Source: Okeania sp. KiyG1
GTDB lineage: Bacteria > Cyanobacteriota > Cyanobacteriia > Cyanobacteriales > Microcoleaceae
Length of the DNA stretch: 64,000 nt
NCBI RefSeq assembly: GCF_014132355.1
Contig: NZ_BLZO01000136.1
Coordinates: 57,891 to 121,890, forward strand
Direction of reading: 5' to 3'
The translations under genes were made by a program, and so were the position numbers. Positions within the stretch are counted from its first letter, which is position 1, and the number at the start of each line of letters is the position of its first letter. The notes under the pieces were generated by a model that was given only the letters and a program-made list of their open reading frames with translations, had not been told where the DNA came from and did not search any database. Below, one piece after another: positions 1 to 64,000 of the stretch.

Positions 1-96
1 AAAACAAATTTTTATATTAGTCAGGAAAAAATAGTGATATTATCATCAATAACTAGGCATAATTTACAGATTTGTGATTGAATATCAGGGAAAGAT

Positions 97-1116
97 ATGA
101 TTAATCAAAAATGGATTCAAGATGCGATTAAGCGACTAAGTAGGAATGTAACTCAATCTTTATTTTCCACTGTAGAGAAATTAAATTTAACTATTATAGA
201 TTTGTACAAAAATTACTTTTTAATTAAATTTTTACCAAAGTGGATAAGTAAACTTGTATACCTTTCACTAATATTTATAGTCAGTTTAGGTTTGACTGCT
301 GCATCTATTAAATCTCCGACTGTCAAAATTCCGATTTTTGGCTTCCATGACATTATTGATTTACAGAATAAAGCTGATTTACCACCGTATCGCCCCCTCT
401 ATGATATGGATTATACTAAGCAAGATTTAGAAAAGTTTATAGAGTATTTAGTAAAGAAAAATTACTGGTTGTTATCTTCTCAAGATTTATTCGTATATTT
501 TATTAATAAATCTCAACCTATACCAAGTAAACATATAGGTCAAAAACCTGTAATGCTAACTTTTGATGATGGCTATGAAGGAGTGCATAAAAATGGAATA
601 CCAATCTTAGAAAAGATGGAAGAAAAATATGGTGAAAAAGTAAAATTTGTGCTGTTTATTAATCCTCAAACTCTCGGAATTAAGAATGGAAAAGATTTAC
701 CACATCTTAGTTGCCAAGATTTAAGAGAAGGATATCAAAAAGATTTTTATGATATTCAATCTCATGGATTTACTCATAAAAATTTAACTAAAATTAGCTC
801 CAAAGAATTAGAAGTAGAACTATATTTTGCTAAGTTGGCTTTGAGAAAATGTACTAATGATTTAGACAGGAATAAAATTGTCGCTGCTCATATTGCTTAT
901 CCTTATGGTGCCATCAATAGAAAGGTGGAAAAAAAGTTACCTAAATATCATCTGACTGGATTTATTTATGATGATAAATTTTTGAAAGTAAATTATCTGA
1001 AAAATAAGTTCCGCATTTCTCGAATTACAGTTGGCAGTCGCACATCTCCTTATAAGTTAATTCGGTTAGCGAGTCGAGCTTCTACACTGAAAAAAATTCG
1101 TAAGTCGAAAAAATGA
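97..1116 (+). CDS. Membrane-anchored polysaccharide deacetylase (NodB / CE4 family)
   Basis: Probable hydrolase that removes acetyl groups from a cell-surface or extracellular polysaccharide. A single hydrophobic segment near residues 50-70 suggests an inner-membrane anchor with the catalytic domain outside. The NodB domain follows: TFDDGY (residues 155-160) supplies the metal-binding/catalytic Asp pair, SHGFTHK (222-228) supplies the two metal His (H223, H227), and AYPYG is the third family motif. The ATG at 97 follows AGGG at 87-90, which fits a ribosome site. The gene stands alone, with repeat-filled DNA downstream. Lysine-rich C-terminus. Substrate cannot be told from sequence; the family call is firm. 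Confidence 0.87.
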   Translation: MINQKWIQDAIKRLSRNVTQSLFSTVEKLNLTIIDLYKNYFLIKFLPKWISKLVYLSLIFIVSLGLTAASIKSPTVKIPIFGFHDIIDLQNKADLPPYRPLYDMDYTKQDLEKFIEYLVKKNYWLLSSQDLFVYFINKSQPIPSKHIGQKPVMLTFDDGYEGVHKNGIPILEKMEEKYGEKVKFVLFINPQTLGIKNGKDLPHLSCQDLREGYQKDFYDIQSHGFTHKNLTKISSKELEVELYFAKLALRKCTNDLDRNKIVAAHIAYPYGAINRKVEKKLPKYHLTGFIYDDKFLKVNYLKNKFRISRITVGSRTSPYKLIRLASRASTLKKIRKSKK

Positions 1117-1320
1117 ACGAAGGAATAAAGAAGAGGGAAGAAGGAAGAAGGCAGAGGGCAGAAGGCACAGTTCAACAATTAATAATTAATAATTACCTCT
1201 CCTTTAAAACGGATAGGATTGACGAACAGGAAAATTTTTCTTTATTATCCCCTGAAAAGGGGAGGCTTTAAAGCACAATTTTTCGGGAAGAGGGAAGAGG
1301 CAGAAAGGCAGAATTAAACA

Positions 1321-1369
1321 ATTAATAATTAATAATTAATAATTAATAATTAATAATTAATAATTAATA
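1321..1369. repeat. Heptamer tandem array (ATTAATA x7)
   Basis: Seven perfect ATTAATA units in a row. A shorter array of the same unit lies at about 34980-35010. Short tandemly repeated heptamers of this sort are a known feature of filamentous cyanobacterial genomes. Confidence 0.9.
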
Positions 1370-1433
1370 ATTACCTCTCCTTTAAAACGGATAGGATTGA
1401 CGAACAGGAAAACTTTTCTTTATTATCCCCTTA

Positions 1434-1625
1434 TACCAATTTGATAAGTGTTTGTTACAAATAGTAGAAGTAAGAAAGAAGGAAGAAGGAAGAAGGAAGA
1501 ATAAGGAAATATTTTAAAAAAGGTAAAAAAAATATAAATAACTATCTAAAATCTACGATAGTCACTATTTTTAAGAATATCTGATAGAGTGGCACTTTTC
1601 ATAGCATTCTTTTTTCAAATTGGTA
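1434..1625. mobile_element. MITE-like insertion with TACCAATTTG inverted ends
   Basis: Inverted ends TACCAATTTG (1434-1443) and CAAATTGGTA (1616-1625). The insertion interrupts a repeat whose uninterrupted copy lies near 1245-1275: TTATCCCCT before it and GAGGAGGCTTTAAAGC after it match adjoining bases of the empty copy. Similar TACCAATTTG ends occur near 24926. No coding capacity. Confidence 0.7.
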
Positions 1626-1897
1626 TTAAAAGAGGAGGCTTTAAAGCACAATTTTTCGGGAAGAGGGAAGAGGGAAGAGGCAGAAAGGCTGAATATCAAA
1701 TCTGGTTAAACAGTTAATAGAATGGTTAAGTTGAGTCGGAGTCAGTAGGGGCAATTTCCGTTCCGGAATAGTTTCGATCCTCAGATGCTTTGCATAACGC
1801 AAACCCGTAATTAGGAGCATGAAAAATGGAAATTGCCCGTACATAATTGCAGCAATTCAGGAGGATAAAAAATTAGAAAGATGAGCGTAGTTATGGT

Positions 1898-1925
1898 AAT
1901 TGGAGAACTTTTTTTATCTCCAATT
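1898..1925. terminator. Hairpin with T-rich loop
   Basis: AATTGGAGA and TCTCCAATT form a 9-bp stem around a T-rich loop. It could be a terminator or simply another palindromic repeat; no gene ends beside it. Confidence 0.35.
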
Positions 1926-2108
1926 AAGTGGATTTGATATAATATCAATTCTCATTAAATTAACAATAATAAAAATGTGTTCTCTAGACATCTCCAATAA
2001 TAAAAAATCAAATCAATTATCGCAGATAAATCATCAATTCTTTCCCTCTACTCTGTACGGACGTTGCATGCAACGTCCCCACTCCCCACTCCCCCACTCC
2101 CCCACTCA

Positions 2109-3089
2109 TTATTTACAGGCGATCGCATAATAGCGCCAAGGTGCAGGATAACCTTCAACTGTCAAGGAAGGGTCTTCAGGATTGAGAAATTCTGACAAAC
2201 TATCAATATTTGCCCAAGAAGTGCGCCGTTGTTCTGCCACTGACAAGGGTTCGGCAAAAAAACAATTAATATTACTAAACCCTGCTCTACCTATCCAATT
2301 CTCTAAACAAGACTGAGTAGGGAGAAACCAAATACCTCGTGCTTGAGCATAACGTTTCCGAGGCGTGAGAGCTACTGGTAAATCTCCAGGAATGCCTTGA
2401 CAGTCAATAATAATTTCCCCTTTGGGCGCTAAAGCTTCTCGCATTTTGCGTAATAAACCAATGGGGTCAGTATGATGATAGAGAATACCCAAGCAGAAAA
2501 TGGTGTCAAAAAATTGGGGGTAATAGTGAATGTGTTCGACTCCCAACAATTCAAACATCAGCATTTTTTGTTGCACAATATTTTGAATAAGTTGAAAATT
2601 CCAAAAATGTTTGGCATAAGGTTCAAAACCAATAACTAACTCCGGTTGTTGAGCTGCCATGCGGAACATAAAATAACCATTGTGGCAACCAATATCGGCG
2701 ACTCTACGATTTTTCAGAGAACTAATATGTGGCAAAATACGCTCCCATTTCCAGTCAGAACGCCATTCAGCATCAATGTTTATACCAAATAGTTCAAACG
2801 GACCTTTTTTCCAAGGACAAAATGTTTGCAAACTGTTCCGGAACAGTTGTTGTTGCTCTGGGGAGAGTTCCTCAGCACGACCGACTTTTATCGCTGCACC
2901 GGAAAAGTCGAAAAAATCACTTTTGATATCTGCGACTGTTTGTACTGCTTCGCAATACTTTTGAGTAGAGGTTTCAAATAATTTTTTGTGCTTTTCTTGA
3001 CGGGTTTTTAATATTGCTTCTGTGTTGATAGGGATGTCATATTTATATAAATAATCTGAGGGAATATAGCCGATATTATTATTAAACAT
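2109..3089 (-). CDS. cmoB: CmoB-like tRNA U34 carboxymethyltransferase (DUF1698 family)
   Basis: In characterised bacteria CmoB transfers a carboxymethyl group from carboxy-SAM to 5-hydroxyuridine at tRNA position 34. Seen here: KGPFELFGINIDAEWRSDWK (residues 95-114) is close to the diagnostic CmoB signature, followed by the SAM motif VADIGCHNGYF (130-140), LGILYHHTDP (200-209) and a C-terminal EQRRTSW / VEGYPAP block, all in family order. The length, 326 aa, equals that of typical CmoB. No CmoA (the carboxy-SAM synthase) is in this window, so the donor cannot be confirmed. The start has no clear Shine-Dalgarno. A CmoB-fold enzyme with another substrate is the main alternative. Confidence 0.82.
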   Translation of the reverse strand: MFNNNIGYIPSDYLYKYDIPINTEAILKTRQEKHKKLFETSTQKYCEAVQTVADIKSDFFDFSGAAIKVGRAEELSPEQQQLFRNSLQTFCPWKKGPFELFGINIDAEWRSDWKWERILPHISSLKNRRVADIGCHNGYFMFRMAAQQPELVIGFEPYAKHFWNFQLIQNIVQQKMLMFELLGVEHIHYYPQFFDTIFCLGILYHHTDPIGLLRKMREALAPKGEIIIDCQGIPGDLPVALTPRKRYAQARGIWFLPTQSCLENWIGRAGFSNINCFFAEPLSVAEQRRTSWANIDSLSEFLNPEDPSLTVEGYPAPWRYYAIACK

Positions 3090-3110
3090 TTTGCTCAGTA
3101 TTAAAGAACT

Positions 3111-3138
3111 GTAGGGGCGAACGGCCGTTCGCCCCTAC
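3111..3138. repeat. Perfect palindromic repeat GTAGGGGCGAA-type
   Basis: A 28-bp palindrome (arms GTAGGGGCGAACGG and its complement). Variants with GAATGCCATTC centres recur near 3649-3672, 3769-3793, 3987-4012, 28877-28905 and 47196-47221. Here it sits just upstream of the cmoB-like start. Confidence 0.85.
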
Positions 3139-3163
3139 TTCGTTAACCATTATCATGCATGTA

Positions 3164-3397
3164 TTACAACAAATCAACGCTGAGACGGTAGGGGGTGCGA
3201 CTGCTACCTTGGGGATAGACTCGTACAAAATAAGTCCCTGGGTCTAATGTCGTGACAATGCTTTCTCGTTTGATGCCCTTGTTTTTCCACTGGTTTATCA
3301 AGCCTTCGGTACTATCATATAAATCAACATTGGCATTTTTTAATAGCTCGTCCAGGACTAATACAAAAGCACCTTTAGATTTGGAGATTGCTTCGTT
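3164..3397 (-). pseudogene. C-terminal fragment of a pre-peptidase C-terminal (PPC) domain protein
   Basis: Read on the minus strand, an open stretch from just after a TGA (3398-3400) to a TAA (3164-3166) encodes a peptide with NANVDLYDSTEG, ESIVTTLDPGTYFVRVYPQG and SSRTPYRLSVDLL. This is the pattern of the secreted beta-sandwich PPC domain (DLYL...LxPGTYYVRVY). There is no start, and the upstream part is replaced by an inserted MITE (3410-3576) and tandem repeats. I read it as the 3' remnant of a secreted protease or adhesin gene. Confidence 0.65.
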
Positions 3398-3409
3398 TCA
3401 CTCCCAATG

Positions 3410-3576
3410 ATATCATGTCCGTTTATATCGTTTGTGTAAACCCAACGGTGAATATCTACAGGAAATAATGGTTTTTTTCTTGCGAGGGTAGCCTTCCTCC
3501 CTCTTCTCTCTTCCTTCTTCCTTCTTCCTTCTTCCTTACCTTTGCCATACAATACCGATGCTACCGGACATGATAT
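3410..3576. mobile_element. MITE family 1 (ATATCATGTCCG ends), copy 1
   Basis: A 167-bp element with inverted ends ATATCATGTCCG / CGGACATGATAT. Shared interior: GTGTAAACCCAA, GAATATCTACAGGAAATAAT, a CTTCC-rich tract and ACCGATGCTACCGGACAT. Further copies lie at 5864-6037, 23899-24063 (inverted), 25461-25627 and 63364-63483 (short). Confidence 0.8.
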
Positions 3577-3577
3577 G

Positions 3578-3794
3578 ACGGGGGAGGTTTCATTCCCAAC
3601 CACAGAATTAGAATTACAGGACTTAGGCAGAACCGCCATATCTACTGGGGGCGAATGCCATTCGCCCCTACAAATGACGGGGGAGGTTTCAATTCCAATG
3701 ACGGGGGAGGTTTCACTCCCAATCGCAGAATTAGAATTACAGGACTTGGGCACAACCGCCATATCTACTGGGGGCGAATGCCATTCGCCCCTAC
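3578..3794. repeat. Tandem duplication carrying palindromes
   Basis: Two copies of a roughly 95-bp unit (about 3578-3673 and 3702-3794) share GGGGGAGGTTTCA, a CAGAATTAGAATTACAGGAC segment and the GGGGCGAATGCCATTCGCCC palindrome. Each contains a left end resembling the AGGACTTACGCA MITE family. Open frames on both strands here simply restate the repeat. Confidence 0.75.
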
Positions 3795-3953
3795 AGACGG
3801 TGTATAATAGAGTTGTCGCTAAATAAAGGAAAAAAATCGCTCCAACCTAGACAGAGCAATAATTCCAAGGCTTTTTAGTCGCCAATAGCTACAATCCTTA
3901 TAGAACAAGGTTTTTGGGGATTTTTGAAGTTATAAAGCGACAAGTCTAATATC

Positions 3954-4048
3954 ATCAGGACTTACGCAGAAACTCTATATATAGAGAGGGCGAATGCCAT
4001 TCGCCCCTACAGATGGTGGTTTGACAGTCAATTTGCGTAAGTCCTGAT
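3954..4048. mobile_element. MITE family 3 (ATCAGGACTTACGCA ends), copy 1
   Basis: A 95-bp element with 15-bp inverted ends ATCAGGACTTACGCA / TGCGTAAGTCCTGAT around a GGGCGAATGCCATTCGCCC palindrome. Relatives: 47165-47256, 59712-59802 and the end beside the IS630 transposase near 63487. The rest of 4049-4464 shows only purine/pyrimidine runs. Confidence 0.85.
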
Positions 4049-4464
4049 CATGTCCGGATGATTAGGTATAATAAAACTAAGGGGAGCGATCGCCATTTGT
4101 GTGATGATGTTGCTAAAATATCCTCCGAACGTTGACAATTATACAGTAGGTTTCGTTTTGCATAGAAACTGTCTTTTTTTTCTTTTGAGGTACAGTTATA
4201 GAACCCCTGAGTGGATCTCATAGATTAGATTGGGAGTTTGGGAAGTGTTGGAAGTTGGTTCGTGTGGGGAGAGGGGGGAGTAGGAGAGTGGGAAAGATGG
4301 CGAGATGGTGCATAAGGGGAGATTAATAGGAGTGTTTTTCTTCTATTCTATTTCTCTTTCTCTCACTCCTGACTCCTTTATCAAAAACCCACACCTTTCC
4401 AAAGATACGGTTAGGGCTTCTATAAGACTACATATTCCTATATTCCCTGTTGCCTGATACTATA

Positions 4465-5265
4465 CTATTTAGTCGCAACTACTGCTAAATTCCAAGCAAA
4501 TCTTTTCATCAAAGGCAATTTTTTTAATACTCCATCTAATCTTTCTAATTTCCGATACATTGGTTCTAATCTTTGATGTTCGATAATAATTTTTTTCCAA
4601 TAACGTTCTTTATTCGGGTCAATTTTTTCAATCAAATAAAACCTTAAAAAAATCCACAAAGTTGCTAACCAAAATGTATCGTAAGCTGTTTCTGAATAGA
4701 GAGATTTAATAAAATTAACAAGATTAATATCCAGAGGCATTTCATCTTCAGTTCTAACTTTTGTAGCAATACGCCGATAAACATTAATCACAGGATTATG
4801 TTTCAACGGGTCCCAAAAACAAGCTTTACCACCAGGTTTAAGAACGCGGTGCATTTCTCTAATTGCTAATTTGGGATTTGGTAAGTGGTGAAGTAAGTTA
4901 GAAGCATAAACAAAATCAAAAGTATTATCGGCAAATTCTAAAGCCATTGCATCCATAACTTTTCCCTCAATTTGTACCCCATTTGTTTCAGCTAACTTAA
5001 CAGCAACATCCACCATTCCAGGAGAATAATCTGTCGCCACACACCGCGCTCCTTTTTTAGCAAAATAAACACTATTTTCCCCTGCACCACAACCTAAATC
5101 TAACAAATATTTATCAGTTAAATCTCCCATTTGTTTGAGAATAAATCTATTTTCTGGAGCAGTACAACTTTCAAAATAATCAACTACTCGAATACCTTCT
5201 ATATCAATAGTTGATGCCCAGATATCGTGGAATTGTCTTTCTTTAGCTAATATTTTGTCTTGCAT
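4465..5265 (-). CDS. Class I SAM-dependent methyltransferase (Methyltransf_11 type)
   Basis: A Rossmann-fold methyltransferase. SAM motif I is LLDLGCGAGENSVYF (residues 54-68), the acidic motif II is ARCVATDYSPGM (73-84), VMDAMALEF follows, then FDFVYASNLLHHLPN (117-130) and HRVLKPGGKACFWDP (139-153). The C-terminal 110 residues carry a hydrophobic stretch (WLATLWIFLRFYLIEK) seen in methyltransferases acting on lipophilic or bulky substrates. No partner gene is adjacent and no Shine-Dalgarno is apparent before the ATG. The acceptor substrate is unknown; the fold assignment is secure. Confidence 0.8.
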   Translation of the reverse strand: MQDKILAKERQFHDIWASTIDIEGIRVVDYFESCTAPENRFILKQMGDLTDKYLLDLGCGAGENSVYFAKKGARCVATDYSPGMVDVAVKLAETNGVQIEGKVMDAMALEFADNTFDFVYASNLLHHLPNPKLAIREMHRVLKPGGKACFWDPLKHNPVINVYRRIATKVRTEDEMPLDINLVNFIKSLYSETAYDTFWLATLWIFLRFYLIEKIDPNKERYWKKIIIEHQRLEPMYRKLERLDGVLKKLPLMKRFAWNLAVVATK

Positions 5266-5863
5266 TTTTTTCAGTAATTCAGAATAAAAAAATAGGGAAT
5301 ATTATAGAATTAAAAACGCTCTATAGTTTTGTCTGGTAGGGTTAAGGAACGTGTAAGCATTTCCTAGGTCATGCTGCGCAAACAGCAGTCAGCTATCAGC
5401 TTTATTACCTTTAAAGGAGAAAAAGCAATTTTATCAAAGCTTCAGAGTACGAATCTCTGATTTAGAATGTAGTAGAAATTAAATGAATGCTTTCTTTATT
5501 CATTATATCATGTTCGGATAATCAGTTATAATAAAATTTAAGGACTGACAGTACCGATAGTACTAAAGAAATACTGAAATTATCAATAGACCTCTCCAAT
5601 ATTTCCTATGCATTCCTCTTTTCTTCCCTCCTGACTCCTGACTTCCCCTCCCCTCCACGGTCGGGGGAGGGGCGAGGGGTGGGTTGACTCCTGAGGACTC
5701 AGAACAGTTATTTATAAGTATTCAACCGAACATAATATTAGACATCTCCAGAAAATAAATCTTTTAATTAGATCAGGCTAAGGATGCGAAAAATTCACTC
5801 TAAAAAATCTTTTTTCGTGCCTTCGCGCGTAAAAATATATTACCTGTTGCCTGTTGCCAGATG

Positions 5864-6037
5864 ATATCATGTCCGTTTATATCGTTTGTGTAAACCCAAG
5901 GGTGAATATCTACAGGAAATAATGGTTTTTTTCTTGCGAGGGTAGCCTTTCTTCCTCTTCCCTCTTCCTTCTTCCTTCTTCCCTCTTCCTTCTTCCTTAC
6001 CTTTGCTATACAAGACCGATGCTACCGGACATGATAT
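5864..6037. mobile_element. MITE family 1, copy 2
   Basis: Same ends (ATATCATGTCCG) and interior as the copy at 3410-3576; 174 bp with a longer CTTCC tract. Confidence 0.8.
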
Positions 6038-6090
6038 GAGCTGTTGCCTACTCCTGCAAAAAATCTATATCTTTTTCGGATATGTCTATT

Positions 6091-6205
6091 AGACACCTCC
6101 AATAATAAAAAATCAAATCAATTATCCCACAGCAATTATCAATTCTTCCCCTCCCAGGAGGGGTTAGGGGTGGGTTCCCTACTCCCTCTTTTCTAGAGAT
6201 GTCTA
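6091..6205. mobile_element. MITE family 6 (TAGACATCTCC-type ends), copy 1
   Basis: Inverted ends TAGACACCTCCA and TAGAGATGTCTA with the shared interior TAATAAAAAATCAAAT. Related copies: 47112-47312 and 15635-15766; loose relatives of the interior lie near 1987 and 48490. Confidence 0.6.
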
Positions 6206-6677
6206 TTAAAAAGCTGTTTGCGCAGCATGACCTAGGAATAGCTGACCGCTAATAGCTGTTTGCGCAGCAGTCCGCAGGAAATGCTTACAGGAACCTTAGG
6301 ACAGCTTATACAGCGCTTCCCGTTGCCCGTGAGGTACAGCCCGAGGCGGGCAAGATCCCCGCACTACAACATTTTCATCATTTACCCTGTACCTCATTTG
6401 CCCGAAATATGCTGTATCTAGGATAAACTCAACAGACAGTTATTTTTGTTGGGTTGCGCTGCTGCTTAACCAAAATATAAAAAGATGAAAAAGATGGCAT
6501 ACTCCTCAAAAGTCATCTTAAAGATGACTTAAAATATTAGCCAAGGATTTAAATCCTTGGCAAGTCTTATCTGTAGGATAAACTCAACAGACAGTTATTT
6601 TTGTTGGGTTGCGCTGCCGCTTAACCCAACCTACAGTATTGAGCTGATTGCTGAATGCTGACCGCTGAAGTGCTTCT

Positions 6678-9218
6678 TTAAGAATCTACCTTCAAACCAG
6701 CATTATCTTGAGTATAGGTTTCTTGGTCAATCTTGACTGGTTGCGCTCCCCAAATCTCCTTTGCATACTCTCTAATTGTTCGGTCAGAAGAGAATTTACC
6801 CATGCGAACAGAATTATAGATAGACATTTTCGTCCATTTCTCCTGGTCTTGGAAAGCTTGACCAACCCGCTCCTGACATTCAATATAGCTTTGATAGTCA
6901 GCTAGCAGCATATATTGGTCATTGTACAGTAGAGAATCAATCAAAGGTTTAAATAAATTAGGATTACCTTCACTAAAGTGACCGCTAGCAATTCGGTCAA
7001 TTACTGCTTTGAGTTCAGCATTAGTATTGTAGTATTCCAGAGGTTTATAACCCTTAGCTTTGAGATCGAAAACTTCTTGAGCAGTCATTCCAAATAAGAA
7101 AAAGTTTTCTGCTCCAACTTCTTCGCGAATTTCAATATTAGCTCCATCAAGAGTACCAATAGTCATAGCTCCATTCATGGCAAACTTCATATTACCAGTT
7201 CCGGATGCTTCCTTACCAGCAGTAGAAATTTGCTCAGATAAGTCAGCAGCAGGATAAATAATCTGACCAAGGGAAGCATTAAAGTTTGCCAAAAATACAA
7301 CCTTCAGGCGACCGCGCACATCAGGATCGTTATTAACCACATCAGCAACAGCATTAGTCAACTTAATAATCAACTTAGCCATGTAGTAACCAGGAGCAGC
7401 TTTACCACCAAAAATAAACGTGCGGGGTGGAATATCAATGTTTGGATTTTGCTTAATGCGGTTATACAGAGTAATGATGTTGAATACATCCAAATGTTGG
7501 CGTTTGTACTCATGAATACGTTTGACCTGAATATCAAATAGAGAATTAATATCCACCTCAATCCGATTATGCTTGAGAATACGTTCTGCCAACTTAGCCT
7601 TATTCTCTTGCTTTATTGCTCGCCAACGATTCCGAAATTCTGCATCATCAACATATTTTTCTAGTTTCCTTAGTTGGTCGAAATCTCGCAACCAACTATC
7701 TCCTCCGAGTTTCTCAGAGAATAGAGCAGAAAGTTTGGGGTTACTCAGTAAAACCCAACGACGGGGAGTCACTCCATTAGTCTTATTAAAGAATTTGTCT
7801 GGGAAGAGTTGGTAAAAATCTTTAAGCACACCTTTTTTCAACAATTCTGTGTGCAGTGCTGCTACTCCATTGACAGCATGACTACCAACAGTAGCCAAAT
7901 TAGCCATCCGCACAGATTTTTCATCCCCTTCCTCAATCAGAGAAACACGGGCAAGCAATTCCTCGTCTTTAGGAAACCAAGTTTGCACTTGAGTTAAAAA
8001 GCGCCGATTAATTTCATAGATAATTTCTAGGTGGCGAGGGAGAAGGCGACCAAACAAACTAATTGCCCAACGCTCTAATGCTTCTGGCAGCAAAGTATGG
8101 TTAGTGTAGGCAAAAGTATGTTGAGTAATGTGCCAGGCACGCTCCCAGTCCAGATCATACTCATCAATTAACAAGCGCATCATCTCCGCGATCGCCACAG
8201 CAGGGTGAGTATCATTCAGTTGAATTGCTGCTTTCTCGTATAAGTTGTCTAGATTTTTGTTGTGAGATAAATGTCTACGGATGATGTCTTGCAAAGCACA
8301 GGAAACAAAGAAATATTGTTGCTTCAGGCGGAGTTCCTTACCTTGAGGAGTATTATCATTTGGATAGAGAACTTTAGAGATAGTCTCCGAACTCATTTTA
8401 TCTGCTACTGCACCGTCATAGTTTCCAGCATTGAACTCTTCAAATTTAAAGTCTACACTAGCTTCTGCTCGCCACAAACGAAGAGGATTTACAGTATTTA
8501 CTTTATAGCCAGGAACAGGGGTATCATAAGGAATACCAATTACAGTTTCTGCCGGAACCCAAGTTACTCTATAGTGGCCTTTATCGTCATGGTATCCTTC
8601 TGTATGACCTCCAAACTTGATTTCTACTTTTTCAGCAGGACGAGCTATTTCCCAAGGGTTGCCGAAACGCAACCATTTATCAGGAATTTCTGCTTGCCAA
8701 CCATCCTGTACAGTTTGGGTGAAAATGCCAAACTCATAGCGAATACCGTGCCCTATAGCTGGAATTTCTAAAGTCGCTAAAGAGTCCAGGAAACAAGCTG
8801 CTAATCTACCCAAACCACCATTCCCTAAACCAGGGTCGTCTTCTTGTTCCAGTAGTTCATCTAAATCTAACCCAGATTCGGTGATAGCTTGACGAATTTG
8901 TTCATAAATTCCCAGGTTAATCAAACTATTACCCAGGTGACGACCCATGAGAAATTCGGCAGAGAGATAATATACGACCTTCACATCTTTCTCATTATAA
9001 GTACGAATTGTAGAAAGAAAGCGTTGGAGTAAGCGATCGCGTATAGTATAAGCCAGAGCACGGTAAAAATCATCTTGTTTTGCCATGGACTCATAAGTCC
9101 CCTGCAAATAAAACAGGTTATCTGCTAGAGCACGTCTGAGAGTAGTGACACTCATGCCGGTTCGATCGTCTTCTACCTGAATTTTATTTTCAGTAGTAGG
9201 GTTGATATATTGATTCAT
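6678..9218 (-). CDS. glgP: Glycogen phosphorylase
   Basis: Releases glucose-1-phosphate from stored glycogen; cytoplasmic, PLP-dependent. The 846-aa protein is full length for the GT35 family and carries the PLP loop EASGTGNMKFAMNG, with Lys at residue 678 placed as in rabbit phosphorylase (K680). Also seen: NDTHPAVAIAEMMRLLIDEY, NGVTPRRW, KRIHEYKRQHLD and the N-terminal YYLSAEFLMGRHLGN substrate segment. The ATG at 9218 is preceded by GGAGGAG, a strong ribosome site. Monocistronic, flanked on both sides by repeats; no debranching enzyme or other glg gene is nearby. Confidence 0.97.
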   Translation of the reverse strand: MNQYINPTTENKIQVEDDRTGMSVTTLRRALADNLFYLQGTYESMAKQDDFYRALAYTIRDRLLQRFLSTIRTYNEKDVKVVYYLSAEFLMGRHLGNSLINLGIYEQIRQAITESGLDLDELLEQEDDPGLGNGGLGRLAACFLDSLATLEIPAIGHGIRYEFGIFTQTVQDGWQAEIPDKWLRFGNPWEIARPAEKVEIKFGGHTEGYHDDKGHYRVTWVPAETVIGIPYDTPVPGYKVNTVNPLRLWRAEASVDFKFEEFNAGNYDGAVADKMSSETISKVLYPNDNTPQGKELRLKQQYFFVSCALQDIIRRHLSHNKNLDNLYEKAAIQLNDTHPAVAIAEMMRLLIDEYDLDWERAWHITQHTFAYTNHTLLPEALERWAISLFGRLLPRHLEIIYEINRRFLTQVQTWFPKDEELLARVSLIEEGDEKSVRMANLATVGSHAVNGVAALHTELLKKGVLKDFYQLFPDKFFNKTNGVTPRRWVLLSNPKLSALFSEKLGGDSWLRDFDQLRKLEKYVDDAEFRNRWRAIKQENKAKLAERILKHNRIEVDINSLFDIQVKRIHEYKRQHLDVFNIITLYNRIKQNPNIDIPPRTFIFGGKAAPGYYMAKLIIKLTNAVADVVNNDPDVRGRLKVVFLANFNASLGQIIYPAADLSEQISTAGKEASGTGNMKFAMNGAMTIGTLDGANIEIREEVGAENFFLFGMTAQEVFDLKAKGYKPLEYYNTNAELKAVIDRIASGHFSEGNPNLFKPLIDSLLYNDQYMLLADYQSYIECQERVGQAFQDQEKWTKMSIYNSVRMGKFSSDRTIREYAKEIWGAQPVKIDQETYTQDNAGLKVDS

Positions 9219-9758
9219 TACTCCTCCATAAATTTAACCGTTATTAATTTTTCTGTAGTAGAAAGACAAAGGTGGTAATTAGCTTTGCCACATAGGAGTT
9301 ATAGCGCAAGTCAGAAGTCAAAAGTCAAAAGTCAAAAGTTAGAAGTAATCTATGACTGGGTTTGAGCATTTAGGAATGTCCACGCCCTTTGCTTCGACTG
9401 CTATATTCTATAGGAAACTTCTTCATCCAGTTAGACTAGCTAATGGAATTTTAGATTCCTATAATATTTGGCCAGAGTCTGCCCTTATAGCTATTCAAGC
9501 TCTACCATATAGATAAAATTTCTACTGTTTCTCAATGACAGAATTAGGAGTCAGGAGTTAAAAGTCAAAAATTAAAAGTCAAAAGTCAAAAGTTAGGAGT
9601 TGTCGGATAGATAATACCAAATCCGGCGATTAAAACCACATTGTTCAAATTCTGCACCCTTATGCCTTCTTCAATCTTTAGGCCAATAAAGCCTCCCATC
9701 TCATTTGCAAATGAATCAAAATAGATGAGGTAACTTTGAGATAATCAGCAAAGCAAAA
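9219..9758. other. Promoter-side intergenic between glgP and the divergent P450 gene
   Basis: 540 bp containing AGTCAAAAGTCAAAAG-type short tandem repeats (about 9307-9345 and 9540-9597). Both flanking genes are divergent, so both promoters must lie here; none can be assigned with confidence. Confidence 0.6.
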
Positions 9759-11117
9759 ATGGTATTACCTGATGGCCCAGCATTGTCCCCTCTACAAAGA
9801 AGACTCCGGACTTGGAAATTTATTTTTCGTCCCTTACAAACAATAGAAGAGCGATATTCTCAATACGGAGATATCTTCAGGACTAACACTAACTCCAAGA
9901 CTCCTTTTATCTATTTCTGTAACCCTAAAGCTATTCAACAAATTTTTACTGCTGACCCTGATACCTTTAGCTCAGGTGGTGGTAATGGTGTTTTACAATA
10001 CATTGTGGGTAGAAATTCTCTATTTATCCAAGATGGCGATCGCCATCAACGTCAAAGAAAACTATTAATGCCACCTTTTCATGGCGATCGAATGCGTACT
10101 TATGGGGACTTAATATATAATGTTACTTCTGATGTTATAGATTGCTGGCAAATAGATAAACCTTTCCCCATCCGTAGGTCTACTCAAGAAATATCCCTAA
10201 AAGTTATCCTTGGGGCGGTATTTGGTTTAGACCAAGGGGAACGTTACGAACAACTAAGAATACTTTTGTCTGGTGTCCTCGACTCCATTAGCTCTCCCCT
10301 CAGCTCCACTTTTCTGTTCTTCAGTTTCTTGCGAAAAGACTGGGGTCCTTGGAGTCCCTGGGGTAGATTTTTACGAAAAAGACAAAAAATTGATGAGCTA
10401 ATCTTCGCAGAAATTGAAACTGCTAGGGAAGAAGCAAATCATCGTGATGATATCCTCAGTTTGCTGCTAGAAGCGCGTGACGAAGCAGGCGATCGTATCA
10501 GTGACGAAGAAATTAAGGATGAACTGCTGACTTTGCTTTTTGCAGGTCACGAAACTACTGCTTCAGCTCTAGCTTGGGCATTATATTGGATTGATAAAAT
10601 TCCATCAGTGCGGGAAAAACTATTAGCAGAATTAGCAACTCTTCCTACTAACCCAGACAAAGTTGCCATTACTAAACTGCCCTACCTCAGTGCGGTTTGT
10701 CAAGAAACTTTGCGTCTCTATCCCATTGCCACAAATGCTTTCCCTAGAATTGTCCAGAAACCTATAGAAATTATGGGTTATCAACTTGAACCAGGAATGG
10801 TAGTAATTCCTTCTATTTATCTAACTCATCAAAGAGAGGATATTTATCCAGAACCTAAAAAATTTAAACCGGAACGTTTTCTCGAAAGACAATTTTCACC
10901 TTATGAATATTTACCTTTTGGAGGAGGGAGTCGTCGTTGTATCGGTTCAGCTTTCGCTTTATTTGAAATGAAATTAGTTTTGGCAACTATTTTATCAAAG
11001 TGCGAACTCAAGTTAGTTTCCGATAAATCTATCCAACCTGTCCGCAGAGGGTTAACTATGGCACCACCAGGAAAGATGCCAATGGTCGTTAAACAGAAAT
11101 TTGGCACTGCTAAATAA
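9759..11117 (+). CDS. Cytochrome P450 (CYP110-like)
   Basis: Haem-thiolate monooxygenase. Seen: the haem loop FGGGSRRCIG with the Cys ligand at residue 394, the I-helix oxygen-activation motif AGHETTAS (262-269), the ETLR helix-K motif, and the PERF segment before the haem loop. The length of 452 aa and the short N-terminus without a membrane anchor fit soluble bacterial P450s. The overall sequence resembles the CYP110 family, widespread in filamentous cyanobacteria and linked to fatty acid or terpene oxidation; the substrate here is unknown. No reductase, ferredoxin or terpene synthase is adjacent. Confidence 0.93.
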   Translation: MVLPDGPALSPLQRRLRTWKFIFRPLQTIEERYSQYGDIFRTNTNSKTPFIYFCNPKAIQQIFTADPDTFSSGGGNGVLQYIVGRNSLFIQDGDRHQRQRKLLMPPFHGDRMRTYGDLIYNVTSDVIDCWQIDKPFPIRRSTQEISLKVILGAVFGLDQGERYEQLRILLSGVLDSISSPLSSTFLFFSFLRKDWGPWSPWGRFLRKRQKIDELIFAEIETAREEANHRDDILSLLLEARDEAGDRISDEEIKDELLTLLFAGHETTASALAWALYWIDKIPSVREKLLAELATLPTNPDKVAITKLPYLSAVCQETLRLYPIATNAFPRIVQKPIEIMGYQLEPGMVVIPSIYLTHQREDIYPEPKKFKPERFLERQFSPYEYLPFGGGSRRCIGSAFALFEMKLVLATILSKCELKLVSDKSIQPVRRGLTMAPPGKMPMVVKQKFGTAK

Positions 11118-12148
11118 ATGTATTATATTATACTAAATGTGAAAAAGAATGCTTTTGTGAGGTAAAACTTCAATAATTGGCGTTGGTAAAGCGCGTGTAT
11201 GATATTAATCTTAATTCTTTAGGAGTCAACCCACCCCTCGCCCCTCCCCCGACCGTGGAGGGGAGGGGAACTCAGGAGTCAGGAGTCAACCCACCCCCAA
11301 CCCCTCCGGTGGAGGGGAGTAAAGAAGAAGAAACAGAAGTATAAGGAGAAAGTTTTTTGGTCGCGTAAAGGTAACGGAGTTCTATCGCGCTCTTATCCGG
11401 ACATAATATCATACCTCTTTTCACCAACGCCCAATTATTAAGTAGGGTTTGCTGAAAAAGTCTTATGGGTGAGGGTAGGAGTCAACCCACCCCTAGCCCC
11501 TCCCAGGAGGACTATCCCTTATAAGGAACTCCTCAGACACGAGGACACGGAGACGCGGAGACACGGGGACACGGGGACACGGAGAGAAGGGGAGAAGGGG
11601 AGCAGGGGAGAAGGGAGAAATAGTAATAGCATATAAGTAAAACTACTTAAATATTCAAAATTAATGTACTTTTAAATACATTTTTTCTATAGAAAAAGGC
11701 TTTTAAAGTCTCGAACATAATTTGTCTATAATGTCTACGTTTTGTGTTAAGAAAGATGTTTATAAAGCATAGCCCAGGAGGGGAGGGTAAGTCAGGAGGA
11801 ACGGGGAATTATAAAGGAGGTAGGAGGAAGAATAGTCCCTTGATTTTTCTGGGCAACTATGCGCCTAAAATGCTAATTTTTTGAACCTAAGAGACCTAAA
11901 AGCTTAGACTTTTTTCAACTAAAAAAATCTAAAACCTTTATATGTCAATGCTTTTAGATTTAATCAGCAAACCCTAAGTAATTACAGCGCTTTTCACTTA
12001 AAGTAGACAACAAAATTATTTTTGGGTAGGGAGTAGGGAGTAAGGACTAAGGAGTAAGGAGTAAGGAGTAGGGAGTAGGGAGTAGAAAAATGCTTTTGGG
12101 TTGCTCGTACTAAGTAGTCGTGTAAAAATAACTTGAACAGTTTTTTTA
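11118..12148. other. Repeat-filled intergenic region
   Basis: Contains GC-rich CCCCTCC runs (11230-11330), a 532-bp MITE-like element (11444-11975), and GGGAGTAGGGAGTA tandem repeats (12028-12085). No supported gene. Confidence 0.7.
11444..11975. mobile_element. MITE family 4 (AGGGTTTGCTGA ends), long copy
   Basis: Inverted ends AGGGTTTGCTGA / TCAGCAAACCCT flanked by a 4-bp direct repeat AAGT (11440-11443 and 11976-11979). The interior holds GACACGG-type tandem repeats and a segment (about 11511-11773) related to another repeat family at 32355 and 36867, so it is a composite. No transposase is encoded. Sister copies: 35218-35423 (AATT target repeats) and 22541-22830. Confidence 0.8.
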
Positions 12149-12215
12149 ATGGAAGCTATATTTCACAATTTATCCCAGATAAAATTTGTACAACTTATTC
12201 TTACATGGCTCCTAA
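12111..12215. repeat. 105-bp repeat shared with 24111-24215, overlapping a gene start
   Basis: Starts TAAGTAGTCGTGTAAAAATA and ends ACATGGCTCCTAA; differs from the second copy at a single base (G versus A near position 24 of the repeat). It covers the first 22 codons of the reading frame that leads into the nucleotidase-like gene, which casts doubt on that start. Confidence 0.9.
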
Positions 12216-14074
12216 CTGTAGTATATCTATATCAAAAGCACTATAATACAGGCGCAATGACATTTTTGATAATTAGCACCCTAGAGCGCGTATTAATTAT
12301 TCTGATGTTTACTTCTCCCCCACTCCCCCACTCCCCCACTCCCCCACTACCCCACTACCCCACTCCCCCACTCCCCCACTCCCTTATCTATCTACTATTA
12401 GTATTTATTCCCTTGATAACATCAAAACCCCCAACCAAAACCATCACCATTCTGGAAACTAGCGATCTTCATGGCAACCTTATGCCTTATGATTACTGTA
12501 CCAACCAACCCGCAGAATGGGGATTAGCAAAAGTCGCTAGTTTAATCGCACAGGAACGAGCTAAAAACCCTAACTTACTGCTTATTGATGCCGGCGATAC
12601 TATTCAAGGGACACCATTAACTTATTACTATAATCGAATTGACACAGAAGCAGCACATCCGATGGCAGTAACAATGAATGCTCTCAAATTTGATGCTGCT
12701 ACTTTAGGAAACCATGAGTTTGACTATGGTACTAATGTGCTTTCCCATTGGATAAGTCAGCTTAATTTCCCCATAGTTTGTGCTAATATCCACAAAAGTG
12801 ATGGCACTCCTGCTTTTAAACCTTATATCATTAAAAATGTTGATGGTATAAAAATTGGTATTCTTGGTTTAATTACTCCTGCAACTTCTAACTGGGTGCC
12901 ATCTGAAAATATAGCTGGATTAACTTTTGAGAATCTCATAAATACTGCCCAAAAATATATTCCTCAAATGCGAAATGATGGTGCAGATGTAATTACTATT
13001 GTTCAACATACTGGTTTTTCTAAAGTACCAAAAGATCAAAGGCTGGCTTCTGCTTGGTTAACCGATATTCAAGAGTGGAAAGAAACTGGCTCTATTCCTG
13101 ATTCAAATCTCACCCTAGAATTAGCACAACAGGTAAAAGATATTGATATAATTATGGCGGGACATTCACATCATGATGTTCCTAAAGCTATAGTTAATAA
13201 TGTTTTAATTGCAGAACCTTCTTTTTGGGGAAAAGCTTTAAGTAGGTATACTTTAGTATTAGAGCGTCGGGGTGAAAAGTGGGAAGTTATTGCTAAAGAT
13301 TCTACTAATTTATATGTTACTGATGTTGAGCCAGAACAGAATATTTTACAACTTTCTTTACCATATCATCAGCAAACATTACGCTATATCAATCAAAATA
13401 TTGGTGTGGCAAAAATAGAATTTTATGGTGGTATAAAGGCACGGTTTCATCAGAGCAAGTTGTCAAATTTAATCAATAAAGTACAAATACAGGTGGCAGA
13501 AGCAGCAGGTTATCCTGTCAATATTTCTCTGACTTCTATTGTTAATAACACTGGAAAAATTTCTCCAGGAAAAATTACTAGGAGAGATATTTACAGTATC
13601 TATAATTATGATAATTATTTGTTGGTTATAGAAATTAATGGGGATATTTTGCGTTGTGCATTAGAAAAAAATGCTGCTTATTTTAAACAACTTAATATTA
13701 ATGATTTACCCAGTCTTCCTGAGGAGGTTTTGGCTGAAAATCATCTTGGCTATAATTGGGATTTATATAGTGGAATTGATTACACTGTCGATATTACCAA
13801 ACCAGTAGGAAAACGAATTACTAAGTTACAGTTAGATGGAAAAGATGTTGAACCAAATCAAGTTTTGCTAGCTGCTATGAATAGTTATCGCGCTAATGGT
13901 GGTGGTGGTTATTTGATGTTTAAAGAGGGGAAAATAATTTGGCGATCTGCTACAGAAATTCGCGAATTAATTGCTGAATATGTCAAGAATAAAGGCATAA
14001 TTGAATCGGATACTATTACTTCAGGAGGATTACAATTAGTTCCAGATTTATATCAAAAATATTTTGGTAATTAA
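12149..14074 (+). CDS. CpdB-like 2',3'-cyclic nucleotidase / 3'-nucleotidase (5'-nucleotidase superfamily)
   Basis: Exported metallophosphoesterase that would recover phosphate and nucleosides from nucleotides. Metallophos motifs are in order: SDLHGNLMPYDY (Asp, His), DAGDTIQGT, GNHEFDYG and GHSHHDVP; the C-terminal substrate domain ends with NGGGGYLMF, typical of CpdB. Catalytic and C-terminal domains look intact. The N-terminus is odd: the first 22 codons lie in a dispersed repeat, and residues about 56-77 (PPLPHSPTPPLPHY...) are encoded by the CCCCCACT tandem repeat found between genes elsewhere, just before a hydrophobic export segment (LIYLLLVFIPLIT). The ATG at 12305 is an alternative start and still includes the repeat. 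Confidence 0.85.
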   Translation: MEAIFHNLSQIKFVQLILTWLLTVVYLYQKHYNTGAMTFLIISTLERVLIILMFTSPPLPHSPTPPLPHYPTPPLPHSLIYLLLVFIPLITSKPPTKTITILETSDLHGNLMPYDYCTNQPAEWGLAKVASLIAQERAKNPNLLLIDAGDTIQGTPLTYYYNRIDTEAAHPMAVTMNALKFDAATLGNHEFDYGTNVLSHWISQLNFPIVCANIHKSDGTPAFKPYIIKNVDGIKIGILGLITPATSNWVPSENIAGLTFENLINTAQKYIPQMRNDGADVITIVQHTGFSKVPKDQRLASAWLTDIQEWKETGSIPDSNLTLELAQQVKDIDIIMAGHSHHDVPKAIVNNVLIAEPSFWGKALSRYTLVLERRGEKWEVIAKDSTNLYVTDVEPEQNILQLSLPYHQQTLRYINQNIGVAKIEFYGGIKARFHQSKLSNLINKVQIQVAEAAGYPVNISLTSIVNNTGKISPGKITRRDIYSIYNYDNYLLVIEINGDILRCALEKNAAYFKQLNINDLPSLPEEVLAENHLGYNWDLYSGIDYTVDITKPVGKRITKLQLDGKDVEPNQVLLAAMNSYRANGGGGYLMFKEGKIIWRSATEIRELIAEYVKNKGIIESDTITSGGLQLVPDLYQKYFGN

Positions 14075-14232
14075 TATCGTAAGGAAGATGGAAAAAGGAA
14101 GAAGGAAGACTGTATATTTTTATAATTAATTCTAGAATTACTTCAATATCCAATCTCCCCTACTCCCCCACTCCCCTACTCCCCACTCCCTCACTCCCCC
14201 ACTCCCCCACTCCCAACAACTCTAATAAGTAT

Positions 14233-14694
14233 TCAACCGGATTTGAGATCGGGCGATCGCCAACTAGCAGGAATTACCAAAACTGGACAATGGGCACCAT
14301 GCAAAATACCCTCACTAACACTACCTGCAAAAAATTTCTCAATACCACTGCGTCCATGAGACCCTACTATAATTAAATCGGCAGCTAATTTTTTTGCCTC
14401 TGCCAAAATAGTTTCTACTGTAGAACCTTGAGTTAACAAAGCCACTGTATCAAGACCTTTTTGGCGTAGCTCTTTTGCCAAATCTTGAATCTGTTGATGT
14501 TCTCTACGAAACTCTTGTGCCCAGCGGTCGCGCTTAGGCTGAGGTCCTGTCTTAAAACCAACAAAATCAGGATCTGGTTCAGCAATGTGAATTAGCCATA
14601 ATTTGCTGTTAAAAGCCTGGACTAAAGCTTCAGCTTGAGTAATAATGGCAGGAGTTATTTGAGAAAAGTCGATGGCAACAACTATATTTTTCAT
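14233..14694 (-). CDS. Universal stress protein (UspA family)
   Basis: Small cytoplasmic alpha/beta protein, 153 aa. The ATP-binding pattern G-2x-G-9x-G-S is present in GSHGRSGIEKFFAGSVSE, followed by HCPVLVIPA; the N-terminus IVVAIDFSQ is also typical. The ATP-binding loop suggests the nucleotide-binding class of USPs. Usual roles are stress resistance and signalling; partners cannot be read from context, as both flanks are repeats (CCCACTCCC tandem units at 14155-14215 downstream). Confidence 0.88.
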   Translation of the reverse strand: MKNIVVAIDFSQITPAIITQAEALVQAFNSKLWLIHIAEPDPDFVGFKTGPQPKRDRWAQEFRREHQQIQDLAKELRQKGLDTVALLTQGSTVETILAEAKKLAADLIIVGSHGRSGIEKFFAGSVSEGILHGAHCPVLVIPASWRSPDLKSG

Positions 14695-15214
14695 TGGTAA
14701 TTGAGGTTGTTAATTGAATATATAGCAATCCTATTTTATTCGTGTCAAAAATCTTACTGCTTTTTAGGGAACAGCGGTCAGACCCCGCGTCGCCGTCAGC
14801 TCGCTTGCGGAATGCTGACCAAGAGAGGGAACACCGGAGCTGGGAACACCGGAGCTGGGAACAGGTAAGAGTTTCAGTTTTTTTATCTACTTTTTGATTT
14901 GTCGCAACCTATTTAGGATTGCTATAGTTTTAGGTGATATGTTTTAGGTTTTAGGTTTTAGGTGGTAGGTTGTAGGTTGTAGGTTAATTATTTAGTGGTA
15001 GGTTAAGTTATACTAATTTACTCAAATAATGTGATAACAGTCTACTTGTAAGGAATAGATATTTGTAGCAAAAATTCCTCCAAGCGCTATTATATCATCT
15101 TTAGTTAGTATTAGTATTCAATGGAATAGTATAATAAACATGGGTATAGAATAAATTAATATGTTTTAAGAGATTATAAAAAATATTACAGTTATATTTT
15201 TATCTGTTATACTT
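14695..15214. other. Intergenic with GGTTTTAGGTTTTA-type repeats and a mini-palindrome
   Basis: Holds a GACCCCGCGTCGCCGTCAGC mini-palindrome (about 14779-14819) and GTAGGTTGTAGGTT repeats (14940-14995). No gene seen. Confidence 0.6.
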
Positions 15215-15388
15215 TTATACTAATATATTCTTTAGCAACGATAACAAAATGACACACATGATGGCAATGAATTGTGCTTGTGAATCCTGTTCATGTATTG
15301 TTTGTCCAATGGTGGCGCTAGCGATCGCCCCTATATTACTCATTGCGTTCAAGAAAATGATGAGTGCGATAAGTAGCGAATCATCCAT
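15215..15388 (-). CDS. Putative small membrane protein
   Basis: A 57-codon frame from ATG at 15388: two hydrophobic segments (LLIALIIFLNAM and FIAIMCVILLSLL) separated by a polar GQTIHEQDSQAQ loop. The frame stays open further upstream, but that part overlaps the ureC remnant and is unlikely to be translated. Function not recognised. It could be chance coding; the two clean membrane segments are the only support. Confidence 0.3.
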   Translation of the reverse strand: MDDSLLIALIIFLNAMSNIGAIASATIGQTIHEQDSQAQFIAIMCVILLSLLKNILV

Positions 15389-15461
15389 AGAAAAGAATCC
15401 AAGTAGCGTCCGACTATAGAATTCTCTATACTTTCCTAGTATAAAGAATATCCTTATGTTA

Positions 15462-15598
15462 CTAGAGTTGAAAATATCGCTGCGCCATCGGTAAAGTTGT
15501 AGCAAATTTACAACTCAATAACTTTTTATCCGCTTTCACTTCATAGCTTTCAGGGTCAATCTACATTTTTTTTGCTAAAGCATCATTTAAAGTAGCAC
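15462..15598 (-). pseudogene. 3' end remnant of a second urease alpha (ureC-like) gene
   Basis: Minus-strand translation gives [40 protein letters not shown] and a stop. This lines up end to end with the ureC C-terminus here ([40 protein letters not shown], stop). One in-frame stop and many substitutions make it a diverged copy, not a recent duplication. Only about 45 codons survive, in the same orientation about 1.1 kb downstream of the intact ureC stop. Confidence 0.85.
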
Positions 15599-16581
15599 TC
15601 AGCAATCAGCAATCAGCTTCTCAGGCGTGTATAATAGACATAGACGTGAAAATCAAAAATAAAATCAATTCTTATCCATAAATTATCAATTATTCCCCTC
15701 CACCGGAGGGGTTAGGGGTGGGTTCCCTGTTCCCTGTTCCCTGTTCCCTCTTTTCTGGAGATGTCTAATGGGGAATTCAAACCCCCATTAACACGCACCA
15801 CGCGCTTTTTCAAATATAGTGGGGGACTTAAACCCTTGAATTTTCAGCTAACAGCTAAATGCTGTTTGCGGAGCATTCCGGAACAGAAAAGCTGATAGCT
15901 AGTTAACTTCATATCCTGATTTGCGGATTTGCTACTACTATGGTCTAAAGAAATGTCCCATCTGAGTGCCATTGCCGAATCTTTCTCGCTCTCCCCATTT
16001 TCCCCTCATAGGAGCAGGGCTAATTCATTGTCGTCAGAGAATATTTACAACCCTATTCTTTTTGAGATCCTATGCTTCCCATACTTTCCACACCTCCCAC
16101 ACCTCCCACACTTTCCACCCCCTCCTCCTTTTTTCTCTGGTGACAATAAATAGACCCTGCCTCCCAGGAGGGGAAAAGGGGAGTAGGGTAGGGACGTTGC
16201 ATGGAACGTCCGTACGGGAGTATTTTTTTGCCCAACTCTCGCCCAAAATACGCTCCATGCATGAGCATGAAGGGCTGAAAACCAAGGTATTTCAGACCTA
16301 AAAAGTCTAAAACCCACATTCTGCACTTTAATTTGTAACATGAAAATTAGTATAAAATCCGTAGCTTGCTTAAGTATTTATACTATATAAATTATCTTCA
16401 TTGACTTTTATCAGGAGTCAAATTCTCAGTTAAATATTAAGCATAAATACTTGCTGAATCGTTGACTTCTATTGACCACTATAATTTTCTTCTTAATGCA
16501 TGAATTTTGACTTTTGACTTAAAGCCCTAATTACACCAATGCTACCGAATTTGATATTAATAGCTTTTTTGAACAAACCTC
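15599..16581. other. Intergenic downstream of ureC
   Basis: Contains a family-6-like MITE (15635-15766), a GTTTGCGGAGCATTCC mini-palindrome (15858-15885), TCCCACACCTCCCACA repeats (16080-16125), and a right end of MITE family 2 (ACCAATGCTACCGAATTTGA, about 16533-16555). Overlapping open frames on both strands around 15930-16340 are repeat-derived. Confidence 0.65.
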
Positions 16582-18291
16582 CTAAAACAGAAAATATCGC
16601 TGTGCCATCGGTAAAACTGTTGCAGGTTCACAAGTCAACAACTCCCCATCAGCTCTAACCTCATAAGTTTCCGGGTCAACATCTATTTCTGGCAAAGCAT
16701 CATTTAACTTCATATCTTGTTTGCTAATTTGCCTAGTATCTGCCACTGCGACTGCTGACTTTCTCAACTGTAGTCGAGCATCAATACCACTTTCCAGAGC
16801 AGCTTGAGAAACAAAAGTCAAAGAAGTAGCAGCGATCGCTCCCCCAAAACTAGCAAACATTGGCTGCATAACCACTGGTTGTGGAGTAGGAATACTCGCA
16901 TTCGCATCTCCCATCTGAGCATAAGCAATAGCTCCTCCCTTAATCACAATTTCTGGTTTCACCCCAAACATAGCAGGTCGCCACAAACATAAATCTGCCA
17001 ACTTTCCCACTTCCACCGAACCCACATACTCAGCAATACCATGAGCGATCGCCGGGTTGATAGTGTATTTTGCCACATAACGTTTAGCACGCAAATTATC
17101 ATTTTCCCCAGACTCTCCACTCAAAGCACCGCGCTGAATCTTCATTTTGTGAGCTGTTTGCCAAGTTCTAATAATCACCTCTCCCACACGTCCCATGGCC
17201 TGAGAGTCAGAAGCAATCATACTAAACGCTCCCAGATCGTGCAGTATATCCTCAGCAGCAATAGTTTCTCGACGAATACGAGACTCTGCAAAAGCCACAT
17301 CCTCTGGAATATTTCGGTCTAGATGATGACAGACCATCAACATATCCAGATGCTCTTCCAAAGTATTGAGAGTATAAGGACGAGTCGGGTTAGTAGAAGA
17401 AGGTAAAACATTTGCTTGACCGCAGACTTTGATAATATCTGGAGCGTGACCCCCTCCCGCACCTTCAGTGTGATAAGTGTGAATTGTCCGGTTTTTAAAA
17501 GCTTCTATAGTGGTTTCTACAAACCCTGCTTCATTGAGAGTATCAGTGTGGATAGCAACTTGCACATCGTATTCGTCCGCAACATTTAAGCAGGTGTCGA
17601 TCGCTGCCGGAGTAGTTCCCCAGTCTTCATGTAATTTCAATCCCATCGCCCCTGCTAATACTTGTTCGACTAGAGCTTGAGGTTGACTGCTGTTACCTTT
17701 ACCCATGAAACCCAGATTTACCGGAAAAGCTTCAGCAGCTTGTAACATTCGGTGAATATTCCAAGGACCGGGAGTGCAGGTTGTCGCATTAGTACCTGTG
17801 GCAGGACCTGTTCCTCCTCCTAACATGGTTGTTATACCAGAAGCGATCGCTGTTTCGATTTGTTGAGGGCAAATAAAATGAATATGGGAATCAATGCCAC
17901 CTGCCGTTAAAATCATGCCTTCACCCGCTACAGCTTCAGTTCCCGGACCGATGATAATATCTACATTATCTTGGATGTAGGGGTTGCCTGCTTTGCCAAT
18001 TTTGTAGATTTTTCCATCTTTGATGCCGATATCTGCTTTGACAATTCCCCACCAGTCGAGAATGAGAGCGTTGGTAATGACTAGATCTACTGCGCCGTCG
18101 GCATTGGCAATGGGAGATTGTCCCATACCATCGCGGATAACTTTGCCTCCACCAAATTTTACTTCATCGCCATAAGTGGTATAGTCTTGCTCGACTTCTA
18201 TAAATAATTCTGTGTCAGCTAGACGGACGCGATCGCCTATTGTTGGTCCATAAGTTTCAGCATAGGCGCGACGGTTTATTCTATAAGCCAT
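16582..18291 (-). CDS. ureC: Urease subunit alpha
   Basis: Catalytic nickel subunit that hydrolyses urea to ammonia and carbamate. Full length (569 aa). Seen: nickel-binding DSHIHF (H136, H138), the carbamylated lysine in [12 protein letters not shown] (K219, equivalent to K217/K220 of studied ureases), the mobile flap segment around [20 protein letters not shown], and the C-terminus PMAQRYFLF. The gene stands alone: ureA, ureB and accessory genes are not in the window. An IS remnant (18336-18452) ends 44 bp upstream of the start, so its promoter or former operon context may have been altered. The holoenzyme would need UreA/UreB from elsewhere. Confidence 0.97.
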
Positions 18292-18335
18292 ATTTATTCT
18301 TTAGTAAAAACTGTAAAATTAAACTGCGTTACTCT

Positions 18336-18452
18336 GCGATTGGACCCGTGGAACTTGTACCTGATGGCAGCATAAATAATAAAATCAACAACCAAAATTG
18401 ATCAGTTTGAGCTTTCATTTTTCACTAACCTCAGTTATTTCCCAACAACTCT
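18336..18452 (+). mobile_element. Solo right-end fragment of the IS at 19893-20797
   Basis: 117 bp nearly identical to 20681-20797, the last bases of the IS transposase region, ending in the TTATTTCCCAACAACTCT terminal repeat. The left part of the element is missing. It sits between ureC and an otherwise featureless region. Confidence 0.85.
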
Positions 18453-18954
18453 ACTGTAATATAGAACTTTTCTTGTGTAAGATTTTATCATAAATTAGTT
18501 GGCACTAAAATGCAGTTTCTCTACTTTTAGCTCAAATATTAATATATTTATATTTATGTTTGTGCCATCATTAATGATATCGGAATTGAAGAAAAGTTCT
18601 AGTTTTTAAAATAATTAATAAAACTAGAATTAGTTAATATGTTTTTTATTTTCTTGCGTTCCAATCATTATTCATCTTGTTTGTAGTAATTTTCATTTTT
18701 ATGATTCTCTGCTAGTTTGGTTGATTTTATGTTACCGCTCAATAATCTGGGGTAAATCGGTAAATGGCAAGCCTCAAATGCTGTACAATCGTTCCTAAAC
18801 TCGTAGTTCGCCCTCATTTCTTGAGCGGATACGATTTTATGATCTTTTTGTTCTGTTACTACTGATACTGATCGCTTAGTATCAGTAGATTTGTTATCGT
18901 TATCTTTATGTGCAACCAGTTAAAAGTAATCGCACTCCTTTTTATAGGATTACT
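18453..18954. other. AT-rich intergenic, no feature recognised
   Basis: About 500 bp of AT-rich sequence without repeats seen elsewhere in the window and without a convincing reading frame. Confidence 0.5.
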
Positions 18955-19149
18955 CTATTTCTCGTTTAGCTTTTTGAGTAAATCAGTAATTGATTTAAGT
19001 TGAACTTTAGTAAAGTAAGACATTGCAATAATTATTAAAATGGCTATACCACCATTAAAAATTAATGGGATTAAACTATCTGCACTTCTTAGAATAGGTA
19101 GGCTATTTGTATTAGATGATGCGATAATTATTTGATTGTAACTTTTCAT
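18955..19149 (-). CDS. Small single-pass membrane protein, function unknown
   Basis: 64 aa: a polar N-terminus, one hydrophobic helix (LIPLIFNGGIAILIIIAMSYF, about residues 27-47) and a lysine-rich amphipathic tail (VQLKSITDLLKKLNEK). A weak AAGGA lies upstream of the ATG. It is not made of dispersed repeats, unlike most short frames here, which supports it being a real gene. No family recognised. Confidence 0.4.
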   Translation of the reverse strand: MKSYNQIIIASSNTNSLPILRSADSLIPLIFNGGIAILIIIAMSYFTKVQLKSITDLLKKLNEK

Positions 19150-19892
19150 CGTCTTAGTAGTCCTTGATATTCAATAAATTGAGCTGCTACTAACACTATA
19201 CAAAATTCAAAAATATTAATTTATAGACTTATCATATCAAATTCGTCTTAATGAGGAAGCATTTTCCAAGGTTACATCCTTTGCTAAACAAGGGTTTTGA
19301 TTATGGGATAAGCTTGTTTTATATCCATTTTGGCATATAAAACCTGTCATAAAAATTTACACAAAAATATTTAGTTTGGTTTCAATTAAACATACAAAAG
19401 TCAAAAACCAAGCTTTTAGTACTTGTACAAACTTATTTTTTTGTTGGACTAAAATCAATAAGAATTTTAACTTAGTCATTGAAGATGGACTAGAGGTTAG
19501 GTTATATATCAAAGAAAACAAGATATGTCTTTTGAGTTAGCAACTAAATTGGGCTATTAATATTACCTTTTACTATCTTTTCTACTTTGTAGGTCTTAAC
19601 CTAAAAGAGTAGTTTCAGTTTTTGCAAAAAGAAAGCGTTATTAGAATCTCCTTTTGGTTAGCAGCTCAATTGGACTACCAATACCGCAACTTGCAAACTA
19701 CTCTGATAACACGTATTGGTGTTATAGCCTACACACACATACACATATATAAGACATATCTAAATTTAACCTACCGTTTGAATTTAACACTAAATTTTTG
19801 TAATCACATAATATTTTAATAAATCTTAACCCCTTTTAAATTATCTAAATAAATATTTACAATTCTTAATTTTAAGGTAAACGTATTTTAAT
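19150..19892. other. AT-rich intergenic, no gene recognised
   Basis: About 740 bp. CTAAATTGGGCTATTAATA (near 19540) and a similar TCAATTGGACTACCAATA (near 19667) form a weak direct repeat. An open frame at 19622-19819 has no recognisable features. Confidence 0.5.
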
Positions 19893-20797
19893 AGAGTTGT
19901 TGGGAAATAATGGGAAATAAGGTAAGATAAGCCGAGAAGAAATTGGCGTTTAGAAATGCTTTATTTTGAACGGGCCTTAAAACAGGATAGGTTATTAAGG
20001 GCATTGACAGGATTAAATCGTAAAGCATTTCAATCCTTGCTCTTAGCCTTTACTCATGTATATGAGCAAACATTGACAGACAAACCTCGTCAACGCTCTG
20101 TCGGAGGAGATCGTTTACAGCCTATATTAGAAGCAGCCCTGGGAGAAAAAAGGCACTACCAGAACGCCAAATCAACAGTGTCCAAGCATTTATAGAGCGT
20201 TTCCCTGGAGTAGAAAGAGTGGTAATGGATGGCACAGAACGGCCAGTGCAACGACCCACTGACTCAGAAAAACAAAAACTGAATTATTCGGGAAAAAAAA
20301 AGCGTCATACGAGTCAACACCTAGCAGCAGTAGACCAAAACAAACAAGTGCTGCTGTTGAGCCTAGCAAGAGAAGGAAAGTTACATGACAAGAAATTCCA
20401 TTCCCCTTGAAAAGTTGGTAGGAAGTATACCTGTGGAGATACCAATTGAAGTAGATAGTGGCTTTCAAGGTATTCAACACCAGTATGAAAATATCCGCAT
20501 ACCCCATAAAAAACCAAAGGGGAGACAATTAAATGAACAGCCGCATACCAAAAATCGGAAATTGAGTCAATAAGCGAGTGATATGTGAAAACGCCTTTGC
20601 AGGTGTCAAGCGCTATGGCTCTGTCAATCAGATTTACCGTAATCACGCTTGTTGATTTTGATGACAAATTAATGTTAACAGCGACTGGACCCGTGGAACT
20701 TGTACCTGATGGCAGCATAAATAATAAAATCAATAACCAAAATTGATCAGTTTGAGTTTTCATTTTTCACTAACCTCAGTTATTTCCCAACAACTCT
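19893..20797 (+). mobile_element. Decayed IS element (IS5-type, AGAGTTGTTGGGAAATAA ends)
   Basis: Inverted ends AGAGTTGTTGGGAAATAA and TTATTTCCCAACAACTCT bound 905 bp holding a broken DDE transposase. A solo right end lies at 18336-18452 and a 140-bp internal-deletion derivative at 28176-28315. Confidence 0.85.
19956..20660 (+). pseudogene. IS5-type DDE transposase, frameshifted
   Basis: The N-terminal piece (19956-20195) reads LLRALTGLNRKAFQSLLLAF, a helix-turn-helix region of this transposase type. After a frame change, MDGTERPVQRPTDSEKQKLN, YSGKKKRHTSQHLAAV and AREGKLHDKKF (to about 20410) cover the first catalytic Asp and following core. A third frame gives VDSGFQGIQHQYENIRIPHK and a fourth RVICENAFAGVKRYGSVNQIYRN. 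At least three frame breaks, and a probable deletion near 20150-20180, make it non-functional. Family placement rests on the DGTERP and SGKKKRHT motifs. Confidence 0.82.
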
Positions 20798-20803
20798 ATT
20801 GAT

Positions 20804-20884
20804 ATGGATTATTTAGTAGACTATAGTCCCCTTGAGGATTATCCAGCAAAGCAAGTACAATATGTGAGAAGTATAATAAGTTAA
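20804..20884 (+). pseudogene. Short coding tail next to the IS
   Basis: MDYLVDYSPLEDYPAKQVQY continues to a stop at 20884 and is followed by a strong hairpin (20903-20922). This looks like the 3' end of a gene cut by the IS, or a very small gene; the frame meets the IS edge directly. Low certainty. Confidence 0.25.
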
Positions 20885-20902
20885 GCAAGGCTGAATAAAG
20901 AA

Positions 20903-20922
20903 ACGGGGCAAAATTGCCCCGT
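20903..20922. terminator. Perfect 20-bp palindrome ACGGGGCAAAATTGCCCCGT
   Basis: The stem-loop lies between the short coding tail and the gene at 21012. Stability and position suggest a terminator, though it lacks a long T run (TCTCATGT follows). Confidence 0.5.
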
Positions 20923-21011
20923 CTCATGTAAATTTTAGAAGAATCCTGTAAGAAGTTATCCTGTTAAGGATGATGTGATGGTAAAGTAATTGTAAATTAG
21001 GTCGGATTGAT

Positions 21012-21674
21012 ATGCTGATTAAAACAGATGAATTCAACAATCTAGTAGATAGCTATTGGCAAGTGGTAGGATATCAAAAGCAGCTCAAGGGAATGTACCA
21101 ATTTCTAGACGCACAGTTTAAGGCTCAGGAATATGGGGTGAAATTAGAGCCAATCCGCTATAATAAACTATTCACTCATTCCAAGGACTACACTATTTAT
21201 GATAGTCAGGTTTATCCCTTTGATGTTTGGATTCCACAATGGTACGGTCGTTTTTATGTCGATCCCATCAAAATACCAGCAGAGACGACTTCAGAAGATT
21301 GTCCGATCGAACAAGCGAAGTATTTAGGTTTTGTCTGGAATTGGATAGGATTAAATGATGCGTATGTTCCGGATACAAAAGAGCCAGAATGTTGGTTTGG
21401 AATAGCCAAACCGGAGACAGAAAAAAAATCCGAGAGGGTGGAGGATGTCGCCCAAAATATCTGGAATCACTTTCGGGTAGAATTGACAGATGAGGAAACG
21501 AAGGATGGTTGGTTAAAAGGTCATTACGATCGCCAGAAAGAAGAGTGCGATTATAATGGTTGGTGGTTACTAAAGCGTATACCCATATCTCAGTTAGTTA
21601 ATTCTTATCACGTACAACAGTTAGTGGTGAGAGCAATCTGCGAGAAATATGGCGAGTTAGGTAATCCTCAATAA
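21012..21674 (+). CDS. Protein of unknown function, first gene of a two-gene unit
   Basis: 220 aa, soluble, acidic and rich in aromatic residues (many Trp and Tyr, e.g. PFDVWIPQWYGRFY near 74-87, FVWNWIGLNDAY near 115-126, YNGWWLLKRIP near 192-202). I do not recognise the family. No signal peptide or membrane segment. The next gene begins 13 bp after the stop with its own GGAG ribosome site, so the two are probably co-transcribed. The downstream product is a Methyltransf_24-type methyltransferase, so this protein may serve the same pathway; that is inference only. Confidence 0.6.
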   Translation: MLIKTDEFNNLVDSYWQVVGYQKQLKGMYQFLDAQFKAQEYGVKLEPIRYNKLFTHSKDYTIYDSQVYPFDVWIPQWYGRFYVDPIKIPAETTSEDCPIEQAKYLGFVWNWIGLNDAYVPDTKEPECWFGIAKPETEKKSERVEDVAQNIWNHFRVELTDEETKDGWLKGHYDRQKEECDYNGWWLLKRIPISQLVNSYHVQQLVVRAICEKYGELGNPQ

Positions 21675-21687
21675 GGATCGGAGTATT

Positions 21688-22416
21688 ATGAAATATCCCT
21701 CAACATTTGTAAACCCTCTAGATATAGATTCACGCAACTCAGAGTTTGCAGGCCCCTATGAAATTGAGCGCCAACATCTATTCAAACTTTTCCCTGGTTT
21801 AGATAGCCAGTTCCCATGCCTTGAAGTAGGTGCTGTGATTGACAATGGGGGTGTTTCATACGCGGATATGGCAATGCTAGCAGCTCTTACACTTTGGCTT
21901 CAGCCCCAGCGAGTTCTAGAAATTGGTACTTATCAGGGTTGGACATCCCACAATTTAGCTCTCCAATTAAGAGGTGATGCAGAATTAGTAACTATTGACT
22001 TACCAGATGCTCAGACTCCTCACCTCAATTCTAGTGGATGGAATGCACAATTCTTTCCGGAAGATAAAACGCCACTCCTGTTTGAAGGTCGTTCAACAGC
22101 TAACCGAATTAAGCAAATTAAGGAAGATACAGCTAATCTAAATGCTGAAGATTTTTCAGATAAGTTTGACTTGATTTTTATTGACGGATCGCACTCATAT
22201 CCCTACGTTGAGAACGATACTAAGTTAGCTCTATCTGTTGCCAATGAGCAAGCTATTATTCTTTGGCATGATTATGGAATACCTGCACGTTGGTCTGGTG
22301 TTACTGAGTATTTACTCCAATCTTCTCGCGAAGGGAACTTGTACCCACTTTATTGGCTTAATCATAAAATAGACCCGGGAATTAATCTTGTTCTCTACAT
22401 TCGAGGTCTGAATTGA
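21688..22416 (+). CDS. Class I SAM-dependent methyltransferase (Methyltransf_24 type)
   Basis: SAM motif I is VLEIGTYQGWTSHNLA (about residues 75-90), the acidic residue after strand 2 is in LVTIDLPD, then FDLIFIDGSHSYPYVENDTK with the family's metal/acceptor Asp-Gly-x-His signature, and ILWHDYG. These are typical of O-methyltransferase-like Methyltransf_24 proteins. GGAG lies 7 bp before the ATG. Placed 13 bp after the unknown gene at 21012. A family-4 MITE begins 125 bp downstream. Substrate unknown. Confidence 0.82.
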   Translation: MKYPSTFVNPLDIDSRNSEFAGPYEIERQHLFKLFPGLDSQFPCLEVGAVIDNGGVSYADMAMLAALTLWLQPQRVLEIGTYQGWTSHNLALQLRGDAELVTIDLPDAQTPHLNSSGWNAQFFPEDKTPLLFEGRSTANRIKQIKEDTANLNAEDFSDKFDLIFIDGSHSYPYVENDTKLALSVANEQAIILWHDYGIPARWSGVTEYLLQSSREGNLYPLYWLNHKIDPGINLVLYIRGLN

Positions 22417-22419
22417 AGA

Positions 22420-22452
<33 letters not shown>

Positions 22453-22540
22453 GGAAAATTGCTTATGGATTCTAACCCCAAACAATTTTGAGCACCCCCG
22501 TTGACGGTGGGGTATTAAACCCATAAGGGAAATGATAATT

Positions 22541-22830
22541 AGGGTTTGCGCTCAAAAGTCTTTTCACCCACCCCTAACCCTCCCAGGAGGGGAGGGAAGA
22601 CAGGAGACAACCCACTCTAACCCTCCCAGGAGGGGAGGGGAAGACAGGAGAAATGGGAATGAGCGAGGAGGTAGGAGTAAGAATTGTCCCAAGATTGTTT
22701 TGCCCAACTATGAGCCTAAAATACGCTCCATGCATGAGCGTTTTAGACTGAAATAGGCGCACCGCAATTAGCCCCTAAAAAGGCTAAAATCTTTATATTT
22801 CAATGCTTTTATATTTGATAGGCAAACCCT
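22541..22830. mobile_element. MITE family 4, copy 2
   Basis: Ends AGGGTTTGC and GCAAACCCT, interior with CCCAGGAGGGGAGG tandem units. It stops 7 bp before the aldo/keto reductase ATG, so any promoter must be inside or beyond the element. Confidence 0.7.
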
Positions 22831-22837
22831 CAATTAA

Positions 22838-23842
22838 ATGAAATCAGAAAACGTAACCATGAAAAAGCGTCAATTAGGAAAAACCGATATCAAAATTAGT
22901 GAAGTAGGTTTAGGAACTTGGCAACTGTCAGGAGATGTCTGGGGTAAAAAAACTGAAGCGGAATATATCGAGGCAATTGAGGTGGCTTTAGATGCAGATA
23001 TTAATTACTTAGATACGGCTTTAGACTATGGAAATGGCTATTGCGAACAGGTGATTGGGAAAGCATTACAGGGAAATTCATCTGTAGTAATTTCTAGTAA
23101 AATTCCACCTGAATGCGATGATTGGTCTCCCAAACCTCAAAGTAAGATTGAGGATTACTTTTCCCCAAATTGGATAATTGATCGTTGTGAAACAAGCCTC
23201 AAAAATTTGCAGCGAGAATGCATTGATATTTTATTTTTGCATACCTGGAATTTAGCCTGGGGGCATTGTACGGAATGGTATGAAGCGATGCTGAAGTTGA
23301 AAGAACAGGGTAAAATTAGAGCGATTGGAATATCGGTTGGCGATCGCCGCGCGAGTGAAGCGAATAGTCACATTGAAGCTGGACGAATTGATGTTATTCA
23401 AGCGGTGTATAATATCATGGAACAAGAACCTGAATATACATTATTTCCGATGGCTGAAAAACATCGCGTGGGTGTCATAGCACGCTGTCCATTTAGTTCG
23501 GGTGCATTAGTTAGTAATTGGACGCCAAATCATAAGTTTCCAGAAGGGGATTGGCGCGGATTATGGACTCCCGAAGATTGGTTAGCTAAACAGGTAGAAA
23601 TGGTTAATTTGATTAAGCCAATTGTTAAGGATTCCGATTTATCGATGTCGGCGATCGCTTTAAAATATATCCTAAACCATCAGACTGTTACTTCTGTGAT
23701 TTCGGGTTCTTCTTGTGCCGAACATATTCGCTTAAATGCTTCTGTAGCTGGATTACCTAATCTTTCGGAAGACATCTTTGGGCAATTGCAACAACTTTGG
23801 TTCGATGGAAAAATACACGGAACTTACAATGGTGGGGCTTGA
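22838..23842 (+). CDS. Aldo/keto reductase
   Basis: NAD(P)H-dependent oxidoreductase of the AKR superfamily, 334 aa. Seen: GLGTWQLSG start of the barrel, catalytic Asp/Tyr in LDTALDYGNGYCEQVIGKAL, Lys in VVISSKIP, His in ILFLHTWN, GISVG, and the cofactor-binding end segment SVISGSSCAEHIRLN. An alternative ATG seven codons in (22859, MKKRQLGKTDIK) matches the usual AKR N-terminus better. No Shine-Dalgarno is visible because a MITE abuts the start. Substrate unknown. Confidence 0.9.
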   Translation: MKSENVTMKKRQLGKTDIKISEVGLGTWQLSGDVWGKKTEAEYIEAIEVALDADINYLDTALDYGNGYCEQVIGKALQGNSSVVISSKIPPECDDWSPKPQSKIEDYFSPNWIIDRCETSLKNLQRECIDILFLHTWNLAWGHCTEWYEAMLKLKEQGKIRAIGISVGDRRASEANSHIEAGRIDVIQAVYNIMEQEPEYTLFPMAEKHRVGVIARCPFSSGALVSNWTPNHKFPEGDWRGLWTPEDWLAKQVEMVNLIKPIVKDSDLSMSAIALKYILNHQTVTSVISGSSCAEHIRLNASVAGLPNLSEDIFGQLQQLWFDGKIHGTYNGGA

Positions 23843-23898
23843 CATACTCCCGACTTCCCACATTCCGCACTACAAAATGTAGGAGAAAAGAAAGAGTC

Positions 23899-24063
23899 AT
23901 ATCATGTCCGGTAGCATCGGTATTGTATAGTGAAGTAAGGAAGAAGGAAGAAGGAAGAGGGAAGAAGGAAGAGGGAAGAAGGCTTAAAAGTGTGAAAAAA
24001 CGTAAATTTCCTGTAGATATTCACTCTTGATTTTACACAAACGCGCCCCAGCGGACATGATAT
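23899..24063. mobile_element. MITE family 1, copy 3 (inverted)
   Basis: ATATCATGTCCGGTAGCATC on the left and CGGACATGATAT on the right; the same interior as copy 1 but in opposite orientation. Confidence 0.8.
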
Positions 24064-24110
24064 CAGGAGTCAGAAGTCATAATTTAGGAGAAAATCATAG
24101 TCGTCGTGAT

Positions 24111-24215
24111 TAAGTAGTCGTGTAAAAATAACTTAAACAGTTTTTTTAATGGAAGCTATATTTCACAATTTATCCCAGATAAAATTTGTACAACTTATTC
24201 TTACATGGCTCCTAA
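24111..24215. repeat. Second copy of the 105-bp repeat (see 12111-12215)
   Basis: One mismatch to 12111-12215. Here it is not followed by a gene; it runs into AAACAATTAAGCATAAATAC instead. Confidence 0.9.
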
Positions 24216-24660
24216 GTAAACAATTAAGCATAAATACTGGCTTGATTGTTTACTCGGAATTTGATGAACGAAAAAAGTAATTGAGATAATTTGCATAGTA
24301 TAAATGCCTAAGCTTGCTAAGGATTTTATACTATAGAATCCCCGATCGTATCTTTATACGCGGTATGTGCTTTTAGCAGAAGTCCGACCCGACGACTGAG
24401 GAGTGAAGAGCGAAATTCAGGAACGAGAATAGGGGAGGCAAGCATATGCGACTCCGCGACGACGTTAGTCGCATCTGCTGGCAACCCTAGCAAGTTGAAA
24501 TTTGCTTCCATCTCCTCACAGTCCCCACATTCCCCTCCAGGGAGGGGTTAGGGGTGGGTTCCCACAGTCCCCACATTCCCCTCCCAGGAGGGGTTAGGGG
24601 TGGGTCCCCACAATCCCCACACTCTCCCTATATTTTTAAATAGATCCACTCAGGGGTTCT

Positions 24661-24751
24661 ATAGTCATTCTGAATAAGACTGGAACACTTTTTCAGCTGA
24701 AACTCTTTCAAGGCAAGAAACCCTTGTCTCAATCTTAACTGGAATGACTAT
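24661..24751. mobile_element. Small MITE-like element with ATAGTCATTC ends
   Basis: Inverted ends ATAGTCATTC (24661-24670) and GAATGACTAT (24742-24751), 91 bp. It directly follows GATCCACTCAGGGGTTCT, a segment also present inverted near 4201-4218. Confidence 0.6.
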
Positions 24752-25460
24752 AATTTTCATCTTACAAATTGAAGTGCGGAATGTGGGTTATAACATAGAA
24801 AGTCGCCCGTTTATGGGCAAGGCTTTAAACCCAATTTTCTGGTAATATCAAATCCGGTGGGGTTGCACATAGAATCCGGTTATATAATATCTGTTTATAA
24901 TTTCTTAAATTACTTCAATATTATACCAATTTGAAAAAAGAATGTTACGAATAATAAGTGTAATAAAAAGATTTTGTAGGAAATGTCTCTTTGACAAAAA
25001 AGAGAATTTACGACCTAAAAACTGGTATTAAATCTATTCCCATACGACTCCTGAATTCTGAATTATGTTTGCGGAGCATGACCTAGGAAATTCTAAGAAA
25101 TACCCTAGCTATTTGTAGTAAACATTTATAAAATTGGTATTAGACATCTCCTTCATACATAGTAGGGACGTTCCATGAAACGTCCCTACAGGGAAATAAT
25201 TGATAATTTCTGTACGATAATACGATCATAGATTTTTATTATTGAAGATGTATATTTAATCTCCCCTACTCCCCTCTTCCCCTCTTCCCCTCCACGGTCG
25301 GGGGAGGGGTTAGGGTGGGTCCCCTACTCTCAACTATATAATAAGTATTCAACCGGATTTGATATAAGAGGTAGGGATATAGAGAGGTAGAGAGTATTGT
25401 TCAACCTTTTTCCCTTATATAGAATCCGGTTATATAGTATATGTTTATAATTCTATAATT

Positions 25461-25627
25461 ATATCATGTCCGTTTATATCGTTAGTGTAAACCCAAGGGT
25501 GAATATCTACAGGAAATAATGGTTTTTTTCTTGCGAGGGTAGCTTTCGGACCTCTTCCCTCTTCCTTCTTCCCTCTTCCTTCTTCCTTACCTTTGTTATA
25601 CAAGACCGATGCTACCGGACATGATAT
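25461..25627. mobile_element. MITE family 1, copy 4
   Basis: 167 bp, same ends and interior as copy 1 at 3410-3576. Confidence 0.8.
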
Positions 25628-25686
25628 TACTTCAATCTCCCCTACTACCCTATTCCCCTACTCGTTTTAAGGTGCTGAAAGCTTTT

Positions 25687-25832
25687 ATATCAAATCCGTT
25701 TAATTCGGTATAAAAAAATGTTCTATCTTCAACCATTACCAAATATTTCTAGAGTTCTCCATCTCCCCATCTCCCTACTCCCCTACTCCTCTACTCCCCA
25801 TCTAATTACACCGATGCTACCGGATTTGATAT
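25687..25832. mobile_element. MITE family 2 (ATATCAAATCCG ends), copy 1
   Basis: Inverted ends ATATCAAATCCG / CGGATTTGATAT, 146 bp. Other copies: 28329-28446 and a left part from about 58880. The inner ACCGATGCTACCGGA is also found in family 1, so the two families are related. Confidence 0.75.
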
Positions 25833-25906
25833 TAGCTCCCCATTCCGGTACAGAAATGCTGTTTGCGCAGCATTCCGGTACGGAAAATACTGATCGCTTA
25901 TTTAAT

Positions 25907-27397
25907 CTAAGGTTTAGGGCAAGTTCCTAATTTCCAGTCAACATAAAGACCGCGAGGATCTGTATCCCTGAGCCAAGTAACTAAGGTTTTATAGTCATCT
26001 ATATTGTAGGTAGCTATACAACCAATAGTGCCAGGAGAGCCATAATAGCGATTCCAATCAATATGAATTTCGATCGCGCTTCTTTCGGTAGTACCAGGTT
26101 CTAAATAGTCTAACGGAACAGTTACAGGACCAATACCACTCTGAAAAATATTACCGTAATAATTATCTCTCCCATCAGCCCAGATAATATCATTAACGTA
26201 CCATTTTCCCTCTGGCAATGGTTCTCCAGTCATGGCCCGACTTTGAGCAGCGGTACGGAAAAATTGTCTTCCCGGAGCGCCACAACATACTTCTAATCTG
26301 TCCTGTAGTTTCCCATTTTTAAAATAGTCTAAGTTCAGCACATAACATCCATACACATCTTGACGATTTGTTTTTGTTAGCAGCAAATAATTTTTGCCTG
26401 TAGTACCAGGGGGTGTAGAAAGAACAGGAGCAGGCTCTTCTCCCCACAATTTTTGCCAGGTTGTTAAGTTTACTGTACCGTCAGCATTGTTATTGAAAAA
26501 ATAATCTTGTTTAAAGTCTATAACTGCTAATTCGGTTTTATTACCAAAAAAAGCATCAATTTTTCCGGTAAAATACCCTAAATCTTTCAATCTAACCTGT
26601 AAAATTCTCACATCTTCCCCTTGACTACCCCGCACCAAGACACGATTGAGACTAGGAGTTTGACCTTTTTTAAATATATCAGAAATGCCAAAAATAGAGA
26701 TTCTTTCCCCTGCTGGAATTGGTTTATTTGCCGGAGCAATTACAAAAAATCTGGCATTTTTGTATAGAGGAAAAACATTAGCTAAATATTCTTTGTCAAA
26801 TTTTTCTAAAGTTAATATTTCTCTTACTTCACCTCCCTGCCAAGCTACAACTACAGTTTTTTTATTTTCATCTCTGTATCCTTCTAGCCAAGTTACTCGG
26901 TCTTGCAATGATTCTTCTTGAACCAAGGGTTTTCCTTCATTACTAGGAGTGTTGAATAGTTTTTGTTCATCAGCACGACGGGATACTAATCCTGGCAGTG
27001 GTTGCTTAACACCATTTACTACTCCGTTTACCCAACGTGGAAATTCATTTGCTGCTCCTTGATAGTCTCCTTGATTGAGTTTTCTTAACATGGTACTCCT
27101 TTCAAAAGCACCAGTTCCAACGTTATAACAGAACGATACAAGAGCATCAAACTGATTTTGATTCAGAGGAACTTTCACCAGCCTCGAAACTATTTCTGCT
27201 ACTTTGTCGCATTGATACTTTAAGTAGAATTCTGCATTCCTTTCTGTAATTCTTTCTCCTAGCTGAACTTTTTTTCCATTGGGGTAACGAATGGTTCCAT
27301 ACCCAATGGTGGGTATTCCTACTGGGTCTAGATAAGCATCCAGATAAAGTCCTTCCCATTTTTTGATTAAATTTAGACAATTTTGTGATATTTCCAT
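25907..27397 (-). CDS. Three-domain peptidoglycan enzyme: GH24 lysozyme + PG-binding + L,D-transpeptidase-like
   Basis: 496 aa. Residues about 1-150 are a phage-type GH24 lysozyme: catalytic Glu in KKWEG, then DPVGIPTIGYGT with the Asp/Thr of the family, and FDALVSFCYNVG. A linker follows (residues 170-260). Residues about 265-325 are a PG_binding_1 repeat (RGSQGEDVRILQVRLKDLGY, FFGNKTELAVIDFKQ). The C-terminal 160 residues resemble an L,D-transpeptidase (YkuD) domain: PLPEGKWYVN, IEIHIDWNRYYGSPGTIGC with His and a Cys in the position of the catalytic nucleophile. No signal peptide is visible, so export would need a holin-like or other route. No phage genes are nearby. Confidence 0.85.
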   Translation of the reverse strand: MEISQNCLNLIKKWEGLYLDAYLDPVGIPTIGYGTIRYPNGKKVQLGERITERNAEFYLKYQCDKVAEIVSRLVKVPLNQNQFDALVSFCYNVGTGAFERSTMLRKLNQGDYQGAANEFPRWVNGVVNGVKQPLPGLVSRRADEQKLFNTPSNEGKPLVQEESLQDRVTWLEGYRDENKKTVVVAWQGGEVREILTLEKFDKEYLANVFPLYKNARFFVIAPANKPIPAGERISIFGISDIFKKGQTPSLNRVLVRGSQGEDVRILQVRLKDLGYFTGKIDAFFGNKTELAVIDFKQDYFFNNNADGTVNLTTWQKLWGEEPAPVLSTPPGTTGKNYLLLTKTNRQDVYGCYVLNLDYFKNGKLQDRLEVCCGAPGRQFFRTAAQSRAMTGEPLPEGKWYVNDIIWADGRDNYYGNIFQSGIGPVTVPLDYLEPGTTERSAIEIHIDWNRYYGSPGTIGCIATYNIDDYKTLVTWLRDTDPRGLYVDWKLGTCPKP

Positions 27398-28175
27398 GCT
27401 ACAGCTCCAATCTACAACTAATTATATCGTTTCACAGAAGTCAAAATTCAAAAAGTCATGCATCGAGTGCTAATTGGCGAGGTTTCCTCAGAATGTAAGA
27501 CGCACATCTGACAGTCAAAATTAAGATTTTATAAGATCAAAACTTTGATGCTACAGTAATTTCAGGAAATTATTTAACATTTAAAGTCTGAAACTATATT
27601 GTGACACCTTTAAAGTGAATTGGTATTAGTTATAGCTGTTTGCAATTTTAATTAAGCACCAAATTCTTGGATTGATAACATAGCATTGATTCAAAAACAA
27701 TGTATTAGTGGGTGCATCTCAATGCGTGAATAAAGCCAAAAATTTATCTCTTTTAGGCAATAGGCAACGGTGCGACCCTGCGGGGCGCGACAGACGCATC
27801 TGGTAGCGCACTCCTGTGAGGGAATATATAGGAAAAAAGTATTTTTGCAAATATGAGATGCACCCGTATTAGCTTCTATAGGATAGAAGCTTTCAATTTA
27901 CAGTTTTTGAATTTTTATTTATATAGCTATCAAAAACCCCAAGTTTTTATCAAGATTTAAAATTGATTTGGAAAGCCATAAATTGACAGAGATGCAAACA
28001 GCAATAACATATTTTTTCCTAGTCTATAGTTGATTTAAAAGACTAATCATTGACTACCCTATGAATTAAATTTACAGGGATTCTAATAAGTAGCCATAAA
28101 TCAAAATAAAACTAAGAAATAGGGTGAAGTGAAAGTCACAGAAAAATATTAATCCTTATCACAACCATATTTATT
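27398..28175. other. Intergenic, repeat-poor
   Basis: 780 bp, AT-rich. Only a GCGACCCTGCGGGGCGCGAC mini-palindrome (about 27770-27830) stands out, flanked by AGATGCACCC and GGTGCATCTC (about 27710-27865), which form an inverted pair around it. No gene recognised. Confidence 0.5.
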
Positions 28176-28315
28176 AGAGTTGTTGGGAAATAAAAGTTGA
28201 ACAATGCTCAAAAGCTTACCATATAAGGCTTTTACGATTTTAGGTATAAAGAATGCTATAAACTTTGACTGATAAGGGTTTTAGCCATTTTTTTAGCTTA
28301 ATTCCCAACAACTCT
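28176..28315. mobile_element. MITE derived from the IS at 19893-20797
   Basis: Ends AGAGTTGTTGGGAAATAA and TTAATTCCCAACAACTCT match the IS ends; 140 bp with no transposase. It is flanked by ATT on both sides, a possible 3-bp target duplication. Confidence 0.8.
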
Positions 28316-28328
28316 ATTATTAATTAAG

Positions 28329-28446
28329 ACATCAAATCCGCTTAAAATGTTCCATCTGAGTACTATTGCCCAATCTTTCTTTCTCTCCCCATCTCCCCAC
28401 ACTCTTTATCTAACTCTAATTACACCAATGCTACCGGATTTGATAT
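28329..28446. mobile_element. MITE family 2, copy 2
   Basis: ATCAAATCCG on the left and ACCGGATTTGATAT on the right; CTCCCCATCTCCCCA interior. Confidence 0.7.
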
Positions 28447-28479
28447 GGCCTACTTAATTGACTACTCCCCGGAGGTCAG

Positions 28480-29027
28480 TCACGGGGAAACAAGCGCAGA
28501 TACTACGCAACAGGATAAATCCATGTTGCTTCGTTTTTTCGAGCGCTGACCAAAGATATACTCTCTGGGGACAATTTCCGCGGTGCCCCTACACAGTTGG
28601 CTTAAGTAGGGGCGTTAACGATAGTTATGCGCAAGCTTTCGGCCGTTCGCCCCTACTGCTTTGCGGCTTACTTTTGTGATTATATTTGCAGCCCCGTTAC
28701 AGTCTGCATTAATTAACCAATTATTGCTACTTTTATACAAACCACGCTGTCTTGATGCAGTCGCTCATGGGGGAAACCCCCTTTGGCGGCGCTGCATCGC
28801 TTTATTCTTTTTCCTGACGGTTTCCAATCATTGGGTTTCTCACCATAATTAGGCAGATCGTCACCACCTAAAAATGAAGGGGCGAATGCCATTCGCCCCT
28901 ACAAGTATAACTTTCTTGGTGTTTCTATAAATATTATTCCATATTCAGAGCATAATTGAGCTATTCTTTCCTTAAGTCTAGCTGTCGGAATTGGTACAAA
29001 TTCTGAATTATTTTTTCCTAATAGGTA
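28480..29027 (-). pseudogene. Decayed tnpB (IS200/IS605-type), C-terminal half
   Basis: Minus-strand fragments, in order: NNSEFVPIPTARLKERIAQL and ETPRKLYL (about 29027-28905), FLGGDDLPNYGEKPNDWKPS (about 28860), RGLYKSSNNWLINADCNGAA (about 28760-28690) with the third RuvC Asp in the DCNGAAN motif, and a diverged LCRGT tail. Two insertions break it: the GGGGCGAATGCCATTCGCCC palindrome (about 28877-28905) and a GCAGCGCCGCC-containing segment (about 28756-28795). The 3' end and flanking sequence (28456-28600) recur inverted at 29970-30124. Confidence 0.8.
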
Positions 29028-29124
29028 AAATTTTTAAGTGCCTGGACAGTAACAGTTGCTCAAGTGAACATTTCCAACTAAACTAATATGGCAAATTGAT
29101 TAACACTACCAGGAGAATTAAAAA

Positions 29125-29847
29125 TTGCCCACTCTAGGTGTCAACATTGACCACGTTGCCACAATTAGACAAGCGCGACGAACTGTAGAACCAGATCCAG
29201 TAGCAGCAGCAGTTTTAGCTGAACTTTCCGGTGCTGATGGTATTACTGTTCATCTGCGGGAAGACCGTCGCCATATTCAGGAACGAGATGTCCATATTCT
29301 GCGACAAACAGTGCGGACTCATTTGAATCTGGAGATGGCACCTACTACAGAAATGGTGGCGATCGCTCTGGATATTAAGCCTGATTATATTACTCTTGTA
29401 CCAGAACGTCGGGAAGAAGTAACGACCGAAGGTGGTTTGGATGTTGCAAGTAATATCCCTCGTATGAGAGAAGTAGTATCTCAGTTGCAAGGAGCAAATA
29501 TTCCTGTCAGTATGTTTATTGATGCAGAAAAAGCCCAAATTGAAGCTTCCGCAGAAATTCAGGCTAAGTTTATTGAACTCCACACAGGATGTTATGCAGA
29601 AGCTACTGATGAGGCCACTCGCCATCAAGAATTGACGATTTTGGCAGATGGGTGCAAAATGGCGATCGCTGTTGGACTTCGAGTTAATGCTGGACATGGC
29701 CTCACTTACTGGAATGTTTATCCAGTTGCTTGTCTAGAAGGTATGGAAGAACTAAACATTGGTCATACAATAATTTCTAGGGCGGTACTTGTGGGTATGG
29801 AGCGAGCTGTCCGCGAGATGAAACAAGCCATTAATAACCAGTTATAA
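29125..29847 (+). CDS. pdxJ: Pyridoxine 5'-phosphate synthase
   Basis: Last step of de novo vitamin B6 (PLP) synthesis: condenses 3-amino-1-hydroxyacetone phosphate with deoxyxylulose 5-phosphate. 240 aa, typical length. Seen: [16 protein letters not shown] (phosphate/substrate loop), [14 protein letters not shown] with the catalytic His/Glu region, [46 protein letters not shown] and [11 protein letters not shown]. It begins with TTG at 29125, set by AGGAG at 29111-29115, and no in-frame ATG fits the conserved N-terminus. Two hairpins lie downstream. It sits between two oppositely oriented tnpB remnants. Confidence 0.96.
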
Positions 29848-29881
29848 TTACTATCATTACCGAAAAGCGACATTGAAGGCT

Positions 29882-29934
29882 CCCGTTTTTTAAACGGGAA
29901 GGAAGTCGTTTAGACTAGACAACTAAAGTTGTCC
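29882..29934 (+). terminator. Tandem hairpins after pdxJ
   Basis: CCCGTTTTTTAAACGGG (29882-29898) and GACAACTAAAGTTGTC (29919-29934) follow the pdxJ stop by 35 and 72 bp; the second leads to GCTTTATTT. Likely transcription end for pdxJ, although the second hairpin may belong to the neighbouring tnpB remnant. Confidence 0.55.
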
Positions 29935-29957
29935 TGTGCTTTATTTAGGAATAAAAA

Positions 29958-30124
29958 GTAAGCAGAATCCTAGGCATTGGCCTTAGTAGACTGTGTAGGG
30001 GCACTTTGACTTTTCCCCAAAGAATATATCTTTGGTCAGCTAAGAATAGATGAAGCAACACAGATTTATTATGTTGCGTAGTATATACTTAGAATCCCCG
30101 TAACTTGAGTCTGGGGAGTAGTCA
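29958..30124 (+). pseudogene. tnpB 3' tail plus element right end
   Basis: Frame 29958-30053 reads VSRILGIGLSRLCRGTLTFP then QRIYLWSAKNR and stop, the standard TnpB C-terminal tail. The following bases to 30124 (GAATCCCCG ... CTGGGGAGTAGTCAA) match, inverted, the tail of the tnpB at 28480-29027. In TnpB systems the 3' end of the gene and the right end encode the guide (omega/reRNA) scaffold, so this is probably a solo guide/right-end remnant. It stops 23 bp before the ycf54 start. Confidence 0.72.
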
Positions 30125-30147
30125 ATAATTTCTGTTGATTGATTGAA

Positions 30148-30489
30148 ATGCAAACTTACTATTACGTTTTAGCTAGTAAAAAGTTTTTACTAGAGGAAGA
30201 ACCCCTAGAAGAAGTTTTTAGGGAACGCACCAGAGATTATCACGAAAAGGAAAAAGAAATAGATTTTTGGCTGGTTCCTCAGCCTGCTTTTTTAGAAGCT
30301 CCTGAAATGGCTAATATTAAGGCAAAATGTCCTCAACCTGCTGCAGGGATTATTTCTACTAATCCTAAATTTATTACTTGGTTAAAGTTACGTTTGGAGT
30401 CTGTAATTACAGGTGAATTTCAAGCACCTTCAGATTCTATCCCAGAACCTTTAGCTTCTCTTGAGGATGCTTCTGTGAAAGACTCTTGA
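30148..30489 (+). CDS. ycf54: Ycf54, Mg-protoporphyrin monomethyl ester cyclase-associated protein
   Basis: Small soluble protein needed for normal activity of the oxidative cyclase that makes the fifth ring of chlorophyll. The sequence YYYVLASKKFLLEEEPLEEV, EIDFWLVPQPAFLEAPE and KAKCPQPAAGIISTNPKFIT is very close to Ycf54 of other cyanobacteria and chloroplasts. The ATG at 30148 (MQTYYY) matches the family start; an upstream TTG frame start is less likely. A tnpB right-end remnant lies immediately upstream. The cyclase itself (AcsF/ChlE) is not in the window. Confidence 0.93.
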   Translation: MQTYYYVLASKKFLLEEEPLEEVFRERTRDYHEKEKEIDFWLVPQPAFLEAPEMANIKAKCPQPAAGIISTNPKFITWLKLRLESVITGEFQAPSDSIPEPLASLEDASVKDS

Positions 30490-30615
30490 AGAATTGACAG
30501 GAGTAGGGGAGTAGGGGAGTAGGGAGTAGGGGAGTGGGGAGTAGGGGAGTAGGGGAGTGGGGGAGTAGGGGAGTAATTATAGAATTATTAACATATACTG
30601 TATAACTGGATTATT

Positions 30616-30721
30616 TGACATCCTCCCGACGCTGCTCTCACACGAGAAAGCGCGGGATTCCCTAACATCACTGTTAGGGGCTTTCTGTTTCTTAGCACCC
30701 GCCTTCGCAGACTTAATCCCT
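30616..30721 (-). ncRNA. Putative tnpB right end / guide RNA scaffold region
   Basis: Downstream of the broken tnpB at 30722-31994: a CCCTAACATCACTGTTAGGG hairpin (30662-30681) and GCGCGGGATT / GAGAGCAGCGTCGGGAGG pairs, ending TTGACATCCTCCCGACG on the plus strand. The location and hairpins fit the right end that templates an omega RNA in IS200/IS605 elements. Inferred from position only. Upstream, 30490-30600 is GAGTAGGG tandem repeat. Confidence 0.4.
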
Positions 30722-31994
30722 TCAGGTCTTACAGTCGCTCCACAGACTGACACTGCTCCTCCCGCAGCCTTCGAGCGTGGGCGTTCCCTTGCGTCTGACG
30801 CCGACGCGGGTTCCCATCCGCAAAATATTTATTGAAGCGTTTATGTCCCTGTCATGGTGAGCTGCACACTCTGGGCCATCCCACTCTCTTACACTTAGAG
30901 GTAATTTTTCTACTATATGCCCACAATTAGAACAACGCTTTGTTAGCGTTTGCGAAGCATTCCGATAGGAAAGCTCCTCTGAAAGAGGCACTAGGAAAAT
31001 ATCTATCAATCTTGATTAATTCCCGTCCATACCATTGAGCTTTGTATTCTAATTGCCTGACTAATTCGGACCAGTTGGCATCACTACCCACCCCTCTTGC
31101 TCCCCTCCCGGGAGGGGATGGGGGTGGGTTATGGTTTTTGACCATGTTTTTTACTGCCAAGTCCTCAACTACAACAGTTTGATTTTCTCTGATTAATTGA
31201 GTGGTCAACTTGTGGGTATAGTCTCCTCTTGAATCTTTAATTTTTGCGTGTATCCTAGCTACTTTCAGTCTCGCCTTTTGGTAGTTATTAGATCCCTTAG
31301 TTTTTCTAGATAGATACTTCCCCGCCAATCTCAGCTTTTTGTGTAATTTGTTTATATTCTTAGGGTTAGCAATTTTTTTTCCATCACTGGTAGTAACTAA
31401 ACTGGCAATTCCGCGCGTCAATACCTATTTGTTTTTTGACTGGTTTAAGTTTTAAATCTCTGGTATCATTGACTCTCAAAGACACAGACCATCTACCACA
31501 GGAATCAAGTTTCACTGTTATTGTTGTTGGTAAACAATCTGGTGGCAGTTGTCTACTCCATCTCATAGGTAACGGTTCAGCACATTTAGCTAGATAGACT
31601 TGACCATCTTTCCACTTGAACGCTGATGAGCGTAAATTCAGCACTACCACCCGGCGCGCTTTTTCTTAAAGTAGGGATATTTAGTCCGCCCACTAAAAAA
31701 GTTAGTGTTTGCGCAGCATTCCGCAGGAAAAGCTGTCTGTAAGTGTCTCAAGCCTTGCTGTAAGGGTACACTGCTTACTTCTTTTAGGAAATCTAAATCT
31801 TCCTGCTTTTTCCAGTGAGTCAGCATAGCGGAAGTTTGCTTATACCCTACTCGCTCTTTATTTTCATACCAAGCTTGAGTCCTTGCTGCTAAAGCTCTGT
31901 TGTAGATCAGTCGAACACACCCCAATGTTCTCAGCAACAGGTTTTCCTGTTCTGGAGTAGGATAGAACCTAAACTTGTAAGCTTTTTCAACCAT
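30722..31994 (-). pseudogene. tnpB (IS200/IS605-type), broken by mini-palindrome insertions
   Basis: RNA-guided nuclease gene, now in at least four frames. Pieces in order: KAYKFRFYPTPEQENLLLRT and CVRLIYNRAL (N-terminal HTH), KYPYFKKK, then the WED/RuvC part with QIGIDAR, LIRENQTVVVEDLAVKNM (RuvC Glu), YGRELIKIDRYF, and RCSNCGH ... DRDINASINIL (zinc finger and third Asp). At 31707-31727 a 21-nt GTTTGCGCAGCATTCCGCAG insert sits in frame between QTAF and NFFSGR. At about 30935-30985 a composite insert of about 49 nt between DRYFPS and KRCSNCG shifts frame, and near 30785-30825 a CGTCGGCGTCAGACGC-containing insert alters the tail. Possible left-end sequence near 32040-32105. Confidence 0.88.
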
Positions 31995-31999
31995 TTACT

Positions 32000-32809
32000 A
32001 CTTGCTAATTCTAGGTTTACATTCTAATATATTCTGTGTGAAACCGCAAAATTGATTGGCATTCCCATCCCTCCGCTCCCGATCTGCGGAGAGCGCGGGT
32101 ATAAATGTCAACATTTAGATAAAAATTATCTTCATGTATCTTGTATCTTGAGAATATATTAGATTCCCCCCTCCTCTGTAGCAATGGCTCATTTATTGTC
32201 GCCAGAGAATATTTGCAACTCTATATTTTTGGTTAACTAATTCTAGCCAGATGTACGAAATTTCAAGGGATAAAATTTTTCTCCCTTGACGATAAATTGA
32301 CCCTACTCCCCCACTCCCTTACTCCCTGAGCAAACAATGAGGTCCAAAGCCTCCCCTTTTAAGCTATCCCTTACCAATAAGTCTTGAAACCCTTGTGAGG
32401 AAAAGGGAAGCAGCGGTGCGACCCCGCGGGGCGCGTCAGACGCAAGGGAACGCTCACTCCTGTGAGGGAGCAGGGGAGAAAGGAGAAAAAATCAATTTAG
32501 CTAAGTAAAACTACTGAAGTAGTTAAAAGAATGTATTTTTCTATACATTTTTTCTCCCGAAAAAGTCTTGGCTCGACTTATGCATAACTAGTCTATTTTG
32601 TCAAGTATTATCTTAAGAAAGATGTGGATAATGGATAGCCTTTTAAAGGGATGAAAAAAATTCAATTCAGTATTTTCAAGCCTCCGGTTTTAGTCGGAGG
32701 TACTGATAACTGATAACTGTTAACGCAGTTCCTCCGGAGGAGGCTAACTGATAGCGTAGCTCCTCCGCCAGGAGGCTAACTGAAATGACTCCCTACTTTG
32801 TTTTTGGCC
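32000..32809. other. Intergenic with a 295-bp dispersed repeat
   Basis: Contains the repeat 32355-32649 (ends CCTTTTAAGCTATCC / GGATAGCCTTTTAAAGG) with a GCGACCCCGCGGGGCGCG mini-palindrome inside (32411-32470), and CTCCGGAGGAGGCTAACTGA units (32690-32785). No gene. Confidence 0.65.
32355..32649. mobile_element. MITE-like family 8 (TTTTAAGCTATCC ends), copy 1
   Basis: Inverted ends TTTTAAGCTATCC / GGATAGCCTTTTAAA. A related interior (AAAAATGTA ... TTTCTCCCGAAAAAG ... TTAAGAAAGATG) also occurs at 36867-37112 and, nested, inside 11444-11975. Confidence 0.6.
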
Positions 32810-33490
32810 ATGAATGATACTCAACTGCAACTCCATAAATTCTGCTTGGGGGGCCTGAAAACTTTTATGGCCTCAGCTTTTTTGTTTTTGTCATCCTTGA
32901 CAATTGATACTAATCATGCTTTTGGTGTAGAAACTTGTCAACCTCCTGCTACTGACGAATATTTACTGGTAATAATTACAGAGACATCAGCAGCTCAAAA
33001 TATAGTTAGACGGAGTCTACCGCCAGATATTATCATCGAAGTCTGTCGCTACATTGACCAGACTGTTAGTAGTATCCGAGGTTTTGATGACCAAGATGTG
33101 GCTAGTGATTGGGCGCGTTATATTCAGGACATTGTAGGGTTGTCTGCTTATGTAGTTAGACCTAGCGAAGAAACAACTCCATCAGATACTCCATTACCAG
33201 CGCCTCCTGAAATAGGATTTAATCCTCAACCTCTGGGTAAGGGTTTTGCAGTTTTAGTCGATTATAATAATCAACCAGAAATTGCTCTACAGTTGGAAAG
33301 AAGTTTAGGGCGAAATGTAGGTTTAGTTGCCTATGGACAAAAACCTTTCTTATTGGTTACATATACTGAGAATAGGAAAGCTGCTACAAATAGCTTATTC
33401 AACTTAAGCGATCGCGGATTTTTAGCTTTTGTTGTGGATAGTAGCAGGGTGACATTAATTAGTCCTAGAATTAAATCAATCAATAACTAA
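32810..33490 (+). CDS. Conserved secreted protein of unknown function (cyanobacterial type)
   Basis: 226 aa from ATG 32810; a TTG four codons earlier is a weaker start. The N-terminus has a long n-region and a hydrophobic stretch (TFMASAFLFLSSLT) ending near a NHAFGVE cleavage-like site, so export is likely. The mature part contains a proline-rich linker (PSDTPLPAPPEIG) and a C-terminal domain with NQPEIALQLERSLGRNVGLV and FLLVTYTENRKAA. This looks like the cyanobacterial secreted protein class with a SPOR-like fold, but I cannot name it. Its stop overlaps the end of the convergent gene at 33480 by 11 bp. Confidence 0.72.
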   Translation: MNDTQLQLHKFCLGGLKTFMASAFLFLSSLTIDTNHAFGVETCQPPATDEYLLVIITETSAAQNIVRRSLPPDIIIEVCRYIDQTVSSIRGFDDQDVASDWARYIQDIVGLSAYVVRPSEETTPSDTPLPAPPEIGFNPQPLGKGFAVLVDYNNQPEIALQLERSLGRNVGLVAYGQKPFLLVTYTENRKAATNSLFNLSDRGFLAFVVDSSRVTLISPRIKSINN

Positions 33491-33935
33491 AACTAGCAAC
33501 CCAAGATACAGCTACTCCTAGAACAAAACCTGCTATTACCTGTATGGGAGTATGGCCTAATAACTCTTTGAGACGGTCTTGACTGAGATGGTGGTCTTCT
33601 TGGAAAAATTCATCGATAATTTGATTGAGAATTCTTGCTTGTAGTCCGGCAGCTTGACGAACTCCCGCTGCATCATACATTACTATTATGGCAAAAACTA
33701 AAGCCAGTGCAAATTCTGGACTCCCCCAACCTTTGGCTTGACCCACTCCTACTGCCAGTGCAGCTACAAATGCAGAATGAGAGCTGGGCATTCCCCCTGC
33801 TGTGACTAAAGCCTGTAAATTAATCTTACCATTTTGAACTAACTCCACCACTACCTTGACCACTTGGGCTATTCCACAAGCTAGGAGGGCAACCCATAGA
33901 ACATGGTTATCCATGATTTCGCCAATATTTTGCAT
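33480..33935 (-). CDS. Divergent PAP2 family membrane protein (DUF212)
   Basis: 151 aa with several hydrophobic helices and the hallmark GGMPSSHSAFVAALA (a variant of the phosphatase SRPSSHS motif) plus YDAAGVRQAAGLQA and HTPIQVIAGFVLG. Members are distant relatives of PAP2 lipid phosphatases whose reaction is not settled. Nine bases separate it from crtE upstream on the same strand, so the two are almost certainly co-transcribed. The pairing with geranylgeranyl diphosphate synthase is common in cyanobacteria and hints at a role on prenyl diphosphates (inference). Confidence 0.9.
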   Translation of the reverse strand: MQNIGEIMDNHVLWVALLACGIAQVVKVVVELVQNGKINLQALVTAGGMPSSHSAFVAALAVGVGQAKGWGSPEFALALVFAIIVMYDAAGVRQAAGLQARILNQIIDEFFQEDHHLSQDRLKELLGHTPIQVIAGFVLGVAVSWVASFSY

Positions 33936-33944
33936 ATTGTACTC

Positions 33945-34895
33945 CTAGTTACTGCGACTGACAATAAAATCTGCTAAGGCTATTAAAGGCATGGCCTTTT
34001 CTCCAAAAACTTCTAACTCTGCCTTGGCATTCTCAATTAGTTTTTGAGCTTGAGACCAAGATTCTTCTAGTCCCCAAATAGCAGGATAGGTAGCTTTTTG
34101 AGCCTCAATATCCTTTCTGGCGGTTTTCCCTAGCTCTTCTGTTGTGGCAGTAATATCGAGAATATCATCAACTATTTGAAAAGCTAGACCAATATTTTGA
34201 GCATAACGGGAAAGTCTTTGTAGATTAGTTTGGGAAGCATTGGCAAGTATTGCTCCACAGACTACGCAGGTTTCTAAAAGAGCGCCTGTTTTGTGAGTAT
34301 GGATAAAATGCAGTGTTTCTTCAGATACCTCTGAAAGTCCCTCTGAAGCCAAATCTACTACTTGACCTCCGACTAACCCTGCTGCTCCCACAGCTTTTCC
34401 GAGATGAGCTATTACTTGTAGCACTTGCTGTGGTAGGACATTCTTAGTTTGAGTAGCTACAAACTCAAAGGCGTAACTTAACAGACCATCCCCTGCCAGA
34501 ATAGCAATATCCTCACCATAAACTTTATGGTTTGTTAATTTACCTCGGCGATAGTCATCGTTATCCATTGCGGGTAAGTCATCGTGGATCAATGACATAG
34601 TATGGATCATTTCTAATGCACAGGCAGTAGGCATTGCCATTTCTATATTTCCGCCTGATAATTCACAACTAGCCAAGCAAAGAATTGGACGTAACCGCTT
34701 ACCACCTGCTAATAGGGAATAGCGCATCGCCTCATAAATTTTCTCTGGATAGACTACGGTAATAGAATTGTCCAGAGCTTTTTCAACCAGAGCTTTTTGC
34801 TTTGCTAGATAGGTAGATAGGTCAAAAGTTGTATCTATTTGAAATTGAGGGAGCATGGGATTAATATTATGGCCACTATTTGGCATTAGCACCAT
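33945..34895 (-). CDS. crtE: Geranylgeranyl diphosphate synthase (polyprenyl synthetase)
   Basis: Builds GGPP from IPP and allylic diphosphates for carotenoids, the chlorophyll phytyl tail and quinones. 316 aa. Seen: GGKRLRP (substrate Lys/Arg), first Asp-rich motif [26 protein letters not shown], and second Asp-rich motif [24 protein letters not shown]. The ATG at 34895 gives a short non-conserved leader; Met4 is an alternative. Overlaps no other gene; leads the crtE-PAP2-like pair. folD lies 650 bp upstream on the same strand. Confidence 0.94.
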
Positions 34896-35547
34896 AGATT
34901 ATACACTTTATCGGTTTCAATCCTGAAAATTTATTTGAAGAAGGTTTTGGGTGGTAGGTGGTAGGTGGTAGGTCTTCAACAATTAATAATTAATAATTAA
35001 TAATTAATAATGAATTATTACCTTTCCTTTTAAAGAATAGGATTGACTCCAAGGACAATTTTTCTTTTCCTTCAACTGCTATAAAGTATAAGCTGTCATG
35101 TCAGTTAGCCTCCTGTCGCAGGAACTGCGTTAACAATTATCAGTACCTATTGAACGATTCTTTGCAGGACAACATTTCAGAGGTGTCACTTCAGTTTAAT
35201 GTTAATTAGGGTTTGCTGAAAAAGTCTAATAGTGATGATAGGGAACACTTAACTGGGAACAGGGAACAGTTTAGACTATCTGTCATGGCCACATTTTCTG
35301 ATAGTTACTGTCAAAACTTTACTATTTTGAGACGACAACAGCCAAAAACTAGGTACTCTTTCCAGACCTAAAAAGGCTCAAACCTTTATTGAATAGTGCT
35401 TTTATATTTAATCAGCAAGCCCTAATTATTCTTATTTTTACTTCTCCCCTACTACCCCACTCCCTGTACGGACGCCCTTATGCAACGTCCCTACCCACTC
35501 CCTGACCTATCCGTGTATCCGTGCCATAATCTGTGTGAGCCACTTCC
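34896..35547. other. Intergenic between folD and crtE
   Basis: Contains GGTAGGTGGTAGGT repeats (34950-34975), a heptamer array (34981-35010), a CTCCTGTCGCAGGA palindrome, and the MITE 35218-35423. No gene. Confidence 0.6.
35218..35423. mobile_element. MITE family 4, copy 3 (AATT target repeat)
   Basis: Ends AGGGTTTGCTGA / TCAGCAAGCCCT, 206 bp, with AATT directly repeated on each side (35214-35217, 35424-35427). Confidence 0.8.
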
Positions 35548-36411
35548 CTACTTGAGTAAACTACTCCAGCGTTCTACAGTATTTTGTAATAATATGGCTA
35601 CAGTCATCGGGCCAACTCCACCAGGCACGGGAGTAATAAATTCTGCTACCTCCGCTACAGAGTCAAATTGAACATCTCCCACTAATCTACTATTGCCTGC
35701 CTCATCTGTGACTCGATTAATTCCTACATCTATTACTGTTGCTCCTGGTTTGACCATCTCCGCCGTAATCATTTCTGGCCTACCAACTGCTGCTACGAGA
35801 ATATCTGCATTTCTGGTTATGTCCTCTAAATTCTGAGACCGAGAATGGGCAATAGTTACTGTACTATTAGCTTCTAATAACATTAATGCCATTGGTTTGC
35901 CGACCAAAATACTACGCCCCAGTATTACTGCTTGTTTTCCCGGTAATTCTATTTTGTATTCTTGCAACAAGCGCATCACCCCCGCAGGAGTACAACTGCG
36001 TAAACCTTTTTCACCTCGGAGCAGTTGACCTAAATTCATGGGATGAAGTCCATCTACGTCTTTACTGGGGTCTGTTTGGTAGAGTAAAGAAGTAGAGTCT
36101 AAGTGTTCTGGAAGAGGTAGTTGGACGAGAATGCCGTCTACTTCTGGGTTTTGGTTTAATTGTTGAATTACTTGTGTTAGTTCAGCTTGAGATGTTTGGG
36201 CCGGAAAATGTTTGCCGAAGGAGGATATTCCTACTTGACTACAGGCTTTTTCTTTGTTGCGGACATATACTGCACTGGCAGGGTTGTCTCCCACCATTAA
36301 TACTGCTAACCCCGGAGGACGACCAATTTTGCTTTGCAAAGTTTGAACTTTTTGTTGGAGTTCTGCTTTGATTTTTTTGGCCAGTGCTTTACCGTCTAAT
36401 TTATTTACCAT
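35548..36411 (-). CDS. folD: Bifunctional methylenetetrahydrofolate dehydrogenase / methenyltetrahydrofolate cyclohydrolase
   Basis: One-carbon metabolism: interconverts methylene-, methenyl- and 10-formyl-tetrahydrofolate with NADP. 287 aa. Seen: [20 protein letters not shown] with YVRNKEK (catalytic Tyr/Lys region), [30 protein letters not shown], the dinucleotide loop [25 protein letters not shown], and [13 protein letters not shown]. All are FolD signatures and the length is standard. Monocistronic start without a clear SD; oriented toward crtE. Confidence 0.96.
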
Positions 36412-38085
36412 GGTTATTTCTTGTTTGAGTTTTGTTTTGAAAATTCTGTATCGGAATAGATTTCTTTATTTTTATTTTTGATTTTTAAAGTATATTTTTT
36501 GTCAACATAAGAATAATAGTATGGTTGTTAGTATCTAAAAGTAGATTTTGTGATGTTTTAAGTAAATAAAAATATTGTTTAATTTTGGGCACTAAAGGAT
36601 TCAATATAGAGTTAAATATTTTATTGGTATTATGGAATAATAGAGTATTTTTATTTGAAAACTAATATTTTAGTGGAATCTAGGATAATTTCAGTTAAAA
36701 GTTAACTGTTATCAGTATCTCAGTTTTAAACTGGAGGCTTGAAATACTGAATTTTATTTTTTTATCCTCTTGAAGGAGCAGGCTTGAGGCTTTATTTATT
36801 TGGTCAGGATGAAAGAATTAAACAATTAATAATTAACAATTACCGAAAATTTGTGGTCTCAAGTCTCCCTTTTTAAACTATCCCTTATAAGGAATTCCTG
36901 AAAACTTTGTGGGGAGTAGGGGAGCAGGGAGCAGGGGAGAAGGAAGAAAGAATCATAGTAGATAGGAAAAAACAACTTAAGTAATCAAAAAAATGTACTT
37001 TTTAATAAACTTTTTATCTGACAAAAACCTTTTATCTAGTTGTAGATAACCTGTCTATGCTATCAAGTTTTATGTTTTAAAAAATGTTGATAAAGCATAG
37101 CTTTTTAAAGAGATAAAAACAGAAACTATTTCTGATATCAAGCCTCTTTATTGCAGAGGTACTGATAACTGATAACTGATAACTGAAATGACCGAAAAAT
37201 TGTGGTTGAAAGCCTCCTAATTTTAAGAGGATAAAAAGCGGTCTCCGGATGGCGTTTGCTACCGCAAAGCTTTCCGTTCCGGAATGCTACCGCAAACGCT
37301 AACAGCGGAGCGGCTCTGATAAGAGCGGGTCTCGGAGCCATATCCAATCGACCAAGAGAAGAAAAATTTTCATGATTAGTCAATTTTTAAAGGAGAGGTA
37401 ATTCTAAATTCTAAATTCTAAATTCTTGAACTCTCCTTCAAAAAAGATGTTTTTTTCTTTTTTATCTTTGATGAGTAGAGGCTTTAAGGCTTAATTTTTA
37501 GGTGATAATTAAAAAAAATTATAGCAGTCAAAGCAAGGGTTAGGATAGTTCTATAGCAATATGATTTGAGTTGTGAGATATTGCAAACTTTTAGGGAACA
37601 CCTAAGCTGGGAACAGGGAACACAGAAGTAGAAAAAACCTATCATATGAATATAATAATTGCTATATTCTATACTTTTAAGGAATATCTCAATTCTCACA
37701 ACTGATTCCTGATTGCTATAAAACTTAAAACTCAGACAACGCTAGATTTTTTATTCTTATTTCTTCCTTCTTTGTTCTGCTATACTTCTAAATTTTAAGT
37801 ATGATGAAAGTGATGGAAATAAATTTTATTTTTTTAGTAATAATTATAAAACCATAGTTTAAATAAGGAAAAAAAGTTTTGATGAAAACGAGGGAAGCCA
37901 TTAATGAAGTCAGAAGTCAGAAGTCAGAAGCGGTGCGACCCCGCGACGACGTCAGTCGCAAGGAAACGCGCACCAAGAGAGTCAGAAGTTATTTTTGTGA
38001 CGGGAATTTGAGCAAGCCTCCAAAAAAAATTGGCCTTAAAAGGGGGAGGTTTAGACCCAATTATTTTGATAAAAATGTATTGAGA
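36412..38085. other. 1.7-kb intergenic with dispersed repeats
   Basis: Contains the family-8 repeat (36867-37112), a mini-palindrome region (37225-37345), an inverted hairpin pair around 37490-37700, and AGTCAGAAGTCAGAAGCGG with a GCGACCCCGCGACGACG element (37910-37979). Short open frames at 37138-37383 and 37484-37699 are made of these and are unsupported. Confidence 0.65.
36867..37112. mobile_element. MITE-like family 8, copy 2
   Basis: Ends CCCTTTTTAAACTATCCC / ATAGCTTTTTAAAGAG with the same interior as 32355-32649. Confidence 0.55.
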
Positions 38086-38556
38086 ATGAATTTATTAAGG
38101 ATATTGCAGAAGTTTCCATTTAGCTTTCTGTTTATTCCTTCTTTCTGTTTAAATCCATTGTTTAATAAATTCAAAACTATTCTAATTCTGTTGTTAGTAA
38201 CAAATTTAATTAGTTGCGGAAAAATTACAGAAACAGCGATTAAATTAAATCTGAATGTGAGTCGAATTAACAAAATTCAAACAAGGGGTAAAATCGATCG
38301 CCAAGTATATTTGAAAGGAACTGTAGAAAGTCAAGCTCCATTCTTAGAAACTGGTGCTTATGAATTAACAGATGATACTGGCAGTATTTGGATATTTACT
38401 ACAGCAGAATTACCAGAGGTGGGAACGGAAATAACAATTAAAGGGAAAATAAGTTATCAAAGTATAGTGGTTCCCGAATTAGGAAACCAGGATGTGGGAG
38501 ATTTTTATGTAGAAGAAATAGAACGAGTAGAAGTTGAAAATCAAAATCAAGAGTAA
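38086..38556 (+). CDS. Lipoprotein with an OB-fold-like domain
   Basis: From ATG 38086, 156 aa: a long signal region ending in LILLLVTNLISCGK, where LISC fits a lipobox with the Cys as lipidation site. The mature domain (QVYLKGTVESQAPFLETGAY, ELTDDTGSIWIFT, PEVGTEITIKGKI) has the strand pattern of the bacterial OB-fold (YgiW/tOB-like) proteins. The frame is open 207 bases further upstream, but that extension translates a tandem AGTCAGA repeat and a GC-rich mini-palindrome, so it is not credible as a start. Function unknown; envelope location inferred. Confidence 0.72.
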   Translation: MNLLRILQKFPFSFLFIPSFCLNPLFNKFKTILILLLVTNLISCGKITETAIKLNLNVSRINKIQTRGKIDRQVYLKGTVESQAPFLETGAYELTDDTGSIWIFTTAELPEVGTEITIKGKISYQSIVVPELGNQDVGDFYVEEIERVEVENQNQE

Positions 38557-38633
38557 GCATTTCCTGCGGAATGCTGCGCAAACAGCTATTAGCTGATAGC
38601 TGACGGCTGAATGCTTTTACAATCAAGAAGAAA

Positions 38634-39080
38634 ATGAATAACAATAATTTACCTCATGTAGCGATCGCTATTCTTTACCGAGAAGGGAAATTTCTGATGC
38701 AACTCCGGGATAATATTCCGAATATTTTTTATCCTGGTGTTTGGGCTTTTTTTGGAGGTCATATCGAACCTGGAGAAACAGCAGAAGTGGCTCTGAAAAG
38801 AGAATTAGCAGAAGAAATAAGTTATATACCTGAGACAGTTTCGGAGTTTGGTGTTTACTCTGATGTTAAAGTTGTTCGTCATGTATTTTATGCTCCTTTA
38901 ACTGTGGAATTAAAAGATTTGGTTTTGGGAGAAGGTTGGGATATGGGGTTATTAACTCCAGCAGAAATTAAGGCTGGTAAAGCTTATTCTGAGAATGCTG
39001 GAATGGAGCGATCGCTTGGTGAATTTCATCAAAAAATTCTCTTAGATTTTATGGATAAATATGGTACTTTAATTGATTGA
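38634..39080 (+). CDS. Nudix hydrolase
   Basis: 148 aa with a complete Nudix box GGHIEPGETAEVALKRELAE followed by E: G-x5-E-x7-REL-x-EE pattern, which binds Mg2+ and cleaves nucleoside diphosphate-linked substrates. The preceding YPGVWAFFGGH is typical. Which diphosphate is cleaved cannot be predicted. Separated from the lipoprotein gene by a GCATTTCCTGCGGAATGCTG mini-palindrome (38551-38583). Confidence 0.88.
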   Translation: MNNNNLPHVAIAILYREGKFLMQLRDNIPNIFYPGVWAFFGGHIEPGETAEVALKRELAEEISYIPETVSEFGVYSDVKVVRHVFYAPLTVELKDLVLGEGWDMGLLTPAEIKAGKAYSENAGMERSLGEFHQKILLDFMDKYGTLID

Positions 39081-39488
39081 AACTTGGAAATTATTTTAGA
39101 TAATTTTTCCGCTGGTTACTGGGAATTAACTCTAATAATGTGCGGGTAATTAAAACAGAAATTATTTATCAAAATAACATGGGTCTAAAATCCCGCCTTT
39201 TAAGGCGAAATATTTTTGGAACCTTGCTCAAATCCCCTACTTCCCTCCTCCTGGGAGGGGTTAGGGGTGGGTTGGGAGGGGTTAGGGGTGGGTTTACTTC
39301 TGACTTCTGACTTCTTTAAGAGGTACACTTATCGCGGGCAAGATGCCCGCACTACAATAATTTTACTATCCAAATTTGTACCTCATTTGTCCGGAATCTG
39401 CTGTAAGACTTCAAATCAAAGAACTGATAACTAATAACTAATAACTGATAACTGATAACTAATAACTGATAACTGATAACTGAATAGA
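39081..39488. other. Intergenic, AACTGATAACTAAT tandem repeats
   Basis: TAGGGGTGGGTT runs (39250-39295) and ACTGATAACTAATAACT tandem units (39420-39482). No gene. Confidence 0.6.
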
Positions 39489-40310
39489 ATGCTCAAATAT
39501 TGGACGTTGCTTTATGGGCAATATTGGTGTGATATTGAGCAAGTTGTTATCTTTTTAAAAGAGACTGCTTTAGAGGATATCTGAAAAGTTTTTTGATACT
39601 GAATTTTGCCCCCCTAGCCCCAACTTTGGGGGGAACAAGAGTTTATTTGCTTCTAAAAGTCCCCCAAAATTGGGGGATTTAGGGGGCTTGGATATAGCAA
39701 ATGGGACTTCTCAAACAATCTCTCAGAATTGGCTTTTCAAGAGAAATTTAAAAGGCAAAATACTCGCCATTCTTATCGAGTAATTAGACTTTGGGAGGAG
39801 GAGTCCGCACCTTTTCTGGCAGATAATGCTTTGTTACCACTGGCAACTTTAACTCGTAGTGAAAGTCCGACAGGTTTATTGTCAGAAGTAGCAGATAGAA
39901 TTGGTAGAATAGAAGAGCTAGATCGACAAAGAAATATTTCTGCTGCTGCGGAAATACTAGGTGGTTTAAGATTTGATAAAAATTTAATTCGTCAACTTTT
40001 GAGGGAGGAAATTATGAAAGAATCTGTAATTTATCAGGATATTCTCCAGAAAGGAGAAAAAATTGGTTAAAAACGAGGTTAAAAACGAGGCTAAAAACGT
40101 GGTAAAAAACGTGGTTTGCAAAAGGGAAAAGCTAAAATAATTAAAATAATTATCCGTTTGATAACTCGTACTTTGGGAAATATTCCTGAAGAAATAGAAG
40201 CTAAAATTCGGAGTCTATCTATTTCTCAGTTGGACAAACTTGCAGATGCTCAGTTAGATTTTACTTCTCTGGACGATCTGATTAATTGGTTAAGTCAATC
40301 TCAGAATTAA
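39489..40310 (+). pseudogene. Rpn-type nuclease / DUF4351 protein, C-terminal part, interrupted
   Basis: Starts MLKYWTLLYGQYWCDIEQVV, then a roughly 140-bp insertion (about 39575-39722, CCCCCAAAATTGGGGG palindromes) separates it from AFQEKFKRQNTRHSYRVIRL, ALLPLATLTRSESPTGLLSE and REEIMKESVIYQDILQKGEK. The frame then meets three TAA codons, each within a GGTTAAAAACGA-type 12-bp repeat, before GKAKIIKIIIRLITRTLGNI and LDFTSLDDLINWLSQSQN, the DUF4351 end domain. The nuclease catalytic half is absent upstream. Such proteins are linked to recombination-promoting PD-(D/E)XK nucleases. Confidence 0.8.
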
Positions 40311-40335
40311 AAAGCTCGTTTTAAGGGAGGAAATT

Positions 40336-40600
40336 ATGAAAGAATCTATAATTTACCAAGATATTTTTCAGGAAGGAGGACAACGTGCTTTTCAAACGAG
40401 GTTTTAAACAGGGACAAATTGCAGTTATTATCACATTAATAACTCACAGATTCGGAGATATTTCTGAGACAACAAAAGCTCAAATTCGGAGGAGAGATAT
40501 TTCTCAGTTGAATGAGTTAGCGATCGCCCAATTGAATTTTACTTCTCTCGATGATTTAACTAATTGGTTATCTGAGCATGCCATCGTTAATATTGGTTAA
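40336..40600 (+). pseudogene. Second DUF4351 module, frameshifted
   Basis: KESIIYQDIFQEGGQRAFQ (from ATG 40336) then, one frame over, FKRGFKQGQIAVIITLITHR and QLNFTSLDDLTNWLSEHA. It copies the 3' part of the gene before it. GGGAGG six bases before the ATG could allow separate translation, but the frame break stops it early. Confidence 0.7.
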
Positions 40601-40627
40601 GTCAATCTGAGAATTAAAAAGCTCGTT

Positions 40628-40942
40628 TTGAGGGAGGAAATTATGAAAGAATCTGTAATTTACCAGGAGATTTTTCAGGAAGGAGAACAACGTGCTTTTC
40701 AAGTAGGTTTTGAACGTGGTTTTGAACGTGGTTTCCAAAGAGGTTTTGAACGTGGCTTCCAAAAGGGGCAAGCTAAAATAATTGTTCTTGTTTTAACTCA
40801 TAGTTTGGGAATTATTTATGAGGAAATAGAAGCTAAAATTCGGAGTTTATCTATTTCTCAGTTGAATGAATTGGCGATCGCCCAATTGAATTTTACTTTT
40901 CTGGAGGATTTGATTAATTGGTTAAGTGAATCTGAGAATTAA
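40628..40942 (+). CDS. Third DUF4351 module (stand-alone small protein)
   Basis: Frame-intact copy of the same module: MKESVIYQEIFQEGEQRAFQ, an arginine/glycine/phenylalanine repeat (FERGFERGFQRGFERGFQKG), then KIIVLVLTHSLGIIYEEIEA and LNFTFLEDLINWLSESEN. The ATG at 40643 has GGGAGG six bases upstream and is the best start (99 aa); the frame itself opens with a TTG at 40628. It may be expressed alone or be a byproduct of tandem duplication. No catalytic domain. Confidence 0.6.
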   Translation: MREEIMKESVIYQEIFQEGEQRAFQVGFERGFERGFQRGFERGFQKGQAKIIVLVLTHSLGIIYEEIEAKIRSLSISQLNELAIAQLNFTFLEDLINWLSESEN

Positions 40943-41017
40943 TTAGTAGTTTTGTCAATCTGGGTTTTGAGGAATTTGATGACTGAAGAGTTTAAGATTC
41001 TGATTCAAATTCCTTTT

Positions 41018-42405
41018 TTATTGGGTTAAAGTATCTAGGCGATCGCGAATTTCTTTAGATTCAGGTTTAAGTTGAAGAGCTTGACGATAGGATTTTACTG
41101 CTTCATACCGTTTTTGTAATTTCTCGAAGGCATATCCTAAATGATGATAAATCTTTGCTGAATTAGGGTTCCCCTCAAGAGCTTTTTTGTAGCAAAAAAC
41201 AGCTCTATCCCATTTTTTCTGTTTAGCAAAGGCTACACCTAAACAGCTATAAATCTTTGTATGAGAAGAAGGATTTAATTTTTGAAACAGGAAACTACCA
41301 CGCTTGGTCAAAACTTCATGCCAATTATGAAATTCATCTAAGGTTTCTACCAAGTCAGCATAGACATGAATTGAGTTCGGATTTAATTCCACAGAACGAC
41401 AAAACTCTTCTATAGCATCATCCCACTTCTGGAGTTTACTTAAAGCTACTCCTAAATGATGGAAATTTATAGCAGATTTAGGATTTTTAACTACAACACG
41501 ACGATAAGACTTAATTGCTTCTTCCCACTTTTCCAATTTAGCTAAGGCGTATCCCAAACGGTGATGAACTTCGGCTAAGTCAAACTTAAGTTCTATTGCA
41601 CGGTGATAAGACTCAATTGCTTCTTCCCACTTTTGCAGTTTAGCCAAACTAATCCCCAAGTGATAATGAGCTTGATTTGAGTTGGGATTAAGTCTGACTG
41701 TTTGATAATAGTGAGTAACAGCCTCTTCCCACTTTTGCAGTTTAGCCAAAGCATCTGCTAAATAATAATGAGCTTCAGTTAAGTCAGACTTCAGTTCTAT
41801 TGCACAACGGTAGGAGTTAATTGCTTCTTCCCATTTTTTTTTGTTGACCTAAGACAATGCCTAAATGGTAATGAGCTTCAGGTGAACTGGGACTGATTTT
41901 GATAGCACGATGATAAGAGTCAATGGCTTCATTCCACTTTTTTTTGTTGAGCAAGAGCATAACCTAGGCGGTGATAAACTGCTGCTGAATTAGGTCGATA
42001 ATCAATAACGCGATTATAAAATGAAACAGCTTTATCCCACTTTCGGAGTTTAGCGAAGGCAGCACCTATATGGAAGTAAACTTTAACTGGGTATGGCACT
42101 TCACGAATCATGTTGAAAATTTTTCGACCTTCTAGTGATGACTCGACTATTTTCATCACATCTTGATAAATTTGTATATCATCCACCAATGATTTGAGTT
42201 TTTGATCGAATACTCGACTTTCACTCAAAAATTCGTAGTCATATTCACTAAGGGAGCTATTTTCTTGTGCCCATTTTAAAGCATCTTGCAATTCCGCTCC
42301 ATACAACAGGTAGAACTGTTCTTTAAAATTGGATTTAACCCAAGCATTAAACTTATCGCCATAATATAACCGCTTTTTGTTTAAGATGTTTTCTATGTAC
42401 GACAA
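41018..42405 (-). pseudogene. TPR-repeat region of an AAA-like protein, frameshifted at poly-A tracts
   Basis: Begins with ELQDALKWAQENSSLSEYDY and FLSESR, the segment that normally follows the NTPase in cyanobacterial AAA_35 proteins, then TPR units of the form AKLQKWEEAVTHYYQTVRLN / NSNQAHYHLGISL. The frame breaks at an A8 run (41938-41945, after ALAQ) and an A9 run (41834-41842, after VLGQ). Reading across gives WNEAIDSYHRAIKISP and WEEAINSYRCAIELK, so the TPR array is continuous with one extra A at each site. About ten TPRs in total. Together with 42440-43461 this was probably one gene. Confidence 0.8.
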
Positions 42406-42439
42406 ATCAAAAATTTTTTATATATTTTGTTAGTTGGTT

Positions 42440-43461
42440 TTAATTTGTTTTTTGTTTAACAACTACGCCACACAACTGCAACTCTCTTGCTTCTATACTC
42501 TTATTATCAAATTCCACTTCTCCTTGCTGTAAAATTACCTGATACATTCCTAGTCTTTTTATAAGATTTTTTTCATTATGTAGAAGTCTGTATCTGATTG
42601 TACGCAAATGTTCTGGATTATCCTGAAATTCCCAATCATTAATAATGTAATTCTCAACTAATTTTTTAATATTGGGATGATAGGTATAATTATTTTTAAC
42701 AATTATTTGACACAACTTTTGAGTTAAAAAGGTTGCCCACCAGTCCATTCTAAAACTTCAGTTAATACTTTTTCTGGATTATATACCCTATTTTTTAGAC
42801 CAGGAGTTAAAACCTCTTTTGCTTCATCTAAACTAAAACCTGTTAACTCGATAGATGTACCAATATTAAAAGGAGTACGTTCTCTATCTTGAATTAAATC
42901 CGATACTGTAGCTACTCCCAATAGACAAAATGTCAGACGTTCGTAATCTTGATTATCAACACGCTGATTATAACAAGCGCGGATAAAAGCAAAAAAATCA
43001 TCCTTAAACTCTAGCTTAATCATACTGTCAATTTCATCAACAAATATTACTAGAGTTTGTGATAATTCTACCAGCAATACATCCTCAATAAACGCTCCCA
43101 AACGTTGTACCGGAGTCACAGCACTATGTTCCTGCCACCAATCATTTAATTTGACCTTTTCTCTCAAACGAAATCCTCGTAATAATTCAGAAGCAAATCC
43201 TTCATACCAAGTATCTTGAGTGACATGACTACCAATTTTTGTAACATCTATGGACGCACATTTTAGCCCTTCTCTTTCAAGCTGTTTCATTGCCCGAACT
43301 CGTAAACTAGACTTACCCATTTGTCGTGAGTTCAGCACATAACAAAAATCCCTATTTCTTAAAGCATCAATTAGCAAGCAATCACTTTCTCGTTTGACGT
43401 AGGTGGGGTGTGTATATTTTAAACTTCCACCGACTTTATAATAGTTAGTAGTTGACAACAT
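42440..43461 (-). pseudogene. AAA-like (AAA_35) NTPase, frameshifted
   Basis: N-terminal YYKVGGSLKYTHPTYVKRES, Walker A in NSRQMGKSSLRVRAMKQ (GKS at residues 49-51), Walker B LVIFVDEIDSM (D142/E143), and the sensor region GVATVSDLIQDRERTPFNIG are all AAA_35-like. The frame ends at TGGQPF, where a T5 run one base short (about 42731-42735) ends it in TAA; the next frame continues LTQKLCQIIVKNNYTYHP to VVVKQKTN. Frame then breaks again before the TPR part. Such NTPases in cyanobacteria occur with WD40, TPR or effector domains in conflict or signalling systems. Confidence 0.82.
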
Positions 43462-44060
43462 ATCAAGAATTTAGAATTTAGAATTTAGAATTAGGGACTA
43501 GCAAAAAAATAGACTAGAGATTGCTTCGGCTAGGTTGACTCTTTCCGGTTAAGGTTGAGTCTAATATCACCGCCTCGCAATGACAGAAACAGGCTTTTTT
43601 TATGTACTAATAATTGGTACTTTATTAAGTTGCAAATCCCTTACCTCTTTTTATAAATAAGAGGATTGGTTAAAAGGATTTTTTTTCTTTTCTTTGTCGA
43701 TTGAATATGACGAGGAAACCTCGCAATCCCATCCCTTAAAAGGGAGGCTTTCAACCTGAATTATTGAATTATTGAATTATTAATTATTCGGTAATTTAAA
43801 AGTGATTAACAACTAATTAATAAGTCAATTTCATATAAGCATTCAGCTATTAGCAGTCAGCTATCAGCTTTTGAAGGTAATAACTTACTAAAGTTATCAA
43901 ATAACCTTTTTCTTTTGGTGCGGAATGCAGAAGCAAACATAACTTTTAATTTCCTTGGATACTAATTCCTCCTTCAGTGCAATAATGAGCTAATAACTCA
44001 TAGCTGATAGCTGATAGCTGACCGCTGTTTGCGCAGCATTCCGTAGGAAATGCTTAAATT
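43462..44060. other. Intergenic with mini-palindromes
   Basis: AATTTAGAATTTAGAATT repeats (43470-43490) and a GTTTGCGCAGCATTCCG mini-palindrome (44023-44055) next to CTATCAGCTTTTGA-type segments. No gene. Confidence 0.55.
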
Positions 44061-45355
44061 TTATAGATGTTCCTGGAAATATATACGATGCAAAATATAC
44101 CGAGGCATTACTTTGTTTCCTTCTCTAGTAATTAATCCCATACTATATAATTTATGGGATTGAATAGAATCAATTTGTACTGATACCCTAGCATTAACTA
44201 CTTGTCTAAAAACAGCTTTTAGTTCTGGATTTCCATTTAGTGTATTCAAATGTCGGCGCAAATGTCTTTCATAAATTCCAGCATCAGTAGTAGCATCCTC
44301 TAACAATTTTGTTAAGGTGACTTCTTGACGTACCAATTTATCAAATGCCAGTTTGATTAAATAAGGATGACCCCCTACCTTTTCCATTAAAGACTTAATT
44401 TCATCGTTAGTTAAATTAAGTTGAAGTTGTTGTGCCCAATTTTTAATTTCCTCTTGATTAAAATCTCTTAACTCTATCAAAGCTTCGACATTAAACGGAG
44501 ATTTATTCAAGTCTAAACGTCCATAATCTTCTGTGGAATGAACTACAATTAAACGTAGTTTTTCCCAAACATCAATATTATTTGCCTCTTCATGCCAACT
44601 CCGTAATAGAGGTAAAAAATCTTGATAAATATCTGGGTAATCAAACAATTTATCAACATTATCTAGCGCTAAAAGTAGAGGATTTTCCAAATTTTCCATA
44701 ACTGCTTCTAAATAATTTGTGGTGCTGATAGTGTTACCTGTTACATCATTCCAATTTTCAGTTATTCTCGGTAAATTATCTGGCAGGTGCTTTTGGATAT
44801 AAGCACAGAAACACCGCATAAATATATCCAGGTCTTTAAACTTTTCTTTTGGCAATTTTAGGAAATCTAATCTAACAGTACAATAATTTTTTGCCTAGTA
44901 TAGTTAACAATTTGGTTTAAAAGCAAAGTTTTGCCCATTTTGCAAGGTGCTTTAATTGGTATTAAAGCCCCTGGTTGTAAAATTGTTTGATAGCAAATAG
45001 ATTCAATGGGTTGTCGCTCAATATAAATTTCCTTTTTTCCTTCAGAATAACTGCTGATTTCTGATAATTTTTGTTTCTGCCATTTCCGCTTCAAAGCCTC
45101 TCGAAAATTTTTCTTACAAACCTCCTCTCCTAATGCTTTTGAAAGCTTACGCCATAGCTTTTTGCCATAATCCTTACTCAAAGTATTTGTGGCATAATCA
45201 CATTCTTCTGCAATTTTCTGGTAAGACTTGTCATCCCAAGAACCTTGAAGAACTGTTTTTTCAACATCACTGAGATATTTTCCTGTCTTTTCAAATAGAT
45301 ACTTGTCTGCAAGTTTTTCTGCTATATCTAAAGTAAATTTAACTTCTGAGTTCAT
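44061..45355 (-). pseudogene. vMAP-type N-terminal HTH + AAA-like NTPase, one frameshift
   Basis: Residues 1-90 (LADKYLFEKTGKYLSDVEKT, SYQKIAEECDYATNTLSKDY, LWRKLSKALGEEV) resemble the helical HTH-like domain found at the N-terminus of vWA-MoxR-associated cyanobacterial NTPases. The AAA_35 part follows: Walker A APCKMGKTLLLNQI (GKT 141-143), LLLALDNVDKLF (Walker B), LIVVHSTEDYG, VGGHPYLIKLAFD. The frame breaks near 44880: adding one A to the A6 run (44887-44892) joins YTRQKNYCTVRLD to FLKLPKEKF without loss. Apart from that base the protein (about 430 aa) would be complete, so the gene may be functional if the base is an error or slippage occurs. Confidence 0.8.
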
Positions 45356-45581
45356 GGATAGTTTAGAAATATAGACTCGTGATTTATCGTACCATAATAA
45401 ATTTATTTACTATCCAAAATAGATAAATCCATACTTTTCCATACTTTTCCATACTTTATTTGTGAAACTGCATAATTTTTCCGTATTTTATATGTAAATT
45501 ATTTCCTTACATTTTCCCATTGTTACTCTAATTATTAAATGTAAATATAGGAGACAACAAAGTAATAAAGGAATTTTAACG

Positions 45582-45881
45582 ATGACTACATTTAATAATA
45601 ATCAAAACTCTACCTCTGCCACAATGGAACAACTCGTAATTCAAGAACGCCTGCGCCAAGCAAAATTAAGCTTTAATATTGCTCTAACCTTAACTGTAAT
45701 TAGTGCCATTATCAGCGTAACAGGTACGGGGCTTTTACTGTCAGGAAAAACTTCTGAAGGAACAGCCACAACAGCAGGCGGACTTGCTTCACAAATTGTC
45801 AGTATCGGTTTACTAAAAATGACTAAAGATACCAATGAAAGACTCGATAAAATAGCAACTGAATTTCAAGACGAAGATTAG
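45582..45881 (+). CDS. Two-TM small protein resembling the cyanobacterial TRADD-N-associated membrane domain
   Basis: 99 aa. A polar N-terminus with QERLRQAKLSFNIALTLTVI leads into two hydrophobic helices (IALTLTVISAIISVTGTGLL and TTAGGLASQIVSIGLLKM) split by a SGKTSEG turn, then KDTNERLDKIATEF. This arrangement, including the SEGTxTTAGGLAS turn, matches the 2-TM domain described next to TRADD-N domains in cyanobacterial conflict systems, as I recall the family. Divergent from the HTH-NTPase gene across 226 bp that holds an ATACTTTTCC 11-mer repeated three times (45431-45465). Possible membrane-damaging effector or signalling anchor (inference). Confidence 0.68.
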   Translation: MTTFNNNQNSTSATMEQLVIQERLRQAKLSFNIALTLTVISAIISVTGTGLLLSGKTSEGTATTAGGLASQIVSIGLLKMTKDTNERLDKIATEFQDED

Positions 45882-46028
45882 AAGAAAGCAAAGATTGGTA
45901 GACAAATATTTACCAACTCTACTAGAATTATCTGATACCAAATTTTGATGAAGCTGCATATAACTAGAGCTTATAAAAGTATTGTCTTGCTTAAGTTTAT
46001 TCTGTGCAACTTCACATTAAATTGGTAT

Positions 46029-46260
46029 ATAGCGTTTCTCAAATTGATTAGATACAGTTTTAGATCCCCCCTAACCCCCTTAATAAGGGGGAACTGCTTA
46101 AAATAGTTTCAAAGTCGCCCTTAATAAGGTTGGAAACCCCTTAAAATAGGTTTCAAAGTCGCCCTTAATAAGGTTGGAAACCCTTAAAATAGGTTTCAAA
46201 GTCCCCCTTTTTAAGGGGGATTTAGGGGGATCGTAAATGTATTTTTATGAGAAATGCTAT
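46029..46260. mobile_element. MITE-like element with ATAGC(G/A)TTTCTCA ends and internal tandem repeat
   Basis: Inverted ends ATAGCGTTTCTCA / TGAGAAATGCTAT. Inside, three imperfect copies of a TTTCAAAGTCGCCCTTAATA unit of about 45 bp (46108-46210) and CCCCCTTAATAAGGGGG palindromes. TA flanks the left end. Just upstream, ATACCAAATTTTGATG and ATTAAATTGGTAT (about 45933-46028) form another inverted pair. Confidence 0.7.
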
Positions 46261-46292
46261 AAAACATTTCTATATTTAATTATTTCTGAAAA

Positions 46293-47036
46293 ATGAGTCA
46301 AAACTATCAAGTCTGGACAAAAGCAGACCTTGCACAAAAATATCTTTCTGGTGTCAGGAGTGCAATTCCTTTAGCTACTGAACAAATTGAAATTATCTTG
46401 AGAATTATTCAGGGAACTAGACCTCAAGTAAATAACTTTTTAGATTTAGGTTGTGGCGATGGTATTTTAGGTCAAGCAATTCTCAGTCAATACCCTAATT
46501 CTCAAGGAGTATTTTTAGACTTTTCAGAAGCAATGATTGAAGCTGCAAAAAGTAAAGTTGCCGATGATTATCAAGCTAATTTAGAATTTATCAATCAAGA
46601 TTATGGTTTACCAGAATGGGTAAATAAAATTCAGGGAAAAGCACCATTTGATGTAGTTGTCTCAGGATTTTCTATTCATCATCAACCAGACATCAGAAAA
46701 CAAGAAATATATCAAGAAATTTACCAATTATTAAAACCAGGAGGATTATTTTTGAACTTGGAACACGTTGCCCCGCCATCTAAATTAATTGAGCAGTTAT
46801 TTGATGAATTATTTGTTGATTCTCTCTATGCTTTTCATCAAAATCAAGGCAACAAAAATCAATCTAGGGAAGAAATTAATCAGCAGTATTATAGTCGCCC
46901 AGATAAAGAAGCAAATATTCTTGCTCCTGTAGAAACTCAATGTGACTGGTTAAGAAAAATAGGTTTTATTCATGTTGATTGTTTTATGAAATTGTTTGAA
47001 ATAGCTTTATTTGGTGGTATTAAACCAGAAGTTTAA
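46293..47036 (+). CDS. Class I SAM-dependent methyltransferase
   Basis: 247 aa. SAM motif I NFLDLGCGDGILGQAIL (about residues 48-64), motif II GVFLDFSEAMIEAA, FDVVVSGFSIHHQPD (about 127-141), and YQLLKPGGLFLNLEHVAPPS. The C-terminal part (EEINQQYYSRPDKEANILAP, CDWLRKIGFIHVDCFMKLFE) is typical of Methyltransf_25/11-type enzymes on small molecules. No operon partner; a MITE ends 33 bp before the ATG. Confidence 0.82.
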   Translation: MSQNYQVWTKADLAQKYLSGVRSAIPLATEQIEIILRIIQGTRPQVNNFLDLGCGDGILGQAILSQYPNSQGVFLDFSEAMIEAAKSKVADDYQANLEFINQDYGLPEWVNKIQGKAPFDVVVSGFSIHHQPDIRKQEIYQEIYQLLKPGGLFLNLEHVAPPSKLIEQLFDELFVDSLYAFHQNQGNKNQSREEINQQYYSRPDKEANILAPVETQCDWLRKIGFIHVDCFMKLFEIALFGGIKPEV

Positions 47037-47111
47037 ATAGAAGGAAGAGGGAAGAAGGAAGAAGGAAGAAGGAAGAGGGAAAAATATTGCTTTGTCTGAG
47101 TTTTAAGCTGT

Positions 47112-47312
47112 TAGATATCTCCGATAATAAAAAATCAAATTAATTCTCCTACTATATACATTAACAGGACTTAGGCAAAACCACCACATATAGTAGGGGC
47201 GAACAGCCGTTCGCCCCTACAGATGGTGTATAATTTCCTTTTTTGCGTAAGTCCTGATTAATTTTTTCCGCCTACTCTCTACTCTCTACTCCCTCTTTTC
47301 TAGAGATATCTA
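47112..47312. mobile_element. MITE family 6, copy 2, containing a nested family-3 MITE
   Basis: Ends TAGATATCTCC / TAGAGATATCTA and interior TAATAAAAAATCAAAT. Element 47165-47256 is inserted inside it. Confidence 0.65.
47165..47256. mobile_element. MITE family 3, copy 2 (nested)
   Basis: CAGGACTTAGGCA / TGCGTAAGTCCTG ends, GGGGCGAACAGCCGTTCGCC palindrome in the centre, 92 bp. Confidence 0.85.
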
Positions 47313-47594
47313 TTGATTGAACTGGGGACAAATTACCTGATGATATCAGCTATTATTACCTCAGCTCCAATTACAAAGAAAGAGGATGTATTTTGGTTTC
47401 TTTCCTACTCACAGCTTTTCCAACTTCAGGTCTCCCCTACTCCCCTGCTCCCCTACTCCCCTGCTCCCCTACTCCCCTACTCCCCTACTCTCCTACTCCC
47501 TACCCCTGACCAGTTAAAGCATCTGCAAATGGATCGGGCAAAGCTTCTTGTATTTCCATGTCTTCATTTTCTTCAACAGATAAATCATCACTAT

Positions 47595-47933
47595 TTAGAT
47601 TTTTTTTAAAATATTTTGGTTATTTTTGCGCCGACTAAAATCTTGTAATCTTACCAACTCCTGTTGATAAACAGAAATAATTTTTGCCAGAGACTCTGCC
47701 ACTTCATTCCAACTTTCATCATCTACAATTTTTTCAGCAATACCTTGAAATAAATCTCCACTTTGGTTTTTTTGAACATACTCCCTCAATAATTTCCCAG
47801 ATTTTTGTAAAGCAGCCTGATAAGCTTCTCCATCAGACCACCAAAGTCCGGGTTGATTCAATAACCAAGTCAAAATATATTCCTGAGCGTGTTGCTCTTT
47901 TACCCAATTAGCAAGATACTTTAATTCATCCAT
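47595..47933 (-). CDS. Small acidic protein of unknown function, tail lost by a poly-A frameshift
   Basis: 112 aa, soluble, helical (LANWVKEQHAQEYILTWLLN, WNEVAESLAKIISVYQQEL). I do not recognise the family. The frame ends ILKKI at an A8 run (47600-47607). With one more A it would read on through NLNSDDLSVEENEDMEIQEA and LPDPFADALTGQG to a stop at about 47505, an acidic tail of the kind found in cyanobacterial proteins. The shifted extension has sensible composition, so the run is a likely indel or slippage point. CTCCCCTACTCCCC repeats follow. Confidence 0.55.
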   Translation of the reverse strand: MDELKYLANWVKEQHAQEYILTWLLNQPGLWWSDGEAYQAALQKSGKLLREYVQKNQSGDLFQGIAEKIVDDESWNEVAESLAKIISVYQQELVRLQDFSRRKNNQNILKKI

Positions 47934-48739
47934 AAATTACCTCTTGAATCATACCAATTATCAATACCAATACTATGTTTAATTTAGACTTTCAAATAAA
48001 TATTTTATCACGCTTGGTATAAGACTGAATGTAAGCATTCAGCTAGCTGTTACCGAATAATTAAGGTTTAAAGCCTCTCCTTATAAAGGAGAAACAAGCG
48101 GTCGAGGGATGGCGAAGTCTCCTCGCTGTCCGACCATCGACCAAGAGAGAAAAAATTTTCCTTTTATTCAATCCTCTGCCTTTTAGGGAGAGGTAATTAT
48201 CAATTATCCATTATCAATTATCAATTATTGAACTAGCCTCCTGCGGAGGAACTGCGTTAACAGCAATAAGACCTTGTACTTAAGGACAGGGTTGAAATTA
48301 ATACAGACTTTGGAGCTGACTTTTGTAGTAAGATTTTTCGTTTCTCAATTAAATATTGCTTTTATCACTTACTAAAAGCAATAGCTGATAGCTGATAGCT
48401 GATAGCTGACCGCTGTTTGCGCAGCATGACCTAGGAAATGCTTACGAATGAATTGATTTATACAGAATTATTAATCTGTATTATAAATCTACAAAAATCA
48501 AAAATAGAATCAATTCTTATCCATAAATTATCAATTACTTCTCCCTGTTCCCTGTTCCCTCTTTTCTGTTGCCTCTTTTCTGGAGAGGTCTATTAAATAC
48601 GCTTTTTTTGTATCAACCTATACTTGAAATCTTAAAAAACCTTTACTAGAAAAAGTCAAAAAAAACACCTGTAATCTAAAGATTGTACTGAAAACAGTAC
48701 TTAAAATTTAGTAGAGAAACTCAGGGAAGTCAAAATATT
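47934..48739. other. Intergenic upstream of gnd
   Basis: Repeats: an ACCTCTCC/GGAGAGGT inverted pair flanking a GGTCGAGGGATGGCGAAG segment (48070-48195), GCTGATAGCTGATAGCTG units (48385-48410), the GTTTGCGCAGCATGACC mini-palindrome (48415-48445) and a family-6-like remnant (48490-48595). The gnd promoter should lie in 48600-48739, where AGATTGTACTGAAAACAGTAC gives a TGTACT/AGTACA inverted pair. Confidence 0.55.
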
Positions 48740-50161
48740 ATGGGACAGCAAAAATTTGGTGTTATAGGTCTAGCCGTAATGGGAGAAAACTTAGCTCTCA
48801 ACGTAGAACGCAATGGATTTCCCATCTCCGTATACAATCGCAGTAGTGATAAAACCGAGAAATTTATGGCAGAGCGGGCACAAGGTAAAGATGTCTATGC
48901 TGCCTACACTCTAGAAGATTTTGTCCAATCTCTAGAAAGACCCCGCAGAATCTTAGTTATGGTAAAAGCGGGAGGACCAGTTGATAAAGTCATCGAACAA
49001 CTAAAACCTCTCCTAGACAAAGATGATATGATTATCGATGGTGGTAACTCCCTCTACGAAGATACAGAACGTCGCACTAGAGATTTAGAATCCACCGGAT
49101 TAGGTTTCATGGGGATGGGAGTTAGTGGTGGTGAAGAAGGAGCCTTATGGGGACCTAGTTTAATGCCAGGGGGTACAGAGGCTTCCTACAAAGAGTTAGA
49201 AGCAATCTTAACTAAAATAGCAGCTCAAGTTGATGATGGTCCTTGTGTCACCTACATCGGTCCTGGTGGTGCTGGTCACTATGTAAAAATGGTACACAAC
49301 GGTATTGAGTACGGCGATATGCAGTTAATTGCTGAAGCTTATGACTTACTCAAAAATGCTGTTGGTATTAGTAATGAACAACTCCATGAAATTTTTGCTG
49401 AATGGAATAAAACTCCTGAGTTGGAATCCTTCCTAATTGAAATTACCGCCGACATCTTCACTAAGAAAGATATTGAGACTAGCAATCATCTAGTTGATAT
49501 GATTGTTGATTCTGCCGGACAAAAAGGTACAGGTAGATGGACGGTAATTAATGCTTTAGAGTTGGGTGTTGCTGTTCCAACCATTACCGCTGCTGTTAAT
49601 GCTCGGATTATGTCTGGTATTAAGGATGAGCGCGTAGCTGCTTCTAAAGAATTGACAGGTCCGACTGGTAAGTATGAAGGCGATGCCAAAGTTATGATCG
49701 ACAAGGTTCGCGATGCTTTGTATTGTTCTAAGATTTGTTCTTATGCTCAGGGTATGGCGTTGTTAGCTGCTGCATCCAAGGAGTTTAATTACAATCTGAA
49801 TTTGGGTGAGTCGGCGCGAATTTGGAAGGGTGGTTGTATTATTCGAGCTGGCTTCTTGAATAAGATTAAGAAGGCTTTTGATGAAAATCCTGGTTTGCCT
49901 AATTTATTGCTAGCACCAGAATTTAAGCAGACTATTCTCGATCGCCAAGATGCTTGGAGGGAAGTTGTTGCTACTGCTGGTAAGTTAGGCTTGCCTGTAC
50001 CTGCATTTAGTGCTTCTCTGGATTATTTTGATAGTTATCGTCGAGCAACTTTACCTCAAAACTTGACTCAAGCTCAACGGGATTATTTCGGCGCTCACAC
50101 TTATGAGCGTATTGATAAAGCTCGTGGTGAGTTCTTCCATACTGAGTGGCCTACTAAGTAA
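48740..50161 (+). CDS. gnd: 6-phosphogluconate dehydrogenase (decarboxylating)
   Basis: Oxidative pentose phosphate pathway: 6-phosphogluconate + NADP to ribulose 5-phosphate + CO2 + NADPH; important for dark respiration in cyanobacteria. 473 aa, standard length. Seen: [16 protein letters not shown] (NADP fold), [66 protein letters not shown] (catalytic Lys/Asn), [15 protein letters not shown], and [29 protein letters not shown] before the ATG is a fair ribosome site. zwf is not adjacent here. A hairpin made from HIP1 sequence follows the stop. Confidence 0.97.
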
Positions 50162-50186
50162 TTCTTTCTATCTGTTTAAAAATTAG

Positions 50187-50230
50187 GCGATCGCTCTTTA
50201 TGCTAAATCAAATAGGAGCGATCGCTTTTA
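50187..50230 (+). terminator. gnd terminator built from HIP1 octamers
   Basis: GCGATCGCTC (50187-50196) pairs with GAGCGATCGC (50216-50225), followed by TTTT. The 19-nt loop is AT-rich. Confidence 0.7.
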
Positions 50231-50471
50231 GCTATCCTTGTTTCCTAGAGTTTTGCATCTTGGTTGATTACTCCAGATATCGTTAACAAGAATAGAGCTA
50301 ATTCTGAAGTCGAATTACTTTGAGATTTGCTAATGATAATTATTGAGGATTATTCTTGAGATATTTAGAAGTTAGGTAGATTACGCTCTCTATTACCTAA
50401 TAACAAAATTACTAACAAGACTTTAAAAAACAACAAATTTTATCTCATTTTATGCTGACATTTGTTGCTGA

Positions 50472-50684
50472 CTATTTGCTGGAATCATGTTTCTCGGAAA
50501 GACTTTCTAGAGATTCTAAAACTAATGGTAGTTCAGCTAAAAAATTTGTCACTATTGCTTCATCTTGATCAACTCTATGATTGCTGACAGTAATTTCTTT
50601 CTGTGATATTTGATAACTCATAAGTTGCTGATTTAAGTTTTCAGTTAATGTTAATTTCTTAGTATTTGATGTTATTACAACCAT
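50472..50684 (-). CDS. Small protein of unknown function
   Basis: 70 aa, soluble, no family recognised. The ATG at 50684 is preceded by GAGGAGAAATCC, a strong ribosome site, and the frame does not consist of dispersed repeats, both of which support a real gene. Composition is hydrophilic with many Leu and Glu (FLAELPLVLESLESLSEKHD) and would form helices. Convergent with gnd. Confidence 0.5.
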   Translation of the reverse strand: MVVITSNTKKLTLTENLNQQLMSYQISQKEITVSNHRVDQDEAIVTNFLAELPLVLESLESLSEKHDSSK

Positions 50685-51629
50685 GGATTTCTCCTCAATT
50701 AATATAATTGAAGGAAGGCTTGCATATAAAAATTACTCTTCCCTTCTACTTCTATCATTACTACTTTTGGTTCTTATATGAAAAAAATGTAAAACTGTTT
50801 TACAATTATTAGGGATCGATAATAAATAATAATTTCACTTAATCAAAAAATATTTCATTTTGTCCTTTTTAAAAAACCTTAATTTATATCTAAATATTAG
50901 TTAAGTACTGGAGAGTACAAAGTTCTTCTAAAGAATGATTAGCTTTCAAGACTAAAAGTATTACTGGAAAAGGCTTACAGCACCTACAAATCTGAATAGA
51001 AAGTTTCTAACCTTTAGATAGCTGAAAGCCTTAGCTAGCAATAGTTATTCCTAGAACTTTGCACTGTCTAGTTAAGTATTGAAGCACCTTTTAGTCAAAA
51101 ACTTAATCAGAGAAGAGACAGCAAATTAGAACTTACTTGGAATCAGGGTGCAAAAATCGGTAGTGCGTCAAGGAAGTGTGGGGAGGGTGGGGACCCACCC
51201 TAGCCCCTCCCCGACCGTGGAGGGGAATGTGGGGAGAGCTAAGAAAGAAAGTAGGAGGAATAATTGTTGGGTGTATATTTATTGTGCTTGTCTTGATGCC
51301 GTCCTAACTTTTTGGTCCAACAAGCTTAACAACTCGCACCCCCTTCGCAACAAAAATACGCTCAACCTTATATATATCAGTGCTGACTGATTACCAACCG
51401 CCTGCCCTACTTACTTATCCCACACTTTGGTAATGCACAACCCAAAAATCGCACTCTAAAAAACTTAACTAGCTATCAGCTTTTCCTAACAGACTGCTCC
51501 CCAAACAGATACCTAATTATATGCGCAAATTTTTAGGCTGATAGCTGTTTGCGTAGCATCCCGTAGGGAAGCGCTAATAGCTGATAGCTAGTCAAATCTC
51601 CCGCAAGAGGAACAAAAAAGCCCTGATTT
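50685..51629. other. Intergenic, no gene recognised
   Basis: AT-rich to about 51130, then CCCTAGCCCCTCCCCGACC runs (51180-51230) and a GTTTGCGTAGCATCCCGTAG mini-palindrome (51545-51575). TCTAACCTTTAGATAGCTGAA and CTAGAACTTTGCACTGTC segments have no match elsewhere in the window. Confidence 0.5.
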
Positions 51630-52130
51630 TAGTTGAGAGGCTTAAAGCTAATAAAAAAGGGCTACTTCAAAAACCTTTATGGTTAGTTTTTATGGGTAAA
51701 TATAAACTAGATTTACTCCCCCTAGAATTACTGTGGAAAAAATATTTAAGGCGCTTCGCTGTTGACCATTGGTATAGATTTATCAAGCAAAGATTACATT
51801 GGACATTACCTGCACTCAGTACACCTCATCAATGTGAAAGATGGAGTGAGAAACATGCCATTACTAACTTGGCAATTATGGCTGTCTAGAGATATAGTTG
51901 AAGAACATCATCTTCCTTGGCACAAGCCTCAGAAAAATTTAAGTCCAGGGAGGGTTGCACAATCAATGTTCGGACTTTTAGTCGAGATTGGAACTCCTGC
52001 TAAAACTCCCAAACCCCGTGGAAAATCTACTGGTTGGAAAACAGGTAAAATCAGAAGCAAAAGAACCCGTTATCCTGTAGTAAAAAAACGAAAAAGTCCC
52101 ACAAAAAAAGCCAAAAATCTGAAAACTTAG
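51630..52130 (+). pseudogene. 3' fragment of an IS701/IS4-like DDE transposase
   Basis: ILVERLKANKKGLLQKPLWL, LLWKKYLRRFAVDHWYRFIK and QRLHWTLPALSTPHQCERWS (to about 51850), then after a frame change LLTWQLWLSRDIVEEHHLPW and NLSPGRVAQSMFGLLVEIGT, ending in a Lys/Arg-rich tail. This is the C-terminal half of a transposase type common in cyanobacteria, with the DHWYRF and R-rich tail motifs. The N-terminal half is absent. Confidence 0.8.
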
Positions 52131-52214
52131 ACTCAATTTTTGGTTAATTTACCTTCTTTTTTCACCCAAAACAATCTTGGGAAATTTTGTCGTAGTCTAA
52201 ACTCCAGACTCAAG

Positions 52215-53453
52215 CTACTGATGCACATAGTTTTTCAAGTTGATAGCAGCATTTCCTAGGTCATGCTCCGCAAACAAATCTCTATCAGTTTCAAAACCGC
52301 ATTCACTACATTTGCGCTCCGCAAAGCTGCGCTAACATAAGTTCTCAAGTTTAACGGCATTTTCTGTTGATGCCCACAGTTTGAACATATTTGAGAACTT
52401 GGATAATATCTATCCGCTATGACTAATTCACTGCCGTACCATTCACATTTGTATGTAAGCTGGCGCTTAAATTCATAAAATCCACAGTCTGCTATGGCAC
52501 TTGCTAGTTTATGGTGTCTTGGTGCGCGTTCCGCAAGCGAGCTGGCGTCGTCGCGGGGTCGCACCGCTTTTTCAACATTCCACTTACATTGTCATACCTC
52601 AATTACTATGGTGCTGTGATTTTTAGCTAACCACGAAGTGAGTTTATGTAGTGCATCTGCTCTGATATCAGCTACTGCTTGGTGCGCGTTCCGCAAGCGA
52701 GCTGACGTCGTCGCGGGGTCGCATCCGCTTTTTTGTGAAGTTTTGCTAATTTTTTTACTGCTTTGCGTCTGTTTTTAGAACCAATAACTTTTTTGCTGAC
52801 TGCACGTTGATGACGAACTAAGTGTTTTTTGGCTTGCCTGTAGGCTTTGACGTTTCCGCTGTCGCGGACATGAAAAGCAAATTTGCTGCCATCAGAACAG
52901 GTTGCTAATGTATTTATGCCTATGTCTACACCTATAGTTTCTCCTACTTTTTCTGTTGGATCTTGTTCAAAATTGTACTTGAAACTGATGTAGCAACTAT
53001 CTGCTCGTTTGGATATGGTAACGTTTTTTACTGGTACAGAGGGTAAGATTTCATAAGTTTTTACTATTCCTATTCTGGGTAATTGTATGTTGTTTCCTTG
53101 GAAAATCTTAATACTTCCTTCTAAGTAAAAGCTGTCTTTTCTACCTTTTTTCTTAAATTTTGGGAATCCACGACTCGGGATTGTTAGAAAGTTTTTAAAT
53201 GCCCTCTCTAAATCCCTTAAGGCTTGTTGTGGGACCCGATCGACACCTCATAATACCAGGGATTAATTGATTTGACTTCAGCTACTAAACACTTATGCAG
53301 GGTGATGGCGCTTGGGCGTTTTTTAGTTTCTTCGTACTCAGTAATGCAAGTTGCTAATCCCCAGTTATAAGCATGACGTGCAACTCCTGCGTGTTTGGCA
53401 AGTATTGTTTTTTGTTGATTGTTAAGTTTTAACTTGGTCTTGATTGATTTCAT
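52215..53453 (-). pseudogene. tnpB (IS200/IS605-type) with four mini-palindrome insertions
   Basis: In order: KSIKTKLKLNNQQKTILAKH and AGVARHAYNWGLATC (N-terminus), FPKFKKKGRKDSFYLEGSIK, GETIGVDIGINTLATCSDG (first RuvC Asp), AYRQAKKHLVRHQRAVSKK, ALHKLTSWLAKNHSTIVIED (Glu), GFYEFKRQLTYKCEWYGSEL, YYPSSQICSNCGHQQKMPLN, and KCSECGFETDRDL ... NAAINLKNYVHQ. Insertions: a 50-nt-class type-B palindrome after LHKK (about 52678-52725), another before HHKLASAI (about 52526-52568), a 23-nt one before KCSEC (about 52318-52340) and an in-frame 21-nt one between DRDL and NAAIN (52254-52274). An early frame break near 53235 also exists. Confidence 0.88.
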
Positions 53454-53677
53454 TGGAACTGGTAAACCATGAAAAAAAGCATTTAATAACTTAGAAGAAT
53501 TTAAGATACCATAGCAGATAATCAGCAGGTTTTCAAGATTTATTAAGATTTTTCCAACTTTGTCTAATTATTCGGCTTCAGTAGTTAGCCCTTGATGCCT
53601 GTTAACGGGGGATTCAAACCCCCATTATACAAGCAACTAGAAGCTGACTGCTATATAGCTGAGTGCTGAGTGCTACC

Positions 53678-54850
53678 TCAATATTGAGGTACAGAAGAAT
53701 CTATTTCCTGACTCCAGGCAGTAATTCCACCTTTAAGATTAGTACCCTCAATACCAGCCTCCTTCAGAATACCTAACGCCTTTGCCGATCGCCCACCCAT
53801 CTTACAATGAGCGATTAAACGATGACCATTCATTAATTCCTTAACCTTTGTCACACCATCACCCTGCTCAATATCTGGCAACGGTACTAACACAGACCCA
53901 GGAATCTGAGCAATCTCATATTCGTGGGGGTTCCGCACGTCAACTAAGACAAAATCATCTGCCCCACTATCCAATAATTGCTTCAAGTCTTGAACCGTCA
54001 TTTCTGGAATTGCCATCTTACTTTCTGTCTCCTGTGCTTTAGCTTGAGGAATGCCACAAAACTGTTCGTAATCAATCAACTTTTCAATAACTGGCCGTAC
54101 TGGATTAGGACGCAGTTTCAATTCCCGGAAAGTCATATCCAAGGAATTATAAAGTAACAATCTACCACTGAGAGTTGTACCTTGACCCAAAACAATTTTG
54201 ATAGTTTCTGTCGCTTGGATAACCCCAATCATTCCCGGCAAAATTCCTAAAACACCACCCTCTGCACAGGAAGGTACCATTCCTGGAGGCGGTGGCTCTG
54301 GGTAGAGGTCGCGGTAGTTAGGTCCACCTTCATAATTAAAGACAGTTGCCTGACCTTCAAAACGGAAAATTGAACCGTAGACATTAGGTTTATCTAGAAG
54401 AACACAAGCATCATTAACCAGGTAGCGGGTCGGGAAATTATCAGTACCATCGACTACTACATCATAGGATTTGAGAATGTCGAGGGCATTTTCTGAACTT
54501 AGCCTCGTCTCGTAAAGGTCAACTTTACAGTGAGGGTTTATTTCGTGAATCCGATTTTTAGCAGATTCGATTTTTGGCTTACCCACCCAAGAGGTTCCGT
54601 GAATAACCTGTCGTTGCAGGTTGGAATGATCGACAATATCAAAATCTACAATTCCAATATTTCCAATTCCTGCTGCTGCTAGATATAACAATAGTGGGGA
54701 ACCAAGACCGCCAGTACCAATACATAGAACACTGGCTGCCTTAAGACGTTTCTGACCATCTAATCCTACTTCCGGTAAAATTAAATGGCGGGAATAACGT
54801 TGATACTCTTCTGTATTTAACTGGACTTGTTCCAGATTCGGATTTAACAT
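53678..54850 (-). CDS. moeB: MoeZ/MoeB-type sulfur-carrier adenylyltransferase with rhodanese domain
   Basis: E1-like enzyme that adenylates the C-terminus of ubiquitin-like sulfur carriers (MoaD/ThiS type) and passes sulfur to them. 390 aa. ThiF domain: RYSRHLILPEVGLDGQKRLK, nucleotide loop CIGTGGLGSP, DFDIVDHSNLQRQ, GTDNFPTRYLVNDAC, catalytic Cys in MVPSCAEGG. C-terminal rhodanese (residues about 285-390): VLVDVRNPHEYE and active-site Cys in IAHCKMGGRSAKA. One Cys of the family zinc pair in the PNYRDLYPEPPPP segment is not seen. 105 bp downstream of the JAMM protease gene on the same strand, a pairing that supports a sulfur-carrier processing role. Confidence 0.93.
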   Translation of the reverse strand: MLNPNLEQVQLNTEEYQRYSRHLILPEVGLDGQKRLKAASVLCIGTGGLGSPLLLYLAAAGIGNIGIVDFDIVDHSNLQRQVIHGTSWVGKPKIESAKNRIHEINPHCKVDLYETRLSSENALDILKSYDVVVDGTDNFPTRYLVNDACVLLDKPNVYGSIFRFEGQATVFNYEGGPNYRDLYPEPPPPGMVPSCAEGGVLGILPGMIGVIQATETIKIVLGQGTTLSGRLLLYNSLDMTFRELKLRPNPVRPVIEKLIDYEQFCGIPQAKAQETESKMAIPEMTVQDLKQLLDSGADDFVLVDVRNPHEYEIAQIPGSVLVPLPDIEQGDGVTKVKELMNGHRLIAHCKMGGRSAKALGILKEAGIEGTNLKGGITAWSQEIDSSVPQY

Positions 54851-54955
54851 GGCAATTTCGGCCTAGATATTTTTCTAGTAGATAGTATTGTTTGACAAGT
54901 ATGGTTAATATTTTGCCAAAATTATCTAAATTAAACCTGCAATACATCAAGTTGC

Positions 54956-55411
54956 CTATCTTTTAATTATTTCTTCTGATTGAAATTGATGGTTGTGGTC
55001 AAGAGACCAACAGAGAAAGTCAATAGTTTTGCCTTTTTGGACAGATAGAATGATATAGGAATATTCTGGCCAGGCGTAGGTACGGTCAAATTCTGAAGGG
55101 ATGGCTGAATGGTCTGGGTGAGAATGATAAATGCCGATGATGGAGAGGTGGCGTTCTCTTCCATATTTCATTGCTTTCAGCATTAGTTCTGGGGGCATTG
55201 CATATCTTCGTTCTTCTGTAAAATCTTTTTGTTCTGGCCAATATTCATCTGCTTCTGTTTGCCAGGAATTTTCAGCAGGCCAGACTTCGATGACTGTTTT
55301 TGTCTGTTGGTTTTGCTTACCTAATATTAGACCGCAACATTCATTTGGGTAAGCTGTTTCTGCATGGGTGGAAATAGTTTGGAAGTGCGAAGGGGGGAAT
55401 ATTAAGGGCAT
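54956..55411 (-). CDS. JAMM/MPN+ metalloprotease (M67 family)
   Basis: Zinc protease related to eukaryotic deubiquitinases; bacterial members trim ubiquitin-like sulfur carriers or release amino acids from them. JAMM motif: Glu in YPNECCGLILG, and HSHPDHSAIPSEFD gives H-x-H-x10-D with the Ser between. The start at 55411 (MPLIFPPSHF) matches the family better than the more upstream ATG at 55483, which adds 24 hydrophobic residues. Next gene downstream is the MoeZ-type E1, so both probably act in one sulfur-transfer pathway (inference from known mec/moeZ systems). Confidence 0.88.
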   Translation of the reverse strand: MPLIFPPSHFQTISTHAETAYPNECCGLILGKQNQQTKTVIEVWPAENSWQTEADEYWPEQKDFTEERRYAMPPELMLKAMKYGRERHLSIIGIYHSHPDHSAIPSEFDRTYAWPEYSYIILSVQKGKTIDFLCWSLDHNHQFQSEEIIKR

Positions 55412-55511
55412 TTGTTTTGAAAAGTAGGCAATAGTAAAGTAAGAAGAAAAAAAGGGTTGACTAACTATTGATAATTTGCTCACATAAGCTCCTATATGTT
55501 AATATAGAATT

Positions 55512-56085
55512 ATGGGTTATGTTCCACTTAGGAAAGCCGTAGAAATACTTAGCTTGCATCCTAACACCGACACGCAAATATGCAGATGAAGGCAAAATCG
55601 AAATTATCAAAAACGAAGCCGGGCAAAGATTGTATAACACACAATCTTACATCAGGGGTGCAACCAGAGCTTCCCTTATTTGCTACTGCCGAGTCTCATC
55701 AGCAAAACAAAAAGATGACCTCAATAGACAAGTTGAGTTCATGCAAAACCAGTACCCAGAAGCAGAAGTTATCAAAGACATCGGCAGTGGACTCAACTTC
55801 AAACGAAAAGGTCTTAGAGCCATACTGGACAAACTTTTGCAAGGAGATCAGCTCACAATTATTGTTACCTGTAGGGACAGACTTACCAGATTTGGATTCG
55901 AGCTTATACAGTACTTGGTCGAACAAAACGGTGGAAAAATCGTGGTTCAAGGGCAAAATATCTACTGTCCAGAATCAGAAATGGTCGCCGATGTTCTCTC
56001 CATCATCCACATATTCTCCTGTAGAGTCCACGGACTTAGAAAGTACAAGCAAAAAATCAAAGAAGATTCGGATTTACCTAAATAG
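55512..56085 (+). pseudogene. IS607 tnpA serine recombinase, frameshifted in its HTH
   Basis: GYVPLRKAVEILSLHPNT, then a one-base shift, then KYADEGKIEIIKNEAGQRLY (MerR-like HTH), CYCRVSSAKQKDDLNRQ with the catalytic Ser, EVIKDIGSGLNFKRKGL, VTCRDRLTRFGFELIQYLVE, DVLSIIHIFSCRVHGLRKY. The frameshift lies near 55565-55575 (AACACCGACACGC, one base too many). The rest from 55630 is intact and overlaps tnpB. Confidence 0.85.
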
Positions 56086-57190
56086 TGAACAAAGGCAACT
56101 ACTCAGACAATGGATAGGTGTGGCTAGGTTTACCTATAACCGAACCGTTGAATATCTAATGCAACCTGATACCAAAGCTAATTGGAAAGCAATCAAAGGT
56201 GGTATCTTGAATGATTTACCTGAGTGGTCTAAACCTGTTCCTTACCAGATAAAATCCATTGCCATTCGTGATGCTTGTATAGCAGTTAGAGAAGCAAAGG
56301 TTAAGTATTCTAAGACAGGACAGGTTCAGCAGGTTAAATTCAAATCTCGTAAAAATCCTATTCAGTCTTGTTACATACCTAAGTCGGCAGTGTCATCTAA
56401 AGGTATTTACCACACTAAACTAGGTCAAATTAGATTTAGCGAACCAATTCCAGAAGCTTTTGGGGATGGTAGAATAGTTGTGCAACGAGGACAATATTAC
56501 CTTTGTTTGTCAGTGGATTTACCAAAGTACAATCTGGAGAATCAAGGACGAGTTGTAGCATTAGACCCCGGAGTTAGAAACTTTTTAACCCTATTTTCAG
56601 AAAATAGTTTTGGTTGGATAGGTTCTGGTGATATTGGCAAAATCCAGAGACTTTGCTATCACTTAGATGATTTGATTTCAAGGCTAACTAAAGCTAAGTC
56701 TAAAACCAAGCAACGGATGAAAAAAGCAGCTAATCGAATGAGATTGAAAATTAGGAATCTCCCAACGGAGCTGCATCACAAAGTTGCTTTATTTTTAGTG
56801 CCTCTTTCAGAGGAGCTTCGCTTTCAAAATTTTGATGTGATTTTACTCCCAACTTTTGAAGTTTCTCAGATGACAATCAAATCAAGTAGAAAACTTAGAA
56901 GTAAGTCAGTTAGGCAAATGCTGAATTGGGCGCATTACAGGTTTGAACTTTTCTTGAAACATAAAGCTGCTGAATATCACAAAATCGTCTTAGATGTAAG
57001 TGAAGCTTATACTAGCAAAACCGTTAGCTGGACTGGTGAAATGCTGAATAATTTAGGTGGTAAAAAAGTTGTTACTGGTAACGATGGTTTTCGCCTCGAT
57101 CGCGACTTAAAGGTCCCGCGTGGAATTTTGATCAAAAGCGTGGTAGAAAAATTTTCTACCGCATTGGGAGATACCCCCTCAGCAGGTTGA
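55991..57190 (+). CDS. tnpB: TnpB (IS607-associated RNA-guided nuclease), zinc-finger-less type
   Basis: About 399 aa from ATG 55991, overlapping tnpA by 95 bp. KIRIYLNSEQRQLLRQWIGV and ARFTYNRTVEYLM (HTH region), PYQIKSIAIRDACIAVREAK, VVALDPGVRNFLTLFSEN (RuvC Asp 1), VILLPTFEVSQM (Glu), KSVRQMLNWAHYRFELFLKH, SEAYTSKTVSWTGEM and DGFRLDRDLKVPRGI (Asp 3). The usual CxxC pairs are replaced by SWTGE, known in one TnpB group. Complete, but with an 8-residue in-frame insert PLSEELRF (about 56803-56826) before the Glu motif. A GGTAGAAAAATTTTCTACC hairpin (57142-57160) lies in the 3' end, where guide RNA is expected. Confidence 0.88.
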   Translation: MFSPSSTYSPVESTDLESTSKKSKKIRIYLNSEQRQLLRQWIGVARFTYNRTVEYLMQPDTKANWKAIKGGILNDLPEWSKPVPYQIKSIAIRDACIAVREAKVKYSKTGQVQQVKFKSRKNPIQSCYIPKSAVSSKGIYHTKLGQIRFSEPIPEAFGDGRIVVQRGQYYLCLSVDLPKYNLENQGRVVALDPGVRNFLTLFSENSFGWIGSGDIGKIQRLCYHLDDLISRLTKAKSKTKQRMKKAANRMRLKIRNLPTELHHKVALFLVPLSEELRFQNFDVILLPTFEVSQMTIKSSRKLRSKSVRQMLNWAHYRFELFLKHKAAEYHKIVLDVSEAYTSKTVSWTGEMLNNLGGKKVVTGNDGFRLDRDLKVPRGILIKSVVEKFSTALGDTPSAG

Positions 57191-57234
57191 TCTTGCTGTG
57201 CATTGTTAACAATTGTTAGCAAAATAGTATCGGA
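57191..57234 (+). other. Probable IS607 right end
   Basis: Shares TTGTTAACAATTGTTAGCAA and AAAATAGTAT with the tnpB tail at 63180-63363 (there on the minus strand), and the similarity fades near 57234, suggesting the right boundary. Confidence 0.5.
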
Positions 57235-57717
57235 TGAAATATCAATTTATTATCTTTTGAGGCAAAATATTCAGCTATTACGGCAAAATTACCACCGCGT
57301 TCAAGTTCTGCTTTTAATGTACTCGCAGTTATGCGACCTACAGTTATATGTAATTCTAAAGTTAATTCACTTCCTTCAAATGCTTCAGGCTCTAAAACAA
57401 TACGGTCATTTTCACCCTTTTCATATATTTTCTGACAAGGTTTAAGTTTAACAATTGAGCAGAAAAGCCTACAACGTTTTTCCAGAAGAATCTCTTCAAG
57501 AGTCTTAATTTCATTTACCCTACAGAATTCGATCAATATTCTTGTGTATATCTGGTCAATTAATACTCTTTTTTGCCATTCAAGGGTGGTTGCTGGTATC
57601 GAACTAATTTGTTGATTAATAATTCTCGAACCTTGTTATTGTAAAATTGTTAGTATCTTTCGGTGATGCACAAAACCTGGGTCTACAATTAACTTTTCCC
57701 TTGACATCTAATCTCTT
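57216..57717 (-). pseudogene. Gene of unknown function interrupted by one in-frame TAA
   Basis: From ATG 57717 (AGGAAGAG ribosome site about 6 bp before) the frame reads SREKLIVDPGFVHHRKILTI, LQ, TAA, then QGSRIINQQISSIPATTLEW, QKRVLIDQIYTRILIEFCRV and on to FASKDNKLIFHPILFC at 57216. Only the TAA (about 57646-57648, one change from CAA) interrupts 166 sense codons. I do not recognise the family; the C-terminal half mixes helices and strands. It could be a recent pseudogene or a sequencing error. The 3' end meets the IS607 right end. Confidence 0.5.
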
Positions 57718-57726
57718 CCTATATAA

Positions 57727-57990
57727 ATCAATACTGGAAAATCAAAAATTATTTACCAAATTAAATCCTCTATGGTTTGATGATAAATGATTATCCCAGT
57801 TTCTCCTTTATCTGCTCCGGAATAGTATAGCAATTGTCTTAAGTTCAGATTTTGGGTAATTATAAAATTTTCTACTAAAATTACTATTATAAGTCAATAC
57901 TAAAAAATCAAAAAATTATTGCCAAATTAAATCCTTTGTGGTTTGATGGTTAATTGTTATCCCGTTTATTTTTAATATGTTCCGAAACAG
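57727..57990. repeat. Two direct copies of a 95-bp upstream sequence
   Basis: About 57727-57825 and 57895-57990 both contain CAATACT..AAAATCAAAAA, CCAAATTAAATCCT, TGGTTTGATG and TGTTCCGAAACAGT / TGCTCCGGAATAGT. The second copy ends exactly at the HTH gene start. Located between divergent genes, so it may be duplicated regulatory sequence. Confidence 0.7.
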
Positions 57991-57993
57991 TTT

Positions 57994-58500
57994 ATGAAAG
58001 ATACAAATACTGAACCAGATAAAGTTGGTACAACAGAAGCAGCATTTCTTTTAAATATTTCTACTGCTAGACTCAGGTTACTTTTGAGGCAAGGTCGTCT
58101 CAAAGGAGCCAGAAAAGTCAAACGGTTTTGGGTAATTCCTTTAAATACTCGAGGAATGCCAGAAATTACTCCAGGTCGTCGAGGTCCTCAAGGAACTTGG
58201 AATAAAGGATTTCGTACAGGCAATACTTTTATCCATGTGCTGCGCAAAGAAATCGACTATAACCGAGACCACGGTACATCTCTTCCAGCTATTTCTGTTA
58301 AACAAGGAGGCAAAAACCATCGCTGCCACGAAGTAGAAATTCTGGGAAATTGCAAAATAGTCTATCGTCCTCATAAACCTAACAGAAGTCAAGCAGGTGG
58401 TGCTCGCCTGTGGATTGAGGTTGAGCCTGATGTTGAAATTATTCGCAAATATTTCCCAGATGTAGAAGTGGAGGAAGACAAACCTCAAGGCTTTGGTTAG
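57994..58500 (+). CDS. Helix-turn-helix (HTH_17-like) protein, cyanobacterial
   Basis: 168 aa. Residues about 10-50 (VGTTEAAFLLNISTARLRLL, LRQGRLKGARKVKRFWVIPL) form an excisionase/MerR-like winged helix of the HTH_17 type. The rest (PGRRGPQGTWNKGFRTGNTF, IHVLRKEIDYNRDHGTSLPA, KIVYRPHKPNRSQAGGARLW) is basic then acidic at the C-terminus, a pattern seen in cyanobacterial proteins I cannot name. No strong SD. Likely a DNA-binding regulator; the duplicated 95-bp sequence directly upstream could be its own operator (inference). Confidence 0.65.
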   Translation: MKDTNTEPDKVGTTEAAFLLNISTARLRLLLRQGRLKGARKVKRFWVIPLNTRGMPEITPGRRGPQGTWNKGFRTGNTFIHVLRKEIDYNRDHGTSLPAISVKQGGKNHRCHEVEILGNCKIVYRPHKPNRSQAGGARLWIEVEPDVEIIRKYFPDVEVEEDKPQGFG

Positions 58501-59866
58501 TTTTGACTGTGGTTTTTTAACTTAACTGGATTTTTATCGATATATATATAGTGTTCGGTGTTGGCTTCTTTGATTTTTAGGCTGACATTACAGATTGTTA
58601 TGGAAATAATTCTGATATTTGTGACAGTACCAACCTTTCTCAAAATTATTTTTTGAGAGTAGGTGAGCGATCGCCTCTATTTAGGGCTTGCTGATTAAAT
58701 TTAAAAAACTGACACAGTAAGGATTTAAGGCTTTTTAATCATAAATTGTGCCCTGTTTTCAGCTAAAATACACCAAAAATGGGCATTGTTGAAGTTAGGG
58801 ATGAATCTTTGCACAAAAGGCAACCCATCTTTATACTCCTCTTTTTCTAAAACGATAATTCCAATGGGCATTCTATGTAATATCAAATCCGTTTAGTTCG
58901 GTATAAAAAAATGTTCCATCTTCAACCATTACCAATATTTCTTGTCTTGTTCTCCCCATCTCCCCATCTCCCCATCTCCCCACACTCCCCACACTCCCCA
59001 CACCACTTCATCCCGCAAATAAGCAACGCCCAAAAATGACGTATCTATACTACAGGGGTCATGTACAGAAAAGTAGGCCAATATTACCACTATTATTTTC
59101 TCCTGAATTCTGTTTGCGGAGCATGACAAACGGAAATTCAGCAATTCTAACTCCTAATTTTTTTTAATACTGCATTTTGAAGTGCGGAATGTAGAATTGA
59201 ACTCTTGAATTTGCAAATTTCAGATAAACCTGCAACGGCTCACACACATACGGCGATCGCTATTTCTTCATCTTCCAATTTTTAGTTAGCTCCCCCCCTT
59301 CGTCAGGCAGGGCTGTTTCATTCTTGGTTAAGGCAGAAGGGGAGCAGGGGAGAATTTTCCACCCTTTACCCTAGAAATTACCCAAATTTATCGTACTTAT
59401 AATTTTGGTGATTCCATAGATTTTTCAGAAATTCCGTTGATCAGACCAACATTGTTTGGGAACTTTTCCCACCCTCCATCCCTGAAAATCCCCCGTTTTT
59501 CGTACTTATCACCCATAATATGGGTCGCGCAACCCCGCCCGGAATTGGCGCAATATTTTTGGAGAGTTGCTCAAATCCCCTATTTCCCCTCCACGGTCGG
59601 GGGAGGGGCTAGGGGTGGGTTAACTTCTGACTTCTGAGTTGTGAGTTCTGACTTCTTTAAATTCCCAAATTCCGGATATTGTGTCCCCAACTTCCTTTAA
59701 TCGATTATTTACAGGACTTACGCAGCACCGCTACATCTTGTGTATAAATTGGTCATTATTCCTGATGTAACCACTATAATTAGTGCCGTTGCGTAAGTCC
59801 TGATTTATTTTACTTTGAAACAGCCCTGCTCTTGGTCAGGGAGGAAACTCAATCCTGGAAGAACTA
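58501..59866. other. Repeat-rich intergenic region
   Basis: Contains the left end of MITE family 4 (AGGGCTTGCTGA, 58683), a MITE family 2 left part (58880-58935), CTCCCCACACTCCCCACA repeats (58955-59005), GTTTGCGGAGCATGAC (59110-59135), CCACGGTCGGGGGAGGGG (59590) and MITE family 3 (59712-59802). No supported gene. Confidence 0.65.
59712..59802. mobile_element. MITE family 3, copy 3
   Basis: CAGGACTTACGCA / TGCGTAAGTCCTG ends, 91 bp; a different interior from the other two copies (no GGGGCGAA palindrome). Confidence 0.8.
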
Positions 59867-61186
59867 TCAACTCAAACGTTGATAAACTGTCGCCAAACCA
59901 TCCACATCCCCAACATTACCAGGAAATAAAACAACAGGTAACTCAGGAAATTGAGAATGCTCTGTAGGAGTCCGCACCATCGAACAACCAGCTAATACCT
60001 GACCCAATAACCTAGCAGTAGTTAAAGCCAAACCTTTACTCAGAGTATCATTAGAAGTAATCCCACCTTTACTTATCAAAAATCCAATATCCTCCGGCAA
60101 ACCCCGAACAATATCCATCAATAACTCGGAAACTGCTACACCAAACTCCAAACGCACTTGCACATTTTCAAAAGTCAACTCCTCACGACTGGTATAAACC
60201 ACAGGTGTTTTCCCTTCTGCATGAACAGTATGAACTTTTTCGAGTATATTTTTGAGTAAAGTTGCTCTGTTCTCCCCAGAGTCCTCAACTAAATGAGACA
60301 CATTTACTTCTACACCCACTACATCAGACTCTTGTAATAACCATTCCAACTGTTGGGTAGATTTCTTAACATGAGAACCCACAATAATTACACCTGGTTT
60401 CCCACTCCTGACATATTGCCTCATCTCCTCAGCAGCTATAGGTTGATTTCCCAAAGCAGCTAAAGAAGTTAAAATACTCGCAGCACTCCGCAATAGAAAC
60501 TTTTTACCTTGACTAGCTGCTGCCAACAAATCATTAGCAAACTTGTCTAAGTCGGCTTGAGTTTCACCATCGACAACTCCACATTGATTGCCAGTCATTT
60601 TCATCAAACGTTCTAAACTATCAGAGCGAATATCATCAAGTGTAAATTTTTCTACAGTTTCAGCTTTGATTTTACCTTTGGTTTTTTCTTCCACATAATC
60701 AGGTAAATAACTATAGGTGTAGCCAAATACCGAATCTTTAGCAAATTCTGTTTCATGAACTGGCGTTTCTACACCATTAACTATTAAATAGTGGATGCTG
60801 TTGCGGGTGACTCTTCCACCTTCAAAAAATGCTGGAACTAGGAAATGAGCATCAAATGGACCAAGTTCGGCTGCTATGACATCTGTTTCTATGGGATAAT
60901 GACCCCGTAGAGTAGAGTCAGAACGACTAACGACTAAAAAATCTTGGATATTTAATTGAGCGATCGCTTCGGTCAAGTTATGTGTAACTTCTCGTGTCAC
61001 ATTAGCTGCTTGCTCTGGAGTCAGGGCACGAGTATTGGAGAGAATAAAAAATATGGGAGATTCATCAAGTAATCCTAATTTGAGGGTTTCTATATCCCAT
61101 TTAGTAAGAAGTAGACAACTATGAACAGTTTGGGAACCCGTGGGGTCATCATCTAGGACAATAATTTTTGGTTGGCTGGTAGTCAT
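59867..61186 (-). CDS. Four-carbon acid sugar kinase family protein (DUF1537-type)
   Basis: 439 aa, with the N-terminal sugar-binding DDDPTGSQTVHSCLLLTKW, NTRALTPEQA and SRSDSTLRGHYPIETD, and the C-terminal nucleotide-binding ISKGGITSNDTLSKGLAL, VVLFPGNVGDVDG. Known family members phosphorylate four-carbon acid sugars such as D-threonate, 3-oxo-tetronate or erythronate; which one is used here is not evident, and no dehydrogenase or aldolase partner is adjacent. Start at 61186 gives a clean MTTSQPKIIVLDDD. Both flanks are mobile DNA. Confidence 0.9.
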   Translation of the reverse strand: MTTSQPKIIVLDDDPTGSQTVHSCLLLTKWDIETLKLGLLDESPIFFILSNTRALTPEQAANVTREVTHNLTEAIAQLNIQDFLVVSRSDSTLRGHYPIETDVIAAELGPFDAHFLVPAFFEGGRVTRNSIHYLIVNGVETPVHETEFAKDSVFGYTYSYLPDYVEEKTKGKIKAETVEKFTLDDIRSDSLERLMKMTGNQCGVVDGETQADLDKFANDLLAAASQGKKFLLRSAASILTSLAALGNQPIAAEEMRQYVRSGKPGVIIVGSHVKKSTQQLEWLLQESDVVGVEVNVSHLVEDSGENRATLLKNILEKVHTVHAEGKTPVVYTSREELTFENVQVRLEFGVAVSELLMDIVRGLPEDIGFLISKGGITSNDTLSKGLALTTARLLGQVLAGCSMVRTPTEHSQFPELPVVLFPGNVGDVDGLATVYQRLS

Positions 61187-61297
61187 GTTTTTTTGCTCAT
61201 TATCTATATAAGTCTATACCGAGATTCTCAAAAAAGTTTTTCTCAGTTTTCAGATACATCAAGCCCGGTAATTCCCGGTAAAAGTCGGGAAAACCGT

Positions 61298-62545
61298 TCA
61301 TAGCAATGTGACAGCAGAACCATCGACATTGGCGGTATCGCGCTAACGCGCCGCAACGCTTACGCAATGCTTTGAGAAATATCCCCAAAGCGCCGTTCCA
61401 ATCTCTCGGCATTGAGTGACCGCAGTGCGGACATTTAAAATGCTTTGAGCCCCCTAAGTTTTGATGAACATGGCCACCCGATCGTACAAGTTTTAGATGT
61501 ATATTCCTCAGTTACATCTATTACGGTTGCGCCTCGTTTTAAACCATGAAACTTCAGAGTTTGTTTGAAACGTGATTTGTGCCCAATTTAACATTTGGCG
61601 AACTGACGCACGAGTTAAGTTTGCGTTTCTTTTTCCTGATTTGGCAACCATTTGGGATGACTCAAAAGTAGGGAGAAAGATGACACGATACTCAGTTGTT
61701 AACCATTTTGCTACTTTTTTATGGACTTCATCTATGAGGTTTCTTATCCTAATAAACAACCTATTAATTTTCTTACTTACTCGCTGTCTTTCGTATTTAT
61801 TTTGACGACCTTTTAATGCGGTCTTACCAGAGATTAGTTTGTCAATATGCTGTCCCAACCTAAAGATTCTAGTAATATCGCGATTGCCTATATCAATAAA
61901 CTTTTCTCCATCAAATCCCGTTAAAAAACTGCGCACACCAGGGTCTAATGCAATGATGGATAGACTGCTAGATTTTTCTGATTTAAACTCTACTGGAAAT
62001 AGAGCAAACCAGCGTTTTTTGTCATAAATTAATTGAGTTTCTGCATTCCAAGATTGTTCTCTCACACAAACTTTATATGTCCCATCTTTTTGCTTTTGCT
62101 GGTATTCAACATTAATACTCGGAATTAACTCTGATGCGAATAACTTTAATCCTTTTGTTACTGATGGTAACCAAGTACCTTTTTTAAAGTCTTCGACCCT
62201 AAATTTAATTGATTGTATTCGGTCTCTAATCGAACGGAATTTTCCGCAACTTGGCTGTTTTGTCCCACTTTTACGACTAGCTTTAAATGCAGTATTAGCA
62301 TCATAAATTGCGTTGACTTTAAGATGGTATGGTGATTCTTTTATCCAATCTGGTAAACTTTCATTGTTCAATACAACTTTGCGCAAATCATACTTTGAAA
62401 TCAACCCATGTTTACGCATTTTAGCTATGGCTTGATTAAAGCAATATCTACTTGCTGCTAACCACTTTTTCCAAATTTGATTGAGATGTTTTTCTGGGTA
62501 AACTCTGATACGCAGAGATTTGAGATGAATACTTTCAAAGTCCAT
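61298..62545 (-). pseudogene. Second IS607 tnpB, broken, with a 22-nt mini-palindrome insert
   Basis: HLKSLRIRVYPEKHLNQIWK, YDLRKVVLNNESLPDWIKES, IIALDPGVRSFLTGFDGEKF (Asp 1), RVIFLPTFESSQMVAKSGK (Glu), ASVRQMLNWAQITFQT. Then a frame change: LKFHGLKRGATVIDVTEEYT, SKTCT, KCPHCGHSMPRDWNGALGIF (zinc pair and Asp 3), LKALR. A 22-nt insert at 61343-61364 splits ALR from DTANVDGSAVTLL and its stop; deleting it restores the frame exactly. Unlike the tnpB at 55991, this one keeps CxxC motifs, so it belongs to a different TnpB lineage. Confidence 0.87.
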
Positions 62546-63075
62546 ACAATCTAGCTCGAGAAACAGTGGAGGATTGAAAGGATGTCTTCAACCATTTCTC
62601 GGTTCGGGAGATTCTTCAACTCTGCTCGTGAACCAGGATTTGGCCAGAGTGTAGGGTGCAGAACCACTGGCGCAAATCGAAGCCAAATCAAAGGAGCCTG
62701 TCTTTATATGTGACCACAATACGTTTGGACATTTCCTGACATGACCCGCTCCAATATGGTAAGCATTTTTTTCCGTTTGTAATTAAGTCCTCCTCCAACT
62801 TCTTTGACAAGCTCTCCATCAGGATATTGGGATTGGAGATATTCACATTGACGCTGCAAATCTTCCTTTTGCTTTGTTGAGGAGACTCTGGCATAGAGGA
62901 TGATAACCCTATCCCCGGTAGTCCCAGTTGTATATGTGGTGATGTCATATCTTCTCTGTCCCCCTGCTGTTCTGATTGCTGTAATTTTTCCTTGCTCTTC
63001 CCAGTACCGCAAGGTTCTGTCACAGACTCCCAAGATTCGGGTTGCTTCCCCTGGCGTTACATAATTTTTAGTCAT
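62527..63075 (-). pseudogene. Second IS607 tnpA serine recombinase, frameshifted
   Basis: KNYVTPGEATRILGVCDRTL and RYWEEQGKITAIRTAGGQRR (MerR-type HTH), VIILYARVSSTKQKEDLQRQ with the catalytic Ser, LVKEVGGGLNYKRKKM. The first frame ends at SGNVQTYCGHI; shifting by one gives RIVVTYKDRLL, then FGFDL..., and a third frame NREMVEDILSILHCFS and ARLYGL. At least three breaks. It overlaps or abuts tnpB at its 3' end as usual for IS607. Confidence 0.82.
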
Positions 63076-63179
63076 TTCCTTTCCTTTCTGTTTTCATTTT
63101 CTATTCTAACAGTATTTGCCACAGTATTTGCCGGAAATTGCCAGGGATTTTAAAATATAGTCACGCACCACTATATCTA

Positions 63180-63363
63180 TAGATATGTTTTTATTGTATT
63201 AACCAATACTATTTTGCTAAAAATTGTTAACAATACACAGTAGAACGTTCTACTGAGGGGGATATCTCCCAATTTGGTAGAACATTTTTCTACCAAACTT
63301 TTGAGCCTACATTCCACGCGCCTCGTTACATAGCGGTCAAGGCGAAAACCATCATTACCAGTA
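63180..63363 (-). pseudogene. C-terminal tail of a third tnpB
   Basis: Minus-strand GNDGFRLDRYVTRRVECRLK, SLVEKCSTKLGDIPLSRTF, followed by TTGTTAACAATTTTTAGCAA, closely parallel to the end of the tnpB at 55991-57190 (GNDGFRLDRDLKVPRGILIK, LGDTPS). The upstream part is cut off by the MITE at 63364. A GGTAGAACATTTTTCTACC hairpin (63281-63299) matches the one in the intact copy; a second, AGTAGAACGTTCTACT (63240-63255), lies beside it, as expected for a guide RNA scaffold region. Confidence 0.8.
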
Positions 63364-63483
63364 ATATCATGTCCGCTTGAATACTTATATTGTAGCGGAA
63401 GAAAGGCAGAGGGGAGAAGGTAGAAGAGTTTCTTACCATTGTGACTAAATTCTATACACAAACGATGCTACCGAACATGATAT
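63364..63483. mobile_element. MITE family 1, copy 5 (short)
   Basis: ATATCATGTCCG / CGAACATGATAT ends, 120 bp, shorter interior. Lies exactly between the tnpB tail and the IS630 end, truncating the former. Confidence 0.75.
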
Positions 63484-63534
63484 AATTAGGACTTACGCAT
63501 GACCTCTACTTATTGTAGGGGGTTACAGCAGTTT

Positions 63535-64000
63535 TCATATGAATAAACCAGAATGTTCAAACCAACCCATGGCATCATCTTCAGTAATTTGAGCGATACG
63601 GCTGACGCCACGCTCCGCGAACGCGCTTACTAATAACTCGATCCAATTTTTCTGAAGTTCGAGGCTGATAAGAACGGAGGAAATTTTTAAATTTTGACTC
63701 TTCAAATTCGGGCTTGTGACAAATCTGGAGAGTAGGCTGGTAAGAATATTAATTCGGCTCCTGCCCTTGTTAATTAATTCTTCAATTATTAGCCCTCCCG
63801 TGAATACTTAAATTATCCATCAATACAATTGCTTAAGCGCCATAATTGAGGTACTAAAATTTGCTCTACATATGTTTCAAATACATTTTTATTTGTACTA
63901 CCAATTACCGCCATTGATGCTATTAAACCATCCAAGCTTAAGGCTCCTAAGACACTTTGTGTTTTACCTTTATTTCTAGGAGCATTGCTGACTACTCTCT
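63535..64000 (-). pseudogene. IS630-type DDE transposase, C-terminal half, runs off the window
   Basis: Minus strand from the window edge: RVVSNAPRNKGKTQSVLGAL, SLDGLIASMAVIGSTNKNVF, ETYVEQILVPQLWR, then in a second frame AIVLMDNLSIH (a DDE Asp), then AELIFLPAYSPDLS and FEESKFKNFLRSYQPRTSEK, LDRVIS, and finally DDAMGWFEHSGLFI with a stop at 63535-63537. At least two frame breaks plus a roughly 28-nt mini-palindrome insert (about 63601-63628). The element end AGGACTTACGCA at 63487-63500 matches MITE family 3, making this the likely parent element. Confidence 0.82.

Follow-up and report, generated by a model that had tools for sequence, protein, structure and literature searches.

A 21-nt insertion in tnpB genes and intergenic DNA of Okeania, very probably a mobile micro-element of small-dispersed-repeat type

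The question

How does a unit of 21 nt come to lie in frame in two tnpB genes of a cyanobacterium, and repeatedly between genes as well? The mode of spread of 21-nt cyanobacterial repeats has, as far as is known, been a question since their first description. The DNA that raises the question here is a stretch of 64,000 nt, referred to as the window, from Okeania sp. KiyG1 (contig NZ_BLZO01000136.1, forward strand, positions 57,891–121,890). Judged by its letters the unit is very probably, in identity and in behaviour, a mobile micro-element that belongs among the small dispersed repeats. Members of its family have spread through a group of filamentous cyanobacteria, and the unit was found in all six genomes of the genus that were searched.

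Two tnpB genes and their empty relatives

The first gene, tnpB1 (30722–31994, minus strand, lower boundary approximate), is an IS200/IS605 OrfB whose first open piece matches HTH_OrfB_IS605. The element TTTGCGCAGCATTCCGCAGGA occupies 31708–31728 on the plus strand, antisense to the gene, and adds the residues PAECCAN. In tnpB2 (52215–53453, minus strand, boundaries approximate, with an OrfB_IS605 match on the middle open piece) TTTGCGGAGCATGACCTAGGA lies in the sense orientation at 52254–52274, minus strand, and adds FAEHDLG between DRDL and NAAIN. The initial annotation was right to place in-frame 21-nt units in both genes and gave exact coordinates for the second; the first, put at 31707–31727, lies one base further right. 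The genes themselves are not otherwise normal, as had been thought. Each is a pseudogene, interrupted by frame shifts and stops. A further element of 22 nt in tnpB1 (30949–30970, plus strand) disrupts the reading frame ahead of the zinc-finger region, and a matching empty site is present in L035. tnpB2 also has a 23-nt sister-type unit (52313–52335, minus strand; its stems are AGC and TGC, its second loop something other than GN(N)A) at a G^AA junction, and two inserts of about 50 nt, judged by eye.

Among the 80 best public relatives of tnpB1, 14 have the unit at the same nucleotide and 66 have an empty site, the alignment showing in those 14 an exact 21-nt indel without duplication. The concern that close tnpB relatives might all carry the seven residues is thereby removed for site 1. 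Taking the unit out restores the family sequence, as had been claimed, at site 1 by alignment with the 80 relatives and at both sites by matches to empty copies. The initial reading as a small structured mobile unit, precisely inserted in frame at the two sites, is supported. On a careful tree (74 copies, 14 carriers) its presence changes 11 times, with 11 changes forced by starred branches and gain indistinguishable from precise loss; the 5–95% range of changes in 200 bootstrap trees was 11–11. A quick tree (81 copies, 15 carriers) gave 12 changes, at least 9 of them forced. The flanks of carriers resemble each other hardly more (0.840) than they resemble those of empty copies (0.832), and for 11 of 15 carriers the nearest flank belongs to an empty copy, which argues against conversion of tracts.

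Copies, lengths and junction

The unit is an insertion of the form TTTGCG N AGCAT (TCCGCAGGA and variants), with a consensus that begins TTTGCGNAGCAT, joined between G and AA. The window has 15 matches at up to 3 mismatches; 100 shuffles gave 0.47 on average and 4 at most. Across the whole genome a 23-nt pattern has 179 exact matches and its reversed control none. A looser search of 1.66 Mb of the genome gave 204 copies, at many unrelated places; 161 are 21 nt long, 31 are 22 nt, 11 are 23 nt and one is 24 nt. Three of these look like chance matches from their letters; they sit in long unrelated frames, two in L145 (at 4925 and 13378) and one in L130 (at 1319). Five of 256 copies are nested, and arrays of the heptamer AGCTG^AATGCTTA form a length ladder in steps of seven (0, 7, 14, 21, 28, 35).

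All ten intergenic copies listed initially were recovered, at most 11 bases from the positions given. Three are of the GACCTAGGA variant, at 5362–5382 (minus strand), 6217–6237 (plus) and 25068–25088 (plus), the last with similar empty sites elsewhere. A TCCGCAGGA copy at 6259–6279 (plus) sits in an AGCTG^AATGCTTAC repeat. The copy at 25862–25884 (plus) has 23 nt and its second hairpin can be drawn as TCCG(GTA)CGGA, while that at 38562–38582 (minus) adjoins the stop of an ORF at 37879–38556. The remaining four are all on the plus strand: a TCCGTAGGA variant (44028–44048), a copy at 48416–48436 for which the corresponding site in G006 is occupied by another variant, a CCCGTAGGG variant with an outer pair C-G in place of T-A (51548–51568), and a 22-nt GACAAACGGA variant (59113–59134). 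A degenerate 23-nt copy lies at 15865–15887 (plus).

The preferred insertion junction is YG^AA, the three bases at the cut being G in 93%, A in 93% and A in 86% of 166 distinct flanks. In a strict test of 256 non-overlapping copies, 57 empty-site matches were found at the exact boundary, the same number as in another count; there were 0–1 when the cut was shifted by 6 bases or more and 1 when the length was altered by one. A looser count found empty sites for 104 of 262 copies. It shifts little with the place of the cut (101 of 256 for the correct cut, 72–98 for cuts up to 8 bases away) and carries little weight as to position; the strict count is preferred. Target-site duplication was seen neither in the alignment of 80 tnpB1 relatives nor in the displayed empty-site pairs.

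Two probable mini-hairpins, and families with unrelated stems

The 21-nt unit probably folds into two tiny hairpins. Some three quarters of the copies allow such a drawing, mostly with GNA loops, and the usual layout is a 5′ TT followed by a pair of neighbouring 3-bp mini-hairpins whose loops are GNA (or GNNA). When loop 1 was left free in the search it proved to be GNA in 138 of 142; loop 2 is GNA in 96 of 99, N being variable, and the outer pair is T-A in 93 and C-G in 6. Loops of 4 nt are GNYA in 64 cases and GNRA in two. DNA hairpins whose loops are GNA or GNNA have exceptional stability (PMC4686876). Of the 204 copies, 54 have the combination GAC...GGA, so that their second stem keeps a single Watson-Crick pair.

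A scan for the shape, free of sequence, gave 131 hits in this genome against 4 in a Markov control, and 25 against 1 in a Nostoc plasmid. In both it recovers several families whose stems are unrelated, and identical targets are occupied by different families. Six inserts at one repeat are 94% paired, with covariation matched by 1 of 500 shuffles; for these same six, two of five measures were not unusual (equalled in 120 and 84 of 500 shuffles). Scans that also admitted GNNA loops showed no excess, either here with both loops of 4 nt (3 observed, 6 in the control) or in Nostoc (2 against 3, 1 against 2 and 0 against 2). The G^AA rule is followed by 7 of 12 members of a CGC/TGC family and fails in two families found by shape, AGC/CCC (0 of 21 with AA) and CGC/AAC (0 of 12).

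Generic DNA folding is unremarkable for the main variant (z −0.63), another 4-bp pairing being preferred, and the complementary strand folds better (−3.8 against −2.8). Such energies, favouring another pairing and the complement, lend no support to strand-specific hairpins; as evidence they are uninformative and, by strand, count against that reading.

How the unit may move

As a best guess, an enzyme acting in trans may recognise the folded single strand and not its sequence, cut out or copy the single-stranded unit and join it to the 3′ end of YG. Host Y1 (HUH) transposases would be candidates. They occur in 14 of 14 carrier genomes and in 43 of 46 non-carriers, a presence that does not set carriers apart. 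A single-stranded-DNA route, taken alone, is a tentative reading, quite conceivable yet short of probable. More tentative still is the idea of a transposon coded by shape, in which one enzyme common to several cyanobacterial families would move any strand of 21–23 nt with the order TT, GN(N)A mini-hairpin, N, GN(N)A mini-hairpin into YG^A, reading hairpins and not sequence. If true, it would explain the targets and layout shared among families with unrelated stems, and few units known to be transposed would be smaller. The double mini-hairpin and the YG^AA target make the question of movement testable, as loops, stems and target can each be altered singly. The tnpB sites offer natural before-and-after pairs of about 95% identity (window/L044 and L031/L050).

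An RNA intermediate, a small folded RNA that is reverse-transcribed or reverse-spliced into YG^AA, is a doubtful alternative. Elhai et al. reportedly proposed such an intermediate for small dispersed repeats in 2008, and compensated stems suit RNA as well as DNA. However, GNRA is the favoured RNA tetraloop and the 4-nt loops here are nearly all GNYA, and 13 of the 17 tnpB copies of the genome are antisense to the gene, which speaks against insertion into tnpB mRNA. Template switching in replication or repair, copying hairpin-forming 21-mers with no dedicated enzyme, is unlikely. Such short units with possible hairpins, and the step-of-seven arrays in the same repeats, would suit it, but exact ends in unrelated contexts, the preferred junction and the sharing of one target by different families would not.

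Could the unit be a selfish coding element, kept for its in-frame peptide in the manner of Rickettsia palindromic elements? Both window genes have it in frame, and all six frames stay open in 76 of 204 copies (an uncontrolled count). Both genes are dead, however, and 175 of 204 copies fall outside any reading frame of at least 100 aa. The other 29 lie in such frames. Of the 204 copies 17 are assigned to tnpB, and the coding copies that could be identified are in that gene; the remaining short frames carry no gene assignment and may include in-frame copies in other genes, and in L190 the unit lies before a patatin gene. Nor are copies of 21 nt clearly in excess in tnpB (15 of 17, against 146 of 187 elsewhere), and nothing points to selection for frame. 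The proposal is very improbable, and the likeness to the Rickettsia elements drawn initially does not hold for units of 21–23 nt so distributed. Tolerance in frame follows from the length: 21 nt are seven codons, and full-length genes can survive the insertion. The same genome encodes a TnpB of 450 aa that has all three Pfam domains and contains a seven-residue copy, so an RNA-guided nuclease that looks intact can be made longer by such a unit. Insertion into tnpB would be incidental, the gene family being abundant and dispensable.

That the residues are plain TnpB sequence handed down in an IS lineage, or passed by conversion among IS copies, is scarcely credible. Three carrier pairs do cluster in the quick tree (L034 with L036, L070 with L045, L039 with L040), but the 66 empty relatives contradict ordinary sequence as a general explanation, the 11 tree changes and the unit's many unrelated locations count against either form, and the flanks give conversion no support, although single copies may have been converted.

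Comparison with known systems

IS200/IS605 elements use single-strand hairpins and insert at a short fixed target without duplication. The unit is like them in its probable hairpins, short fixed target and lack of duplication, and unlike them in that it lacks a gene and distinct left and right ends; IS605-type tnpB genes are here among its targets. REP and REPIN units, which are far longer, resemble it as short hairpin units that spread without a gene of their own, with a RAYT transposase, all 14 carrier genomes searched having Y1-type enzymes. The GTAG or CGTC tag beside the hairpin, named in the title of PMC3733652, is absent from the unit's consensus. Unlike a MITE, it inserts without target-site duplication. 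Rickettsia palindromic elements share in-frame insertion into genes, but are about 150 bp long and lie in unrelated metabolic genes (PMC10969869, on R. conorii), whereas here the unit has 21–23 nt and its identified coding copies are in tnpB.

The closest likeness is to small dispersed repeats. Elhai et al. are said to have described these in 2008 (Genome Res 18:1484) in Nostoc punctiforme and relatives, SDR5 being the nearest among them, as dispersed high-copy units of 21–27 nt, reportedly embedded in heptamer repeats and nested in their own copies; SDR4–6 are said to share a secondary structure with compensatory changes across families. On that description, the Okeania unit has the 21-nt class (204 copies in 1.66 Mb), insertion with exact ends at a constant junction (YG^AA, with 57 strict empty sites in 256 and the exact indel in 14 of 80), the embedding in a step-of-seven heptamer ladder, the nesting (5 of 256), and probably a compensated two-hairpin layout, though the second stem is missing from 54 of the 204. 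SDR5 inserts between nt 3 and 4 of HIP1 (PMC4390886). That is the location of the GGC/GCC family found by shape on the Nostoc plasmid, with 8 of 8 at GCG^ATC and 6 of 8 in full HIP1. In Nostoc, inserts of 21 nt interrupt HIP1 no more often than inserts of other lengths do (30 against 15 to 37), though 11 of these 30 inserts start TAGGC. The unit differs from SDR5 in its stems, in its target (YG^AA, not HIP1) and in its lineage, the Microcoleaceae (Okeania, Hydrocoleum and kin). A literature search, with most subscription papers outside its reach, found no account of these Okeania families or of GNA loops in such repeats. A named cyanobacterial equivalent, which the initial annotation did not know of, exists all the same: the small dispersed repeats (PMC4390886, PMC3116915) are a kind already known, and the 21-nt unit very probably belongs with them because families of the same shape have unrelated stems, one of them at the HIP1 position of SDR5, and because identical targets are used across families.

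Copies of the unit in the window and its genome

The 21-nt palindromic unit lies within two tnpB genes of the window, at 31708-31728 in the first (tnpB1; unit on the plus strand, gene on the minus strand), where it adds PAECCAN, and at 52254-52274 on the minus strand in the second (tnpB2), where it adds FAEHDLG. The initial annotation had noted both, and the observation stands with corrections: the two genes are pseudogenes, in which the reading jumps between frames and meets several stops, and they carry more units, a 22-nt third copy (30949-30970) that breaks tnpB1 and, within tnpB2, a sister-type unit of 23 nt (52313-52335). The ten further copies that it named are all present. Matches to the unit in the window number 15, with 0.47 expected. 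The 10.98-Mb genome has 179 exact matches to the pattern and none to the reversed pattern. A looser search of 81 sources of this genome totalling 1.66 Mb (the window and 80 fetched stretches, on contigs for which the exact-pattern genome search had listed copies) gives 204 copies, a few of them probably chance.

tnpB2 also holds two near-identical inserts of ~50 nt (GGTGCGCGTTCCGCAAGCGAGCTG..., 52521-52572 and 52680-52731), by eye of another repeat family, and GTTAACGCAGTTCCTCCGNAGGAGG-type repeats at 32725-32795 resemble a longer relative whose second GNA hairpin has five pairs. At 48416-48436 the window has GACCTAGGA; the matching site of a compared genome (G006 C217, stretch L216) has the TCCGTAGGA variant and, beside it, 14 bases (two heptamers) fewer, as if one variant had been replaced in place by another. 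A 5′ ureB small RNA (RF02514) is matched in Rfam with 126 bits at 17850-18136.

Repeated gain or precise loss at a single tnpB nucleotide

That there have been many gains, or precise losses, of the unit at a single nucleotide of tnpB, which the tree cannot tell apart, is deduced from the counts of carrier and empty copies, the changes on the tree and a comparison of flanks. Of 145 tnpB1 relatives the best 80 were kept, 71 of them titled Okeania; exactly 21 extra bases are present at the same nucleotide in 14 of the 80 and absent in 66. The 90 joined flanking bases of two fetched stretches, L031 with the unit and L050 without it, are identical. No base is duplicated at insertion. A careful tree of 74 tnpB copies, built without the insert columns and with seven rows left out for long branches or gaps, has 11 changes for 14 carriers, all 11 forced by starred branches; the 5-95% range over 200 bootstrap trees is 11-11, the bootstrap being not quite settled. 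On a quick tree of all 81 copies, 15 of them carriers, there are 12 changes, no fewer than 9 being forced. Flank similarity between carriers (0.840) is barely above that between carrier and empty copies (0.832), and the nearest flank is that of an empty copy for 11 of the 15 carriers.

A common stop (KKR.GW*) is found in 15 of the 81 copies (the window's at 31640-31665); the 14 stopping like the window's are on stretches L031, L036, L041, L043, L048, L051, L052, L053, L056, L058, L059, L063, L071 and L086. A shared CGCGCCGGGTGG-type stretch is matched by 11 of the 81. It seems that one type of broken tnpB has spread.

A frame of >400 aa is kept by two of 14 public carriers, L037 (434 aa) and L070 (450 aa, diverged unit), both with all three TnpB domains. 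A stretch of the window's own genome, L154, encodes a 450-aa TnpB that has each of the three domains and a seven-residue unit. Aligned to the solved chain that matches it best, an AI-designed RNA-guided nuclease, this unit is a clean gap; chains of natural TnpB rank after that one in the match list. Seventeen of the 204 own copies are inside tnpB (21 nt in 15, 22 nt in 2), at no fewer than seven different sites by our own reading, and 13 are antisense to the gene. No selection for frame is seen, the 21-nt share in tnpB (15/17) being close to that elsewhere (146/187).

Target site

Matching empty sites were sought, after removal of the unit and joining of the 45-nt flanks, for 256 copies that do not overlap: 204 from this genome, 32 public and 20 from five related genomes. 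The strict test gives 57 at the exact boundary (the same 57 as in an earlier count over 262 copies including six overlapping), 35-39 with the cut moved one base, 8-15 two to four bases left, and none two to 12 bases right or 6 to 20 left. One base longer or shorter gives 1. The looser count, 101 of 256 (104 of 262 with overlapping copies), is 21 when the length is changed by one and still 72-98 with the cut moved up to 8 bases; since it barely falls when the cut moves, it supports the unit's length, not its place.

The junction is YG^AA (G 93%, A 93%, A 86%; 166 distinct flanks). Copies sit in tnpB, in AGCTG^AATGCTTA repeats that carry heptamer ladders and in further palindromic repeats; five of the 256 are nested inside other copies at TTTGCG^. 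A frequent landing site in the sampled genomes is a separate small palindromic repeat of GGGGCG^AATGCC type, two spellings of which occur as 125 and 40 empty copies.

Two potential mini-hairpins

The commonest form is drawn as TT-TGC(GNA)GCA-T-TCC(GNA)GGA. With each loop left free in turn, 138 of 142 first loops are GNA (N = C 85, T 30, G 19, A 4), as are 96 of 99 second loops; stem 2 has T-A as its outer pair in 93 copies and C-G in 6. According to one source, DNA mini-hairpins whose loop is GNA or GNNA and which have two or more G-C pairs are extraordinarily stable; GCGAAGC melts at 78 C (PMC4686876).

A scan defined by the layout [3 bp, GNA] N [3 bp, GNA] alone picks up 131 elements in the 1.66 Mb, with 4 in a Markov control. 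Spacer 2 gives 48, other spacers up to 7 give 3-9, and other loop types 0 to 56, apart from TNC (also 131, the same elements read on the other strand). Allowing GNNA adds 39 (control 3) and 31 (control 8); both loops of 4 nt show no excess in the 1.66 Mb (3, control 6).

Families with three or more matches, named by the first sides of hairpins 1 and 2, have unrelated stems. TT in front and AA behind flank every copy of AAC/TGC (17), AGC/TGC (17), TGC/CCC (6) and AGC/GAC (3); AA is behind in 87 of 101 TGC/TCC, 7 of 12 CGC/TGC, 0 of 21 AGC/CCC and 0 of 12 CGC/AAC. Identical flanks host different families, e.g. AGCGGTCG^TGGGATGG and TAGGGGCG^AATGGCAT.

Seven distinct 22-nt inserts occur at one repeat, of which six were compared (one with reversed loop order, and all inserts of other lengths, left out). 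They pair in 94% of cells, with a covariation score reached by 1 of 500 shuffles and lost when the partner is slid; on two cruder measures 120 and 84 of 500 shuffles do as well. This covariation, not a blind test, is supportive of the shape rule. Against the rule, GAC replaces the first side of stem 2 in 54 of 204 copies, leaving one Watson-Crick pair and possible G.A pairs, and the complement folds better under generic DNA parameters, which give the unit no unusual stability and choose another pairing.

How the unit may move

A trans-acting enzyme may join single-stranded DNA of the unit into the target. This fits the lack of duplication, the short preferred junction, the conserved pairing of two potential hairpins and the antisense placement in tnpB. 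Y1 transposases, in 14 of 14 carrier genomes and also in 43 of 46 non-carriers, are allowed as candidate movers. The main rival is RNA-mediated movement. The 4-nt loops here, 64 GNYA and 2 GNRA, argue against selection as an RNA tetraloop, for which GNRA is the favoured type.

Relation to small dispersed repeats

All 6 genomes of the genus have the pattern (80 to 179 copies), as do 14 of 60 from the family, in 4 of 11 genera; among 194 genomes sampled across the class, only two of this family, it is in the window's genome alone. Small dispersed repeats (SDR) of cyanobacteria were reportedly described by Elhai et al. in 2008. The shape scan finds 25 in 600 kb of a Nostoc plasmid (control 1) and no match in 50 kb of a Trichormus plasmid. 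Another Nostoc family turns up in 3 of 106 genomes from the class; the window's order is represented by 7 of the 106, and all three belong to it. HIP1 split by 21 nt occurs 30 times on the Nostoc plasmid, no excess over other lengths (15 to 37); TAGGC starts 11 of the 30 inserts. The commonest family there (TAGGCGTAGCCCGCCGCAGGC and kin) has GCG^ATC in 8 of 8 copies and full HIP1 in 6 of 8, the position in HIP1 that one paper gives for SDR5 (PMC4390886).

On these grounds the unit is filed with the small dispersed repeats. The initial annotation's idea of a mobile palindrome was right; its Rickettsia analogy and its view that no cyanobacterial equivalent had been named were not. What seems new are these families in Microcoleaceae, the YG^AA target and the recurrent insertion at one tnpB nucleotide; the GN(N)A double mini-hairpin tying unrelated families together may be new as well.
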